DNA from: Solen grandis
Taxonomy: Eukaryota; Mollusca; Bivalvia; Adapedonta; Solenidae
DNA: 64,000 nucleotides
Direction: 5' to 3'
Assembly: GCA_021229015.1 (NCBI GenBank)
Contig: CM037777.1
Location: 20,644,110 to 20,708,109, forward strand
The translations under genes and the position numbers were made by a program. Under the pieces are notes generated by a model that was not told the DNA's origin, ran no database searches, and saw only the letters and a list, made by a program, of their open reading frames with translations. Shown in pieces: positions 1 through 64,000 of this stretch. Every line of letters starts with the position of its first letter. Position 1 is the stretch's first letter.

Positions 1-230
1 TAAAATAAAATGGTGTTGATTGCCATGGCAACCAGAGTTCTGCATGGATCAAGTTTATTTTAGCAATTTTTGTGGAGGTTCACCCAAAGATCATTCATGC
101 CAAGTTTCTTCAATTTCTATCATGCTGTTTCAGAGGAGATGTCTTTTAAAACAAATTGTTGATGACAGACGATAAACGATGGACGGCGGATGATCCCAAT
201 AGCTTACCTTGAGCACTGGTGAGCTAAAAA
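1..230 (+). mobile_element. 3' part of an F2-family short non-autonomous element
   Basis: This is the 3' portion of the repeat family called F2 here. It carries the core module also seen at 28.6-29.5 kb (a CCATGGCAACCAGAGTTCT stretch, then ATCAAGTTTATTTTAGCAA). A GAC-rich stretch follows, then the F2 end with GCTTACC, GAGCAC and GGTGAGCTAAAAA at 202-230. The 5' part lies outside the window. No coding potential was seen. Confidence 0.75.
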
Positions 231-375
231 CAGGAGTGTTCTCTGGAACATGTGTGTCACCTGCTGAAGCGTGACGGAAAAGTGTGATGGACAGACAGAC
301 AGTCGGACTGACCGATGACGGAAAAGTGATCTCAATATCTCACCTCTGCTTGCAGCAGGTGACACAAAAATAGGA
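231..375 (+). mobile_element. Short F4-family element
   Basis: This element of about 145 bp abuts the F2 3' end. Its 5' end has the hairpin TGTTC-TCTG-GAACA, followed by the word GTGTCACCTGCT. A middle rich in GACGGA and GACAGAC follows. The 3' end is a hairpin finishing in GCAGGTGACACAAAAA. It is the shortest complete example of the common design described in the findings. Related pieces lie near 27.46 kb and, inverted, near 62.1 kb. Confidence 0.6.
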
Positions 376-501
376 ATAATTTACAACAAAGAGCTGTCAG
401 AGGACAGCACTCTCGACTATTCAAAATGCTTGTTGGTAAATAAAAAAAAAATTATTTCAATTCTTGCCCTTCATATACCCTGTATATAAAAATAGTCAAA
501 A

Positions 502-2046
502 ACTAGAGCTATCACTGAAGGTGATTAATACCCCCACAAAATACTTTAATGCAGGAGAAGCCAGACTTCAGGCAGAGCATAGATAAGAACCTGTATACAT
601 AGTATATTGGTTGTGATATTAATAAGTAAAGTTTTTATTTAAAGTTGATAGAGAGTCAATAATGGTTGTTTGTCACAGTAGTTTAAAAATATAAGGTTAC
701 AGTTCTTGAACACTGCACTTCTCCTAGTTGCCATCTGTTTACATTTTAAGTTTCAAGTATATACCATGTATAATATTCGAGTTATGTTCAGGACAAGAAA
801 AACAAGGAAAAGTAACAAAGGGAAATAACTCTGTAATTACTCTAGATAGAGTTATGGTTCTTGTGCACTGCACTTCCTCTCATTGTGCTTGACCATTGTA
901 TGAAATTGTTTTGAAATCCAACCAGTAGTTTACAAGTTATACTCCGGACAAGGAAAAAATACAAAGGGCAATAACTCTGTAATTACTCTAGATAGAGTTA
1001 TGGTTCTTGTGCACTGCACTTCCTCATATTGTGGTTGACCATTGTATGAAATTGTTTTGAAATCCAATCAGTACTTTACAAGTTATACTCCGGACAAGGA
1101 AAAAATACAAAGGGCAATAACTCTGTAATTACTCTAGATAGAGTTACGGTTCTTGTGCACTGCACTTCCTCATATTGTGGTTGACCATTGTATGAAATTG
1201 TTTTGAAATCCAACCAGTAGTTTACAAGTTATACTCTGGACAAGGAAAAGTAACTAAGGGCAATAACTCTGTAATTCCTATAGATAGAGTTATGGTTCTT
1301 GTGCACTGCACTTCCTCATATTGTGGTTGACCATTGTATGAAATTGTTTTGAAATCCAACCAGTAGTTTACAAGTTATACTCTGGACAAGGAAAAGTAAC
1401 AAAGGGCAATAACTCTGTAATTCCTATAGATAGAGTTACGGTTCTTTGTGCACTGCACTTCCTCTCATTGTGCTTGACCATTGTATGAAATTGTTTTGAA
1501 ATCCAACCAGTAGTTTACAAGTTATACTCGGACAAGGAAAATACAAAGGGCAATAACTCTGTAATTCTTAGATAGAGTTAGGTTCTTGTGCACTGCACTT
1601 CCTCTCATTGTGCTTGACCATTGTATGAAATTGTTTTGAAATCCAATCAGTACTTTACAAGTTATACTCCGGACAAGGAAAAAATACAAAGGGCAATAAC
1701 TCTGTAATTACTCTAGATAGAGTTATGGTTCTTGTGCACTGCACTTCCTCATATTGTGGTTGACCATTGTATGAAATTGTTTTGAAATCAACGTACTTTC
1801 AAGTTATCTCCGGACAAGGAAAAAACAAAGGGCAATAACTCTAATAATCAAGATGGAGTTATGGTTCTTGTGCACTGCACTTCCTCTCCATGTGCTTGAT
1901 CATTGCATGAAGTTGTATTGAATTCCAACTTGTGGTTTTCAAGTTATGCTCCGGACAAGGAAAATGCAATGGACCGCTGGACCGACCGACCGACCACCGG
2001 GTGACTCCTATATACCCCCCCAAACTTTGTTTCGGGGGTATAATTA
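502..2046 (+). mobile_element. F6-family element nested in F1
   Basis: The 5' end is AACTAGAGCTATCACTGAAG, with hairpin ATCAC-TGAAG-GTGAT, then the word AATACCCCCAC. The 3' end has a GACCGACCGACC stretch and a hairpin finishing in CGGGGGTATAATTAT. The core is the approximately 146 bp tandem array listed separately. The flanking F1 sequence continues without loss compared with the F1 copy at 6703-6850, which fixes the boundaries within a few bases. No target duplication is obvious. Confidence 0.65.
690..1965 (+). repeat. 146 bp tandem repeat (about 8-9 units)
   Basis: The marker TTGTGCACTGCACTTCCT recurs at about 861, 1007, 1153, 1299, 1446, 1586, 1732 and 1868. Spacing is 146-147 bp, with shorter units of 140 and 136 bp. 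A more diverged unit starts near 700. Each unit contains GGGCAATAACTCTGTAATT and TACAAGTTATACTCCGGACA. The same core in more diverged form occurs inside the F5 element at 26.3-27.2 kb. Confidence 0.9.
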
Positions 2047-2963
2047 TATACCTTGATAGTCTAATACCCTTAGATAGGTTTATGAAGTCTAAAATCAATT
2101 CCACGCCTAGTTACTGAGACATAAGTATAAAAACACTGTGCATGCAAAACTTTAACCACGTATCCAAGTTAGAAAAGGGCAATAATTTGTATAAAATTCA
2201 GTCCCAAGAGTTATCCTCCTTGCCCCTGAATACACTCCAAAACTTTCTAGTAAATACCATAAACAATTTCTGAGATATAAGCTGGATAGTAGCTTGCATG
2301 AAAAACTTTAACCAAAAAGTCTAAGTCAAAAGGTGGCCCTAATCTGCATTATTTTCAGTCAAGAACTATCTGCCACTTTAGTATGATACCATTGAACATA
2401 ACAAAGATGTTTATAATCAAACCCAGGCCTGGTTACTGAAATATAAATAAGCATGAAATTCCTTGCATGCAAAACTTTAACCAATATTTTGAAGTTAAAA
2501 AGGGGCCATAACTTGTAATATATTCCATCAAGAGTTACCTATCTTGGTTGTCTGATGCCCCTAAACATATTCATAAACTTTTGAGTCAATACCATGAATG
2601 GTTATTGAGATACAAACTGGATAGTAGCTTGCATACAAAACTTTAACCAAAATTTCTAAGTTATAAAGGGGCCATAATTTGTAATATATTCCATCAAGAG
2701 TTATCTACCTTGGTTGTCTGATGCCCCTAAACATATTCGTAAACTTTCAAGTCAATACCATGAATGGTTATTGAGATACAAACTGTATAGTAAATTTTTA
2801 AGTACAAAAGGGGCCATAATTTATATTAAATTCATAAATTTCAATCAATACCATAAATGGTTATTGAGATATAAGGTTGATAGTAACTTTCATGCAAAAC
2901 TTTAACCAAAAGCTGCAATGCCAACGCCAAAGCTGGGCGACTACGATAGCTCTCATATTCTTC

Positions 2964-3688
2964 GAAGTTAAAGTTAAAAGTTTTGCATGCAAGGTACTTT
3001 CATGCTTATATCTCAGTATGCAGGCATGCGAATGATTTGAAACATCTTTAATATGGCTAGGGGTATCATACTTTCATGGTAGACAACTTTTGATGGAATA
3101 TGTTACAAATTATGGCCCCTTTTTAACTTAGAAATTTTGGTTAAAGTTTTGCATGCAAGGTACTTTCATGCTAATATCTGAGAGTCCAGGCATGGGATGA
3201 ATTTGAAGCATCTTTAATATGTTTAAGGGTATCATACTATAAAGGAAGATAACACTTGATGGAATATATTGAAAATTATGGCCCCCTTTAACTTAGAATT
3301 TTGATTAAATATTTGCATTCAAGCTAATATCCAGCTTATATCTCAGAAATTGCTTGTGGAATTGACTGGAAAGTTAAGGAGTGTCTTCAGGGGCATCAGA
3401 AAACCTAGGAGGATAACTTTTTGACTGAATTTTATGCAAATTATGGCCCTTTTCTAACTTGGATTTTTGGTTAAAGTTTTGCATGCACAGTGTTATTGTG
3501 CTTATGTCTCAGTAACTAGGCATGAGATTGATTTTAGACTTCATAAAACTATTCAGGGGTATCAGGCTATCAAGGTATATCATTTTTGACTATTATTATG
3601 TAAGGGCAAGAATTGAAATAGATTTCATTTGATTTACGAACAAGCATTTTGAATAGTCGAGCGTGCTGTCCTCTGACAGCTCTTGTTA
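2964..3688 (-). mobile_element. Inverted F1 element, 3' truncated
   Basis: Read on the minus strand, this begins at about 3688 with AACAAGAGCTGTCAGAGGAC and CGCTCGACTATTC. It then runs through F1 body modules to about 2964, where it meets the truncated 3' end of the forward F1 copy. The pair forms a 3'-to-3' inverted dimer with both 5' hairpin ends outermost. Confidence 0.65.
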
Positions 3689-4040
3689 ATATAGCACTCC
3701 CCTAACCTGGACTCCTGAATCCAGCCCTAATATGTATGGGTAATATTATTCATACGGCATCAAGTAAGTTTTTTATCACAACATTACAGCAGCTGCTGCA
3801 ATACAATTTATATGACAAATCTGTTATGTTTTTATGATGCTGTGTTTATTAGTTTACTGTGAAATAGTTCAATTTTTAGGTCAGTTTTTATGGAAGGTTT
3901 TATCCATGCATATTAATTATAACCCGATAAAAAATATTTATGTTGAGTTGCAAAATTTTAAAAGTTTGAATAAAGGTTTTATCATGGTCCATCCTATAGC
4001 TAGCCACATGGAGTGACCAGGTGGAAAAGGAAAGTAGTCA
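3689..4040. other. Unassigned spacer
   Basis: AT-rich sequence between the F1 inverted copy and the F2 copy starting at 4041. A 60-codon open frame at 3834-4016 has no recognisable domain, and I see no gene or structured repeat here. Confidence 0.5.
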
Positions 4041-4208
4041 AACAAGAGGGCCAAGATGGCCCTGAATTGCTCAAGTGAGAAATACTGCTTTCATTGCCTT
4101 TTACAACTAAGTCATATGGAATACATGCAGAAGGACAGCAATATAATCTTAATTCCACACAAGAAGTTGACATGTGGTAAAAAAAACCAAGTTAACCCTA
4201 GCATGGGA
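4041..4208 (+). mobile_element. F2 element, 5' part (split by the DIRS element)
   Basis: It begins AACAAGAGGGCCAAGATGGC with the hairpin GGGCCA-AGA-TGGCCC, then TTGCTCAAGTGAG, a degenerate form of the F2 word GCTCACCTGAG. The sequence ends at GCATGGGA. It continues at 11152 with ACAATTTTGACC, as the uninterrupted paralogue near 19,000-19,060 shows (GCCTGGGAACAATTTTGACC). Confidence 0.75.
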
Positions 4209-4355
4209 CCATTATTTTCCATAAAGCCTTCGGCTTTCACATGTATAAGTAGCATTTCATTCTGAACATGTTCTATACATCGTAGTTTAAAGTAAAAGCA
4301 AGTGACCCAGTGACGTCAACACCAGGAAGCTGCACATGAAATAGTCATATTCATT
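4209..4355 (+). repeat. DIRS left inverted terminal repeat
   Basis: This stretch contains ATTTTCCATAAAGCCTTCGG, GAACATGTTCTATACATC, AGTTTAAAGTAAAA, GTGACGTCAACACCAG and GCACATGAAATAGTCAT. All recur as reverse complement at 10992-11115. The outer 45 bases additionally match, inverted, the first half of the internal complementary region at about 10770-10818. AAAGCCTTCGGCTTT is a terminal palindrome. Confidence 0.88.
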
Positions 4356-4512
4356 CTAGCGTTCTGCAAGTAAACATTGCACATGGTAAAATTGACCAAG
4401 TTTGTGTTTTCTAAAGACGCTGAGGATGCTGTACCAGTTAATTTGCAATACACCATAAGCTGTATTGTATTATTTATTTGTTTTGTGCTGTCAGTCGGTT
4501 TTTTGAGTTTTT

Positions 4513-5772
4513 TTGTGTTTTCTGAGCGAAGTGTTTAGCTGTTTCAATATGATATCGGGAAGGGACGATGTCTTTTCCATTCAGGACAAAGACGCGGACA
4601 AGTCCTTTTCAGAATTTAGTTCCGTATCAGAGGATGAGCACGATGTGCCGCCAGCTAAAGTAAAGTCAGTTTTGGTGAAAATTAACAAGACTTTGGCAAA
4701 AAAGGTTAAGTCTACAAAGAAAAAATCTTCAGCAAATAAGGAGAATGTTGCCACATGTGTTAGTTTTAACGTGAATTTTGACATTACCAAGTTGTCAGTT
4801 GATGATATTGCTCATTTAAGAGACATTTTAGGGATTGATAATCTTAGTAAGACTGCTGAAGGGGATAAAAGTCAGCATTGTTTGTTTGGTCAACCCTTGA
4901 ATAATTTGCCAAATGTCCATGTTGAGACTGACAATGCAGACTCTGAAGGGGAAGTTGAGAACAATTTGCACAAACAGAATGTTACTGTGGACATTTCTGA
5001 TGCTTTATTCTGATGAGTGTGATGAGTGTGAAGACAAAGAGGACTATGATGAATGGGACCTCCCTGTCTAAAAACTCCTGAGAAGGGTAAGCCAGTGTCG
5101 TCTTCACTAACCATGCTTATCAATACGCACGTACGTCTCAGTGTGAGATTGACTCTTTAATCACTAAAATAAGGTTCCAGAGAACTGTGAGATGCAAACC
5201 CTGCTCTTTGTAAATAATGAGGTATGGAAAATTATGGATAAGAGGGCTCATTCAACAGACAGGAGTATGGTAGATATCCAGAACATTGTGGCCGCAAGTA
5301 TGGCCCCAGTGATAAAACTTGCAGAGGTAGTTAAACCTTATGTATCTGGTAATGCAGAGGCAAAAAGACTTATTTTGGATGCACTTACTTGAATGGGTCA
5401 GGTGCAGTATAACCTGTCTATGAGACGTAGATATCTTATAAGGCTGTGCTTAAGAAGAAAGTACCACCTGTTGTGTAGTGTAACTACACCAATTATGAAA
5501 CATCTTTTTGGGGATGATGTCTCCAAGGATATCAAGTCATGTGACTTGTTGGTGGCTCTTGGGAAAGACTAGGGACAGTTTGGTGCTCCAATAGGTAGGA
5601 ATAGAGGATATTCTGGTTCAGGGTACCCCCGTAGAGGAGCCTATGTTTATAATGCCTCACAGAGCTATGATGGAAATCGGAATCAGAGGTTTCAGCCATA
5701 TCCTCCTAGAGGTCAGCCCAGAGGGGGCTTGAGGAATTACATGATTCCTAAGAAGACAGCTTTGGCTACTGT
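4513..5772 (+). pseudogene. DIRS gag-like ORF, degenerate
   Basis: The open frame 4513-5013 encodes an acidic, Ser/Lys-rich 166-residue peptide with a Lys-rich stretch (residues about 50-75). A second open piece at 5192-5392 follows in another frame. Sequence up to 5772 reads as a Gly/Arg/Tyr-rich tail (RNRGYSGSGYPRRG, then PPRGQPRGGLRNY). Position before the RT and the basic Gly-rich tail are typical of DIRS gag proteins. Frameshifts and stops separate the pieces. No CCHC zinc knuckle was seen. Confidence 0.65.
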
Positions 5773-5793
5773 GACTTCCCCAAATGAATAGAG

Positions 5794-6591
5794 ATGGGCA
5801 AGGTAAGCAAAATAGGAAACCTTAAATATTCTTCAGATCAATGGAAGAAATTTACTTCAGATCCTTGGGTATTGGAAACTATCTCAGGATATTGCACTGA
5901 CTTTGATTCTTTACCATATCAGTTGAAAAGTCCTAATGAAATCCCATTTAATTCAGAGCATGAGCTTATTGTTGAGAATGAGGTTAAAGAGTTGCTCAAA
6001 AAAGGAGCTATTATTCCCTCATGTTCAGAACCATATGAGTTCGTTTCTATTATCTTTGTGGTGCCAAAACCTTATGGAAAATATAGACCAATTATCAATT
6101 TGAAATATTTGAACAAATTTGTTTATTACGATCACTTTAAACAGGAGACTTTCAAATTTGTTTTAGACCTTTTACAAGAGGGCGATTTTATTACTTCCAT
6201 TGATTTGTGTGATGTCTACTTTTCCATTCCAATTAATGACAAATTTCAGAAATATTTAAAGTTTGCATAGAAAGGTCAGTTGTATCAGTTTGTATGCCTA
6301 CCATATGGTTTGAAATGAGCTCCATTTATGTTTATCAAGGTCTTGAAACCTATTTATTCGTGGTTTAGACAACAATGTATCAGGTGTTGTTATTACATAG
6401 ATGATTCGCTTAGTATGAATCAGGACAAGGATATTTGTGATAGTAATACCTCTACAATAGTTAGTACTTTGGGTAGTCTTGGTTATACCATAAATAATAA
6501 GGAATCTGTTCTTATCCCTTGCCAGAGAATTGTGTTTTTTGGATTGGTCATAGATTCTGTTTTGTTCATGGTCTTTTTAACAGAAGACAAG
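5794..6591 (+). pseudogene. DIRS reverse transcriptase, degenerate
   Basis: The reading frame contains RT signatures in order: VVPKPYGKYRPIINLKYLN, then SIDLCDVYFSIPI, then (after a TAG at 6268) GQLYQFVCLPYGL, then (after a TGA near 6316) APFMF and the catalytic YIDDSL at about 6397-6414. This spacing and the YIDD box fit the DIRS/Ty3 RT group. The frame is cut at 6591 by the F1 insertion and resumes at 8692 in the same sense. At least two stops lie before the catalytic box, so no full enzyme can be made. Confidence 0.85.
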
Positions 6592-8691
6592 ACCTGTCAG
6601 AGGACAGCACTCTCAACTATTCAAAATGCTTGTTGGTGAAACAAATGAAATCTATTTCAATTCTTGCCCTTTCACATACCCTGTACATAATAATAGTCAA
6701 CAAGAGCTGTCAGAGGACAGCACGCTCGACTATTCAAAATGCTTGTTGGTAAATCAAATGAAATCTATTTGAATTCTTGCCCTTCATAGTAATAGTAAAA
6801 AATGCTATATCTTGATAGTCTGATACCCTTTAATATATTTATGATGTCTAAAATCAATCCCATGCCTAGTTACTGAGACATAAGCACAATAACACTGTGC
6901 ATGCAAAACTTAAACCAAAAATCCAAGTTAGAAAAGGGCCATAATTTGCATCAGTCCAAAAGTTATCCTCCTGTTTTCTGATGCCCTTGAAGACACACCT
7001 TAACTTTCTAGTCAATTCCACAAGCAATTTCTGAGATATAAGCTGGATAGTAGCTTGAATGCAAAAATTTAACCATAATTCTAAGTTAAAAGGGGTCATA
7101 ATTTTTAATTTATTCCATCAAGTGTTATCTTCCTTTATAGTATGATACCCCTAAACATATTAAAGATGTTTCAAATCAATTCCATGCCTGGACTCTGAGA
7201 TATAAGCATGAAAGAACCTTGCATGCAAAACTTTAACCAAAATTTCTAAGTTAAAAAAGGGGGCCATAACTTGTAATATATTCCATAAAAAGTTATCTAC
7301 CTTGATAGTATGATACCCCTAAACATATTAAAGATGTTTCAAATCAATCCCATACCTGGATACTGAGATATTAGCATGAAAGTACCTTGCATGCAAAACT
7401 TTTACCAAAATTTCTAAGTTAAAAAAGGGGCCATAACTTGTAATATATTCTATCAAAAGTTATCTACCATGAAAGTATGATACCCCTTAACATATTAAAG
7501 ATGTTTAAAATCAATCGCATGCTTGATACTGAGATATAAGCATGAGAGTATCTTGCATGCAAAACTTTAACCAAAATTTCTAAGTTAAAAAGGGGCCATA
7601 ATTTGTAATATATTGCATCAATTACTACCTTGGGTATGATGCCCCTAAACATATTCATAAACTTTCAAGTCAATACCATGAATGGTTATTGAGATACAAA
7701 CTAGATAGTAGCTTGCACGCAAAACTTTAACCAAAAGCTGCAATGCCAACGCCGACGCCTACGCCAGGGTGACTACAATAGCTCTCATATTCTATGAAAA
7801 GTCGAGCTTAAAATGATATACCTTGATAGACTTATACCCCTTAAAATTTTTATGATGTCTAAAAACAAACCCATGCCTAGTTACTGAGACATAAGCACAA
7901 TAACACTGTGCATGCAAAACTTTAACCAAAAATCCAAGTTAGAAAACGGCCATAATTTGTATACAATTCAGTCCAAAAGTTATCCTCCTTAGTTTTCTGA
8001 TGCCCCTGTAGACACTCCTTAACTTTCTAGTCAATTCCACAAACAATTTCTGAGATATATGCTGGATAGTAGCTTGAATGCAAAAATTTAACCAAAATTG
8101 TAAGTTAAAAAGGGGTCATAATTTTAATATATTCCATCAAGTGTTATCTTCCTTTATAGTATGATACCCCTAAACATATTAAAGGTGTTTCAAATCAATC
8201 CCATGCCTGGATACTGAGATATTAGCATGAAAGTATCTTGCATACAAAACTTTAACCAAAATTTCTAAGTTAAAAAGGGGCCATAATTTGTAATATATTC
8301 CATCAAGAGTTATCTACTTTGGTTGTCTGATGCCCCTAAACATATTCATAAACTTTCAAGTCAATACCATGAAAGGTTATTGAGATACAAACTAAATAGT
8401 AGCTTGCACACAAAACTTGAACCAAATTTTCTATTGCATGCAAAACTTTAACCAAAATTTCTAAGTTAAAAAGGGGCCATAATTCATATTAAATTCAGTC
8501 AAGAGTTATTTACCTTGGTTGTCTGATGCCCCTGAACATATTTATAAATTTTCAAGTCAATACCATAAACGGTTATTGAGATATAAGGTTGATAGTAACT
8601 TGCTTAACTTTAACCTAAAGCTGCAACGCCAACGCTGACGCAAGGGCGACTACAATAGCTCTCATATTCTTCGAATAGTCGAGCTAAAAAA
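6592..8691 (+). mobile_element. Tandem F1 elements inserted in the DIRS RT/RNase H region
   Basis: A partial F1 5' end (6592-6702) is followed by a complete 5' end at 6703 (AACAAGAGCTGTCAGAGGAC, then GCTCGACTATTC). The body modules run to a first 3' end near 7738-7812 (GTGACTACAATAGCTCTCAT, AAAAGTCGAGCTTAAAA). A further body then runs to a second, better 3' end at 8640-8691 (GAATAGTCGAGCTAAAAAA). DIRS sequence joins cleanly across it (AGAAGACAAG before, GTTGAAAAGATT after), so no target duplication or loss is evident. Confidence 0.75.
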
Positions 8692-9390
8692 GTTGAAAAG
8701 ATTAAAAGTGTTGCAGAGAGTTTACTCCTGAAGGGTGTAGTGAAGATAAGAAAGCTTGCATCTTTTATTGGCCTTGGGGTAAATGCCTTCTCTGCTATTC
8801 TGGAGGCACCACTACATTACAGGTGCCTTGAAAGAAATAAATTAGCCAGTTTAAAAGAGAATTGGGATTTTGACAATGAGGTGGTGCTCACTTGTAGTAG
8901 TTAAAGTGAGATTAATTGGTGGTTAGAGAATGTAGAGCAGAAAAATGGAAAAAGAATTAGGCCCAAGGACATAGACATTGTTTGACAGACTGATGCTAGT
9001 TTTCAAGGCTGGGGTTCAAAAGATCTGGAATCTAAATTTGCTGCATATGGGAGGTGGTCGGATGTAGAGTTTGTAGAAAATATTAATGTTTTAGAACTCT
9101 TGGATATTTTCAAGACATTGCAGGCTTCATATTCCTCAGAAAAACACATGTATATTCAGATTCAGTCTGACAATGTTAGTGCTGTAGCATATGTTAATGA
9201 CATGGGGGTATGGTGTCTGAGGTTATCGATATATTAGCTAAGGATATCTGGGAATGATGTTTACAAAGAGATATTTATCTTTCTGTCATTTATATACCAG
9301 GTGAAGCAAATTCGTCAGACTTTTATTCAAGAAATGTTTCCGAAAATACATAGTGGATGCTAAAACCAGATATATTTGAGCATCTTAGTA
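8692..9390 (+). pseudogene. DIRS RT thumb / RNase H domain, degenerate
   Basis: The frame continues with KIRKLASFIGLGVNAFSAI and HYRCLERNK. RNase H hallmarks follow: QTDASFQGWG near 8990, NVLELLDIFKTLQ near 9090, SDNVSAVAYVNDMGG near 9170, and IPGEANSSDFYSR near 9300. The first Asp, the SDN Asp and the final Asp are visible. Stops at several positions, some where Trp is usual, disable it. Position between RT and tyrosine recombinase is standard for DIRS. Confidence 0.82.
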
Positions 9391-9803
9391 GACAAATTTT
9401 CAGCCGATATTGACCTCTTTGCTATGTGTCATGGTATTTTGAGAAAGAGGCCTTGTATTGTAATGCTTTAGTGTAGATTGGAGTAGTTTTCAGCCTTATA
9501 TATTTCCACCTTGTTGTTTAGTTGGTAGGGTTTTGAATAAAGTAGTTCAGAACATGGTGGACAGAACTCTACTAGTGTTTCCATGTTGGAATTCACAGTC
9601 TTGGTTTCCTGTATTGATGGAGAATATGTGTTCTTTTCCTTTCCAGTTAGACTACCAAGACATCAGGTCATTCTCAGGATTCCTGAAAGGGAAGTGTTTC
9701 ATCCTTTGAGCAGCAAGCTGACCATGATTGCAGTTGTTGTATTGGGACAAGCCTCGAAGGTAAAGGACTTCAGAAAGGTATTGTTCAAATCATCATTAAC
9801 TCC

Positions 9804-10717
9804 TTGAAGCCAGGCACAAGGAAACAATACAACTACGCATGGAGGAAATGGTGTGTTTGGAACTCTGTTAGGGGTACAGATCCCTTTCATTCATCTGAAA
9901 GTGTAGTTATTCAGTTTCTTAATTACTTAGTTAAAACTGGTAAGTCTTATTCTGTAGTCAGTTCACATAAATCCATGTTATTGATGACTTTGCAATTTTT
10001 TGGCAATACCTGGTGCAAGGACTGCACTCTTATTTTGTGTTTCATGAAAGGACTTTTTCGTCAGATTACACCTTTGCCAAGATTTAGATTTACCTGGGAC
10101 ATGTCTCTTGTGTTTAATTATTTGTCTTCGTTACATCCACTAGAATCACTGTCAAAGTTTTTGTTTAAGGTGACGGCATTGATTGCCTTAGCTTGTGCTC
10201 CTAGAGCGCAGGTATTAGTTGGATTATGTCTTGACAATATGCTGAAAGAAAAATTCTGTGTTTTTTTTCCTTTCCAAGATCATTATTAAAACCGTCTCAT
10301 ATGGGTCATTGTTTTTCTATGAAGGTTGAACATTTTCAGGAAGAAAAGTTGTATGCCTTTCATACTTTATTAATTTATATTAAGAAAACTGAGAAGTGTA
10401 GACTTCCTAGAAATATGCTTATTTCCTATGTAACTTTTAAAAGTGTCACTTCAAGTACTGTTGCCAGATGATTGAAATGTGTGCTAAATTTGTCTGGGAT
10501 TGATACTAACATTAACAAAGCTCACTCCTTCCAGCGAGCTTCTGCATCAGCAGCCTATAGAAAAGGTTGTTCTTTGGACAATATATTGTCTACTACTGAC
10601 TGGTCATCAGACAGAATCTTAAAGAAGTTCTGTTTTCGTCATACTTTGAGTACTAGAAATACGTCTTTTGCTAATGCTGTATTTTGTTCAATTGATATTA
10701 CAGTTTATGAAATCTAG
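9804..10717 (+). pseudogene. DIRS tyrosine recombinase, degenerate
   Basis: The first part (9804-10289) contains an N-terminal SAM-like core-binding segment (TRKQYNYAWRKWCVW, IQFLNYLVKTGKSYSVV). The catalytic fold follows, with ALIALACAPRAQ supplying the first Arg. A frameshift near 10289 and a TGA near 10469 separate it from the C-terminal part (10472-10717). That part carries the HxxR-like box as HSFQRAS and ends with WSSDRILKKFCFRH. In most relatives the Arg is three residues after the His, but here it is four after and a Gln holds the usual place. The copy is non-functional. Confidence 0.82.
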
Positions 10718-10769
10718 TTGATTTGGTTATATTTTTTATATATGGTGCATAATTAGTTTTGTTCTTTAA

Positions 10770-10885
10770 AGGTGCTACATATACATGTGAAAGCCAAAGG
10801 CTTTATGGAAAATAATGTCCCCTCATCCAAGCTTTAGTGAAGGATTAGGGTCATTATTGGAGTAAGGCCTGAGGCATGTAAGTGC
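10770..10885 (+). repeat. DIRS internal complementary region
   Basis: The first half (about 10770-10818: GCTACATATACATGTGAAAG, GGCTTTATGGAAAATAATG) is the reverse complement of the outer left ITR at 4209-4255. The second half (about 10825-10880: CATCCAAGCTTTAGTGAAGG, GGAGTAAGGCCTGAGGCATG) is the reverse complement of the outer right end at 11098-11150. In DIRS elements this region templates joining of the two ends into a circle. Confidence 0.82.
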
Positions 10886-10984
10886 CCACCCTTTGTTTGG
10901 GATGTTGTTCTTGTACCTGGTGTTGAGGGTATTTTTCAAAATTGTTTCCTTCCCTAGTTGGGTCGAACAAAACAAATTGTGCCT

Positions 10985-11151
10985 TTGAATTATGACTATT
11001 TCATGTGCTGCTTCTGGTGTTGACGTCACTGGGCACACTTTTTTTTACTTTAAACTGTGATGTATAGAACATGTTCCGAAAGAAATGCTACATATACATG
11101 CTTAGCCTCAGGCTTTACTCCATCATCCTTCACTAAAGCTTGGATAAGCGG
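10985..11151 (-). repeat. DIRS right inverted terminal repeat
   Basis: This is the inverted counterpart of the left ITR, matching 4215-4350 over ATGACTATTTCATGTGCTGC, TGGTGTTGACGTCACTGGG, TACTTTAAACTG and TATAGAACATGTTC. The outermost 50 bases (GCCTCAGGCTTTACTCC to GGATAAGCGG) differ from the left outer end and are complementary to the second half of the internal region. Confidence 0.85.
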
Positions 11152-11815
11152 ACAATTTTGACCCAAGGGCCATGATCTGAAAACTTGGTTCAGGTCCACA
11201 AGGCCATGTTACATACCAAATATCTAAACCCATGATCTTGTGGTTTCTGACAAGGATATCATTTAAAAATCTTTCCTATGTAGGTCTATGTTACATCAAG
11301 TGACCCCTAAGGTGGGGCCAATTTTGACCCTTGAACAAACCTGGTAGATGTTCATAAGGCAATGCTACACACGAAATATCTTACCCCCAGGCCTTTACAG
11401 TGGTTTCTGAGAAGATTTTTCTAGTTTTTTTCCTATATAAGCCTATGTAAATTCAAGTGATCCCTGGGATGGGGCCAAGTTTGACCCCAGGGCCATGATT
11501 TGAACAGACTTGGTAGAGATCCACTAGACAATGCTACACACCAAATATCTAAGGCCTGGGCCCTGCAGTTTTCAAAATTTGCATTTTTAAAATCTATTTT
11601 TAGCTCCTGTGACCTACTTTTTCAACATATAAAAATAATTTGAACTTGATAGAGGGCATCATAGGGATGATACCAGTGAAGTGAAGTTTGGTTAAAATCC
11701 ATTTAGCGGTTTAGGAGGAGATGTTGTTTAAAGGATATGTTGACGCCGGACGCACGGATGACGGACAAAAAGCGATCATAATAGCTCACCATGAGCACAA
11801 TAGGTGAGATAAAAA
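11152..11815 (+). mobile_element. F2 element, 3' part (right of the DIRS insertion)
   Basis: This continues the copy started at 4041 with ACAATTTTGACCCAAGGGCC. Two to three diverged 145-190 bp modules follow (AATCAAGTGACCCCTGGGGT-like, CAGGGCCATGATTTGAAC). A GACGCCGGACGCACGGATGA stretch precedes the F2 3' end AGCTCACC...GAGCAC...AGGTGAGATAAAAA. Non-coding. Confidence 0.75.
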
Positions 11816-12528
11816 TGCAAACTGTCCACCAAGAAGTTTCATTTTTGTGTTTACAATGTCTCACTGTCTTATATCAATACTCATATTGGCTGATATTTTT
11901 GTCACATTTGTAATTTAAATAAAATTTGACAAAAAAAGACATTCATACATTGCTTATTATTTCAGTTTATTTCATGGGGAAATCTCAAAACTGATAGGCA
12001 TAGATATCACATCTGAAAGTGTGATAGCTTGATAAGGAATGTTCACAAGTCAATGACGAGTGTAGCTACCATTAGCAACAATGCAATTCATACATTTACG
12101 CCTCATGGACAAGACCTTTGCTATTTGCTGTTGCGGAATTTGTTGTTGAATAAACTTTCCCCATGATATTGCAATGTATGAATGTTTGTGGTATATTTCA
12201 TTAAAATTGACTCTCGTAAAAATACTTTAATGTTAATCAATACCAGAGGAGCAATTTTAGTTGAGTGCAATGTATAATGATCAAAAGAAATAAATAAACT
12301 GAACATGAATGAATCTATGTGCATTCATATGTAAAGTTATACAAAATGATTTATATGAAGCATAAGATCATAATGTTGAGACAGACCTTCTATAACTCTG
12401 CAACATTTTATTCTAAAGTATGATGTCGAGATATCTTCATTTGATACTATCATGCTTATTTTGTACTGGCATGCCATTAATATGCTGATGTTTATGCAGA
12501 TAAGCTGAATGCCTAAACCTTACCTGTA
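11816..12528. other. Unassigned spacer
   Basis: AT-rich sequence with only short chance reading frames. I see no motif, RNA gene or clear repeat. Confidence 0.5.
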
Positions 12529-13062
12529 ACAAGAGGGCCAAGATGGCCCTAAAGACGCTAACCGGAGAAAAACTGCCTTCATCGCCTGTACAAGTTACTA
12601 AATTACAACATAGTTGTACTGAATACATAATCCATCAGATCATTTCAATTCAACAAACTAAACAGTGTCTGTGGTCAAAATTTGAAGTCAAACTTTACTG
12701 AGAGATTATGGTTTTAAACATTGTCAGTGAAACTTCAAAATGATAGCTAACATTATCAGAAATTTTGAAAATGACTGCTTAAGAAATGAAGATGCAGGAG
12801 TGCAAACAAAGTGAAGTCTGGCACTTTTAATATTAAAAGGGGCATAACTCCTGACCTAATAGGCTGATATCAGCCATAATCAAACTTTGCCCAGATATTA
12901 TGGTAATAAACATTGTCATAAAGTTTGAAGATGATTGCTTACGCAAATGAAGATGCTAGAGTGAAAACACATTAATTGTGGACGATGTACAGACGCGGAC
13001 ATTCATCGATCCTAATGGCTCATCCTGAGCACAATAATAGTGCTCAGGTGAGCTAATAAAAT
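12529..13062 (+). mobile_element. F2 element, core type c
   Basis: The 5' end ACAAGAGGGCCAAGATGGCC is standard F2 but is followed by a degenerate word. The core (GGTCAAAATTTGAAGTCAAA, GATATCAGCCATAATCAAAC) differs from the other F2 copies here except 29756-30275. The 3' end CATCCTGAGCAC...GTGCTCAGGTGAGCTAATAA is present. No coding potential. Confidence 0.75.
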
Positions 13063-13279
13063 GGTGTTCTGCTCTGCCTATATAAAACCATTCTAAATCA
13101 TTCACTAAGAACAATCTGAAACAACCATTGTTACGCACTTTCTCACCAATCCTATTCAACACATGTAAATTATTTTATTGATGAAATACATGGAATATAG
13201 ATTATACCGAGATGGAGAAAGTTTATTCCTTGAGAGAGGGAAAGCTTAAAATGGTGAGCTTTAGACCCCTAAATCCTCC

Positions 13280-13840
13280 TTTTTAGCTCACCTGAGCACA
13301 ACGTGCTCAAGGTGAGCTTTTGTGATCGCCCATCGTCCCGCGTTCGTCGTGCAACGTGCGTCGTTCGTCATCAACATTTTGGCTTGTTAACACACTAGAG
13401 GCCATATTTTTTTACCAATCTTCATGAAACTTGGTCAGAATGTTTGTCTCCATAAAATCTTGGACAAGTTCGAAATTGGGTCATGTGGGGTCAAAAAGTA
13501 GGTCACAAGGTCAAATCTTAGTAAAACCTTGTTAACACTCAAGAGGCCACACTTTTGGCCCAATCTTCATGAAACTTGGTCAGAATGTTTGTCTTCATAA
13601 AATCTTGGACAAGTTTGAAATTTGGGTCATGTGGGGTCAAAAAGTAGGTCATGAGGTCAAATCTTAGAAAACCTTGTTAACATCAGAGGCCACATTTTTG
13701 GCCCAATCTTATGAAACTTGGTCAGAATGTTTTTCATAAAATCTTGGACAGTTGAATTTGGGTCATGTAGGCAAAAAGTAAGTCATGAGGTCAAGTCTTA
13801 GAAAAACCTTGTTAACACTCTAGAGCACTGAGTGTGATCT
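13280..13840 (-). mobile_element. Inverted F2 element, core type b, 5' truncated
   Basis: On the minus strand the 3' end is at 13280 (the forward strand reads TTTTAGCTCACCTGAGCACA, then ACGTGCTCAAGGTGAGC). Moving right on the + strand (5'-ward in the element) come a GACGAACG-type stretch and three to four tandem 120-130 bp units (AACTTGGTCAGAATGTTTG, AGGTCACAAGGTCAAATCTT). It stops near 13840 without a 5' hairpin. Confidence 0.7.
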
Positions 13841-14693
13841 ACCAGCAGCCTGTTTGGAGTGGCTCTGCCTGGATCTGCCCACACCTGTGAAGGACTACAA
13901 GTGTTAAGTCAGTGAATGTACTCGCTCAACCATGGAGCAATCAGATGTCTGAATAAATTATCTTTTTTTCTGGACAAGTAGCTGACAGACTTACTGATTC
14001 TCCAAGAGCAGCAAGTGAAGTTTTGTCACTCCCATTTTCCCTCCCTCTTTTCTTCCCGCTCATCTTCTTTATCTGTCTATCTGACCTGAAAAATCACAAA
14101 GAAACATGGACAATTTATATAAAGATTTTTGAGCAACAGTAAAAACTGTTGTTATTTGCCTAAGCTTTAGAATAGCAATGATACTGAAACTGATTTCAAG
14201 CATGTATATTTGACCTTAAATGTACAAATCCCAAACTCAATTACAAACTTTATTAAGGTCAACATTTGACCTTATTCTAAGAACAAAACAATGTCCACTG
14301 ATAAGTGTGAACCGATCCTTACTTAACTTGGTCACAATGTGTAAGGACATGACAAAAATACCTCAGCCAAGTTCAATTACCAGCAAGAATGTCTTAGACA
14401 ACCCAGAGTTATGGCCCTTTAAATTAATAAAAATGACAAAATCAACAGTGTCTGCTCTCCAACACTAACAAACATAACCCCATATTTACAAAATTGGTCA
14501 CAATAGGTACTGCCACAATATCTTGGCTAAGTTCAATAACCAGCCAGAATGTCTCAGACACTTCAGAGTAATGCCCTTTGAGTTGATAAAATTGTAGAAC
14601 AGGAAAATTTTGCAATAATTATCTAGTGCTCTTGTTGATGTTTTAGAACACAATTTTTCCCCCAAACACTTACCTGCCCTAAAGTGAAAAAAG
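13841..14693. other. Spacer with a weak direct repeat
   Basis: Sequences near 14305-14415 and 14480-14580 resemble each other (TTGGTCACAATGTGTAAGGA against TTGGTCACAATAGGTACTGC; CAAGTTCAATTACCAGCAAG against TAAGTTCAATAACCAGCCAG). They look like isolated core modules of an F-type element. No gene was seen. Confidence 0.4.
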
Positions 14694-15632
14694 AGAACAA
14701 AAGGGCCAAGATGGCCCTGAATCGCTCACCTGAGAAATATTGCCTTCATTGCCTTCTGTAACAGTCATACTGAATACAAAATGCATAGTATTACAGAAGT
14801 GCAGCAAAATAATCGTAATTCCACACAAAAACTGTACCTGTGGTCAAAATTTTGATGGTCATAGCTATAAAATCAAGTGACCCCCTAAGATGAGACCAAT
14901 TTATACACAAGAGCAATGATTTGAAACTTGGTTCAGGTCCACAAGGCCATGTTACATACCAAATATCTAAACCCATGATCTTGTGATTTCTAATAAGATC
15001 TTTTAAAGACTCTCCTATATTAGTCTATGTAAAATCAAGCAGCCCATGAGGCAAGCCAATTCTGACCCCAGGGCCATGATTTGAGCAAACTTGGTAGACT
15101 TCTATAAAGCCATGTAACACACACAATATCTAAACTCCAGGCCTTTTAGTTTCTGACACAAAGATTTTTCTAGTTTTCCTATTTAAGTCTATAAATTGAC
15201 CCCTGGGGTGGAGCCAATTTTGATCCCAGGGCCATGATTTTAACAATCTTGGTAGATGTCTATAAGGCCATAATACACAAAAAATATGTAATCTCTATGC
15301 CTTGTGGTTTCTGACAAGAAGATTTTTCTAATGTAAAATGAAGTAACCCCTGGGGCTGGACCTATTCTTGCCCTAGAGCCATGATGTGAACAAAGTTGGT
15401 AGATGTCCACTAGGCCATATTTCATACCAAATATCTAAACTCCAGGCCTTTTGGTTCCTGACAAGAAGATTTTTCTAGTTTTCCTATTTAAGTCCATTTA
15501 AAATCAAGTGACCCCTGGGAAGGGGCCAATTTTGACCCCAGGGCCATGATTCAGAGGAGATGTCTTTTAAAGCAAATTGTTGATGATCCTAAAAGCTTAC
15601 CTTGAGCACATTTTGATTTGGTGAGTTAAAAA
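14694..15632 (+). mobile_element. F2 element, core type a
   Basis: The 5' end is ACAAAAGGGCCAAGATGGCC, then GAATCGCTCACCTGAG. The core is four to five diverged modules containing AATCAAGTGACCCCTGGG and CCAGGGCCATGATTTGAAC. The 3' end is degenerate (GCTTACCTTGAGCACATTTT, then GGTGAGTTAAAAAT). Same core type as the DIRS-split copy and the 18.85 kb copy. Confidence 0.75.
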
Positions 15633-16303
15633 TAACAATGGAGTGCTCTAGGAGAAAAATAGACAAATGTCCTTCCTAACAAAAGTTATGCAGAAACTAA
15701 AGAAGTGATGTAAAAAAAATTCTATTTTTAGCCACCATGACCTTGACCTCACCTTTCCAGAAAACAATCCAAACCTTCCTCTTGATGCAGCCTAACTACT
15801 GACTGCAAACATGGAGGAGATTTCTCTTTCCTAACAAAAGTTGATATTGCCCGCACACATGCCCACCAGGATGATGTTTGACTCAGAAATTGTTTGTTGA
15901 TATACAGTTAAATCTCAACAAACTAATACCACCCTTCGGACTGCTGTCAACTGGTCTTAATAATGAGGTGGTCTGATAACCAAATTTCAATAAACAGGAA
16001 ATATGGAAAAGGGGATCTGAAAATAGTGGTCTTAATAGTGAGGTGGTCTTTATATGAGGAATAACTGTATCTACATTTACATTTGGAAGTTTCAAATCAG
16101 AGAGCGCAAAATCCAGCCTTCATGTACATCTACATATAAGGGCAAGTATTGCTGGTAAGTTTAAACCAAATTTCTCCAGTAGTGTAGGAGTTGCATTCAC
16201 AAGGTTCTGCTTTTAAAACTTCATATAGGAAAAGTTAAGAAGGGGCCATAACTCTTGAAAGTTGCATATGAGCACAAAATCCAGCCTTCATGTACATCTT
16301 CAT
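15633..16303. repeat. Spacer including first unit of a 165 bp direct repeat
   Basis: A unit starts near 16105 (GCGCAAAATCCAGCCTTCAT, TTGCTGGTAAGTTTAAACC, AAGGGGCCATAACTCTTGAA). A second begins near 16270 and is interrupted by the F2 element at 16304, resuming at 16869. Nothing was recognised at 15633-16100. Confidence 0.6.
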
Positions 16304-16868
16304 ACAAGAGGGCCATGATGGCCCTGAATCACTCACCTGATTATAAATGAGCAACATATGTTGGATTTTTCATATTGACCTACTTTTTGACCCCACATGA
16401 CCCAATTTCAAACTTGTCCAAGATTTTATGAAAACAAACATTCTGACCAAGTTTCATAAAGATTGGGCCAAAAATGTGGCCTCTAGAGTGTTAACAAGGT
16501 TTTTCTAAGATTTGACCTCATGACCTACTTTTTGACCCCACATGACCCAATTTTGATCTTGTCCAAGATTTTATGGAGAGAAACATTCTGACTAAGTTTC
16601 ATGAGGATTGGGCTAAAAATGTGGCCTCTAGAGTGTTAACAAGGTTTTCATAAGACTTGACCTCGTGACCTACTTTTTGACCCCTCATGACCCAATTTCG
16701 AACTTGTCCAAGATTTTATGGAGGTAAACATTCTGACCAAGTTTCATGAAGATTGGCCTAAAAATATGGCCTCTAGAGTGTTAACAAGCCAAATTGTTGA
16801 CGACGCACAACGCACGACGGGCCATCACAAAAACTCACCCTTGAGCACCTTCTCAGGTGAGCTAAAAA
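16304..16868 (+). mobile_element. F2 element, core type b, in the second unit of a direct repeat
   Basis: It begins ACAAGAGGGCCATGATGGCC, then GAATCACTCACCTGA. Just over three tandem 127 bp core units follow (CCCAATTTCAAACTTGTCC, AACATTCTGACCAAGTTTC, GTGGCCTCTAGAGTGTTAAC). The 3' end is CTCACCCTTGAGCACC...TCTCAGGTGAGCTAAAAA. The host repeat is continuous across it: TGTACATCTTCAT before, AAGGGCAATTATTG after. Confidence 0.8.
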
Positions 16869-17321
16869 GGGCAATTATTGTTGGTAAGTTTGAACCAAAT
16901 CCCTCCAGTAGTGGAGGAGAAGTTGTGTTTTAAAACTGTGTATCGGAAAAATTGAGAAGGGGACATAACTCTTGAAATTTGCATGTGAGAGCAGATTAAG
17001 TTCAAAATATATCAGTGTCACTTTTGAAAATGAAGATGAAAATTGTTGTACTGAAAAGGGCCAAAGTCACTATGCCTACTCTTAAAATTTCATGCTGCTG
17101 ACTCATTGGCAATCTGTTTTAATTTGAACCTAAAAAGGAGAAATAATAAGAAGAAGAAAAAACATAGCACACCCAATAGGTCTTTCTGCTTGAGGCAGCA
17201 AGCCCTAATCTAATAACCAATTGTTCTGACCAAAAAAATATATCAAATCATTGTTTGTCATGGAAAGAGCATAGAATTCATTTTTGGAAAAAGAGAGAAA
17301 AGAAAACTTAACATATAATTA
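16869..17321. other. Remainder of the 165 bp repeat unit, then spacer
   Basis: Bases 16869-16990 complete the repeat unit split by the F2 element (TTGGTAAGTTTGAACC, GGGGACATAACTCTTGAA). The rest is AT-rich with no recognised feature. Confidence 0.5.
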
Positions 17322-18218
17322 AACAAGAGGGCCAAGATGGCCCTAGATCGCTCACCTGAGAAAAGTATCATTCATTGCATATACAAAACAGATTGCTTTA
17401 GAATTAAGATGATGAGGTGAAACAATGTTCAGGAATTTTCTGACCCCATCCACAAAAGATATCATCATGACAAACATTCTGCCAAAGTTTGAGGATGATT
17501 GGACCAAAAATGTTGCCCTCAGAGAAAAATTTTTCTAAGATTTGACCTACTGACCTACATTTCTATCCAGCCCCACCCATTTTCAAACTGGTTCAAGATA
17601 TAATCATGACAAACAATCTGACCAAGTTTGAGGAAGATTGCATCAAAACTGTGGCCTTTAGTGTGTAAACAAGATTTTTCTAAGATTTGACCTATTGACC
17701 TACTTTTCGGTCCAACCCTGCCCATTTTCGAAAGGGTTCAAGATATCATCAAGACAAACATTCTGACCAAGTTTGAGGAAGATTGGATCAAACTTGTGGC
17801 CTCTAGTGTGTAAACAAGATTTTTCTAAGATTTGACCTATTGACCTACTTTTTGATCCAACCTGACCCATTTTCGAAAGGGTTCAAGATATCATCAAGAC
17901 AAACATTCTGACCAAGTTTGAGGAAGATTGGATCAAAATTGCGGCCTCTAGTGTGTAAACACCAAAATTGTTGACGGACGACAAGATTTTTCTAAGATTT
18001 GACCTACTGACCTACTTTTTGATCCAACTTGACCCATTTTCGAAAGGGTTCAAGATATCATCAAGACAAACATTCTGACCAAGTTTGAGGAAGATTGGAT
18101 CAAAATTGTGGCCTCTAGTGTGTAAACATCAAATTGTTGACGGACGATGGCAGACAGCAGACGGACAATCAAGTATCCCAAAAGCTCACCCTGAGCTATG
18201 CTCAGGTGAGCTAAAAAG
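17322..18218 (+). mobile_element. F2 element, core type b, five tandem units
   Basis: The 5' end AAACAAGAGGGCCAAGATGG is followed by GATCGCTCACCTGAG. About five 127-128 bp core units (GTTCAAGATATCATCAAGAC, AACATTCTGACCAAGTTTG, GTGGCCTCTAGTGTGTAAAC) follow. A GACGGACGATGGCAGACAGC stretch precedes the 3' end AAGCTCACCCTGAGC...GCTCAGGTGAGCTAAAAA. This is the clearest complete F2 copy with this core. Confidence 0.85.
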
Positions 18219-18639
18219 TTACAGTCATAAATCAGTTACAACAGTTTTGCACCAAATCCTCAATATGCTCACATCTATACTTAGCCACAGAATTTATAGA
18301 ATTGCTGCATTTATAATTCAAAGGAAACAAGCACAATGGATACCTGTCAACACAAGAGGATAATTACTGTTATATTTTCAGTTTTATTGCAACAATAGCA
18401 TCATTAACTGTTTTGTTGACTGCAATTGTGTTTGTTTATTAATTTTGTTTGCTTGTATTTTGTTCCCATGGTAATTAATCTTTCAAAAATAACCCAAAAG
18501 CAAATACTTAAATACCAAGGATGCTTTGAAGTTATTATGACTAAAATTTCCGGGAATTATTCTCTGCGATTTAAGGAGTCCATAAATTAATATGTAAAGT
18601 GTCTGAGTTAAATCAACTTGCTTAATACATGTACTACTG
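18219..18639. other. Unassigned spacer
   Basis: AT-rich sequence. I see no gene, RNA or clear repeat. Confidence 0.5.
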
Positions 18640-18845
18640 GGGTTTACTTAAGGATATGACTTTCACTTATCCAGGGGGCGAGTTACTTTGAACATCTACT
18701 AGCCCCAAATGAAAACAGGTTGCCAGATCTTAAAGTTAGTTGGTGTTTGTTAATGTTTAAAACTAAATATGTGTAATATTGAGGTGAATTTTAGTTAATA
18801 TGTATCAAACACAATTTGCAAGAATTTTACTCCTGATATACTATA
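18640..18845 (+). repeat. Left half of a dispersed repeat (intact copy at 22290)
   Basis: AAGGATATGACTTTCACTTA, CCAGGGGGCGAGTTACTTTG and AACTAAATATGTGTAATATT match 22296-22480. The copy is broken at 18845 by an F2 element and resumes at about 21651. Confidence 0.75.
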
Positions 18846-19480
18846 AAAAATAAAACGGCCAAGATGGCCCTGAATCGCTCACCAGAGAAATTTTGCTTTC
18901 ATTGCCTTTTACAACATAGTCATACTGAATACAAAATCCATACAGAAGAACAGAAATATAATTTTAATTCCACCCAAAAAGTTTACATGTGGTCCAAATA
19001 ACCAAGTTAACCCTAGCCTGGGAACAATTTTGACCCCAGGGCCATGATTTGAAAACTTAATTCAGGTCCACAAAGCCAGGTTACATACCAAATATCTAAC
19101 CCATGATCTTGTGGTTTCTGACAAGGTTATCTTTTAAAAATCTTTCATAATTTATTTAAGTCTATGTTAAATCAAGTTACCCCTTGGGTGGGGCTGATTT
19201 TGAAACCAGGGCCATGATTTGAACGAACTTAGTAGATGTCCATAAAGCAATGTTACACACCAAATATCTAAACTCCAGGCCGTGTGTTTTCTGAGAAGAA
19301 GATCTTTCTAGATTTTCCTATTTAAGCCCATGTAAAATCAAGTGACCCCTGGGGCGGGACCAGTTTTTACCCCAGGGCCATGATTTGAACTAACCTTGTA
19401 GATGTTCATAAGGCAATGATACACACCAAATATCTGACTCCAGGCCTTGTGGTTTCTGTGAAAAGATTTTTCTAGTTTTT
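18846..19480 (+). mobile_element. F2 element, core type a, 5' part
   Basis: The 5' end is degenerate (AAACGGCCAAGATGGCCCTG, then AATCGCTCACCAGAG). The core is type a, and its stretch CCCTAGCCTGGGAACAATTT is the uninterrupted counterpart of the DIRS insertion site. It is cut near 19480 (TTTTTCTAGTTTTT) by a 1.76 kb insertion and resumes at about 21241. Confidence 0.7.
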
Positions 19481-21240
19481 AGACTGGTGGCCAGCGGCCG
19501 CTTGTCTTATGCTGATATTCGAAATAGGGCCTTTCTGATATGCATATTTTCCACAACATTTTTAACTGTAGCACTCCGCGCCTTGTACGGATCCATACAA
19601 TGCAAGCTGAGCTAACGAAAGCGAGTGGAGTGTGTTACACAGATGTGTTGCAACAACGTTTAAATGATATTTAGAAACTCTTTTAATGACTGTGTAAAGT
19701 TTGTGTGTCCACTCTTCTTTTACAAATTCTTCAAGCTGATATAACCATTTTCAGCGTAAATAAAATACATGCGTCGTTTACAAAACAAAGATTTAACCCA
19801 ACTGGAGTACATGTAGATCCACTCATGAAATTATGAAAAATAGTGCTTCATATAAGAACGTAATTAACCCAAAGTAGTTCAGCAGCATTTCGCACGATAA
19901 TGATATATTACGTTGCATTTCTGTCTTCTCATAAACTCAGTAGCCACGCAAAAGCTAGAACAGTGGAAAAAAGCGGCCATAATTTAGTGGAATGGAAGAT
20001 CACGTGACCCAATGTTTTGAAGTGGTAGGCCTAAAACACACAATGAAAATTTATGGAGCAATGGACGCAATGAAAATATTACCAGCAAGGAAATTTTATT
20101 TTCAGAATAGCATTAAAGTCCATGTGCCTCGATAAAAACGCAAAGGAAGTTTGCTAGACACAATGAGTTGAAATTTGTTATATTATTCTTGCATGGATTA
20201 AAATAAGAATACAATACTTATGCTCTGGATACGCTATTTAATAATATGTTCTCTCAAAATAAAGCAGACACACATACGATGTTTACACTGCTGGCTCCAC
20301 TCTCCAGGCCAGGTATAAAAGAGTGCATCTAGATAAACAGGCATCATATCACAAAATAATAATAATCAATATAATGTTTTAAATTTAATGAATATTATTA
20401 ATTTGTGTATCTATATCATCAAGATTGTTCATATACCGTGCAATGTAAATAACCGCGAAATGGAAATTCCATTGCACCTTAAAAATACCACGCAGATGAA
20501 AGTTACATGTTCATATGCAAACTCGTACCAACGACAAGCAATAGAAGTATGAAGAAGGAAATTTAAGATTAAGTTTAAGCTTCTGTCCAAATCACCATCA
20601 TCAGCATGTAATAATTTAATATTATAAAAAAAAATGATTGATATATTTATAATCAATAAAATTTAGAACTGTTAATTGTGTGTGTGTGTGTGTGGTATTG
20701 ACACGTGCCATTAAGGGCCTTCTTCACACCTTATCAACCAGGAAGGGCGGTGGGACGTTAAACCCAACAAACAACTGGGAAGGGTGTGCTCGAGTCAATA
20801 TTCTAGATTACGTTAGTTAGTCGTTGCTTCTGTTCATCATCATCATCATCATCATCATAGGCAAGGGATTGATTTTAGACTTCATAAATATAAAGGGTAA
20901 GAGTATCAAGGTTTATTATTTTTACTATTTTATATATAGGGCATTTGAAATCAATTTCATAGTCCAGCGTTCTGTTCTCTGACAGCTCTAGTTCAATATT
21001 TAGTTTAGATGTATGTTTTTAATTTTGATTATCGTGTTCTAATGTTTAATAATAAAAAAATGAAAACTATCTTTTCTTGTTTCTTATTTGACATCTGAGA
21101 AACTGATACTGACCACATGTATACCCCCCTTTATAAACAGATTAGAATCCAGCATATAACCTATTTGGATTACAATCTAGCGCGCTTGCTGCTCACCACG
21201 ACCAATCCGCCGACAGTCTATCAGTGCCTTTGGCGCTTTG
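19481..21240. other. 1.76 kb insertion of unknown origin inside an F2 copy
   Basis: This segment separates two halves of an otherwise collinear F2 element. It contains a (GT)n run at 20679-20694, a bivalve SINE-tail-like piece near 20745-20772 (GGTGGGACGTTAAACCCAAC), (CAT)n at 20838-20859, and an F1 remnant in reverse orientation at about 20860-20996 (TGTTCTCTGACAGCTCTAG). I found no ORF with a domain and no clear terminal repeats, so its nature is unknown. Confidence 0.5.
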
Positions 21241-21650
21241 ATTTTCTTATATAAGCCTATGTATAATCAAGTGACCCCTACGGCGGGGCCAATTTTGACC
21301 CCAGGGCCATGATTTGAACAAACTTGGTAGAGATCCACTAGACAATGCTACACACCAAATATCTAAGCTCTAGGCCTTGCAGTTTTGCAGAAGAAGATTT
21401 TCAAAGTTTGCATTTTTTAAAATCTATATTTAGCTCCTGTGACCTACTTGTTCAACCAATCAAAATAATTTGAACAATCTTGATAGAGGGCATCATAAGG
21501 ATGATTCCTGTGAAGTTTGGTCAAAATCCATTTAGCAGTTTAGGAGATGTTGTTTAAAGGAAATTGTTGACGCCAGATGCACAGACTCTGGAGAAAAGGT
21601 GATCACAAAAGCTCATCATGAGCATGTTGTGGTCAGGTTAGCTAAAAAAA
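21241..21650 (+). mobile_element. F2 element, core type a, 3' part
   Basis: It resumes with TTATATAAGCCTATGTATAA and CAAGTGACCCCTACGGCGGG. The end is degenerate: AGCTCATCATGAGCATG, then GGTCAGGTTAGCTAAAAAAA. Joined in order with 18846-19480 it gives one normal-length F2 element. Confidence 0.7.
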
Positions 21651-21722
21651 CAAAAAATTTCATTTACATAAATAAACATGCCCGCCGGGCTATCTTCTTT
21701 GAAAAATCACTTAAGAAAATCC
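21651..21722 (+). repeat. Right part of the dispersed repeat split by F2
   Basis: AAAAAATTTCATTTACATAA, ATGCCCGCCGGGCTATCTTC and GAAAAATCACTTAAGAAAAT align with 22522-22640 of the intact copy, with a small deletion. Confidence 0.65.
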
Positions 21723-22289
21723 CTGTTACTAGTCTTATCTAACAATATATTTGCAGCAATTATAAACAGATCACAAAACAATGTAATTATCAAAATGCAT
21801 AATTATAAAATTATCCTAATCAAGAATACAGAGTATTGTTTTATCAAAACTACTCATCTTTGACTTAAAATTTCACTGAATCTGTTATGGAAAACAATAT
21901 GATGTGTTCATACATTCCTTTAAGTACATTCAAGAAAATGTGTTGTCCGTAAAAGATAGAAAATTGTGTTGATAAAACCCACACACAATGTCACTGAAAA
22001 TCAAAAAGGAAAAACACAAGACATTATATTAAAGCAAGCTGTCAGCAACTGAAAACTTATTAAAAGAAAAGGAAGAAGTGTAAAAACTTAAGCTGTCGGT
22101 GGAGCTGTCTAATTAACTCCCTTCTGTACTTTGATAGCGAAAAGAAATTGACAGATGTACCATATAGAGATAACGGATGGACAGACAGATGGAAAAACAA
22201 ACATACAGAAGGAAACCTTCATACACATTATGCATTATCAATGTAAAAAGCTAAAGACAAGTCTATGGAATAATAATGGAGTAGCAGAG
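21723..22289. other. Unassigned spacer
   Basis: AT-rich; no gene or motif recognised. Confidence 0.5.
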
Positions 22290-22640
22290 GTTTCCTTAAG
22301 GATTTGACTTTCACTTGCCCAGGGGGCAAGTTACTTTGAACATCTACTTGCCCCCAGTGAAAACAGCTTGTCCGATCTTTAAGTTAGTTAGTGTTTGTTA
22401 ATGTTTAAAACTAAATATGTGTAGTATTAAGATGAATTTTAGTTAACATGTATCAAACACAATTTGCAAGCAACTCACCCCCTATATAATGTAGAAAATA
22501 AAATAAAATAAAAAAAAAAATAAAAAATTTCATTTACGAAAATAAACTTGCCCAAAGGGCTATCTCCTTGGAAAAATCACTTGCCCATGGTGATTTTAAC
22601 CCGGCACGGGCTAGCGGGCATCCACTTAAGAAAACCCCTG
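22290..22640 (+). repeat. Intact dispersed repeat of about 350 bp
   Basis: It starts CTTAAGGATTTGACTTTCAC with CTTGCCCAGGGGGCAAG and ends CGGGCATCCACTTAAGAAAA. CTTAAG at both ends, the inverted pairs CTTGCCC/GGGCAAG and the A-rich centre suggest a small non-autonomous transposon. It serves as the empty-site reference for 18640-21722. Confidence 0.6.
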
Positions 22641-22994
22641 AGTAGTACATTAGCAAAAAGGACTCCACATCTATAGATTAAAAGCAGCCTGCTCACAGAA
22701 TGATGGTCTTTGACTAAAAATTTTATTCTTAACTGTATATGTGCATATAACGTCTATCACTACCCATCTACAGACGTATGGTCACCCAATGCAATCGTTC
22801 GTGATTGTAAAAAGAATTGGTGGTTTTCTCATCGAGGATTTCTTTTTTTCTAGTAGTGAGTTTCGAGTCTGAAAGAGTGAGTTTCGAGTTAAAAGAGTGA
22901 GTTTCGAGTTAAGAAAGTGAGTTTCGAGTTAAAAAAGTTTAAAAAGTGAGTTTTGATTTAAAAAGTGTGCATGTATTCAACAACATTTTTGCGG

Positions 22995-24062
22995 TAGATA
23001 TGAATAGCGAAATGGACTCCATTTCACGAAATGGACCAAGAATAGCGAAATTTCGCAGTATACAAGTAATCGATAAAGCTACCAAATGGAGTAAATAATA
23101 TCATAATAGGGTATGTTTTGCGACTTTTATTCATTTTTGGTAATGTAAATGATACTATTGTTCATGAAAAACTTTATTTATTGGTGATATTATGCAATAT
23201 TTCAAGGTAAATGGTAAATTATAAATTGATGAGTCTAGCCCACTCGGACGAAATGGACCGAGAATGGCGAAATGGATCTTTTGACTTTTACAGTATGACA
23301 TTTCATAATTATTTTTTTTTCGTTATAAATATCAATACTTAAACATTAAGATATGGAATATTAAACATTTGTGATATTTATCGACTTAGAATGATAGTAT
23401 ATCCATGAAATCAAGTCCATTTCACAGTTCACAGAGATTTAATATATTAATTGAATTAGATGATAGTATATCCATGACATGAAGTCAGTATCGCATTGCA
23501 CGGTGTTGTATGTTGTACCATCGTCAAATACCCCCGGCTGACTTATTCCGTTTCACTACATGATATTAGATTATCTTACAATTGGCTGTGGGTATTCTAC
23601 GATGATGTTGTACTGGAGTGCAAAAATACTGAATACCACACCACTCTATCAGAAAAGTGTGACCTCTAGGTACCCAGGTGGGTGGGTATACACAATCTAT
23701 TGGAATCTCCATCATCAACCCTTTTGTCTGACCATACAGAGGCTCCATCACTGGGAAAATTACCTGAATGTGTAAGCTGGTTGTCAATATTCTGCCAAAA
23801 AATGCCTAAGTTTTAAAATAAGAAGTCCATTTCGTCATTCTCGGTTGCATACTCCGTGAAAGACGAAATATACATTGGAACCAAAAACACAAAATATCAT
23901 GTAACTATAAAATTTCTCTTTTTAAACGTTAATATATTGATTGAATTTAACAAAAACAATGAAAAATAATTTGTAAAATGCCGTACCAATGCCGTAAAAG
24001 TCCATTCCATCATTCTCTGTCCATTTCATATATTCCGTAAACTGCGAAATGGACTTCATGGA
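22995..24062. repeat. Inner inverted repeat (GAAATGGAC words)
   Basis: The left side has GAATAGCGAAATGGACTCCA and GAAATGGACCAAGAATAGCG, with a further GAAATGGACCGAGAATGGCG near 23250. The right side has the inverse (AAGTCCATTTCGTCATTCTC near 23823, GTCCATTCCATCATTCTC near 24000) and ends GCGAAATGGACTTCATGG. The two arms could pair over tens of bases with mismatches. No reading frame with a recognised domain lies between. Confidence 0.55.
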
Positions 24063-24164
24063 CACCCGGTCCCCCCTCTGGATCTGCGCATGACTTAGTT
24101 CACTATATTTCTGATCACAATATTTTCCACAAAATATTTATAGTGTATCAGGTGGTGTAAAAAT

Positions 24165-24227
24165 TGTGACTCGCCAGTGATTCGAATCCAATGCTCAAGC
24201 ACCTTACCACTGAGCTATCAAGCCACA
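24165..24227 (-). other. tRNA-like pseudogene lacking an anticodon arm
   Basis: On the minus strand the 63 bases start TGTGGCT and end AGTCACA, which can form a seven-pair acceptor stem (one G-T). TAGCTCAGTGGTAAGG resembles the A box and GGATTCGAATCAC the B box. The spacing between them is too short for an anticodon arm, so this is a tRNA-derived pseudogene or SINE head, not a decoding tRNA. Confidence 0.55.
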
Positions 24228-25350
24228 CAATCCAAAGCCTCCCGATTCTCCACCAAGATCCAGTAACCGGCTACATATACCACCTTCAAATTTATAATTT
24301 GTCACTTCTTAGAGACAGAAGCATTGTGAAATGTTCTCGAGATTCCGAAGCAGTTATCTAACTTGATTATTTCAGTTGTAAATGTACATTCCTCCATGTT
24401 CTTTACTGTATATACATTGAATGAAATAAAGATGTTTTTTTTGTTGTTGTTGTTTTTTTTGCTGAATTCCACTGCATTCTGTTAAATGCACGGGAATTCC
24501 CTGTGGTTAAATGTGTATGTGTAGTTGCCTAATTTGAGTGTTTTAAAAGAATAAAGTTGATCAATATGACAGTTATTTCTCAGATGATGTTATTTTTAAC
24601 TATATATTTTTATAGTCACTCAACAATAAGAATGATTTAATTATATTTACAGAAAGAAAAAATAAAATCACTTAATCATTTTCTGCTCAAAAATAACCAC
24701 AGCAGGTTGCAAATTACGCATGCATAGAAAAATTGAATAACAAGTGTTATACTGAATGTATAATTTAGTGACAGTAAAAAAAAAATAGTTTATGCATATA
24801 TATATATTTATATATATGCCTTTATTTTAAACACATGAGACCGGGTGTTATTTTCGTAGCCGCAACCTTATTTACGGGAAAACAGTTTACTTTCGATATC
24901 TATATCTGCTTATTTTGGCACTTATTTTCTTCATTTCTCGTCAGAGTGTCGGTAAAAAAGCTCAACTTATGAATGAAATTGTATTTTCAATGGGTTTAAA
25001 CGATATTTAGATTAATACTTACTCTGTGAAAGACCTCTGCTTCCAGAAACATTTGGCGACAAAATCTTCATAACAAGGAAGTTAACAATGTATAACAAAT
25101 ACATTTATATCTTCAACTTGACTCGAAACTCACCTTTTCCGACTCAAATTCACTTTTTTATCTCGAAACTCAGTTTTTTTTTCCAACTCAAAACTTACTT
25201 TTCCAACTCAAAACTCACTTTTCCAACTTGAAACTCACCTTTGTAGACTTGAAACTCACCTTTGTAGACTTGAAACTTTTTTTCCAGACTCGAAACTCAC
25301 TTTTTGCAACTAGGAACTCACCTTTTCTAACTCAAATCTCACTAAAAAAT

Positions 25351-26166
25351 CATATCTCTTTCTCATCACACGCAATACGTTCACAGACAATATTGAAACT
25401 GTATTTAAAATTATAAAACCTATATTTAGATTTTCTAATTCCATTTGCCATCATTTGGCTGATCACATTCACCCTTTGTGAATATGCTAACTTCATAGAC
25501 TGAACTTACGAAATTGCTACCCTGAACTGGTGAAGAACATGTCACGTGGAACTGCAAGCAGGATACCATATTCTATACTCAAAGGAAAAAGAAACACAGG
25601 GTAAACTTTTGTGTCAGTTTTAAATAGGAAATATTTGGCGGTATAACAGTTTAAAATATTTTGATAAGTTTTTTTTTCAAACAAAATAAATGCTTTAGAA
25701 TGAGATGGGGTCTATCATATGAGGTTTATTGCAAGGTTAGGAGGTAAAAACTTGAGTCTGGCTACAACAGATTTTAGTTACCCTGCGTTTTTTTTTCCTC
25801 TGAGTAAATTTTCGATGAAGTTGCATTTACGAAAATTGTGTTTTCCCGTTCAATGTGACCTGTACACTTGTCAAAGTTATTTTTCATGAAACAAAGATGT
25901 CACATATCATCTGTGAATGAGCTGTTTTAACAAATAGATGAATTGATAAATAGACAGGCTCATTTACAACATCTTTGTTTCATGGGTTAAACTTTCATAC
26001 TAGGAAATATATACATATAATATTCACATCAAAAGATATAAACATATGAGTGACATCAAATCACATAATAAAATGAATGCATTAATTTTCTAATTAATTC
26101 ATTTTCAAGTGACTGATCAAAAGTAATTCAATTTTACAAAGGACAACCTTGTTTAAAAAATATATA
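25351..26166. other. Unassigned spacer
   Basis: AT-rich sequence with no supported feature. AACATCTTTGTTTCATG near 25968 is the reverse complement of CATGAAACAAAGATGT near 25887, so an imperfect stem-loop of about 95 bp is possible. Confidence 0.5.
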
Positions 26167-27312
26167 ACTAGAGATTTGTTTTCATAGAAAACTGATGTCT
26201 CCACCCAGTGGGTCCCACCCCATCCCCTCACACACAAATACACACTATAAGTATAACAAGATTTATCTTGTTGTCAAGAAATTGTGAAAAGAAGGAATAA
26301 CTCCAAAAATATTGAGGCCAGAACCTTGCGCATGACACTTTCTCTAATTAATTTCTTTCAATAAATAAAAATTAATTTCAATGGCAAGAGTTGAACGAGA
26401 GTTATATTAAGGACACAAAATTGTATAAAAGCGGAAAAACTCAAGAATAAGAAACATTGGAAATGGATTATGCTCTAGTGTACTGCATTTCTTGTCCATA
26501 ACGTCTACCCACCTATGAAGCTTCAAAGGTTATATATCTCATAGTGCACGAGTTATGCTCCGGACAAAACTTGATTGAATATGAAATTAAACAATGGGCA
26601 ATAACTCCAAAAATATGATTTGCAGAATTTAAAGGTTCTTGTGCACTGCAATACTCCTTTATGAGGTCTATTCACCTATGAAGTATCAAGGTTATATATC
26701 TCATAGTGCATGAGTAATGCCTTCAAAAAAAAAGAAAAAGTATGAATTTTTGCACTTCTCCTCCAGTGATCATCCATAAGTTTCAAGGTTATATTCTTAT
26801 AGTGCGCAAGAAATGCTCTTGACAAAAATTAAGTATGAAATTTAATAAAGGGCAATAACTCCAAATATATGATGTGCAGAGTCACAGTTCTTGTGCGTGA
26901 CACTTCCCCTCAATAAGATCTATCCACCAGTGAAGTTTCAAGTAAATAGCTTTGATACTTTGTGAATTCCGGAAAAAAAAAAAAATTCAACTTCTTGTGC
27001 ATGACACTTCTCCTTAATGTGTTCTATCCACCTGTGAAGTTTTAAGTTAATAGCTTTGATACTTTGTGAGTTATGCTCCGGACAAAAATTAAGTATGAAA
27101 TTTAACAAAGGGCAATTACTCCATAAAAATGATGGGCAGAGTTAAGGTTTTGCTGCACTTCTCCTCTATGAGATCTATCCACCTGTGAAGTTTCAAGTTA
27201 ATAGCTTTGATACTTTCTGAGTTATGCTCAAGACAAAAAATGTGACAGACAGACGGACGGACAAAGAGACAGACAACTCTGATAAAAACAATATAATGGA
27301 GAGACATAATTA
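26167..27312 (+). mobile_element. F5-family element
   Basis: The 5' end is ACTAGAGATTTG with hairpin GTTTTC-ATA-GAAAAC, then the word TGATGTCTCC. The core is several diverged 140-180 bp modules (AAAGGGCAATAACTCCAAAA, TTCTTGTGCACTGCA, GAGTTATGCTC) homologous to the F6 core at 690-1965. A GACAGACAGACGGACGGACA stretch precedes the 3' word GGAGAGACATAATTA. Confidence 0.65.
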
Positions 27313-28369
27313 TGATAATGTGAGTGTGGGGACCAGGGACGCAATAAGCTAGATTCCTACAGAGCCCTAACTTCTTTGAAGCTTGGGTATACAGGGTTTT
27401 CCTTAAGAGGCGACTAGTTGCAGATTTGACCGCCTCAAATCCTTTCCTGGCCGGCTGGAAAAGTGATCCCTATGTGTCACCTTATGCTTACAGAAGGTGA
27501 CACAAATAAATGGGAATAAATCAAAGAAAATGAATAGAAAAATCACAAGAAAATGAAGAACCCTCAGACCCCTCTGCCTTCTACAATTTTAAATTAGCCA
27601 TCTACTCTGATTCATAAGGAAAACCCTGGGTATAATAAAAGTCTCCAAATCAAAAATAGCCTTTGTTAAATTTTAATTAACAGTTACATACAGCAAGTGG
27701 CGACTACATGTTACCATACCATTAAGCAACATGCAAGCTTTAACATTCCTGAAAATCTTTTTCATTTAATCTAAGATAGAAGCCACTTATGTCAAAGAGA
27801 CATGTCTTGATCAGACACCCCCAGGAAGCAATTTTTAACAATCTCAGGTTTTAGGGATTGTGCTCATTTTGACTCCTAGCTGACAATTCATACACTACAG
27901 TTATAATTGCCACAAAAACTCAGAATATAATCTCAATCAAGGAACTCATCTATTAAAAAGTAAAGTTTTAACCATTAACCTTATGAATATTCATGTCCAC
28001 ATGCATGACTTGATAAATATTAATTTACTGAACCTTTAAGTTGCATAATTATAACAATACAATTTCTTCTTTTCCATGCAGAATTTTGAGAGCAAACAGA
28101 GGAGACACTAATCTGGGTCAGCTCTGATTGCTAATGCATCAAAATAAACTTATATGAGGTTAAAAAGGATTAAACTGAAACATACCTGTCTTGCAAATAA
28201 CTTAAGCCAATGCAGTGTAAAACACACAGAAAACTTCAAACAGCCATGAGACACATGTGTATGGACTACCACATGTACAAATTAAGATATCAAAGTGTAG
28301 CGTTCATAGTACATATTCTAAGTACCCACCATCAAAATGAGGTCAATATTGTGATGAATGTCCTCTTAC
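27313..28369. other. Spacer with an F4 3'-end remnant
   Basis: At 27459-27500 the sequence GGAAAAGTGATCCCTATGTG, then CACCTTATGCTTACAGAAGG and TGACACAAAT, is an isolated F4 3' end. The rest is AT-rich. A donor-like CAG|GTATGT on the minus strand near 28188 has no matching open exon and was not called. Confidence 0.45.
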
Positions 28370-28402
28370 CTCTTTCACGTCAGCCAAAGTGTAAAGTTGA
28401 AA
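28370..28402 (-). CDS. Candidate 33 bp micro-exon, possibly of the exchanger's alternative tail
   Basis: On the minus strand a pyrimidine-rich acceptor (TTCTTATCTCAG) and a strong donor (GAG|GTAAGA) flank 33 bases. Only one of the three frames is open, encoding FQLYTLADVKE. Both ends are phase 0, which would fit directly after the candidate exon at 32456-32577. Chance occurrence is quite possible for so short a piece. No following exon was found downstream. Confidence 0.25.
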
Positions 28403-28600
28403 CTGAGATAAGAAACTATTTATACATACAATGATATTGGTATTGTAACAGATGGGCCATCAGGTTTCATGAACAAGGTGTAATGTATACAAAATAATAT
28501 AAACTGACTCTTGTGATTTCCCTACAATTATATCAGCCTGGTTAATTTTCAGATAAATCATATTCAGTATTTCATTTTAGGCACAGTCAGAGGAGAAAAA

Positions 28601-29553
28601 AAACAAGAGGCCCATGATGACCCTAAATCGCTCACCTGAGATAAATAGGTTGACCCAAGGAACATCTGTACCAATTTATTTTAAAATCTGGCCAGTAGTT
28701 TTGAAGAAGATGATTTTTAAAGTTTTCATATTTTTCTTTTTGTTGCCATGGCAACCAGAGTTCTATATGGATCAAGTTTATTTTAGCAACTTTTGTGAAG
28801 GTTGACCCAAGGATCATTCCTGCCAAATTTAATCAAATTCTGTCCAGTGGTTTCAGAGGAAATGTTGATTAAAGTTTTCCCTATATACATTTAAGGCAAA
28901 TAAGCCCCGCCCCTGGCGGCCATGTTTTTTATGGATCGAAATTTTTTTAGCAACTTTGGTAGAGGTTGACCCAAGGAACATCTGTACCAATTTATTTTAA
29001 AATCTGGCCAGTAGTTTTGAAGAAGATGATTTTTAAAGTTTTCATTCTTTTTTCTTTTTGTTGCCATGGCAACCGGAGTTCTACATGGATCAAGTTTATT
29101 TTAGCAACTTTTGTGAAGGTTGACCCAAGGATCATCCCTGCCAAGTTTAATCAAATTCTGTCCAGTGGTTTCAGAGGAGATGTTGTTTAAAGGTTTCTCT
29201 ATATACATATAAGGCAAATAAGCCCCGCCCCTGGCGGCCATGTTTTTTTACGGATTGGAATAATTTTAGCAACTTTGGTAGAGGTTGACCCAAGGAACAT
29301 CTGTACCAAATTATTTTGAAATCTGGCCAGTAGTTTTGAAGGAGATGATTTTTAAAGTTTTCAAATTATTTTTCTTTTTGTAGCCATGGCAACCAGAGTT
29401 CTTCATGGATCAACTTTATTTTAGCAACTTTTGTAGAGCCTCACCCAAGGAACATTCTGTCCAGCGGTTTCAGAGGTCGTTTAAAGCAAATTGTTGACGA
29501 CGGACGATCACAAAAGCTCACCTTGAGCACTTTGTGCTCAGGTGAGCTAAAAA
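28601..29553 (+). mobile_element. F2 element, core type d, with 315-320 bp tandem units
   Basis: The 5' end is AAACAAGAGGCCCATGATGA, then AATCGCTCACCTGAG. The core repeats with GACCCAAGGAACATCTGTAC at about 28651, 28968 and 29286. Each unit includes GCCATGGCAACCAGAGTTCT and AAGCCCCGCCCCTGGCGGCC. The 3' end at 29515-29553 is a perfect long hairpin (GCTCACC, TTGAGCAC, GTGCTCA, GGTGAGC), then TAAAAAA. Short frames here are repeats, not genes. Confidence 0.85.
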
Positions 29554-29665
29554 ATCTAATCTCAGTGATATCAATTCAAACTTGAGGAGTAAATATCTCA
29601 TACCTGCAGGTAACAATGAAATGCTATGCCTGTTGTAGAAACATAGTATAGTTGAACATTTTAAC

Positions 29666-29682
29666 CCCCCCCCCCCCCCCAC
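29666..29682 (+). repeat. Poly-C run
   Basis: A homopolymer of 17 C bases, broken once by A just after. Such runs are unstable and the assembled length may be unreliable. Confidence 0.85.
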
Positions 29683-29755
29683 CCAATCAAAAAATTTAAA
29701 AAAAGGAAACGGGAAATGATGTGAAAAGTATCTCCTTACATAAAAAATAAAAAAA

Positions 29756-30275
29756 AGAAACAAGAGATCCAAGACGGCCCTGAGGGGCTAACCTGAAAAA
29801 AATTGCCTTCGTTGCCTGTACAAGTTATTAAATTATAGCAAAGTAGTACTGCATGAACACATAATCTATGAGATCATTTCAACTCCACAAACCAAACAAT
29901 ACATGTGGTCAAAATTTGAAGCCAAACTTGACTGAGGGGTTATGGCTTTAAACACTGTCAATGAAACTTCCAAAATGATTGCTTAAGCAATGAAGAGGCT
30001 ACAGTGTAAATAGTAAAATCTGGCATTTTTATTAATTAAAGGGTGATAACTCCTGACCTAATTATCCAATATCAGCCATAGTTGAACTTGGCAAAGAGAT
30101 TATTGCTATCAACATTGTCATAAAGTTTGAAAATTTAATTGCTTTAGAAATGAATGTGCTAGAGTGCAAACAAAGTGAAGTCTGGCATTTTTAAATATTA
30201 AAAGGGGTATAACTCCTGACTTAATTGGCCGATATCAGCCATAATCAAACTTGGCTGAGAGATTATGGTACAGAC
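29756..30275 (+). mobile_element. F2 element, core type c, 3' truncated
   Basis: The 5' end AACAAGAGATCCAAGACGGC is followed by a core matching 12529-13000 (GTGGTCAAAATTTGAAGCC, CCGATATCAGCCATAATCAA). It ends abruptly near 30270 with no 3' hairpin. Confidence 0.7.
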
Positions 30276-30843
30276 AAGTCTAATTACATCGACATTCATT
30301 AGAACAGAATATTCACTTACCGACAGAAAATGGTCAGGAACAAAACTTTTCCAATATATTTTAATCACGCCCATTATAATGGCAATTTCGTCTTCCGACA
30401 CCGACATAAAAATATCGGGAATGAAAGTCCATTTTTGTTTATATTTTAATGTGCGATACAACAACAACAAAAAAAAAGACTGACATTTACTGAAACTTCA
30501 TTTTTGGAAAATGGTTGTCGATTAAAATAGCCACATTGGTTAATACACATTGAAAATCCAAAAGTTAAATTTAGCTGTTTACCAGTAAACAGTGCCACCT
30601 TCTTGCGTGTAGAACAAAACCTGTGTAATTGTTTGTATTCTGATTTTTCTATTCGTGCATAAAAATGGCAAACAAGGGGATTATTAATCCGACATTTGAG
30701 TGAAAACAAATCTAACTATTGAGTGTGTGCTTTTTTTTTAATATTTTATTACTGATTAGAAACTTTTGTGTTTTATTTTCTTTTAAATATCTTGGCACTT
30801 TCATGCATTTTTATGTTTTGAAAGTGTAAATACATTTTTGAAC
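30276..30843. other. Unassigned sequence before the assembly gap
   Basis: AT-rich; overlapping short frames on both strands show no domain. It runs straight into the N gap. Confidence 0.5.
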
Positions 30844-30943
30844 NNNNNNNNNNNNNNNNNNNNNNNNNNNNNNNNNNNNNNNNNNNNNNNNNNNNNNNNN
30901 NNNNNNNNNNNNNNNNNNNNNNNNNNNNNNNNNNNNNNNNNNN
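30844..30943. other. Assembly gap (100 N)
   Basis: Exactly 100 N, the usual placeholder for a gap of unknown size. It abuts a palindromic satellite array, which probably caused the break. Confidence 0.98.
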
Positions 30944-31550
30944 AGCTACGATCTACGATCCAGCTCAACCATTCCATCAACATTTTAAATGGTTGAGCTA
31001 CGATCTACGACCCAGCTCAACCATTTATTTTGGTTTATTTCAATGGTCGAGCTACGATCTACGACCCAGCTCAACCATTCCGTGAACATTTTCAATGGTT
31101 GAGCAACGATCTAAGATCCAGCTCAACCATTCAATGAAAGTTTTCAATGGTCGAGCTACGATCTACGACCCAGCTCAACCATTCCGTGAACTTTTTCAAT
31201 GGTTGAGCTACGATCTACGATCCAGCTCAACCATTTATTATGGTTTTTTTGAATGGTTGAGCTACGATCTACGACCCAGCTCAACCATTCTATGAAAGTT
31301 TTCAATGGTCGAGCTACGATCTACGACCCAGCTCAACCATTCCGCGAACTTTTTCAATGGTTGAGCTACGATCTACGATCCAGCTCAACCATTTATTTTG
31401 GTTTATTTGAATGGTTGAGCTACGATCTACGACCCAGCTCAACCATTTATATTGGTTTATTTGAATGGTCGAGCTACGATCTACGACCCAGCTCAACCAT
31501 TTATTTTGGTTTATTTGAGTGGTTGAGCTACGATCTACGACCCAGGTCGA
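30944..31550. repeat. Palindromic satellite, 52/54 bp units, about 12 copies
   Basis: AGCTACGATCTACGA-like starts fall at 30944, 30996, 31050, 31102, 31154, 31206, 31260, 31312, 31364, 31418, 31472 and 31526. Each unit centres on AATGGTTGAGCT, a 14-base loop, and AGCTCAACCATT, a perfect 12 bp inverted repeat. Two spacer classes give 52 bp (CCGTGAAC or ATGAAAG type) and 54 bp (TATTTTGGTTTATTTG type). Units at 31102-31259 and 31260-31417 form a 158 bp three-unit higher-order repeat. Open frames on both strands are by-products of the symmetry. Confidence 0.95.
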
Positions 31551-31625
31551 CAAAGAAAATTAGTTATAGTGTTGATTTACGATCTACGATCTACGCGCTA
31601 ACTTCACACACCTCAATATTTTGGA

Positions 31626-31628
<3 letters not shown>

Positions 31629-31661
<33 letters not shown>
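31629..31661. repeat. (TA)n microsatellite
   Basis: A pure TA dinucleotide run just beyond the palindromic satellite. Confidence 0.95.
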
Positions 31662-31665
<4 letters not shown>

Positions 31666-32455
31666 CATAAACCACACTTTTTATGCCTTAGTTGTAATAA
31701 CTTTCGACCGGGTACCATTTTCGCTTTATATTTAGATTTTTTTCTTTTAATGAAAATAACTGTATATCTTCGAACATTTGTTATTTCGTTGAATTATGTT
31801 ATTTACAGTTATTTTACCTACCAGAACAACAACAAAATACAATGCGAGATTGACTAGTCAAGTCAAGGAACCGCCGAAAGGGGCAAGTACAGGTTGTAAG
31901 AAACTGTTTCCCAATCGACGTAAACAAAGAAGTTTAAACTAAGATAATGTCTAAGCCATGTATTTGCAGAGGATGTAAAGACAGCTCAGTCGGAACCCTT
32001 GATTTTCTCATTTTTATCAACTTTATTTGGGGACTGAGGGACAATTGAAACTCCTTCATATGCTAGACAGAACTTGGCCGTACCCTGTATCAACTTCATC
32101 TGGGTACAGACATATCATATATATTCAGAAGCGAAAATGAGATGAGAGGGAATAGAGCTTCCATTTTTTTAAATCACAAACTGATATTGACAATTTTTGT
32201 GAAATAAAATATGAAAAGCCAAATCAAGTATACAGATATTAGAAAAAATAACAATAATAAATGAATGGATCAATAAAGGAATAATATAAAAAATAAATAA
32301 ATCATAAATTATTTAAATTAATTTTTTTTAAAAAAATTTAAGATAAAAGTAAGCACATTGTAATCAATCACATGTATTTAGTTTAATGGAATCGAAGTTA
32401 TAAACACCAATCAAGACATAAAAATGACGTCAAGAAATCGAAATAAAGAGCTGAC
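31662..32455. other. Spacer with a short SINE-like fragment
   Basis: At 31860-31930 the phrase GTAAGAAACTGTTTCCCAAT, then CGACGTAAA, recurs in similar form near 43700, 49870 and 52220. It is probably a dispersed SINE tail. The remainder is AT-rich without a supported feature. Confidence 0.45.
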
Positions 32456-32577
32456 CTGTCTTCGAGTGGGTAACATAATTTTGCGGATATCCTCTGACGT
32501 GGGGTTTTGTATCAGTCGGTTTTCCGTTTCTTTGTCCAGATTCACCGGAAATAAAGACTTTCGCCTGAGCCGTCCGG
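32456..32577 (-). CDS. Candidate alternative exon of the Na+/H+ exchanger C-terminal tail
   Basis: On the minus strand, TTACAG|CCGG begins and CGAAGACAG|GTCAGC ends a 122 bp segment. Its one sensible frame encodes 40 residues, including GRLRRKSLFPV, TENRLIQNPTSED and IRKIMLPTRRQ. It starts in the phase left by a cryptic donor (CAAA|GTGAGC at 35855) within the terminal exon. IRKIM after an acidic pair resembles the EEIRKIL segment in vertebrate NHE tails. If used, it replaces the last ten residues of the short form and lengthens the cytoplasmic tail. The plus-strand frame over this region is its antisense shadow. Confidence 0.45.
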
Positions 32578-33831
32578 CTGTAAGATCAATGATCAATGAT
32601 AATAAATCCAGAGTTCCAGATAACGTGCGTATCGGCGTTATTTACCCTTCAAAATTACCTAGAAACGCATTAAGATATAATTTTGATGCGTACGTTTACG
32701 CATGCTCCTTTTAAAATACGCATGGAAAGAAAAATCACAGCGTCAGCTACTTTCGTGCCTTCTGATCAGCATCTGTTTATTTTAGAAACTGAAACTAATC
32801 TACAAATGTATATTTTATGCCTACCTGAAAATTCCATAAATAAGTGTTGCTTTAATTGTGTACTGTTTACTGGGCATGCATCAACCCTGTGACCATGTGA
32901 CGTAATTTGCTTCCATGTGAAGCAGTGTAATCTGTGTCACATGCTGTTATGTAAACAGGTTAGGAACGGCTTACTTTTACACCTAAGAAATAAACATAAT
33001 TCAATAGTAAAGTTCAAAGGGTGTGAAACTGACACAAGCCAATGTGCAGTTTCCTTTAGAACTCTCCAGCTTCTCTTTGAGATGCCGCTTATCCAGACTT
33101 CAATGTGTTTTGTGTTAGCAATATAGCAGCTAACCTGTTGTGTAAGATTTCTTTTCATTTTGCATTTGCTACATATTTATCATCTTTCATCATGTGTAGG
33201 AAAGAAATACCATTGATCTAACATTAAAAAAATCGGACACAATTGTGAGTTGGCATTTTCAATCAAATGTCAATTAAAATAAGATAAAAATCTGTTAAAT
33301 GAAAATCATTACCAAAGTCGTATTTAAGTTAAGTATTTTAGTCCATTTTGGAAAACTTGTGACAGCATGTTCAGACTAAATGTTTGGTTTCTATGACAAC
33401 AGTAACTTAATAAAATGTTAAGTAAAAACAACAACAACACCTATTTCTTTTTGTCATTATGTAATTAATGTCCTCAGTTATCATCAAAGTGGTAAGTTTT
33501 GTATTTTTCCCTTTATGTGATTTACGTATCACCATTTACCCTCATACATTCAAAAGTGGGGGTAATTACTCAAGGGGTCAAAAAATTATCTGGTACTCTG
33601 TAAATCTAAAGGTGTACCAGTCGCAATAATCGCAATCCCGAGTCAGACCAAAAATAATCTTTATTTTCTGTAAACTGTGCAAGGATCGCGAACCTTTAAT
33701 TACATACTGACCGATCTGACAAAAAAGACCCCCAGAACAATGAAGTTTTATTTGATTAAATTATGTATTTGAAATCAAATTTGATTTATTTGTCATACAT
33801 TGCGTCAAATGTTAATCGTGAAACTGAACTA
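32578..33831. other. Likely intron or intergenic sequence
   Basis: AT-rich sequence with short chance frames on both strands. I see no repeat with clear ends and no RNA gene. Confidence 0.5.
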
Positions 33832-34712
33832 AACTAGAACTGTGTCCAAAGGACACGGATGCCCCCACTGTGCAGATGTGCTCGTAAACAAGAGCAGCTT
33901 CATTTAATGTCTACAAAATTCTGTTCTTATTATAGCGTTTCAGTTGAAATTTCCTCAATTATGTATTAATGATAAAAAAGTTACCTAACTCTTGAGGCAT
34001 CATATTTGGTTTCTTTACAGATGGAATACAATATTAGTGTCTGAATAAAACAAAACTTTGAAACACATGTCTGGTCTCCTAAAACTGCAGGAACACAATG
34101 CTGTGATCAGAGAAATATGTTGGGTATACAGTTACTTTTGGCTGTGGCAACTCATCTTTTACATAGACAAGATCAATAATAGATCCACTTAAGTGTGTTG
34201 GTAATGTCACACACTGGCGATAATTAAGCAGAGATTCAGATAGTCTTCTGTACCAAACTGAATCAATTTAATTATTTATATGGTATATAGTGAACAAATC
34301 AACAAAGGGCCATAATTCTGTTAAATTTGGTCGCCGCGAAAATTCCTTTCTTTACTACCATCTACACATTAAGGTTGTTCATCCCTGGAAGTTTAAGCAA
34401 AATCTGCCATCCGGTTGAAGAGGAGTTGCGTTCACAAAATTTCTATATGGTATATAGTGAACAAATCAACAAAGGGCCATAATTCTGTTAAATTTGGTCG
34501 CCGCGAAAATTCCTTTCTTTACTACCATCTACACATTAAGGTTGTTCATCCCTGGAAGTTTAAGCAAAATCTGCCATCCGGTTTAAGAGGAGTTGCGTTC
34601 ACAAGATTTCGGGACGTACGGACGGACTGACGGACTGATGGACTGACGGACGGACGGACGGACGGACAAGTGCAACGCTATATGCACCCCACTTTGTGGG
34701 GGCATAAAAAAA
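33832..34712 (+). mobile_element. F3-family element
   Basis: The 5' end is AACTAGAACTGTGTCCAAAG with hairpin GTGTCC-AAA-GGACAC, then the word GATGCCCCCAC. The core includes a 176 bp tandem pair (34265-34440 and 34441-34612; TATATGGTATATAGTGAACA, GTTTAAGCAAAATCTGCCAT). A long GACGGACTGACGGACGGACG stretch precedes the 3' hairpin TATGCACCCCAC-TTT-GTGGGGGCATA, then AAAAAA. Non-coding. Confidence 0.8.
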
Positions 34713-34933
34713 TCAGATCACGTCTCTTGTCCAAAAACAAATAATCTAAGCACGTTTCAGCGTATTACTACTGATTTGAATTTTGTTATTTTTTCTTTTT
34801 CTCTTTTATCTTTAGTAGAATGTTATAGGAAACACCAAATTTTAAGAGTCTTGTATTGAAAACATGGTTAAAAGTATATTTGCAAAAATCTTAATGCCGA
34901 CGGTCACATTTTAGTGTTTATATGTAAATTTGG

Positions 34934-34935
<2 letters not shown>

Positions 34936-34987
<52 letters not shown>
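34936..34987. repeat. (AT)n microsatellite
   Basis: About 26 AT dinucleotides, uninterrupted. Confidence 0.95.
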
Positions 34988-34990
<3 letters not shown>

Positions 34991-35822
34991 AGCTTTAAAA
35001 TAAAATTAAGTGGCGAGGAATACATTTTATTTTTACAATTTTCAGAAAGCTTTTATATCAGATGATCGAATCTCAAAAAAATAAAGGATCTCTGTCCTTT
35101 GATTTTTTTATGAAGAAAAATTGAATATATAATTCCATAGCCTTTTGGTAGTTTTTGTACAAGTATATGTTTTGGTCCAGACACAATGACCATTTTTGCT
35201 CGTATTGTATTTTCCATGCATGTTTGACAGTATTTTCACCTATAATTTATAAAACACCTTTAAATGTCACAAATTATGCTAAGATATTATGAAAATATTA
35301 TTTTGATATGTTATTAATTGATTTAGAATGCTATCTTTCCATGTTTTCTTTTCCAACAAATTTTAGCAAACTGTGATGTTTAACCATCTTTAAGTTAAAT
35401 CTCTAAAACGCGCAATGTGACCCCCTATTTTTAATTCAAATATCTTTTAGCTACAGTCTAAAATACTTATGTGCAAAATTTTAGAAAATGTCCGTTAGAG
35501 AAAGAACCCGCTGAAACGCAATTAAAGTACGAACCTGAAAAGCAGGGTCTCTACTCACACAGTATTAGGAGACCATGGTGAAACTGAGTGACGAAATTAT
35601 CAGGCTTTAATATGACTTTCTTATATGATCTCGGTTATTATTTGGCATTACATACATCTCTGATGTAACACTATCCTTATAATTGTTTGCTTGTTTTAAT
35701 TGTTTTAAATTAATGCAGTTAAGCCGAAGCAGCAATTATTTCAAATCTCAAATATCTGAATCAGAGAACACAAGGCTGAGCACTAACTTAACAAAGGTTG
35801 GCCACTTAGTACAGATGACATT
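34988..35822. other. Probable 3' untranslated/flanking sequence of the exchanger
   Basis: The region lies just downstream of the minus-strand stop codon at 35823. A minus-strand AATAAA at about 35028 is a possible poly(A) signal but would give an 800-base UTR. No other feature was seen. Confidence 0.3.
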
Positions 35823-35976
35823 TTAATATATGTTAAATCGTAAACGCTGCTCACTTTGAGCCATGAGGTACTCGAAGTCTTGCTCCGGGGAGATGTCCTC
35901 CAAACTGGTATTTGTAGATGAAAGTATAAAGGTGCCAGCTTGGGACCCTGTCTCACTCTCCTCGTCACCTGCCTCG
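35823..35976 (-). CDS. Exchanger exon 15, terminal, with internal cryptic donor
   Basis: The acceptor is TTTACAG|CGAGG. The 154 bp encode an acidic Ser-rich end (EAGDEESETGSQAGTFILSS, then EDISPEQDFEYLMAQ) and stop with TAA at 35825-35823. A donor-like CAAA|GTGAGC after MAQ (exon end 35855) would allow splicing in phase to 32577. Confidence 0.85.
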
Positions 35977-38900
35977 CTGTAAATCATATGTTTAAATTGA
36001 AATGATTACGTATTACGTCGATCGAGAAAAACAGCTTTTGCAACTTATACAAATCAATCCTGAAACTACCCTTTTATGCTAGTCGAAAACACCAATATCA
36101 TTTGGAACAACTTTAGTATGTGGCAGTCGAGGATCTAACCCATGATCTCCGGACAGACTCTCTAACCCATCGGCCATCGGTGAACCTTTGATTTTCGCAC
36201 AAGTATGCAAAAGTAAGACAAAATCAAATTTTAAAAAAACATGTTGAAAATATGAAAAGTTTTTTCAGTTTAATTTTATCTGTGCACCAATGGGCGACAT
36301 TTCCCATTGTTCCTTACCTGGTCCAGTATGTACTTTAAACCTCTGAGAATAGTGATAGAATCATGTTTGCATTTTCATCAAGTCATTGAATAGAATACTT
36401 CCATGGAACCAATTATGCTTTGAACGAACCGTCACGTGACCAAACATACCTGATGAGTTCTTCCGTATCAGCATCGCTTCCATATTTAGCTCGAATCATC
36501 TTGCTGCCCGCCAGGTTCTCAAAATGTTGTCTAAAAAACAAACAAAAAAACAACAGTATTACGCTTATTCAAGTATAGTGTTTATGGAAACAAGCTGGAA
36601 ACTAATTTTTAAAAAATTACAAGCACGTAGCCACCTACTAAACAAGCGAACTCAACATATTTTTAGTGAAACTATCTTATTTTTATAATTTTCGCCGCTT
36701 TAACCCTCAGCATATCAGATTTTTTAAATCGTTTACACATTTATTTAACACAAGTCATAGCAGTATCAGATAACGGGAAAACTATCACTGAGGAGACTTA
36801 CTCAAGAGCCATCTGTTCAAAGTACTGCATGATCTGCTCATCTGTCGTGATCGGATCCCTCTGGAGCCAGTGCTTCAAATAATGCGTATTATAGTGCTCC
36901 AGAACTTCCTACAAATGCACCAGACACATCTCTATTATCATCACTTATACTCCAAACCTTGGGTTTTATCAATCCTTATGAAAATATTGTGAGAATTTTT
37001 GTCGTGTAGTTACAAAACCCACTTCAAAAACAACAGATAACTATGAATTATTACTACTAAATTCTCCCAACCGAAGGTTATGAAGATTAAATACACTGGT
37101 GCCTATGATAATGATGGGAGAATATGCCACCCCAGGCTTCTCATTTTAAGCGATACAACTTTGTTAAGAGGTTGCCCGAAGCTACTCATTATGTTTTATT
37201 TGAAATTGAGCAGATAATTGTAGTTATAGTGATGAATTTAGATATGTTTTGAGGCAAATGCATCACATTTTGTCTGTTTGGCTGATGTGTTTATGTGAAA
37301 TAATTATGTAGAGGAGCTCCACCATTTTCTAATTGTTAACTATGTCCTCAAGGATACAGATCATTCTAGGAATAACAACATACTCTCTCAAGAGACGACA
37401 GATCTTTTAATAAAATGAAATAATCCTTTATGCGTTAATGGTGCGGAAAGGTAAATCTAAATGGATTTGTTTATGGAAGAGAACACTGTTCGACCCACAT
37501 AATGGAGATAAAGGTACTAATACTCCTCTCCAAACAAAATGATTACCTTGTTGCATACTTTACACTTTCAGATTTTAATATAAATAGTGTTTCTAACAGA
37601 ATCTTTAATTTTTAAATATAGAGTAGTAATTTATGAAGGAATTCGAATAAAAAATGGCGTCCAAAATAATGGTCGCAGAAATGGGAAAGTCTCAATAGCA
37701 ATGTGTATACTTATTCTGAAGATGATATTAGATTATAACGAGCATCTTAGAGTCGAGACTTCTCACAATAATGAATGGATAGAAAACTAAGCCCTCATAT
37801 CGGCATGTACCTCATATAGAGTCCAGCATATTAATGATTGCTGCACATCAGTCGCTCAGTGACCCAATCAGCAAAAGTTAATCTATGTATTCTATAGAAA
37901 ATTAATTGCCAGGAGAAACAACGCTATTCTTGAAGGCATAATTATTCTCATACATATTTTCTCCTACAGTGAAATATATGATTATCATTCACGGCTAACT
38001 TTCTTTCCTTTACCGAAAATAATGGAATAAAAACTGAACATGCACGTTCGTTTATGACTTACCCTGAAATGGTGCTCTCCTCGTTTACCGAGGATCTCTT
38101 CAATACCTGCCATCACGTGATCTGTGACGTGGATGTTGATCTCTTCACTTATCAGCGGCTCAGCGTGGACCTCCATTCTGACACGCAGGAATTTGACAAG
38201 GGGTTTGATGGTGCTACCCTGTGATGTGGTACATATTTCAACTAATGCGTTTAATCCATATGTCTTTAAGGTAATCTATACATCACTTCAAAACTTAAAA
38301 GTAACTCAGTACACATGCAATCGTCCACTGACCTGAAGTAAGAGGCTCTCTTGCTCAAAATCTATAAAGGCTTGCATTTACAGTGGAACCCTGGATTACC
38401 GAACCCCCAGAAACAGGAATTCCCGGAATACCGAAAGATTGTTCTAGTCCCATTTTTTTTGTATTTCTGTACTATAGAATTCCAGTGTTAACCCGATGGA
38501 CCATGACCATAATTTAATGATGGTTGAATTACTTGATTGCACTGTAGACGCTATTATATTACTGCCAAAGGTTAGTTTAATATAATAAACCATGCCGACT
38601 TGAATGCGTCTACGAAAACATTTCTTTCTGCTTGAATCTGTAAATCGACAGTATTAAAAGGTTTTGCTAATTATTTGCAAACCTTCATGTCAGTTTTAAT
38701 TGTGAATTCTTGCCCGAGAACAAACTCAACCAATCGGTAATGAACTCTTGAAAACAAACTTAAAATGATCATATTTTGATTAATACACTTTCAGATACAG
38801 AAAAGTTACTGTGATTTTACTGTTCAGTTTACATGAATTTACTTTTTTTCATATCAGTACTTAGATATGTTGGAGGCATAAATTCATCATGATAAAATGT

Positions 38901-39840
38901 CTTGTTGAAAATGTTTTTTTTTAATAAGAGAGAAAAAAATAACTGGATTAAAACTGGGGACTTTAGTTAAGACAGGGATTCAGAAGAACAAACAAGGAAA
39001 GGGATAGTGAAAAGAAACATTACATATCGAGGGGTGAGAGCGAAACAAGACTAAGTGTTTATATATTTATATGCACTTAGCATAGTTTCGCTTTTACCCC
39101 TTGATAAACATTTTAATAACTAAAAGTGTCTGTTGAAGACGGTCTGAATCAGCCTACCTGTAACATCTTTATAAATGGATAAAAGAAGGAACACAATTTT
39201 TAACCCAACGAGTGTCTAGGACTTAAATTTAGTAAGACTTACTACAGAAAACATGTTCTGTAATTCCTGAATGACTATAATGTTTGCAGTCATCTTTTTT
39301 TAGCATAAAATTTAAAATAGTAAGACAATAATGCATGTTTTAATAATGGTGTCAAGACTTCAGACGATGAACATATTAAAAGACGCCTTCTTTGTGGGGA
39401 TAAAGACACTCACTTGGATGGTAATTAAAAGAATAAGTATGACCACAGGGACTTTGGGTATGATATTACCTGAATGAATACGGTGAAGAAGATGACCATC
39501 AGGGTGGAGATGAGAAAGTGACCCTTGGGAAGGTTTTCCTGCTGTAGGACGTCCACAAGGGAGAAGGCTACCGCCCCTCGCAGTCCACCGTACGCCTTTA
39601 AATGAAATGTAAGGCTTACTTTGACATATATGTTATGGTACCCCACAAGTGCTCTAAGAATGCATACTATAACGTTAATTAAGCAAATAAAACCGGGCAC
39701 CATAACTTCAAAGTACTTTTATATTGAACCTGTGGATATAATATCTAGTGCATACTGCAGAAAACTTAGACTGGTCGTGTCATATTTCCAAACCGACAAT
39801 GCAGCAGCAGCAGCAGCAGCAGCAGCAGCACAGCAGCAGC

Positions 39841-39881
<41 letters not shown>

Positions 39882-42800
39882 AACAACAACAACAACAACA
39901 CAACAACAATAACACTTTTTACGATTTCATGGAACATTTTTGCATTATTATGGAATAAATCCTCATGAGATTTTATTGACTTTACCGACACCTAATTTTA
40001 TTGATTTAAATATTTATGCTATTTCCAGCAAAACCCGTTCGTGATTTTACGGAATATATCATTATTCATGTTGCTTTATGGGGATACACCTTTTGATCAT
40101 GTAAGCGCAAGGCTGTAATTAATTTTAGAAATCCACGTTCAAAGGGAATTATGAATGAAATATAATTACTGTCTAATTAGCAATTAACATTTACTAGGCA
40201 TGTGTCTCCATGTAAATTACTTAGATATTGTTAGAAATATTAACTGTAGATATTTAATGGTGGCACACTGAACTTTTGACCCAAGAAGAAATTGCGCACG
40301 TTATACAAATGAGGATGCAAATTAGATCGGTAATGCGTTGTTCCCCTAACATCATGATGCCAAGCATATGGTAATTGCAAGGAAAAATACGGAAAATGAA
40401 GCTCGTTTGTTGTTTATCAAAACAAAGTAACTTGGAACAACGAGGTAATAGTATCTTTCCGTTATGTAAGCGCACACTTTGGGACACCTTAGACATAATA
40501 ATTATATCTCAAACAGATAACAATTCGTTTTCTTTTATTCGATTATTCATTTTGTTGCTATAATGAGGCACAGCCATTTTATTGACAAATTGCATAAGGT
40601 GAAATGTTCGTTAACTGGAAGCATTATCGTCTGATGAACAGGGACTTTTAAATCATGTAAGGGAACTTCTTGTGAATCAAATTAAATTAACTAAAGAACT
40701 AAAGCTCCCCTGGAAACAATTTTGTCGGATACATGTAATATCAAAGGAAAAAGCAGATGGTTGACGTAGTAAAATGGTTTATTTTCAAATTGAATAAAGC
40801 AGTAAAGATAACATGAAATAAAATAAAACAGAATCTGAGTTTCGATTAGGTTTATCTAAATTGAATTAGTTTAAAATAGATTTTAACTGTAACTGGTCAC
40901 GAAAGTATGGTGGCATACTATTGCCAGCCACATACCCGCTTAGTTATGTCGAAACTTTTCTGAAAATTTACCACATAACCATTTTGTATCTTGCAAGTAG
41001 AAAACTTTCTTGTTATCCTCTATGGTATCTTAACAGTCAAAAAAACAACAACAAACAACAACAAAAACAAAAACAAACAAACACGATATCCAGTTAACCT
41101 AAGTAAATATGTGGTTGGCAGTAGTGGGCACTAACATACCGTTTAGTTCTGTTAAGATACATAAGATGACAACTTGAAAATGTTCTACTTGCCAGATATT
41201 AACTGGATATGTGACAATATTCACAGAAAAAAAATCGACATAGCTAAGTGGATAAGTGATTGGCGGAAATATGCCACCGTAAGAAAGTGCTGAATTTCAA
41301 ACATTCCCCTTGACAGCTGTTTCATCTTTGGGATTTTAAAAATAAGTTTATATAAATTAAAATTTGAGAATAAATTACACAAGTTAAGGCCCACTCATTT
41401 CAGACAAAATAGATAATTAAATTTGTTTGTTTACCGACCCACCAGCAGTGTTTCAGTCATTTTGAAAACTATTGTCTACAGTAGACTGTCTTATGACAAT
41501 ATTTTGTCGTAGACAAGTGATATAATACCTTGCCCAGTCACATTAAGATAAGTCCCCGAAGTACCAATATATGTTGACATATGTTATATACAAGTGCATT
41601 TTTTTTTCGACTTCGGCATGTTTCCAACCGTAAAAATCTAATAAACAATACCGGAGATTTCGATGTCTTCCTATATCAAACTCTAAAATAAAACATTAGG
41701 TATCTACATGCGAACGAATTAAACGTGTTTATTTTTACGATATTAAATTACATGTACTTCATTTCAAGATAATATCGTCCATGCTAATGTTGATGGAATG
41801 TGTAATATTTTTGCGATTTGTAACAAGAGACCGTAGAAACTAATGTATATTTTAGAGTTTAATGAATGACATTGCGATAAATAAAATTATACTTTTGTCT
41901 AAATACTGTCCCAGACATTTATCTTTGCGACATGTACTACATTTGAATAAGTTAATCTAGAAGGAGAAGAAAAAGAAGAAAAAAATGAATATAAACAACG
42001 TAGCAGTTAAAAACACTGCTACTTCCCCAAAGACCCAGAAAAATTGCCCTTTGTTGGCAAGATTTAACACATGTTATCATTTTTTTTTTAAAATTATTTT
42101 TATTTTAACACTTGTCAATTATTTATATTGCAACTTTAATTTTCACGACATGTTTGAATGTTTTTGTCAAGGCGAATTAGCCCCTTTTCGATTTATTAAA
42201 AATCGCTTTGACAAAAACATCAATCATATCGAGAAAAGTATAGACGCATTATCTATATAGATTTAGTGTTTGCGAGCTATATAAATTGACAAGTGTTAAA
42301 GTATCTGATCAAGGCGAATAGAAAGTTTTTGACTTAACACAAAACATGTCATTAATTGAAGGCCCTTTAACGTTTTCGTACTTTTCGGTATAGAGCTTCC
42401 TGATTCTAAAAAAACACATCATTACCATGATAAACTGCTCCTCATAGTCCATTTTCCGTACCCGGTCACTCTTGTTGAGTAAGAACGTGAGACCAAATAC
42501 AACTGAAAACACGTAAAGTTACTGATACTTCACACAGTTTTCGTCATTGAAAAACACAAAACAAACAATTTCGAACTAATTTCTAACATCTTTTAAAACT
42601 TCCAAAAATGTTTTGTCAATGCAAATTGCTATAAATACAGTTTTTTTTGCAAGAAGAAGTTATGTAGTAATAACAAAAAATAAAACAAAGCTAAACAAAC
42701 AAAACAATGAAACAATGAAAATAATATTTCATTTAATATGAAACCCAATGACATTTTATTATGTTTATAGAAGCAGTGATTACATACAATATGTTTGTAG

Positions 42801-45800
42801 TCTGAGGTTCACAATGGATCAAAAGTTGAAAGAACTGCGCTATTTGACTGGTCGAAATTACCATGCACTTATATCGAAGGAGCCAATGAAACTTCAAAAT
42901 TTTGTAGGAAAGTATACGTCGACATCTGGAGGTATTTAAAAACTTACCAACGAATCTGTAGACAAGACAAAGGAGTAAAGCCCACAGAATGAAGCCCACA
43001 TGCCAGTATGAAACTTCCAGTACTTCATTTTTAAACAAGGCCACGCCAAGGAACATAAAAATAACACAGTCGTTTGTTGCACTGCAATGATTTGGAGGAA
43101 AATAAGAAATATATGCAATATAAAATCATAATATAGACTTCATTTGCATGCATTATATCTTAACGTCTTCACGTTATGCAAATAAACGATAAAAAGTCTG
43201 GGATAAGGACTTTACAGAATTGTTACCATAACACACGAAAGATTAATCAAGACACAGGCGTCAATACAATCCGGTTAAATTTCGTTCTTCAGAAACGTTA
43301 TGTGTACTGTTTGTTTGCTTGCTAGGATTAACGCCCCTGGCTTGAGACTCATTGCTGCCTTACAGTGATACCACATCCAGTAACACTGTCCTGACACCGG
43401 ACCAAGTCCTGGCACTATCCATATATGCTGCACTCCAAGCAAGGGAGGTATACCAATACTTTTTAAAGACTTTTATTTGTAACAACCGGGGATCGAATCC
43501 ATGACCTCTCGATTAATGGGCGGATGCTTAAAACACTAACATTTAAATAGTTTAATCGTTTTCAAACCTTAAAACTATAACAATGGGTTTCACAAATAAA
43601 GGGGCCTACACCCTTTGCAAGACAGTAAAATACCCATTGGTCAATTGGTCCATCCCAGGAACTACCGACAGAGATTTTAGTAGATTGTAGGAACTTGTTT
43701 CCCAGTCGACATGGATACAGATAAAAGTTTAACTAAACATACACGTATATTTAACTTTGTTCTTACCTCATCATTTTGCTGAAGTACTTGACCGTGGTAA
43801 AAGATTTCTTCGATATGTTATGGAATGCATATTGAGCTTGGGTTAAACCGCATCCAATAATGCTGAAGCAATAAGATATATGTACCCTCTTGGTAGCTTT
43901 GTAAAATTTATTCTACATTTGAAGTATCTTTAACTATCAATTTGTTTTATTTTATGTACTGAGATAGCAGCAAATGTAGTGTAGCAAATGTAGTGTAGCC
44001 AAAACAATTCTAAAACAATTCCATTTAGATTTAGTTTTCAGTAAAACTAAATGCAACATGAAAGACAAACTACTTGCAGTTGCTTAGAGAGTAAGTTTTT
44101 CCTTTCCATTTAATCTCTATCTGTTTATTCTCTAAAATCTTTATATCGTATATAAATTACGGAACAAATCCCCAAAACTCATATAAATTTCTAGATAGCA
44201 CAGTCCTGTATAAACAATACGATTTTGTTCTACAACTTCTACAATCTTAAACACTAGGCTAACTGTCGGGGATTGTTAAGATGATGTTACACTGTATATC
44301 AATATATAGAAAGCCAAGTTTAAAACACTGGCACCGGAACCGATAAATTTTGTTATGTGAGGCTGTATTTTTTTCTTAATATATTTAAGGAATTTTGTCG
44401 GATCATGTTTGAGCTCCCATCCGGTTTTCCTTTCAATTATATTCTTGATATTGTACAGTTTAGTAGAACAGGGACGGATGCGTAATCTTAAATGACATAT
44501 TTCTTATGAAAACGATTTAAACTATGTGACTTATTCTGAATTGTGAGGGGCCTCCGTGGCGGAGAGGGTAAAGTCGCTGACTTTAACACTCACTCAGCCC
44601 CTCACCGCCCGCGTGGGTTCGAATCCCACGTTCGGATCATTCATTCGGATTTTCATGTAAGGAAGCCTTCCAGGTGGATGCCTCCGTGTCTTCCTCCACC
44701 TGTAATAAGCTGGACGTCGCTATATGACTGAAATACTGTCGAATCGACGGTAAACTCAAACAGTCAAGTCAAGTCTGAATTTTGAAATTTGACCGTATAT
44801 AGTCAGTTCTAGTGCTAGTGGTTTAAACATATTTTATTGTTAAAGGATTTTCATAATACCTGAAAATATGAAATGTTGAAAATAGTCAAGCTTCAAAATA
44901 TAATAACGTTTTAGCCAATGCCCCTCCCCAGGGTGTGTTGTTAACAAATAGAATGCGAATACACATTTATCAAAATGTAATTGCTTTAAGATCTCACAAC
45001 TAAGAGAAAGGCAATCTCTCAACACAGTTGTATAATTTTACAACGAGGCTAGTCTTTGATCTGACATTCATTCATTAACTAAATAATTGAAACGAGACTA
45101 TTCCATTGGAAATTCTCTCATTTGTTACAACAAATTATAATATAATAAAGCACTTAAAAATTGCTGAGGATCACTTATTTACATTGCATATAAGAATACA
45201 CAAATGATTTGAATCACTAATTGAAAAAGCTACTTTTGGAACGTATTGCCCGACACAACCATATAAATCATGTAAATGCCACTCACCCTATTACAGTACT
45301 ATGACGCTTAGCATTACAAAGAGTTAGAAAAGGTTATCATAGTATAACATGATTGTCAAGTCACTTTTTTTGAAAAGGCTAAGGGTACTGGCTTATGAAT
45401 ATTATATGAGATAATCCAAGATAAATTTTATTTTGAAAAACAAGACACGGCCGAACGCAGCATCGCAAAAAGGTTCAGCAAGCTTCATATATAGTCCATA
45501 TTCAAAATCTTGTTGAGTAAAATAAATAAACGACAAAAAATGGTATTTGTCAAAAACAAATTTATTAAGAAAATAAGATTTTTTTAAGAGATCCATGGCA
45601 AAGTTGGAGAAGTATATTTGAATTACAAGTATTGTCTGGGACATTAAAAATACGAGGTTTGGTAAGATTAAATGCTGGAAAAATCGAAATGTTCGGTAAT
45701 TCGAGAGTGTTCTAGTTCTAGAGCTTCTAATTTCTACTACTTGGACTGGGAAAATATATCGTATAATGCATGCCTGATGCTCGGTTATTTCGATCCTCGG

Positions 45801-48800
45801 AGTTACGCAACTTAATTCCAATGGAGAAAGAAGGCTACTCACCTGATGATACCTGAGAAATGGAACATCTCGGCCACAAGATACGATATATAGGCCAGGA
45901 CAAACACTGCCAGGGGCTCAACAACTGTAACAAATGTTTTAAACATCGAGTATAAAACTACAGCAAATTGATCATACATGATCAGTTATCTGTCTGAAAG
46001 CGAATAAATCGAGGTTTTATATTGCCTTATTTGAATCAGTGTTTCCATTATTGTATACATAGTGTTGTTTCGTAACGGCGCCAAATCCGACACAAAAATC
46101 AGCTCGTTCTTTTAGAAATAATGAGCATCACTGATCGGCAATGTACGAGGTAGAGAGGTGATCTTTATATTCGAGATATTTACTACCAAATTATCATTAT
46201 CAATCACAGGCAGTAAAACTTTACTTTTTTCAAAGTATATTGTAATAAATTGTTTTCAAGATCAAACGTAATAAAGATCTATATGAAGAAAAACATTTAT
46301 GTCAATATAGTAAAATTGTGATAAACAGAGCACTGACGGGGAAAAATAGAATATTCGAAATATCGCGAGTCTCGGATAAGAGAGGTTTTATATCTAAAGC
46401 TTATGTTTCTTTGGTGTAAATCAATATAATTTACACTGGAGCTTGACATATACCTCAAATCAGACAAGGACCACTGGGCTTGAAAATTCGTTGATCGGAC
46501 CAAAGCTATTTTAAAAGTGTATATTGCGATTATTTTCTTATTGTGACGCGTCAGTCCTTTTACCTTGGTGCATTTGTGCACTTCTTGTAGTAATAAAATG
46601 GTTGTCGGTAGATGGCTGAATTGCTATGGCAGCAAAGGTAGACTTTAAAACAACGATATATTTAGGATAAAATTCATACGCACCTCTGCAGTGTTCCGTG
46701 TATTTTGTGATGATCGCGGTCAGCGCTCCGAAGATGATGCCGATTGCAAGGCCTCCAAGACTGACAACAAAAAACTGCAGCACGCCCAGTGTCACCTATA
46801 GACAAAGAGAAAACAAAAACTTATTTTGTAGGGGCCTCCGTGGTCGAGCGGATAGTCTTTGACTTAATAGAGCAGTCAGTCCCTCACTAATTAAGTTCGG
46901 ATCCCGACATGGTCACTCGGATTTATTACCCACAGAAACCTTCCAGCTGACCTCATCTGTGTACCTCGGGTTTTATTAGCTGGACGTCGCTATATGACTG
47001 GAAATATTGTCGCAGCGAATATAAACACTAAACTTGTTTCGTCATTTCTAACAAACAGAATGTTTCCTTGCACACACAGAAGAATCTCAATATAATTAAA
47101 TTCACTTCTTTGGCTTCATCTGTCCTGAGGAAAATGGGACACAAATGGCATTTTATTACCAAAGAATCCGAAAGATTTTATTAGGACAATAGAAAAAGCT
47201 GACGAGTAATAAAATCTCACTCTTAACCGAAACAGTGTTTGAATAATTAATGAGGAAGAAACAAAACTTTAAAAAATATTGTTACAGTAACAATTTTCGT
47301 CTCTGGAGTAAGGTTGAATAGCGAGGGCATTGTTATCTGATAACATACAATACGCACTAAAAATATTTTATAACAGTCAACTATTTCATTTTATTCATAA
47401 TAAATTTATAATTCTTGAAATGATTGAATACGACAACAGCGAATATGCATATTAGCTAGTAAAATCGATCTTACATAACATTATATTTCTTTTTTTTAAA
47501 ATTCACAATGTCCAAATCGCCACTAATTCCACACGAATTACGCACCTGCCCTGCAGTAATTTCATCCATCAGATTGAACGTCTTCATCATGTTGTAAAGC
47601 ACCACTGTAACGGCGTCTAGAAAAACGACAAATTTCATGGATGGTTATTGGCGCTTTAATGATTAGGCAAGGAACTGCATGTGTTTTATATCAGAGGGTG
47701 TCTTGGTACATGACTGAGGATTTGGTACAAGAACATTCCATGACCTTCCTAAGCGCAAAGTACTGGTCCAATCCGCTAGCTGGATTAGTATTAATACATT
47801 TTAACCCTTTCCCTCATATAGACTCATTTGACGCACTCAATAGGTACCACGTAAAGCCTGATCTGCAAAAAACCACAGTTAAACTTTACCAAATTTAATA
47901 ACAAAATCCTCATTTCCAGACCACTGAGGAGCAGCGAACAGCATAAAACCTGATCAGCCTGCGAGTTACTCGCAGGCTGATCTGGTTTTATGTTGTTCGC
48001 ATAGGTCTTTTCATGGTTTCCTCTATGAGGGAAAGGGTTAAGGGCTTGATACCCAATCGACATAAGAAGAAATACATTAAAACGATTGGTGTAATCATAT
48101 ATATTATACCTTAAATAGCAATACATTTGTTTTGGATACAACTACAATAAAACCTGTCTAATGGTAAAACATAGAGACGGACATAGCGGTGATGCTTCAA
48201 TCGTATTTTTTTTAGGATTAAATATACACTATTGCACAAGAAAGTGCGTACCCAGGCTTTCGTTAATAATTTTTGATGGGTCTTTTCTTTTTAAATTATA
48301 TAATATTTGATACAAAGATACGTATACATGACATTTCTTTTCTAAAGCATTGCTTTTGTGATTATTTGCAGACAAAACATTTTTTGTGACAGAAATGATA
48401 TATTAAAAAAAAAACAACAACAAAAAAACAACAAAAAAACAACACATGTGCATTTTTTTAATTGAAACTGTGTATATACAATACCAAGGGACACTGAGAC
48501 TGTTCAGCGTTACAAAGAATATACTTGGAGCCTTTTAGAAATGCAATAGATTTCCGATATCTGATACTGGAGGAAAGGAATTACCATTGAGCAAAGATTC
48601 ACCAAACACAAGGAAGTAAAGCGTGTTGTTGACACCGATTTCTTGGAAAATGGCCAGCACCTGAAATTGAAATCACCAAGTACGTCACAAGCAACAACGA
48701 AACAAAATAAATGCTCAAATATATAGAGGCTATGTATAAGTTATCTTTTATATTTAAATCTTATGAAATTATTTGCAAGCGACGCGAAGCGGAGCGTTAC

Positions 48801-51800
48801 GATAAGTCCATAAACTCTAAAATATAAACGATAGCATATTTACAGTTTGCCACGTACGCCATACAGTTTCACCTCTGATTTCGCGTGATGGAACCAACCC
48901 CGATTGATTGACAGTCCAAGAGATGGTTCACAGTCAGTATCGCTGGGTACATTTTGTATGGCTACATGCAAAACATGACGTAATCTCCCGCCGCCGCTAC
49001 AAGCTCCGCCCATATTTTCTCCTTATCAAGACCTCACGAATCATTTTATACAATTTTTTTTTTTAAATGTTTAACGAGATGCAAGCATTTTTTTTAGACG
49101 ATTAAGTCGGACAAACTGTAAATGTATATGGCAGTGTTCATCTGTGCTGTTCTAAAGAAATAAGGAGCTTCCACGCAAGCGATAGCGACTGTCACAGGAG
49201 AATGTTTCTTTTTTTTAATTTACATTAACATACTTAGTAGCAGGTTTTATTATGTTTCTATGATAGGCTAATATGAAAAATAGTCGGACGACTATTTTAC
49301 GAAAGCACTGCTACAATTGTAGTACTATGAAAAATTATAGGCGGCTATGCGCAAAATTTGATATAGTAGCGAGTTTTGTCCTTTAATACATAATAACCCA
49401 CAAAATTTTACAGGAATGCAGCGTTTTCGTTGCTTAACAGGTGAATCTGGCCTCCAATTCATCTTTGCGCAGATGAAATGTGTCGGTAGAAGATATAGTA
49501 TTGACATTATAGTTATAATTATAATAGAATTAAATAGATATTCATCTGTTGATGTCAAAATTTCGGAGTTGTTGTTTTGACCCTACAACCTCATAATATT
49601 GAATACAGATAATGACGTTGCTTATTTATTTAAATTTTGCCGGAAAAAAGGAGACTCATATCAGAACTAATGGCAAAAAGGAGTTAGTCTTTATTTTTGA
49701 TAAATTAAAGAATTATTAAACAAGACAGGCGCGGTGCAGTGCTTGTGTTAACTACGGTTTCAAAGGGTGGGATTATATCCCCTCAGAATAGGGGTTGGGA
49801 CGAGACTTTTTGATGACCTTCCAAGGCGCAAAGTACTGGTCCAACCCAGGAATCTATGACTTGTTCCCCAATCGACGTAAAAGAAACAAACATACATTCA
49901 GATAATGAAAGTATTTCACCAGTATCTATTTTAATTAGCTAGATGTTAACTTTCGAATTAATCATTGTTGAACTAAGACGTGTAATAGAATTTCGTTTTG
50001 AAAAAAACTTTTTAAAAACAGCAGCAGTAATAAACAATAGTATTGTTACATTGTTCCGTTGCTACAGGTAAGTTTAATTTGTCTATTTTATGTTAATCAA
50101 GTCAGTTATTGCGAGTAATATTAAATTCCATCCTTGTTTCTTCGCAGAACGGTACTGCATATACACATAAAAAGGAAAGAACTGCATTGAAGTTAACCAT
50201 GTTTTTGTAGAAAATGATATAAACGAAAATTGAATCTATTTGAAATTGGCTTCAAAAACCTTTAGAAGTCAAGCAGTAAATGTCTAAATTACGGTCTTAG
50301 AAAATAAGGCGTGACAATTTCTGTTGTTTAATTTATCACATATAAACTTAATAACATTATTTTTCTGTCATTTGTTTTCACCAAATATTCTTTCTTAGGC
50401 GAGTGTATGTTTTCTATGATGGTTTTCGGGGTACTAACGAGATCGATCCATATTTGCATATTAAATATAATTAAAATTTTCATTTAATTAGAATAAAGGG
50501 GTGCAACAATTAATTTTGTCATCTCGATCAAAACAGAGCAGCGTTCATTCAAATGTAGGTCAACGGTGATGACATAAAAAGTTACTAACAAGTTTTCGGG
50601 GTATTTTCAAATTAAGCTCAACATACTCTGTTATTTAAATATGCATCAAAATTCCATTTCAGGGAATTAATGCTGCTATGATTTGATATTTATAGAGCCT
50701 TTATTTCGTCTGAGATGCTGATCTGATTATTTTTTTCTGATTGGCATCCACGGTCGGAAAAAAGTTGCAACTTTATCCGGGAAAACTGCTAACCTTACAC
50801 CCACCCCTTTCGACGATCATTTTTTTTCATTTTAAACTTAATGACAGTTACCATTGATGACACATATGGATAATTAAAACATTTTTACACGTATTCATCA
50901 CAAAACATATACTTTACACACCTTAAAAAGCTTCTCGCACAAGCTATTTTCCAACCCCTTAAAATTCATAACAAATATCCGCCATTTTTTTTTATTCAAA
51001 TTAAGCCATCATGTGACTTATTATCCTGGTAATTGATAATATTTAGTTTGCTGAGCGCAAAATACTAAACCTGTAAGTTGTATTAACTTAAATAAAAAAT
51101 ATAAATGGATTTTTGTTTGAAAATATGTCAATTTAAGTAATTCAGACAAGTTTGATCTACAAAACAGCTAATCAAATACGAGTTCAAGATTTTAATGAAA
51201 TGGACGTGCATCTTAAACATTGTCCAAAATTTACACAAGTTATATGATGTCTTAATTTGAATATTAGAGCATGGCTGACATTTGTTTTGATCATATGGGA
51301 CAGCGAAAACAACTCGTCATATCACGTTCTCACGCGCAAACTATGTTAAAGTAAAATACCCCGAAAACTTGTTATACCCCGAAAACTGGTAGTCAACCAT
51401 AATTATAAAAGGAAATTGGTATTCCAGAAGCTTTCTCTTTCAAAATATAAGGACGTGGCATTGTTTGATTAATATTTAAATATATAATACAAAAATCAAC
51501 TTAATATATCGTGTTAATTGAAGTGGTTTGTACTTTTACCCCTTGATTGAGTTTGAGCAAAAGAACCTATCAGTCCAAGTTAACGGATGCTTGCATTTGC
51601 ACTGAAATCTTTTTATGCGTTTGGAGGACCATGATTATGATTTAATAATGGATTGATTATCTAAATGATCCAAATACAAAATTGCGACCTTTCGTGAAGC
51701 GAAAATTTCGTGATGCGATAAGATGAGGGATCGTTATCCGAGGAACGATTATATGAGGGTCGTTATCCGAGGAACGATAATATGAGGGTCGTTATCCGAG

Positions 51801-53619
51801 GAACGATAATTCGTGACGCGATAATATGAGGGTCGTTATCCAAGGAGCGATAATATGAGGGTCGTTATCCGAGGAACGATTATATGTGACGCGATAAGAT
51901 GATGAGTTGCAATCCAAGGAACGTTAATTCGAAACTCGATAAAATGAGGTTCGTTATCCGAGGAACGATAATATGAGGGCCGTTATCCGAGGAACGATAT
52001 TTCGTGTCGCGATAACATAAATCGTTATCCGAGGAACGATAATTCGTGACGCAAGAAGATGAGTGGCGTTTTCCGAGGAACGATAAGTCGCGAAGTGTTA
52101 GCTCGAGGAACCGTATTCCGAGGAGCGGATACCGGTTGGGGCAGTGATTTTATATTTCCTTTCCCATGTGCAAAGTAATGGTCCAACCCAGGAAACGCCC
52201 AGAGTGATTAGTAAATGTTGTAAGAACTGGTTTCCCGATCGATGTTAAATCATTAATTTGTATCGCTATCATTTGTTATTCCTGTACTACTAATTCAGTA
52301 CTCAGTACAGCTTGCAGTTATGGTTGCTGATTTCTTTATATCAAGTGAATTGCTTCCTTTTAATATTTTCTATAATTTATTATATCCTTTAAATGCAAAC
52401 TATCCATGCATTCTATTTTTCTAAATAATACTGGTGCAACGACAGATAGAAGTAGAGCATAGAAACATATAGAACGTTGGCAAACGACACACACGTAACG
52501 TATATGATTGTGCAATTTGATATTTTGCCTACAGAAATCTTCAAGGTATATCTGACAGTAGCTCGACTTGTTTCACTACATGAACACCTGTTCAATAATA
52601 TATTTAATAAGAAGGAGGTGCATGTATCTTAATAGGTATCCCCTGTCTGTCTGAACCGGGCGGCTCCCCGAAAATCAACACGATGGATTAAAACACTTCA
52701 AGTCTCCAGTATCTTATAGATGTTAGACTAAATCCGAATCCACTTACAGCATATATAATTCAGTTTCAATTTCATCACAGAAAGACCTCGAGAAATGCCT
52801 AATTTACAGGAAAGATTCTATTAGAAAAAACAAACAAAAACAAATTGTGGCTGTCTCGTTCTATATTTAGCTCAAAACAATGACAGCATAAAATTAACAT
52901 ACAAGGTTTTTTTTTCTTCAGAATTTCGTAGATTTTCTTCTTATCTTCTCTACTACCGTGTATCAATATTTATTCAGTCTATAGAAAAAGTCCATGAACT
53001 GCTGAAACACACCATGTACACCGAGACATCCGTGGTTTTACTGAACAGTGTGTTTCAGAACAAGCTCCGCCCATTTTTCTCACTATTTTGCCCTGTCTTA
53101 ACAAGTAAGGCTTCTGGGTAAATATTTCATTATGTCGGCTTAATTAATTAATCAAACATCATTTGAGACTTTGCTAATTAGGAATTTTGAAAAATTTATA
53201 TTCCCTTGCAAATTCTGAGCTAAAACGCACTGCGGCTTTGGGATACAATAAAACGTTGACAATTGTAACGCTGTATAGTTGGTCATTGCAAAGCAAAATT
53301 CTTAAATTATTGAGAATAACATTGATAAAGACTGCTGCTTTGGTTGGTATAGATGTGGAAGATTTTGTTGTTGTTTTTAATGATCATATACTTTTCATTA
53401 TGATGCTACTTTTTATGATGATATTTATATGCTGCTGCTGATAATGTTGCGGCTGGTATGATGGTGGTATGAAACTGTTGTTCTTGATTACGATGATGAT
53501 ACTGATGATTATTCTACCAACAATGTTCTTTTTGTTGTTGTTGGCAAAGACGATGATGTTGTTGATGAAGATGAAGATGATTTTTGATAATGATGATGTT
53601 GTTGTTGTTGATGATGTGG

Positions 53620-53651
<32 letters not shown>

Positions 53652-54534
53652 AACTTACTGCCACAGGATCCACGGCGACAATGACAGCGCTGAAGACGAG
53701 GCACTGGATAAGGCTGAGGTCAGGCATGTCGTCCCCCATCATCCCCGCCAGGTGTAACCCGAACAGCGAGGGACCTGGTACACCAATTAATTGTCCAATT
53801 GACAATGTATAAAGATAAACTTTTTTGAGACTTACTAGTATTTTGTCTTTTGTTTTGTACAGAAAGTTTGCTGACAGTGTTCTAACAGTAGAAAGTCATG
53901 TTACTGATAAAAAAATTGGAAGCTACTTCCCTTTAAAACAAAATATAATTATTCAAAATTCTTTTTCAGATTGCAGCAGTAAGGCAAGTATCCGTAAAAG
54001 AAATGATGAGAGATATATAAACCATAATGTAATATTGACTTTTGAAATGATATTGTGTGACACCATTCCGATGTCATGCGTGATGGAATTGTTGGTCATG
54101 AATAATATTTACTTGCCAACATCTGGAGTAAAAAGTAATACTTACCCCCACCCACTTTGTTTAAACCCTTTACACAATAGTTATCTTTTCTAAAATAACC
54201 CAACATTTTGAAATGCTATGTCAATTTGACAATAAAGTTCTTCCCATCCTAATAGCCATAATTTCATATCGTGCCACTGGATGGTTATATTTCTTTGGAA
54301 CTTTATCACTTTGAAGACATTCAAAAATAAAAATATTTCACCACGGTTTTTTTTCTCCAGTTTTTATCTAATTTGGAGGAGATAATCCGCATATAAGTTA
54401 ACATTGAAGCCTATGGAAAATATGCATTTTCTGTGAATATGAAAAAAATTTGATTTATGAGAAAAACTCATGGTAGAAAGATGCATTTTTTATCAACTTT
54501 CATGAAAAAAAAACACTAAATTTTACCATAGGAA

Positions 54535-54571
<37 letters not shown>

Positions 54572-55759
54572 CAGGGGAGATAACTCATGACAACAAAATA
54601 ATCAAGGGGAGGTAACAAATGAACTTCTGTAATTTGTCATAACATGTCAATTTGCCCCACAGATTACCATTGTTTGACACTTTAAAAGCTTATATACATG
54701 TGTATTTTTAAGTTATATTGGCTTTGATGGAATAGATCGCTATTAGAATGGGGAGACCTTAAGTAAATGTTTCAATACACAACAACAACAACAACAACAA
54801 AAAGAAAAAAAAGAAAGTGAAGAAAACACGAAAACAGATTTGTAAGGCCCAATAAATTTGGTTTGAAAGCAAAACTCAAAAGCTCGGACATCCAAAAAAC
54901 GTGGCAATAACTTTAACCGGTATTAATAAAACAAGTACAATCAGGTGGAAAACATAACATGCATTATATATTGAAATGATTTAAAATAAATACAATGCGA
55001 AATAAGAGAGGCCTCCCAAAGTAATGTCTGATATAGTTGTATGACAAGGAAACTCTTACCTATCATAAAGCAATTCAGCACCGTTCCCTGGAAGAAGATG
55101 AAGCAGGAAATCTAAATTCTAAAATGATTTTACGAATGAAACTTAAGAATATTCACTTTTGATAAATTCAGTTGTTGATTAATCTTAAATCATATCATCA
55201 CATTTAGGTGATGATATTTGCAATTTTGAGGACATAATACATATAAATAATTACTTTGAAAATGTATAATTTCTTCTATTTGAGCTTAATTATATAAGGA
55301 AGTGACAATCCTACAAGAATATCTTATTCGTAACGGTCAATAAGAAATTTACTTGACAATGAATTTTGTTAATTTGTTGAAATTGTTTGTAATATCAATT
55401 GAGGTATTAATCAATCGTTTGCCTCATATAAACGCGTATTGACGCAAGGAAGGGCAAAAAGGGCAGACCCAGATCAAACAGTTCCTCCCAGCTGCTGTCT
55501 AATCAGGGTTTCCTCTGTTTGCAAATACATGTAAACTATAATTGCTCAGATTCTAACGGTCTGTGCAGAAAAGAAAAAAATCCTTTTTTTTTTTCATAAA
55601 CCATGATTTAAATTTCAGTCAAGTAATAAAATTGTATATGAATATACATGAGATAATGGTCAAGGGAGACTACTCACCAATACTGCGTATATCAGTACGG
55701 TGCCAACGTTGTCATAGAACGTTCGGTCGTGTAAACTGTAGGCGGACTCTAATATAATG
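35823..55759 (-). CDS. SLC9A-like: Na+/H+ exchanger (SLC9A/NHE family), 15 exons, 5' incomplete
   Basis: The protein exchanges Na+ for H+ across a membrane, controlling pH and cell volume. Fifteen exons (1498 nt, 498 codons plus stop) are joined by GT-AG introns whose phases all agree. Family marks appear in order: YAVLGT, VDPVA, FGESLLND (with the ND pair of electroneutral CPA1 exchangers), YGGLRGAVAF, FFTVFIQGSTIKPLV, and a cytoplasmic helix (DHVMAGIEEILGKRGEHHF) like the CHP-binding segment. The N-terminal membrane segments before IILES are missing; their exons lie upstream or beyond the window. The tail is short and may have an alternative form. The motif set favours the plasma-membrane SLC9A1-5 type, but the exact subtype is uncertain. 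Confidence 0.93.
36085..36260 (-). repeat. tRNA-derived SINE-like fragment in the exchanger intron
   Basis: On the minus strand, GATGGCCGATGGGTTAGAGA resembles a Leu/Ser-type tRNA 5' half with an A box. GGGTTAGATCCTC, 25 bases on, resembles a degenerate B box. It is probably a SINE head, not a working tRNA. Confidence 0.4.
36450..36530 (-). CDS. Exchanger exon 14: cytoplasmic tail
   Basis: This 81 bp exon encodes QHFENLAGSKMIRAKYGSDA and then DTEELI. The acceptor is TTTTTTAG and the donor ATCAG|GTATGT. Confidence 0.88.
36802..36908 (-). CDS. Exchanger exon 13: cytoplasmic tail
   Basis: This 107 bp exon encodes EVLEHYNTHYLKHWLQRDPI and then TDEQIMQYFEQMAL. The first part continues the amphipathic helix that binds calcineurin-homologous protein in relatives. 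Confidence 0.92.
36909..38062. other. Exchanger intron 12, no further feature
   Basis: AT-rich intron of 1.15 kb between exons 12 and 13. A 67-codon plus-strand frame at 37587 has no recognised domain. Confidence 0.6.
38063..38218 (-). CDS. Exchanger exon 12: GSTIKPLV and CHP-binding-like helix
   Basis: This 156 bp exon is exactly 52 codons. It includes GSTIKPLVKFLRVRMEVHAE, ending the membrane domain, and HVTDHVMAGIEEILGKRGEH, the start of the cytoplasmic regulatory helix. Confidence 0.95.
38219..39469. other. Exchanger intron 11
   Basis: A 1.25 kb intron. Around 38385-38450 the words GGATTACCGAACCCCCAG and CAGGAATTCCCGGAATACCG look like part of a small dispersed repeat. Nothing else is supported. 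Confidence 0.5.
39470..39595 (-). CDS. Exchanger exon 11: AYGGLRGAVAFSL
   Basis: This 126 bp exon is exactly 42 codons: AYGGLRGAVAFSLVDVLQQE and then FLISTLMVIFFTVFIQ. The YGGLRGAVAF motif is diagnostic of the NHE family. Confidence 0.97.
39596..42425. other. Exchanger intron 10
   Basis: A 2.8 kb intron carrying the GCA/CAA microsatellite (39802-39908) and an A/C-rich AACAACAACAAAAACAAA tract near 41040-41085. No exon or RNA gene was recognised in the rest. Confidence 0.6.
39802..39908. repeat. Compound (GCA)n-(CAA)n microsatellite in the intron
   Basis: Runs of GCA (with one CA interruption) pass into about 22 CAA triplets. Both strands are open across it and would give Ala/Gln/Asn or Cys/Ala runs, but it lies between exons 10 and 11 of the exchanger. 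Coding use is unlikely. Confidence 0.93.
42426..42502 (-). CDS. Exchanger exon 10: VFGLTFLLNKSDRVRKMDYEEQ
   Basis: This 77 bp exon encodes VVFGLTFLLNKSDRVRKMDY and EEQFIM, leading directly into the YGGLRG motif of exon 11 (phase 0). Confidence 0.94.
42948..43081 (-). CDS. Exchanger exon 9: VIFMFLGVALF and next helix
   Basis: This 134 bp exon reads ATNDCVIFMFLGVALFKNE and then HVGFILWALLLCLVYRFV. Family members usually have SxSETxIFxFLG here; this protein has ATNDCVIFMFLG, so the usual Glu is replaced by Asp. Confidence 0.93.
43082..43766. repeat. Exchanger intron 8 with a tRNA-like SINE
   Basis: On the minus strand, 43480-43545 contains GGATTCGATCCCCGG, a good B-box-like block, with TTAAGCATCCGCCC upstream as a weak A box. 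At 43600-43730 the phrase TTGGTCCATCCCAGGAACTA, then TTGTTTCCCAGTCGACATGG, belongs to a repeat also seen near 31.9, 49.8 and 52.2 kb. Confidence 0.5.
43767..43862 (-). CDS. Exchanger exon 8: SIIGCGLTQAQYAFHNISKKS
   Basis: This 96 bp exon reads IIGCGLTQAQYAFHNISKKS and then TTVKYFSKMM. It includes the conserved NISKKSFTTVKYF region before the next membrane helix. Confidence 0.94.
43863..45842. other. Exchanger intron 7
   Basis: A 2 kb intron containing the SINE at 44543-44772. A minus-strand open frame (45402-45842) runs into exon 7 and beyond the donor site, so it is intron read-through, not a separate gene. Confidence 0.6.
44543..44772 (+). repeat. tRNA-derived SINE, family S1, copy 1
   Basis: The head GGGGCCTCCGTGGCGGAGAG is Leu/Ser-tRNA-like with an A box. 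GTGGGTTCGAATCCCAC is a nearly ideal B box at 44618-44634. The body has GGAAGCCTTCCAGGTGGATG and GCTGGACGTCGCTATATGAC, ending GACGGTAAACTCAAACAGTC. It lies antisense in an exchanger intron. Confidence 0.8.
45843..45924 (-). CDS. Exchanger exon 7: VVEPLAVFVLAYISYLVAE
   Basis: This 82 bp exon contains the VEPLAVFVLAYISYLVAEMF helix and FHFSGII, equivalent to the EP...YLxAE...SGI stretch of the family. It ends in phase 2. Confidence 0.95.
45925..46683. other. Exchanger intron 6
   Basis: A 0.76 kb AT-rich intron. I see no repeat or RNA gene. Confidence 0.6.
46684..46795 (-). CDS. Exchanger exon 6: FFVVSLGGLAIGIIFG
   Basis: This 112 bp exon encodes VTLGVLQFFVVSLGGLAIG and IIFGALTAIITKYTEHCR, a membrane helix followed by a basic turn. 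It ends in phase 1. Confidence 0.95.
46831..47035 (+). repeat. tRNA-derived SINE, family S1, copy 2
   Basis: The head is GGGGCCTCCGTGGTCGAGCG, with a degenerate B box (AAGTTCGGATCCCGAC). The body TTAGCTGGACGTCGCTATAT is shared with the copies at 44543 and 57762. The tail ends near AATATAAACACTAA. Confidence 0.75.
47546..47616 (-). CDS. Exchanger exon 5: DAVTVVLYNMMKTFN
   Basis: This 71 bp exon begins by completing Asp (G|AC) and reads AVTVVLYNMMKTFNLMDEI, then TAGQ, in phase 0. The split ND motif is the cation-binding site of electroneutral exchangers. Confidence 0.96.
47801..48041. mobile_element. 241 bp MITE with an internal 30 bp palindrome
   Basis: The terminal inverted repeats are TTAACCCTTTCCCTCATATA at the left and CTATGAGGGAAAGGGTTAA at the right. 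Inside, about 47934-48001, GCGAACAGCATAAAACCTG and GATCAGCCTGCGAG meet their complement around a TTA centre. The element is non-coding and sits in the intron between exons 4 and 5. A flanking target duplication is not obvious. Confidence 0.8.
48585..48660 (-). CDS. Exchanger exon 4: VLAIFQEIGVN...FGESLLN
   Basis: This 76 bp exon reads VLAIFQEIGVNNTLY and FLVFGESLLN. The final G begins the Asp codon of the LLND motif, completed by exon 5. Confidence 0.96.
48661..51689. other. Exchanger intron 3, left part
   Basis: Long intron. A dispersed repeat fragment lies at 49745-49890 (AAGTACTGGTCCAACCCAGG, CCCCAATCGACGTAAAAG). GCGACGCGAAGCGGAGCG near 48779 echoes the words of the minisatellite at 51.7 kb. 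No exon was recognised. Confidence 0.5.
51690..52135. repeat. Hairpin-forming minisatellite, 29 and 15 bp words
   Basis: The word TCGTTATCCGAGGAACGATA, with inverted arms ATCGTT and AACGAT, recurs at 29 bp steps (51732, 51761, 51790) linked by ATATGAGGG. A second word, TTCGTGACGCGATAA, is inserted every one to three units, making 44 bp steps. About eleven diverging copies run to 52135. It lies in intron 3 of the exchanger. Confidence 0.88.
52136..53658. other. Exchanger intron 3, right part
   Basis: A repeat fragment at 52150-52250 (AATGGTCCAACCCAGGAAAC, CTGGTTTCCCGATCGATG) belongs to the family near 31.9, 43.7 and 49.8 kb. The last 250 bases are rich in GAT/GTT triplets. No exon was seen. 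Confidence 0.5.
53490..53650. repeat. GAT/GTT-rich simple sequence next to exon 3
   Basis: Imperfect GATGAT and GTTGTT runs end in a pure (GAT)n tract at about 53621-53649, ten bases from the exon 3 donor. Expansion here could affect splicing. Open frames on both strands are low-complexity artefacts. Confidence 0.85.
53659..53774 (-). CDS. Exchanger exon 3: LVFSAVIVAVDPVA
   Basis: This 116 bp exon encodes PSLFGLHLAGMMGDD and then LVFSAVIVAVDPVA, ending in phase 0 before GTAAGT. The Asp of VDPVA is one of the conserved transport-core residues. Confidence 0.95.
53775..55059. other. Exchanger intron 2
   Basis: A 1.3 kb intron with a poly-T tract at about 54537-54563 and ACAACAACAACAACAAC near 54780. 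A 122-codon plus-strand frame at 53825 has no recognised domain and is not called as a gene. Confidence 0.55.
55060..55087 (-). CDS. Exchanger exon 2, 28 bp micro-exon
   Basis: The acceptor CTTCTTCCAG|GGAACG and donor ATAG|GTAAGAG enclose only 28 bases, encoding GTVLNCFMI plus one base. They bridge exons 1 and 3 in frame as YAVL-GTVLNCFMIG-PSLFG, matching the usual GTxxN segment. Confidence 0.88.
55678..55759 (-). CDS. Exchanger exon 1 (first found): IILESAYSLHD...YAVL
   Basis: The acceptor is ATTTCAG|CATT and the donor TTG|GTGAGT. The 82 bp encode IILESAYSLHDRTFYDNVG and TVLIYAVL, the family's PPIIL...GT segment. It enters with one base completing a codon from an unseen upstream exon and ends in phase 0. 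Confidence 0.92.
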
Positions 55760-55917
55760 CTGAAATATAGTCATAAATCATTTGTAAATGTCAGGAACTT
55801 CAATCATAAATTTCTTGCATCTGGCATTGTTCTAAAATATCCCCAGTTTCTCAATTGATTCAATATATTAGCTATGGTAAGATGATGGATTTTCCGAATA
55901 TTGCATTTATCAATTGG

Positions 55918-56205
55918 TCCAAAATTCTACAATTATTTGTTGGTACAGTATAGGGCGACATTCCGAATTCTACAATCTTCTGTGGTACAGTATAGGGCGA
56001 TATTCCGAATTCTACAATTATTTGTTGGTACAGTATAGGGCGATATTCCGAATTCTACAATTATTTGTTGGTACAGTATAGGGCGATATTCCGAATTTTA
56101 CAATCTTCTGGTGGTACAGTATAGGACGATATTCCGAATTCTACAATCTTCTGTTGGTACAATATAGAGCGATATTCCGAATTCTACAATCTTCTGTTCA
56201 TTAAT
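55918..56205. repeat. 43 bp minisatellite, about six copies
   Basis: The marker TAGGGCGA (or close variants) occurs at 55951, 55993, 56036, 56079, 56122 and 56165, a 42-43 bp step. Units read CCGAATTCTACAATTATTTG, then TTGGTACAGTATAGGGCGAT. Confidence 0.92.
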
Positions 56206-56948
56206 TATTTTCTTTTTTTTAAAATTATTATCAAATGGGTTGCATTTTACACAATTTGTATAATGATGAAAGGAGCTCATTTATTATATCTTAGAAAGTG
56301 ATAAACAGATGAGTAGAATTCTAAAGAGAAATGAGGGAGCTCCATTAATTAAAAATCTGAAGTCATAATATTGTGAATTGACTTTTCCTGATTTTATTTT
56401 ATTTTATTATCAGTTTTGTATAACATGAAGACCATGTGCATTTCATTTCCAATAAAATAATTTCATACTTTCATTGTTTTCTTTTAAGAAAATGAAAACC
56501 GGCGGGTTGCATTTTTCACAGAATAAAGAGGGTTGTAAAATAAGTTTCATCTTTACACGCGTTTCAATGAATAATGAAACAATATATGTATGTCAATTTC
56601 ACTAGTATTTTATGAGTCAGTTTATCTACGTTCGCTCATGTAATACGAGATACCATTGGAACCAAATGAATGTCTCCAACTGGCAATAAACTACGAACAT
56701 CTCATATTGCGGAACCAAAACTGTGCCCTAGACATATACGTACTTATTACTTTCCTTAATTACATCGCATTTACTAAATAATTAATGGACCGAGTCACAG
56801 ACATCAGATGTACCCTGAAATATGTTCTTGATATCTCTAGGCAGCTATAAAAAATATGTATAAAATTAACAAAAGGCTTCTTGTATCGTAAAAACATACC
56901 AGAAACAGAACGCATCATCAGATACATTGCTAACTATAGGTCATTTCA
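56206..56948. other. Unassigned spacer
   Basis: AT-rich sequence upstream of the exchanger's first recognised exon, possibly still intron. I looked for a minus-strand exon ending in the expected Pro-Pro before IILES and did not find one. Confidence 0.45.
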
Positions 56949-58440
56949 CTACCCGATGTTCAACCCCTGGAGGAATGATTTTAATGGGATAAGAATTAGT
57001 TCTTTGACGTAATCTGGGATACATGTTTTTCTATGGAACGCCTCATTTGTCTTATAATAACCATGTTTAAGAGGAATGTTCACTAACGATGTGATAATTG
57101 GCAGCAGGCTACTTAGGTATTTTTTTAAAATATGTTGTGGCAAGAGATCCATTTCACATGACGTTGTTTTAAGTTCAGATATTAGCTTCTTAATTTCACT
57201 TTGCGGCAAAGGGTTCTCCGATTTAGATCCGGTCAATTCGGAAACCAAGGCGAAACGTTTCTTACAATCACCTTTTGCGTTTGTTACCTTTTCTGTCAAA
57301 ACTCAGGTTTTTTCTTTATTAATTTCAAAGTAGTACTTGTTTCTTGCACTTTTAAAATCTTCAAACTGATTAATTTAGATGCGCCATAGCCTCTCTAACT
57401 TTCTGGTTTGCTGTTTGAGAGATTGTACATGTTCATTCAATCATGGTTTGGGTATCCCACATATTTTTGTCTTTTCACTTAGTGGTGCATTACAGTTTAA
57501 AATTTCTGTGATCTTGTTTTCAAAACTATCAACAAAATCATTAACATCAGTCTCCTAAACAATAGTTTTGCTGAGATCATTCGAGAACATCAATTGGTCA
57601 ATTCCCGGAAGTTTCTACTGGAAACAGTTTTGCTTGTGATGCTTTCTTCTCTTTATCCTAAGAGCTATCATCACTACACAATGATTAGAGATAAATGGGC
57701 CAGGTTGACAGGAATGAACATCAACTTCAATTACTATTTCCGTAATGAGTAGATCTAAGCATTTTTCACGTGAGGAAGCCTTCAGGCTGGCTTGCGGTAG
57801 GTCGGTGGTTCTACCTGGATGCCTCCGTGCATTCGGGGTCTTCCCCCACCTGTAATTAGCTGTACCTCGCTATATGACTGAAATTCTGTCGGAGTGACGG
57901 TAAACTCAAATATAGTCAAGTCAAAATCTAAGCATTGGCCACCTGTATTGGTAGTAATGTCAACATGTTGCTCGAGTCCCATTTCGAACAGAGAGTTTTT
58001 GAAATAAGATACTGCATTGCTGTCATCATTTAAATGTAGATTGAAGTCTCCCGTGATCAAAAGATATGAATATTTTGGTATATTTTTTCCATGAAATCAC
58101 AAAAAAATCAGTATCAAACTGGGCATAAGTTGATGCGGATGGAGGCCTATAAATACCAATCCAATGTAATGAGATATTCTTAAGAATCAGTCGCCATATA
58201 ACAGTATTCATAACTTTTTGTAGAAATGCCCGAAATTTTTGTCATATATATGGATGCTCTACATGACATTGCAATTCCGCCTCCGTTCTTGTGTTTTCTA
58301 TTCGCGACACTTAATTTATAACCATACTGGTTAAGGTCGGAAGGTCTTGTGCTGTGTTTCATTAAAGAAACATGTCTCTGTAAGCAAGACAAAATCTATT
58401 TTCTCATCTCGTAGGTATTGTCCAACACAGCATCTTTCTA
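56949..58440 (-). pseudogene. Degenerate LINE fragment: endonuclease and pre-RT linker
   Basis: On the minus strand, pieces in shifting frames read SLMKHSTRPSDLNQYGYKL and HKNGGGIAMSCRA (58180-58392), then IGIYRPPSASTYAQFDTDF (58026-58211), then ITGDFNLHLNDDSNAVSYF (about 57900-58060). These are marks of an APE-type endonuclease of CR1/Jockey-like LINEs, with GDFN the catalytic Asp region. The linker (LNEHVQSLKQQTRKLERLWR) and KTTSCEMDLLPQHILKKYL (56949-57299) follow. The RT catalytic core is absent. An S1 SINE interrupts the piece. Confidence 0.8.
57762..57925 (+). repeat. tRNA-derived SINE, family S1, 5'-truncated copy 3
   Basis: It starts within the body (ACGTGAGGAAGCCTTCAGGC) and carries TGGATGCCTCCGTGCATTCG and GCTATATGACTGAAATTCTG, ending ACGGTAAACTCAAATATAG. 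It is inserted into the older LINE endonuclease fragment, so the SINE is the younger of the two. Confidence 0.8.
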
Positions 58441-58527
58441 GACAACCGATCTGCAGTTAAAATTATACAGTGTATTTGTTCGCTCAGCTGCTAGGTTTTG
58501 AATATTGGCACCTACATAAAAGTCTTG

Positions 58528-58539
58528 CCCCCCCCCCCC
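58528..58539 (+). repeat. Poly-C run
   Basis: A run of about 12 C bases between the two LINE fragments. Confidence 0.8.
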
Positions 58540-58639
58540 CAATTAACCTCTTTGTCATTTTCTGGGTTGAGAAATGTTCCACTTTTTTATGGTATAACTA
58601 CGCTCTGGTCTAGCAGAAATAATTAGCAGAGATCACTTC

Positions 58640-59687
58640 GCCAATAATGTTCACATTATTCGTAGAAGACTTGGAATTATATCTACAAAGAAAAACTGAG
58701 GCGGGTTTAGAAACAGATAATATTTTACTTATATTACTTTTATTCGCAGACGATACGGTCAATATTGGAAAAACATCACACGAATTGCAAAATAACTTAG
58801 ACCTACTTCATGAATATTGTAATTCCTGGGGTTTAAAAGTGAACACGAGTAAAACAAAGGTTGTAGTATTTAGAAAAAGAGGGGGAATTTTTAGGTGTTT
58901 AAATTATAATGAGAATAATACATTAAATAACCAATATATTGCAGGTAAAGCTTTAAACGCGATGAATGTATTACTTACAAATTGTATAAATTTCAAATTA
59001 AAACCAAAATTGCTTTGTCAAATATTTGATGCTTTTGTAGGCTCCATTTTAAACTACTTGGTAGAAATAAGTGGTTTTTGAAAGTGAAAAGAATTAGAAA
59101 GATTACATTTCAAATTTTGTAAAAGAATACTTAATGTTAAGCGAACCACGTGCTCTGCAGGAGTGTATGGAGAGTTAGGTCGTTATCTGCTTTATATAAA
59201 TAGACATGTACGTATTATCAAAGTCTGGTTTAAATTATAAATAGCGAAAATATTATTCTCAAACATATATACACGCTAGCTTTAAATGATTTTAAAAATG
59301 GAGCCAAGAATTAGGCTTTTAACATAAAAGATATGTTAAATAATTACGGGTTTGGATATATTTGAAATGATTCGTTCACATTAATCCTAATACTTTGTCA
59401 AACAAGGATAGTTAATTGTTTCTACAAAAAGCAATCTAGGAGTGTCTTACATTTATTCAACCATATGAAGATCAGTTTTGAATATTCAAAATATCTTGAT
59501 ATTGCACCAAGTAGCTTCATTTTGTCTTACTAGACTGGGAATTTCGGCACATTCTTTGTATACACATACTGGTAGATATGCAACAAATGAATACTACAAA
59601 ATCAGCGATTTGTAAATGTTGTGAGTTAAGTGAAACTGAAGACGAGTATAATTTTGTTTTTATTTGTCCCGTTTACCTTTCTTTAAG

Positions 59688-59735
<48 letters not shown>

Positions 59736-59850
59736 CTATGTTAGGTCAAGTATGTACTAATTTATTGAATTGCTAAAATCACACAGTAGGAACACCTTAG
59801 TAAAGTTTGGATTGTATTTTAGAGAGTTTTCCTAGAATCACATTTTTTTT
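58640..59850 (+). pseudogene. Degenerate LINE fragment: RT palm and C-terminal zinc-type end
   Basis: The open frame 58647-59081 has LLLFADDTVNIGKTSHELQ with the catalytic FADD box, followed by WGLKVNTSKTKVVVFRKRG. Further pieces in other frames reach an end resembling GRYATNEYYK, CCELSETEDEYNFVFICPVY (about 59615-59690), continuing past a TA microsatellite as YVRSSMY and FIELLKSHSRNTLVKFGLYF. The 5' half is absent. It lies opposite in orientation to the LINE fragment on its left. Confidence 0.8.
59690..59732. repeat. (TA)n microsatellite inside the LINE 3' coding end
   Basis: About 21 TA units between LRT and YVRSS of the LINE-derived reading frame. Confidence 0.93.
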
Positions 59851-60504
59851 TTAAATTTGACTATAAAGCAACTAAAGATTATTTGTTTAAGAGTGTCCAT
59901 GTCTGTCATTATTTTGATGCACATTGATGTATTAAGTTTGCGTAAATTAAGGCTGTCTTAAAGTAAAAATTTAAGTCGTATATTTTCTCATTCACACAAG
60001 AAATCAACTGTTGATTAGTCAATGTCACCCTTGCGTATCTCTTAGATGAACCTCTTGCCTCCATACTACTCTATTAAAAATCCATTTTCATCAACCGCAA
60101 CCAAATGGGATGATCACGAGAGTAAAACCTATCGTTGTATTCATTAACGTACAAATTCCCGACCTTACGGGACCGATAACGGAAAAGGACAACGTACAGA
60201 CTACCAAATAAATCGTAGTCAAAATAATGAATGGATTCTTTTCCACTGAAACAAAGCTAAGGTCGTGATAAATGTGGAGTTTTATCTATGTATGTAACAG
60301 GATAAAGTTATACAATGTATATTGATATAAAGACGCGACAATCGGAAACTGATATCAAAAACGATGTGTTCTTTCATTAGCTCTGACAAAAAAACCATTC
60401 GATATTTTTGACTAAACAAAAGGTAAAGCCTTGCGAGAGGAATGTACATGCCGTACGCCTGGTTGAGACCACACACGTCCTTTACAATTTCTCGTAACAC
60501 AGTA
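59851..60504. other. Unassigned spacer
   Basis: AT-rich. A 72-codon minus-strand frame (60282-60500) shows no domain. Confidence 0.5.
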
Positions 60505-60660
60505 GTTCCAAGTGTTTAGAGCGTCTGCCTACAAACCGAGAGGTGGTGGGTTTGATCCCCGGTCCCAGCATGCCAAATTCGTTAAATATGGTACGGGTAT
60601 ATGTCGCAGCTGTTTATCGAACAAAACACTTTCCGACGACACTAACGTATACATTTATAA
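60505..60660 (+). repeat. tRNA-derived SINE
   Basis: AGTGTTTAGAGCGTCTGCCT resembles an A-box half. GGGTTTGATCCCCGG at 60548-60562 is a good B box 30 bases on. The tail (GCATGCCAAATTCG onward, ending near TTTCCGACGACACTAACG) is not tRNA. It differs from the S1 family. Confidence 0.6.
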
Positions 60661-62074
60661 AAAACTTATAAATAATTAACTTATGAATTTATATGTAACA
60701 AAGTCTAAATTTTGCAATATACCAAATGTAACCCCGGAAAGCAGCGAAATGTACAAAAGTCCATCAAAAGTATAAGCATTTTTGATTGGCCCCGGTGGCT
60801 GAATCACACATACGTATGTGAAGTATGAAAGCATACATACGGAGGTAGGAGGTAGAGGAAGAACAATTCAGACGTGAGACCCGGTCTATCCTCGTCCGGC
60901 AGGGCTCCGCTGAAACAGTAGAACAGTATTTAGCTTACAATCTATTTATTTTTTTTTTGGCAGGGATAACAGGTGGGGATTATAATCATAACACATGTAT
61001 TCTTAGTTATTTCATCGTATTCTTATTTCGCATGTTTTATTTGTATAGTTTACAAGGTTTTGAAATTCGTCTACAATAACAAGTTCAGTAATAAAGAGAC
61101 ACGTTCTGAAGGTCAATATTGTAGAATTGCATTTCCTCTCAGATGTAGAGTTTATCGGTTCAGACCCGTATCAAATGCCAAAGTATGTCTCATGCTCGTA
61201 CCAACCGACTGAAATAAATCGCGTTTTTTCACAACCTTTGAATCAAATCTATACTAGTACCATTATTCGCAGTGAATTATATTTTTTTCATGTGCGGAGT
61301 CTAAAAAACAATCCAATTATCCTAATAATGCAATTATTTTTTTAACAATTATTATATTTTTTATGGGAATAACTATAGCCCATTGTTCATTGATAATAAT
61401 TAATACCGCATATATAGGCCATATTAGTTTAAACTGTTACTGCAATATTAAAATATCATGTTCGCTCTTGTTTATTGATTGGTTAGAGTTCATTTCTTGT
61501 TATTTACCGGAAATTAACGGCGTTGCAGTTGTTAAACCTGATTAGAAAGTCAAAAACATGATTTTGGTCATTTATGATTGCCAATATAAATGGAAAATAA
61601 GTTCGTAAAAATAAGTTAAAATGATTTAAGTGAAAAGTTTTAATGGTTGATTGAAATAAAGCATAGGCCATTTCCTAATTGCATTTGGTTAGAAAAGAGT
61701 ACTTGGATGACTAGTTCAAAATATTGCTCCTTTTCCAACTCCAGAAGGTCATGTAAGTTAAAGTAACTGTGTCGACAACAAGTCATGAAACAGTTCAATG
61801 CACTTTTTATTGAGGAAGTATGACAAGAAGTCATAAAGTTTCTGAAAGTAGGGCAAACAAACTAAAAATATATGTTTTTCTGCATGATTACGTTTTGAAT
61901 AAATGCATATTATTTTTAATTCTTTTATTAAATAAGATTTTTTTACGTAATACCATGTCTTCAGATGTTGTCTAAAATTACTAACACTTGCATTTAGTTA
62001 GTCCATGTTTGATTCAATCCTGTACATTCTTACTTTTTACATTTAAAATAAAATCAGTTATTTAATAATTTTTA
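60661..62074. other. Unassigned spacer
   Basis: AT-rich sequence with chance frames. GGCCCCGGTGGCTGAATCAC near 60789, beside a perfect CACATACGTATGTG palindrome, may be another SINE scrap. No supported gene. Confidence 0.45.
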
Positions 62075-62185
62075 TTATGTCACCTGATATAAGCGGAGGT
62101 GACAAATAAGGATCACTTTTCCGTCGTCTTTCTGTCCGTCTCGCTTTTTCCGTCACACTTTTCCAAAGAACACTCTTATTATTAA
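62075..62185 (-). mobile_element. Inverted F4-like short element
   Basis: On the minus strand it reads AGTGTTCTTTGGAAAAGTGT, a GACGG/GACAGAAAGACG-rich middle, then TGTCACCTCCGC and AGGTGACATAATAA. It matches the layout of the 231-375 element with a degenerate 5' hairpin. Confidence 0.5.
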
Positions 62186-62410
62186 GTTTACGTGTAATAG
62201 CATGCAAAGAATATTTCATAAAAAGAAAAACATATCCTTTTTTATATTAATTGTATAAAATCAGCAGTCTTAAAAAGACGTCTTTTCCATTAAAACATAT
62301 TTTTCTATCTGTTTAGCTTTTACATTAAAATTACTATCTTCAAACATACGCTTTCGCTATAATTACCTCCCCTTTTATATTCAAGGGAGGTCAATGGTAG
62401 AGTAGATTTT

Positions 62411-64000
62411 TTTTGGAATTAAGTTAGTTATCAGGTCAATGCATTTTGTTTGTTACGTTTTTTTTTATGATTTTCTGTGCATAATTAAAAGACTGATAAA
62501 ATCATATTGGTGTTATGGAGACCATCAAAGGACCAATAGTGCTGAGAGCTGCCAACTGAATAAAATACTGTTAAATTGTATAGCTTGTAAGTTTGTGCAA
62601 GGCAAGTCGTGGAATTTTGAAGTCATAGACACGTAATAATTTAATTGGAATAAAATCTTTCATGAAAGACACTTTAACGCTTTACTGAGATAACTTCAAG
62701 ATTTAGATTTTCTTCGGTATTCTAATTTAGTACGGGGCTGGGTTGATATGTAGGTTAACCTTTACGAACTCAATTCCGAATTTGAATGGGCAGTACGTAT
62801 AAAACAAACAATAACAATGTCGCTCTATCCTGAAGTATAAGTACATAAAATATCATAAACATGTTAGAATTATCAAGATTACATTATTTACCAAAATGTC
62901 GAGCAAAATGTCGCAAAATCTGATCCCTGATTTAATATTATAGATTGCGATTTGCATTGGCTATTGGGACGGCACCCGGTCCAAACATGTACAGACGCGG
63001 ATACGCTATTTAAAGTCGTTATTTTCAATTCGTAATGCTCTGTATCTTATGCACACCAATGCAATGTCGATCGTTTATGCTTATTGTATTCAAGTTGTGT
63101 TAATAGTTTCGTTACAACGTTTTGAGATACGTATAGTGTGATCTAAAAATCGTTCACGGGTCCGTACACATAGCCGTAGATTATAACATAAACCAGAATG
63201 AAATACTAGTACGTGTTATGACCATAAAATATCCACCCGGTCCAAACATCCAAACATTTTTTTTTGGAATTAAGTTAGTTATCAGGTCAATGCATTTTGT
63301 TTGTTACGTTTTTTTTAAAATGATTTTCTGTGTTTTTTCGTTTACTGTTGAATGGTTTGCATGTAATATAAAATCCTTATGATAGACATACATGTATACA
63401 AATTAATAAAAATTAATGAATAATCAAAGGACCGAAAGTCCTTAGAGCTGCCAATTGAAAAATACTGCTACATTATCCTAGCTTATAAGTTTGTGTAAGG
63501 CAAACATTGGATTTTGAAATCATAGACACTTAATAAGTGAATGGAATACAACCTTATCTTTCAGAACAGAAAAGACACTGTCATGATTAAGTATTTTTCG
63601 GTATTAAAGTTCTTGATATGTAGGTCAACCTTTACGAACTACTTTCCGAATATCTAATTATAAAATAAACAAACAATAACAATGTCGCTCTATCTGGAAA
63701 CACAAAGACATGTAAAATATAATTAACATGTCAAAGGTATCCTGAAACATATCTCGATCATCTCGGATCGAACGTTGTAGAATGCGATGGAATACATTGG
63801 CTATGAGACGAGGCCCGGTCTAAAAGTGTACAGACTTTGAATTTGATTTTCAATTCGTAATACTCTGTATCTTATGAACACAAATGCAATGTCGACCATT
63901 TATGCTAAATGTACTCAAACTGCGTCAATATTTTGTTGCAAAGTTTTAAGATAAATATGGGTTGATTTAAAAATCATTCACAGGTCCGTACATATATATC
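62411..64000 (+). repeat. Tandem duplication of about 850-870 bp, second copy cut by window end
   Basis: Copy 1 starts TTTGGAATTAAGTTAGTTAT near 62411, and copy 2 starts with the same words near 63262. CAAACAATAACAATGTCGCT, GATATGTAGG-TAACCTTTACG and TACAGACGCGG/TACAGACTTTG recur 850-870 bases apart. The copies have many substitutions and indels. No coding frame is conserved between them. Confidence 0.85.

Follow-up and report, generated by a model that had tools for sequence, protein, structure and literature searches.

The repeat families F1 to F6, found in the window (the whole analysed stretch of Solen grandis DNA, 64,000 nucleotides), are almost certainly non-autonomous Helentrons (HINEs, with Helitron2-type ends) mobilised in trans by the Rep-PIF1-endonuclease proteins that full Helentrons of this genome encode. 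Read in the Helentron sense, their layout begins at a T-run with a subterminal repeat, which forms a 5' hairpin with the adjoining downstream bases, and includes a GTCC-like microsatellite; the central part often holds tandem repeats, and in the 3' part the complement of the subterminal repeat precedes a 3' hairpin and then about CTCTTGTT/CTCTAGTT. The initial annotation had read the families in the opposite direction, so that what it called the start is the Helentron 3' end; its orientation was rejected because the gene direction in three Helentrons (D, G and I, described below) and the published layout give the opposite one.

Terminal design of the window elements

The motif AAC[ATG][AG]GA[AG] occurs at 38 sites on both strands of the window (shuffle mean 29.4). 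A perfect hairpin (5 bp or more in the stem, 3-5 bases in the loop, at most 5 bases from the motif) accompanies nine of them, and all nine are family heads, against a chance mean of 0.84 and a maximum of 3 in 100 dinucleotide shuffles; the shared terminal design proposed in the initial annotation is thus real. The motif and stem scan placed these sites as follows:

229, 501, 4041, 6699, 12528, 17322, 26166 and 33832, strand +: motif with hairpin
3687, strand -: motif with hairpin, absent from the initial annotation

Eight of the 12 heads annotated initially pass this strict test; at 385, 14694 and 16304 the lead motif is altered, at 28601 the stem is imperfect, and several coordinates were off by 1-4 bases. 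A strict scan for the full design gave three matches in the window and one in total over 20 shuffled windows, while a first relaxed version gave four against four in total over 20 shuffles. A relaxed scan over a wider set of 349,052 bases yielded 15 matches (five shuffles gave 7, 0, 3, 0 and 0), of which we judge 11 to be family members and four to be chance.

The elements are listed below with strands in the Helentron 5'-3' sense; W and W' are the complementary subterminal words, and their lengths are longest exact matches.

229..370, -: F4 HINE, complete, about 140 bp; W/W' 14 nt (W TGTGTCACCTGC, W' GCAGGTGACACA), complement at 353
385..2967, -: F1 HINE split by F6; right limit by eye
501..2043, -: F6 HINE lying inside F1, at an A-run; ends AACTAGAG and GGGGGTATAA
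2968..3687, +: second F1, opposite in orientation and tail to tail with the first; limits by eye
4041..4085, -: F2 3' end (motif and hairpin); no right end pairable
6587..6698, -: additional F1 3' end of about 112 bp, directly next to the complete F1 at 6699
6699..8684, -: F1 HINE, complete; W/W' 12 nt, complement at 8673
12528..12572, -: F2 3' end only (motif and hairpin); no right end pairable
14697..16868, -: F2 HINE; W/W' 13 nt, 14697 to 16850
17322..18217, -: F2 HINE, complete; W/W' 11 nt, 17322 to 18201
20950..20993, +: degenerate 3' end resembling F1, its head on the minus strand
26166..27312, -: F5 HINE; 3' hairpin intact, best exact W' match 7 nt
28602..29553, -: F2 HINE, complete; W/W' 11 nt, 28602 to 29537
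29759..29803, -: degenerate F2 3' end; no right end pairable
33832..34712, -: F3 HINE, complete; W/W' 10 nt, complement at 34696

The first F1 breaks off at TTCGAAG before its right-hand tip and so has no W', and the second lacks its 5' tip. The complete F1, together with the extra 3' end, sits inside a retroelement-like reading frame; several choices of cut point let this frame run on past the insertion. The nested F6 holds 8.1 copies of a 146-bp tandem repeat (802-1964) plus a GACC stretch, F3 has a GGAC microsatellite at 34612-34667, and a further F2 head at 16303 lies inside the F2 HINE 14697..16868. The right limit of F5 is uncertain, since the end opposite its 3' hairpin has decayed; copies of its left part are present in the genome.

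The subterminal inverted repeats are asymmetric, with exact matches of 12 nt in F1, 11-13 nt in F2, 14 nt in F4 and 15 nt in Helentron D, and shorter ones of 10 nt in F3, 8 nt in F6 and 7 nt in F5; from W to its complement, F1-F4 span 0.1-2.2 kb. The pairing of W with its complement, claimed initially for most copies with a preserved end, therefore stands for F1-F4 and, at 8 nt, for F6, but in F5 the match stays within the cross-family background. The specificity of W is not absolute, as the F6 word pairs with the F3 tail over 10 nt and with its own over 8. The 5' hairpin formed from the 5' subterminal repeat is present in the scanned tails (that of F1 has only 5 pairs), and the 3' hairpin directly following the 3' repeat is seen in the window heads and in the ends of D, G and I.

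When stem arms were swapped among seven families, none of the 42 exchanges gave full pairing; the seven stems had been preselected as self-pairing, so weight lies only on these exchanges and on the variety of pairs. The first description of the families as "sequence-unrelated" holds only in part: F5, F6 and Helentron D have internal sequence in common (67-73%), F3 shares about 50 bp with Helentron I, TCACCTG lies within the W of both F2 and F4, and a C-run is common to F3, F6 and F7. The covariation suggested as a check is seen between F4 and D, where an A.T pair of W/W' in F4 is G.C in D; within F4 it is no useful test, because the copies differ mostly by unmatched decay.

The copies elsewhere in the genome end at the hairpins, in agreement with the boundaries proposed initially. 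Among the other listed places, 38 of 39 for F1 begin at query 67-75 (tip 74), 34 of 39 for F3 at 10-14 (tip 13) and, for F6, 30 of the 37 without F1 sequence at 114-117 (tip 117), while for the D-type HINE the predicted tip coincides with the copy end in 39 of 39. At the right end of F2 (copy 28602..29553), 28 of 40 listed places stop at query 173-175; of the others, three are the query or longer duplicates, two run past and seven are partial. Twenty near-full-length F4 copies, picked out of 39 listed, align together with the window copy from AACA to ACAAA; their flanks are unlike, except for the pair formed by the window copy and copy L063, and two continue into additional F4 sequence. Identity among F3 copies reaches 100% among the matches listed.

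Rep genes and competing explanations

We examined 12 of at least 150 Helitron_like_N places in the genome, and put the Rep genes with Helentrons by their domain content. Sequence on both sides was available for nine (A, B, C, D, E, G, H, I and J) and on the right side only for K, M and N. A matching end pair was found in three of the nine, namely D, G and I:

G, C1:10029096: F2 ends on both sides; frame of 1997 aa
I, C16:13276938: F2 ends on both sides
D, C10:33152911: F4-like ends, with a similar stem and a W one change away from that of F4
second D copy, C16:13323128: by alignment, 3' end of D (99%) and, some 7.4 kb upstream, 5' end of D (83%)

The domains of D are DUF6570, Helitron_like_N, PIF1 and Exo_endo_phos_2, with HUH, two-Tyr and Walker A motifs; no DDE gene was seen between its ends. 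Gene C, which has an F2 right end only, matches I at 94.1% over 4,809 bp, and the similarity ends exactly at the F2 tip. The window F2 at 28602..29553 matches the 5' part of G at 93.2% over 895 bp and the G 3' end at 95.7% over 47 bp and is, judging by these alignments, a deletion derivative of a G-like Helentron. No matching end pair of their own was found for A, B, E, H and J in the sequence on both sides, nor any end pair for K, M and N on the right side. In A and B, copies still align at the far end of the 4-kb right-hand queries, so that their own ends were not seen; the AT-rich candidate end pairs of both, including a weak one in A (5553-14372), were all taken as chance. Gene J was rejected as a partner of F6, as the F6-like end near it belongs to an inserted HINE that B lacks at the corresponding position.

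The initial proposal of a Helentron-type replicase is right for F2 and for F4-like ends, where Rep-helicase-endonuclease genes lie between the matching ends. Among the 12 Rep genes none proved to be a partner of F1, F3, F5 or F6. For F1, F3 and F6 the shared anatomy points to a replicase of this type, and for F5 it hints at one. That these four represent a separate, undescribed replicase group, converged on Helentron ends or split off early from them, would fit this missing partnership; we consider it very unlikely, as their layout and 3'-terminal motif are the same as in F2 and F4, the microsatellite is similar, and F5 and F6 have the internal sequence in common with Helentron D.

Non-autonomous canonical Helitrons (Helitron1), served by a Rep-helicase without endonuclease, would share the Rep and PIF1 domains common to both groups. 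This reading is extremely improbable: instead of 5' TC, 3' CTRR and an AT target, the elements have a 5' T-run, 3' ends CTTGTT/CTAGTT, T-run targets, two hairpins and paired subterminal repeats. Nor was an endonuclease-free Rep gene identified. The endonuclease was detected by Pfam in A, C, D, G and I (under the curated cut-off in C, 24.3 vs 24.5, and in G, 21.7 at best) and by tblastn in B; A and B had been considered as endonuclease-free Helitron1 genes, which was dropped when it was found in the 3' parts of both. MITEs mobilised by a DDE transposase are likewise short, numerous, non-coding and provided with inverted repeats, yet we give this possibility practically no credence. The repeats here are asymmetric, one near the tip and the other inside of the terminal hairpin, the genes between matching ends encode Rep-PIF1-endonuclease, and no target duplication, which the initial annotation had named as contrary evidence, is present in three comparisons of filled and empty sites, one of the three joins being not clean. 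The F6 in F1 and the F6-like HINE in J both sit in A/T runs; a HINE in B shows no duplication, but its join is not a clean TT and its flanks lack about 5 bases present in J.

Relation to described Helentrons

According to the initial annotation, no such family set was known to have been described; three papers contradict this. The design of F1-F6 is already in print, and the families are additional members of the Helentron/HINE class. Since gene-bearing partners with the same ends exist for two of the six families, the terminal design is real but already described. Thomas, Vadnagara and Pritham (2014, PMC4067079) reported seven Helentron/HINE families in one mite genome and classed them by the subterminal word, so a split of families by this word is not new. 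Their elements likewise have subTIRs of 11-15 bp near the ends, a palindromic 5' subTIR or subTIR plus IR, a 3' palindrome, a T-rich target left without modification, HINEs outnumbering Helentrons, and a Rep/helicase/endonuclease partner; words, central repeats and host differ, and no structural difference is found in the available text. Helitron2 (Bao and Jurka 2013, PMC3627910) has asymmetric terminal inverted repeats (ATIRs), a 5' hairpin built from the 5' ATIR and a 3' ATIR immediately preceding the 3' hairpin, with no layout difference in the accessible part of that account, which also reports compensatory changes. By description, the families resemble the Cg_HINE elements, 11 different ones of which are known in the Pacific oyster genome (PMC7492417), in the 5' subTIR with IR and GTCY/GTCC microsatellite, the central satellite-like repeats and the 3' subTIR with palindrome. 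The canonical Helitron Helraiser (PMC4778049) shares the 3' hairpin as terminator and the formation of new ends by 3'-end bypass; it differs in its TC...CTAG ends and, in the available portion of the source, in a hairpin described only near the 3' end.

By analogy with the known family, the HUH Rep would nick the 5' end, the PIF1 helicase would peel off one strand during its replacement, the stop would be marked by the 3' hairpin together with base pairing between both subterminal repeats, and the single strand would be joined into a T-rich target with no duplication. Partners of the same kind presumably serve F1, F3, F5 and F6.

Composites resembling 3'-end bypass are also present. The 3' end of D is part of a HINE-like unit of 1.0 kb that contains an inner 5' end, so the original 3' end of D is not seen; D and its C16 copy both end in this HINE and agree at 99% over a 1,509-bp stretch spanning the junction with it. 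A doubled F1 3' end occurs at two loci (window 6587-6699, and C2:28814540-28814778, with two heads 112 bp apart). Whether the Helentron families here acquire new 3' ends when bypass runs on to the terminator of a HINE nearby and then spread as composites is, in our estimate, an even question; if so, this could be how the word sets change while the design persists. Within one genome, abundant gene-less repeats can here be assigned by their end words to long open frames for Rep-helicase-endonuclease, which makes the pairing between end word and Rep protein accessible to study.

Ends and copy boundaries of the repeat families

The repeat families F1–F6, read here as HINEs (non-autonomous Helentrons), had been described in the initial annotation as beginning with a lead motif and a hairpin, and this description holds. 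On both strands of the window, which is C1:20644110-20708109 in an assembly of 1.32 Gb and 811 contigs, a perfect short hairpin follows 9 of the 38 AAC(A/T/G)(A/G)GA(A/G) sites, all nine being family heads, against a mean of 0.84 and a maximum of 3 in 100 shuffles. The claim that a subterminal word at the head (W), which is the Helentron 3′ end, recurs as its complement (W′) at the tail stands for F1, F2, F3 and F4 (10–14 nt of pairing) and for F6 (8 nt); F5 (7 nt) is not distinct. When 12 heads were compared with 12 tails, own or same-family pairs were mostly the longest (10–15 nt, versus mostly 3–7 otherwise). The F5 pair did not exceed other pairs, W of F6 at 501 matched the F3 tail over 10 nt versus 8 nt for its own tail, and F3 and F7, a further end family, cross-matched over 8–9 nt. 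A strict scan for the whole design gave 3 matches in the window versus 1 in 20 shuffles combined, a first relaxed scan gave 4 versus 4 in 20 shuffles combined, and a second gave 15 in 349,052 bases versus 7, 0, 3, 0 and 0 in five shuffles. Given these shuffle counts, the relaxed scans are weak proof by themselves, and the case is carried by the heads and the copy boundaries.

Boundaries were scored at the best 40 places per search, from 738 to 4645 first-look candidates, and the alignments of the copies stop at the tips predicted from the hairpins. Among these best places, alignments begin at query 67–75 in 38 of 39 F1 copies (tip at 74), at 10–14 in 34 of 39 F3 copies (tip at 13) and at 114–117 in 30 of 37 F6 copies (tip at 117), while all 39 copies of the D-type HINE, the 1.0-kb unit forming the 3′ end of Helentron D, fall at 1500–1512 (tip at 1501). 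The F2 right end stops at 173–175 in 28 of 40 places; the others are the query or longer duplicates (3), places reaching beyond the tip (2) and partial ones (7), three of which have a second piece stopping at the 173–175 tip. For F4, 20 near-full-length copies picked from 39 other places listed can be aligned with the window copy from AACA to ACAAA, with differing flanks; the flanks shared by the window and stretch L063 represent a local duplication, and in L077 and L078 the alignment continues into more F4 sequence. An exact search found the W and W′ cores both intact in 15 of these 21 copies. The F4 copies of L077 and L078 show two arrangements, a tandem one in which a head comes after a tail and one with tails adjoining.

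Helentron layout and Rep gene partners

In the Helentron sense, the 5′ side of Helentron D passes from a T-run through TTGTGTCGCCTGCATAGCATGGCAGACACA (5′ repeat and hairpin) to the GTCCGTCGTCG microsatellite, and its 3′ side from TGCAGGCGACACAA (3′ repeat) through GTGTTCCAAGGAACAC (3′ hairpin) and CCACATCTAGTT to a T-rich flank. This is the layout in print for Helitron2 (PMC3627910), for Helentrons and HINEs (PMC4067079) and for Cg_HINE, including its GTCY/GTCC microsatellite (PMC7492417). The GACGGAC stretch recorded initially is the Helentron microsatellite on the opposite strand, F3 having GGAC × 14. Internal sequence is common to F5, F6 and Helentron D at 67–73% identity, with unlike end words (501–2043 and 26166–27312 in the window; L045/L046), and in F6 it contains a 146-bp tandem repeat.

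At least 150 Helitron_like_N matches were scored in the genome, and the flanks of twelve Rep genes, picked for long open frames, were taken as letters, on both sides for A, B, C, D, E, G, H, I and J and on the right side only for K, M and N. The proposed search for Rep-helicase genes sharing these ends succeeded at G and I (F2 ends) and D (F4-like ends); a matched pair was seen in three of the nine genes with two-sided letters. Helentron D, with ends spaced 12.8 kb and 100 N within its 20-kb stretch, has a 2270-aa frame with DUF6570, Helitron_like_N, PIF1 and Exo_endo_phos_2. A locus at C16:13323128 has a profile score equal to that of D, and alignment alone places the 5′ end of D about 7.4 kb upstream (83%) and its 3′ end at 99% over 1,509 bp. 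From the flank letters on either side, the F2 ends are spaced about 17.7 kb at I and about 13.1 kb at G, whose frame is 1997 aa with a weak endonuclease match (21.7 bits, below the cut-off). The window F2 at 28602 is the 5′ part of G (93.2%, 895 bp) fused to its 3′ end (95.7%, 47 bp). C matches the right part of I at 94.1% over 4,809 bp, stopping exactly at the F2 tip; its 2575-aa frame holds an endonuclease match of 24.3 bits versus a cut-off of 24.5, and also a Herpes_teg_N match. The motifs PHIH (HUH), Y..SY, Walker A and GDFN are present in D and C. A and B were considered as endonuclease-free Rep genes, which is ruled out by endonuclease matches in both (32 bits in A; tblastn E 5e-13 in B); their own ends were not found in their two-sided flank letters.

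Insertion sites and doubled ends

The target duplications of a DDE-type transposase, named initially as part of a refuting condition, were not seen at three sites. F6 lies in an A-run of F1, and in three F1 copies (L001–L003) the flanks join without duplication to a GTC(A)nTGATATACC-like sequence, with the F1 at window 3687 as the empty-site reference; these insertions may be a single event carried along by F1. Rep locus J holds an F6-like HINE within a TTTT run that belongs to the B/J family; locus B serves as the empty site, and the left side comes from alignment only. Conversely, J lacks a HINE of about 1.2 kb present in B (L042, about 3470–4670; subterminal repeat ATCCCCCGCCGC/GCGGCGGGGGAT, a GTCC microsatellite and the end CCTTGTT), again without duplication, although the join is not clean, the joined B flanks lacking about 5 bases found in J. 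Published HINEs have T-rich, unmodified targets (PMC4067079). The F1 near 6588–8688 also breaks a retroelement-like frame, which resumes past F1 at several cut points. The surrounding window sequence (about 4500–12500) contains retroelement-like frames, reverse-transcriptase-like and probably DIRS-like, that are interrupted by F1.

The final 1.0 kb of Helentron D is a HINE in its own right, with an inner 5′ end, and this arrangement occurs at two loci in two Helentrons (L046, C10:33141430-33151429; C16:13327209-13328708) with a 99% identical junction. With the Helentron direction as reference, window 6587–8684 holds a full F1 and, right after it, an additional F1 3′ end some 112 bp long; C2:28814540-28814778 has a like pair, two F1 heads 112 bp apart. 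Both the composite and the doubled F1 ends look like 3′-end bypass, resembling what has been shown for Helraiser (PMC4778049). For F1, the doubled end could instead reflect insertion into a hot-spot A-run, one A-run being used repeatedly. Two further F1 copies meet tail to tail at TTCGAAG (window 2900–2985), neither with a 5′ tip.

Structure and sequence of the ends

The stem pairs are unlike among the seven families, and none of 42 exchanged arms pairs fully, the stems having been picked as pairing; between F4 and D, W/W′ shows a single A·T to G·C double change. The initial view that structure and not sequence is conserved is upheld. Additional end families with this design came up at L053, about 1126–2610 (stem ATGTTT-AAACAT, W TATGCCCCCCT), at L056, 3434 (stem GTTGC-GCAAC, head only), at L040, about 2389–3330 (stem GTGTT-AACAC, W TGCCCCC, tail only glimpsed), and at L042, where the HINE with subterminal repeat ATCCCCCGCCGC lies. 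A 308-bp stretch in L040 (about 5012–5319; 95–97% identity at 22 listed places; AGGAGCAAACTCC-like and GGAGTTTGCTGGAGGAGCTCC-like ends) is another repeat kind.

The matching-end design is real, well explained and of a kind already known. Structure kept under sequence change, as seen in the first reading, had already been noted for Helitron2 (PMC3627910).
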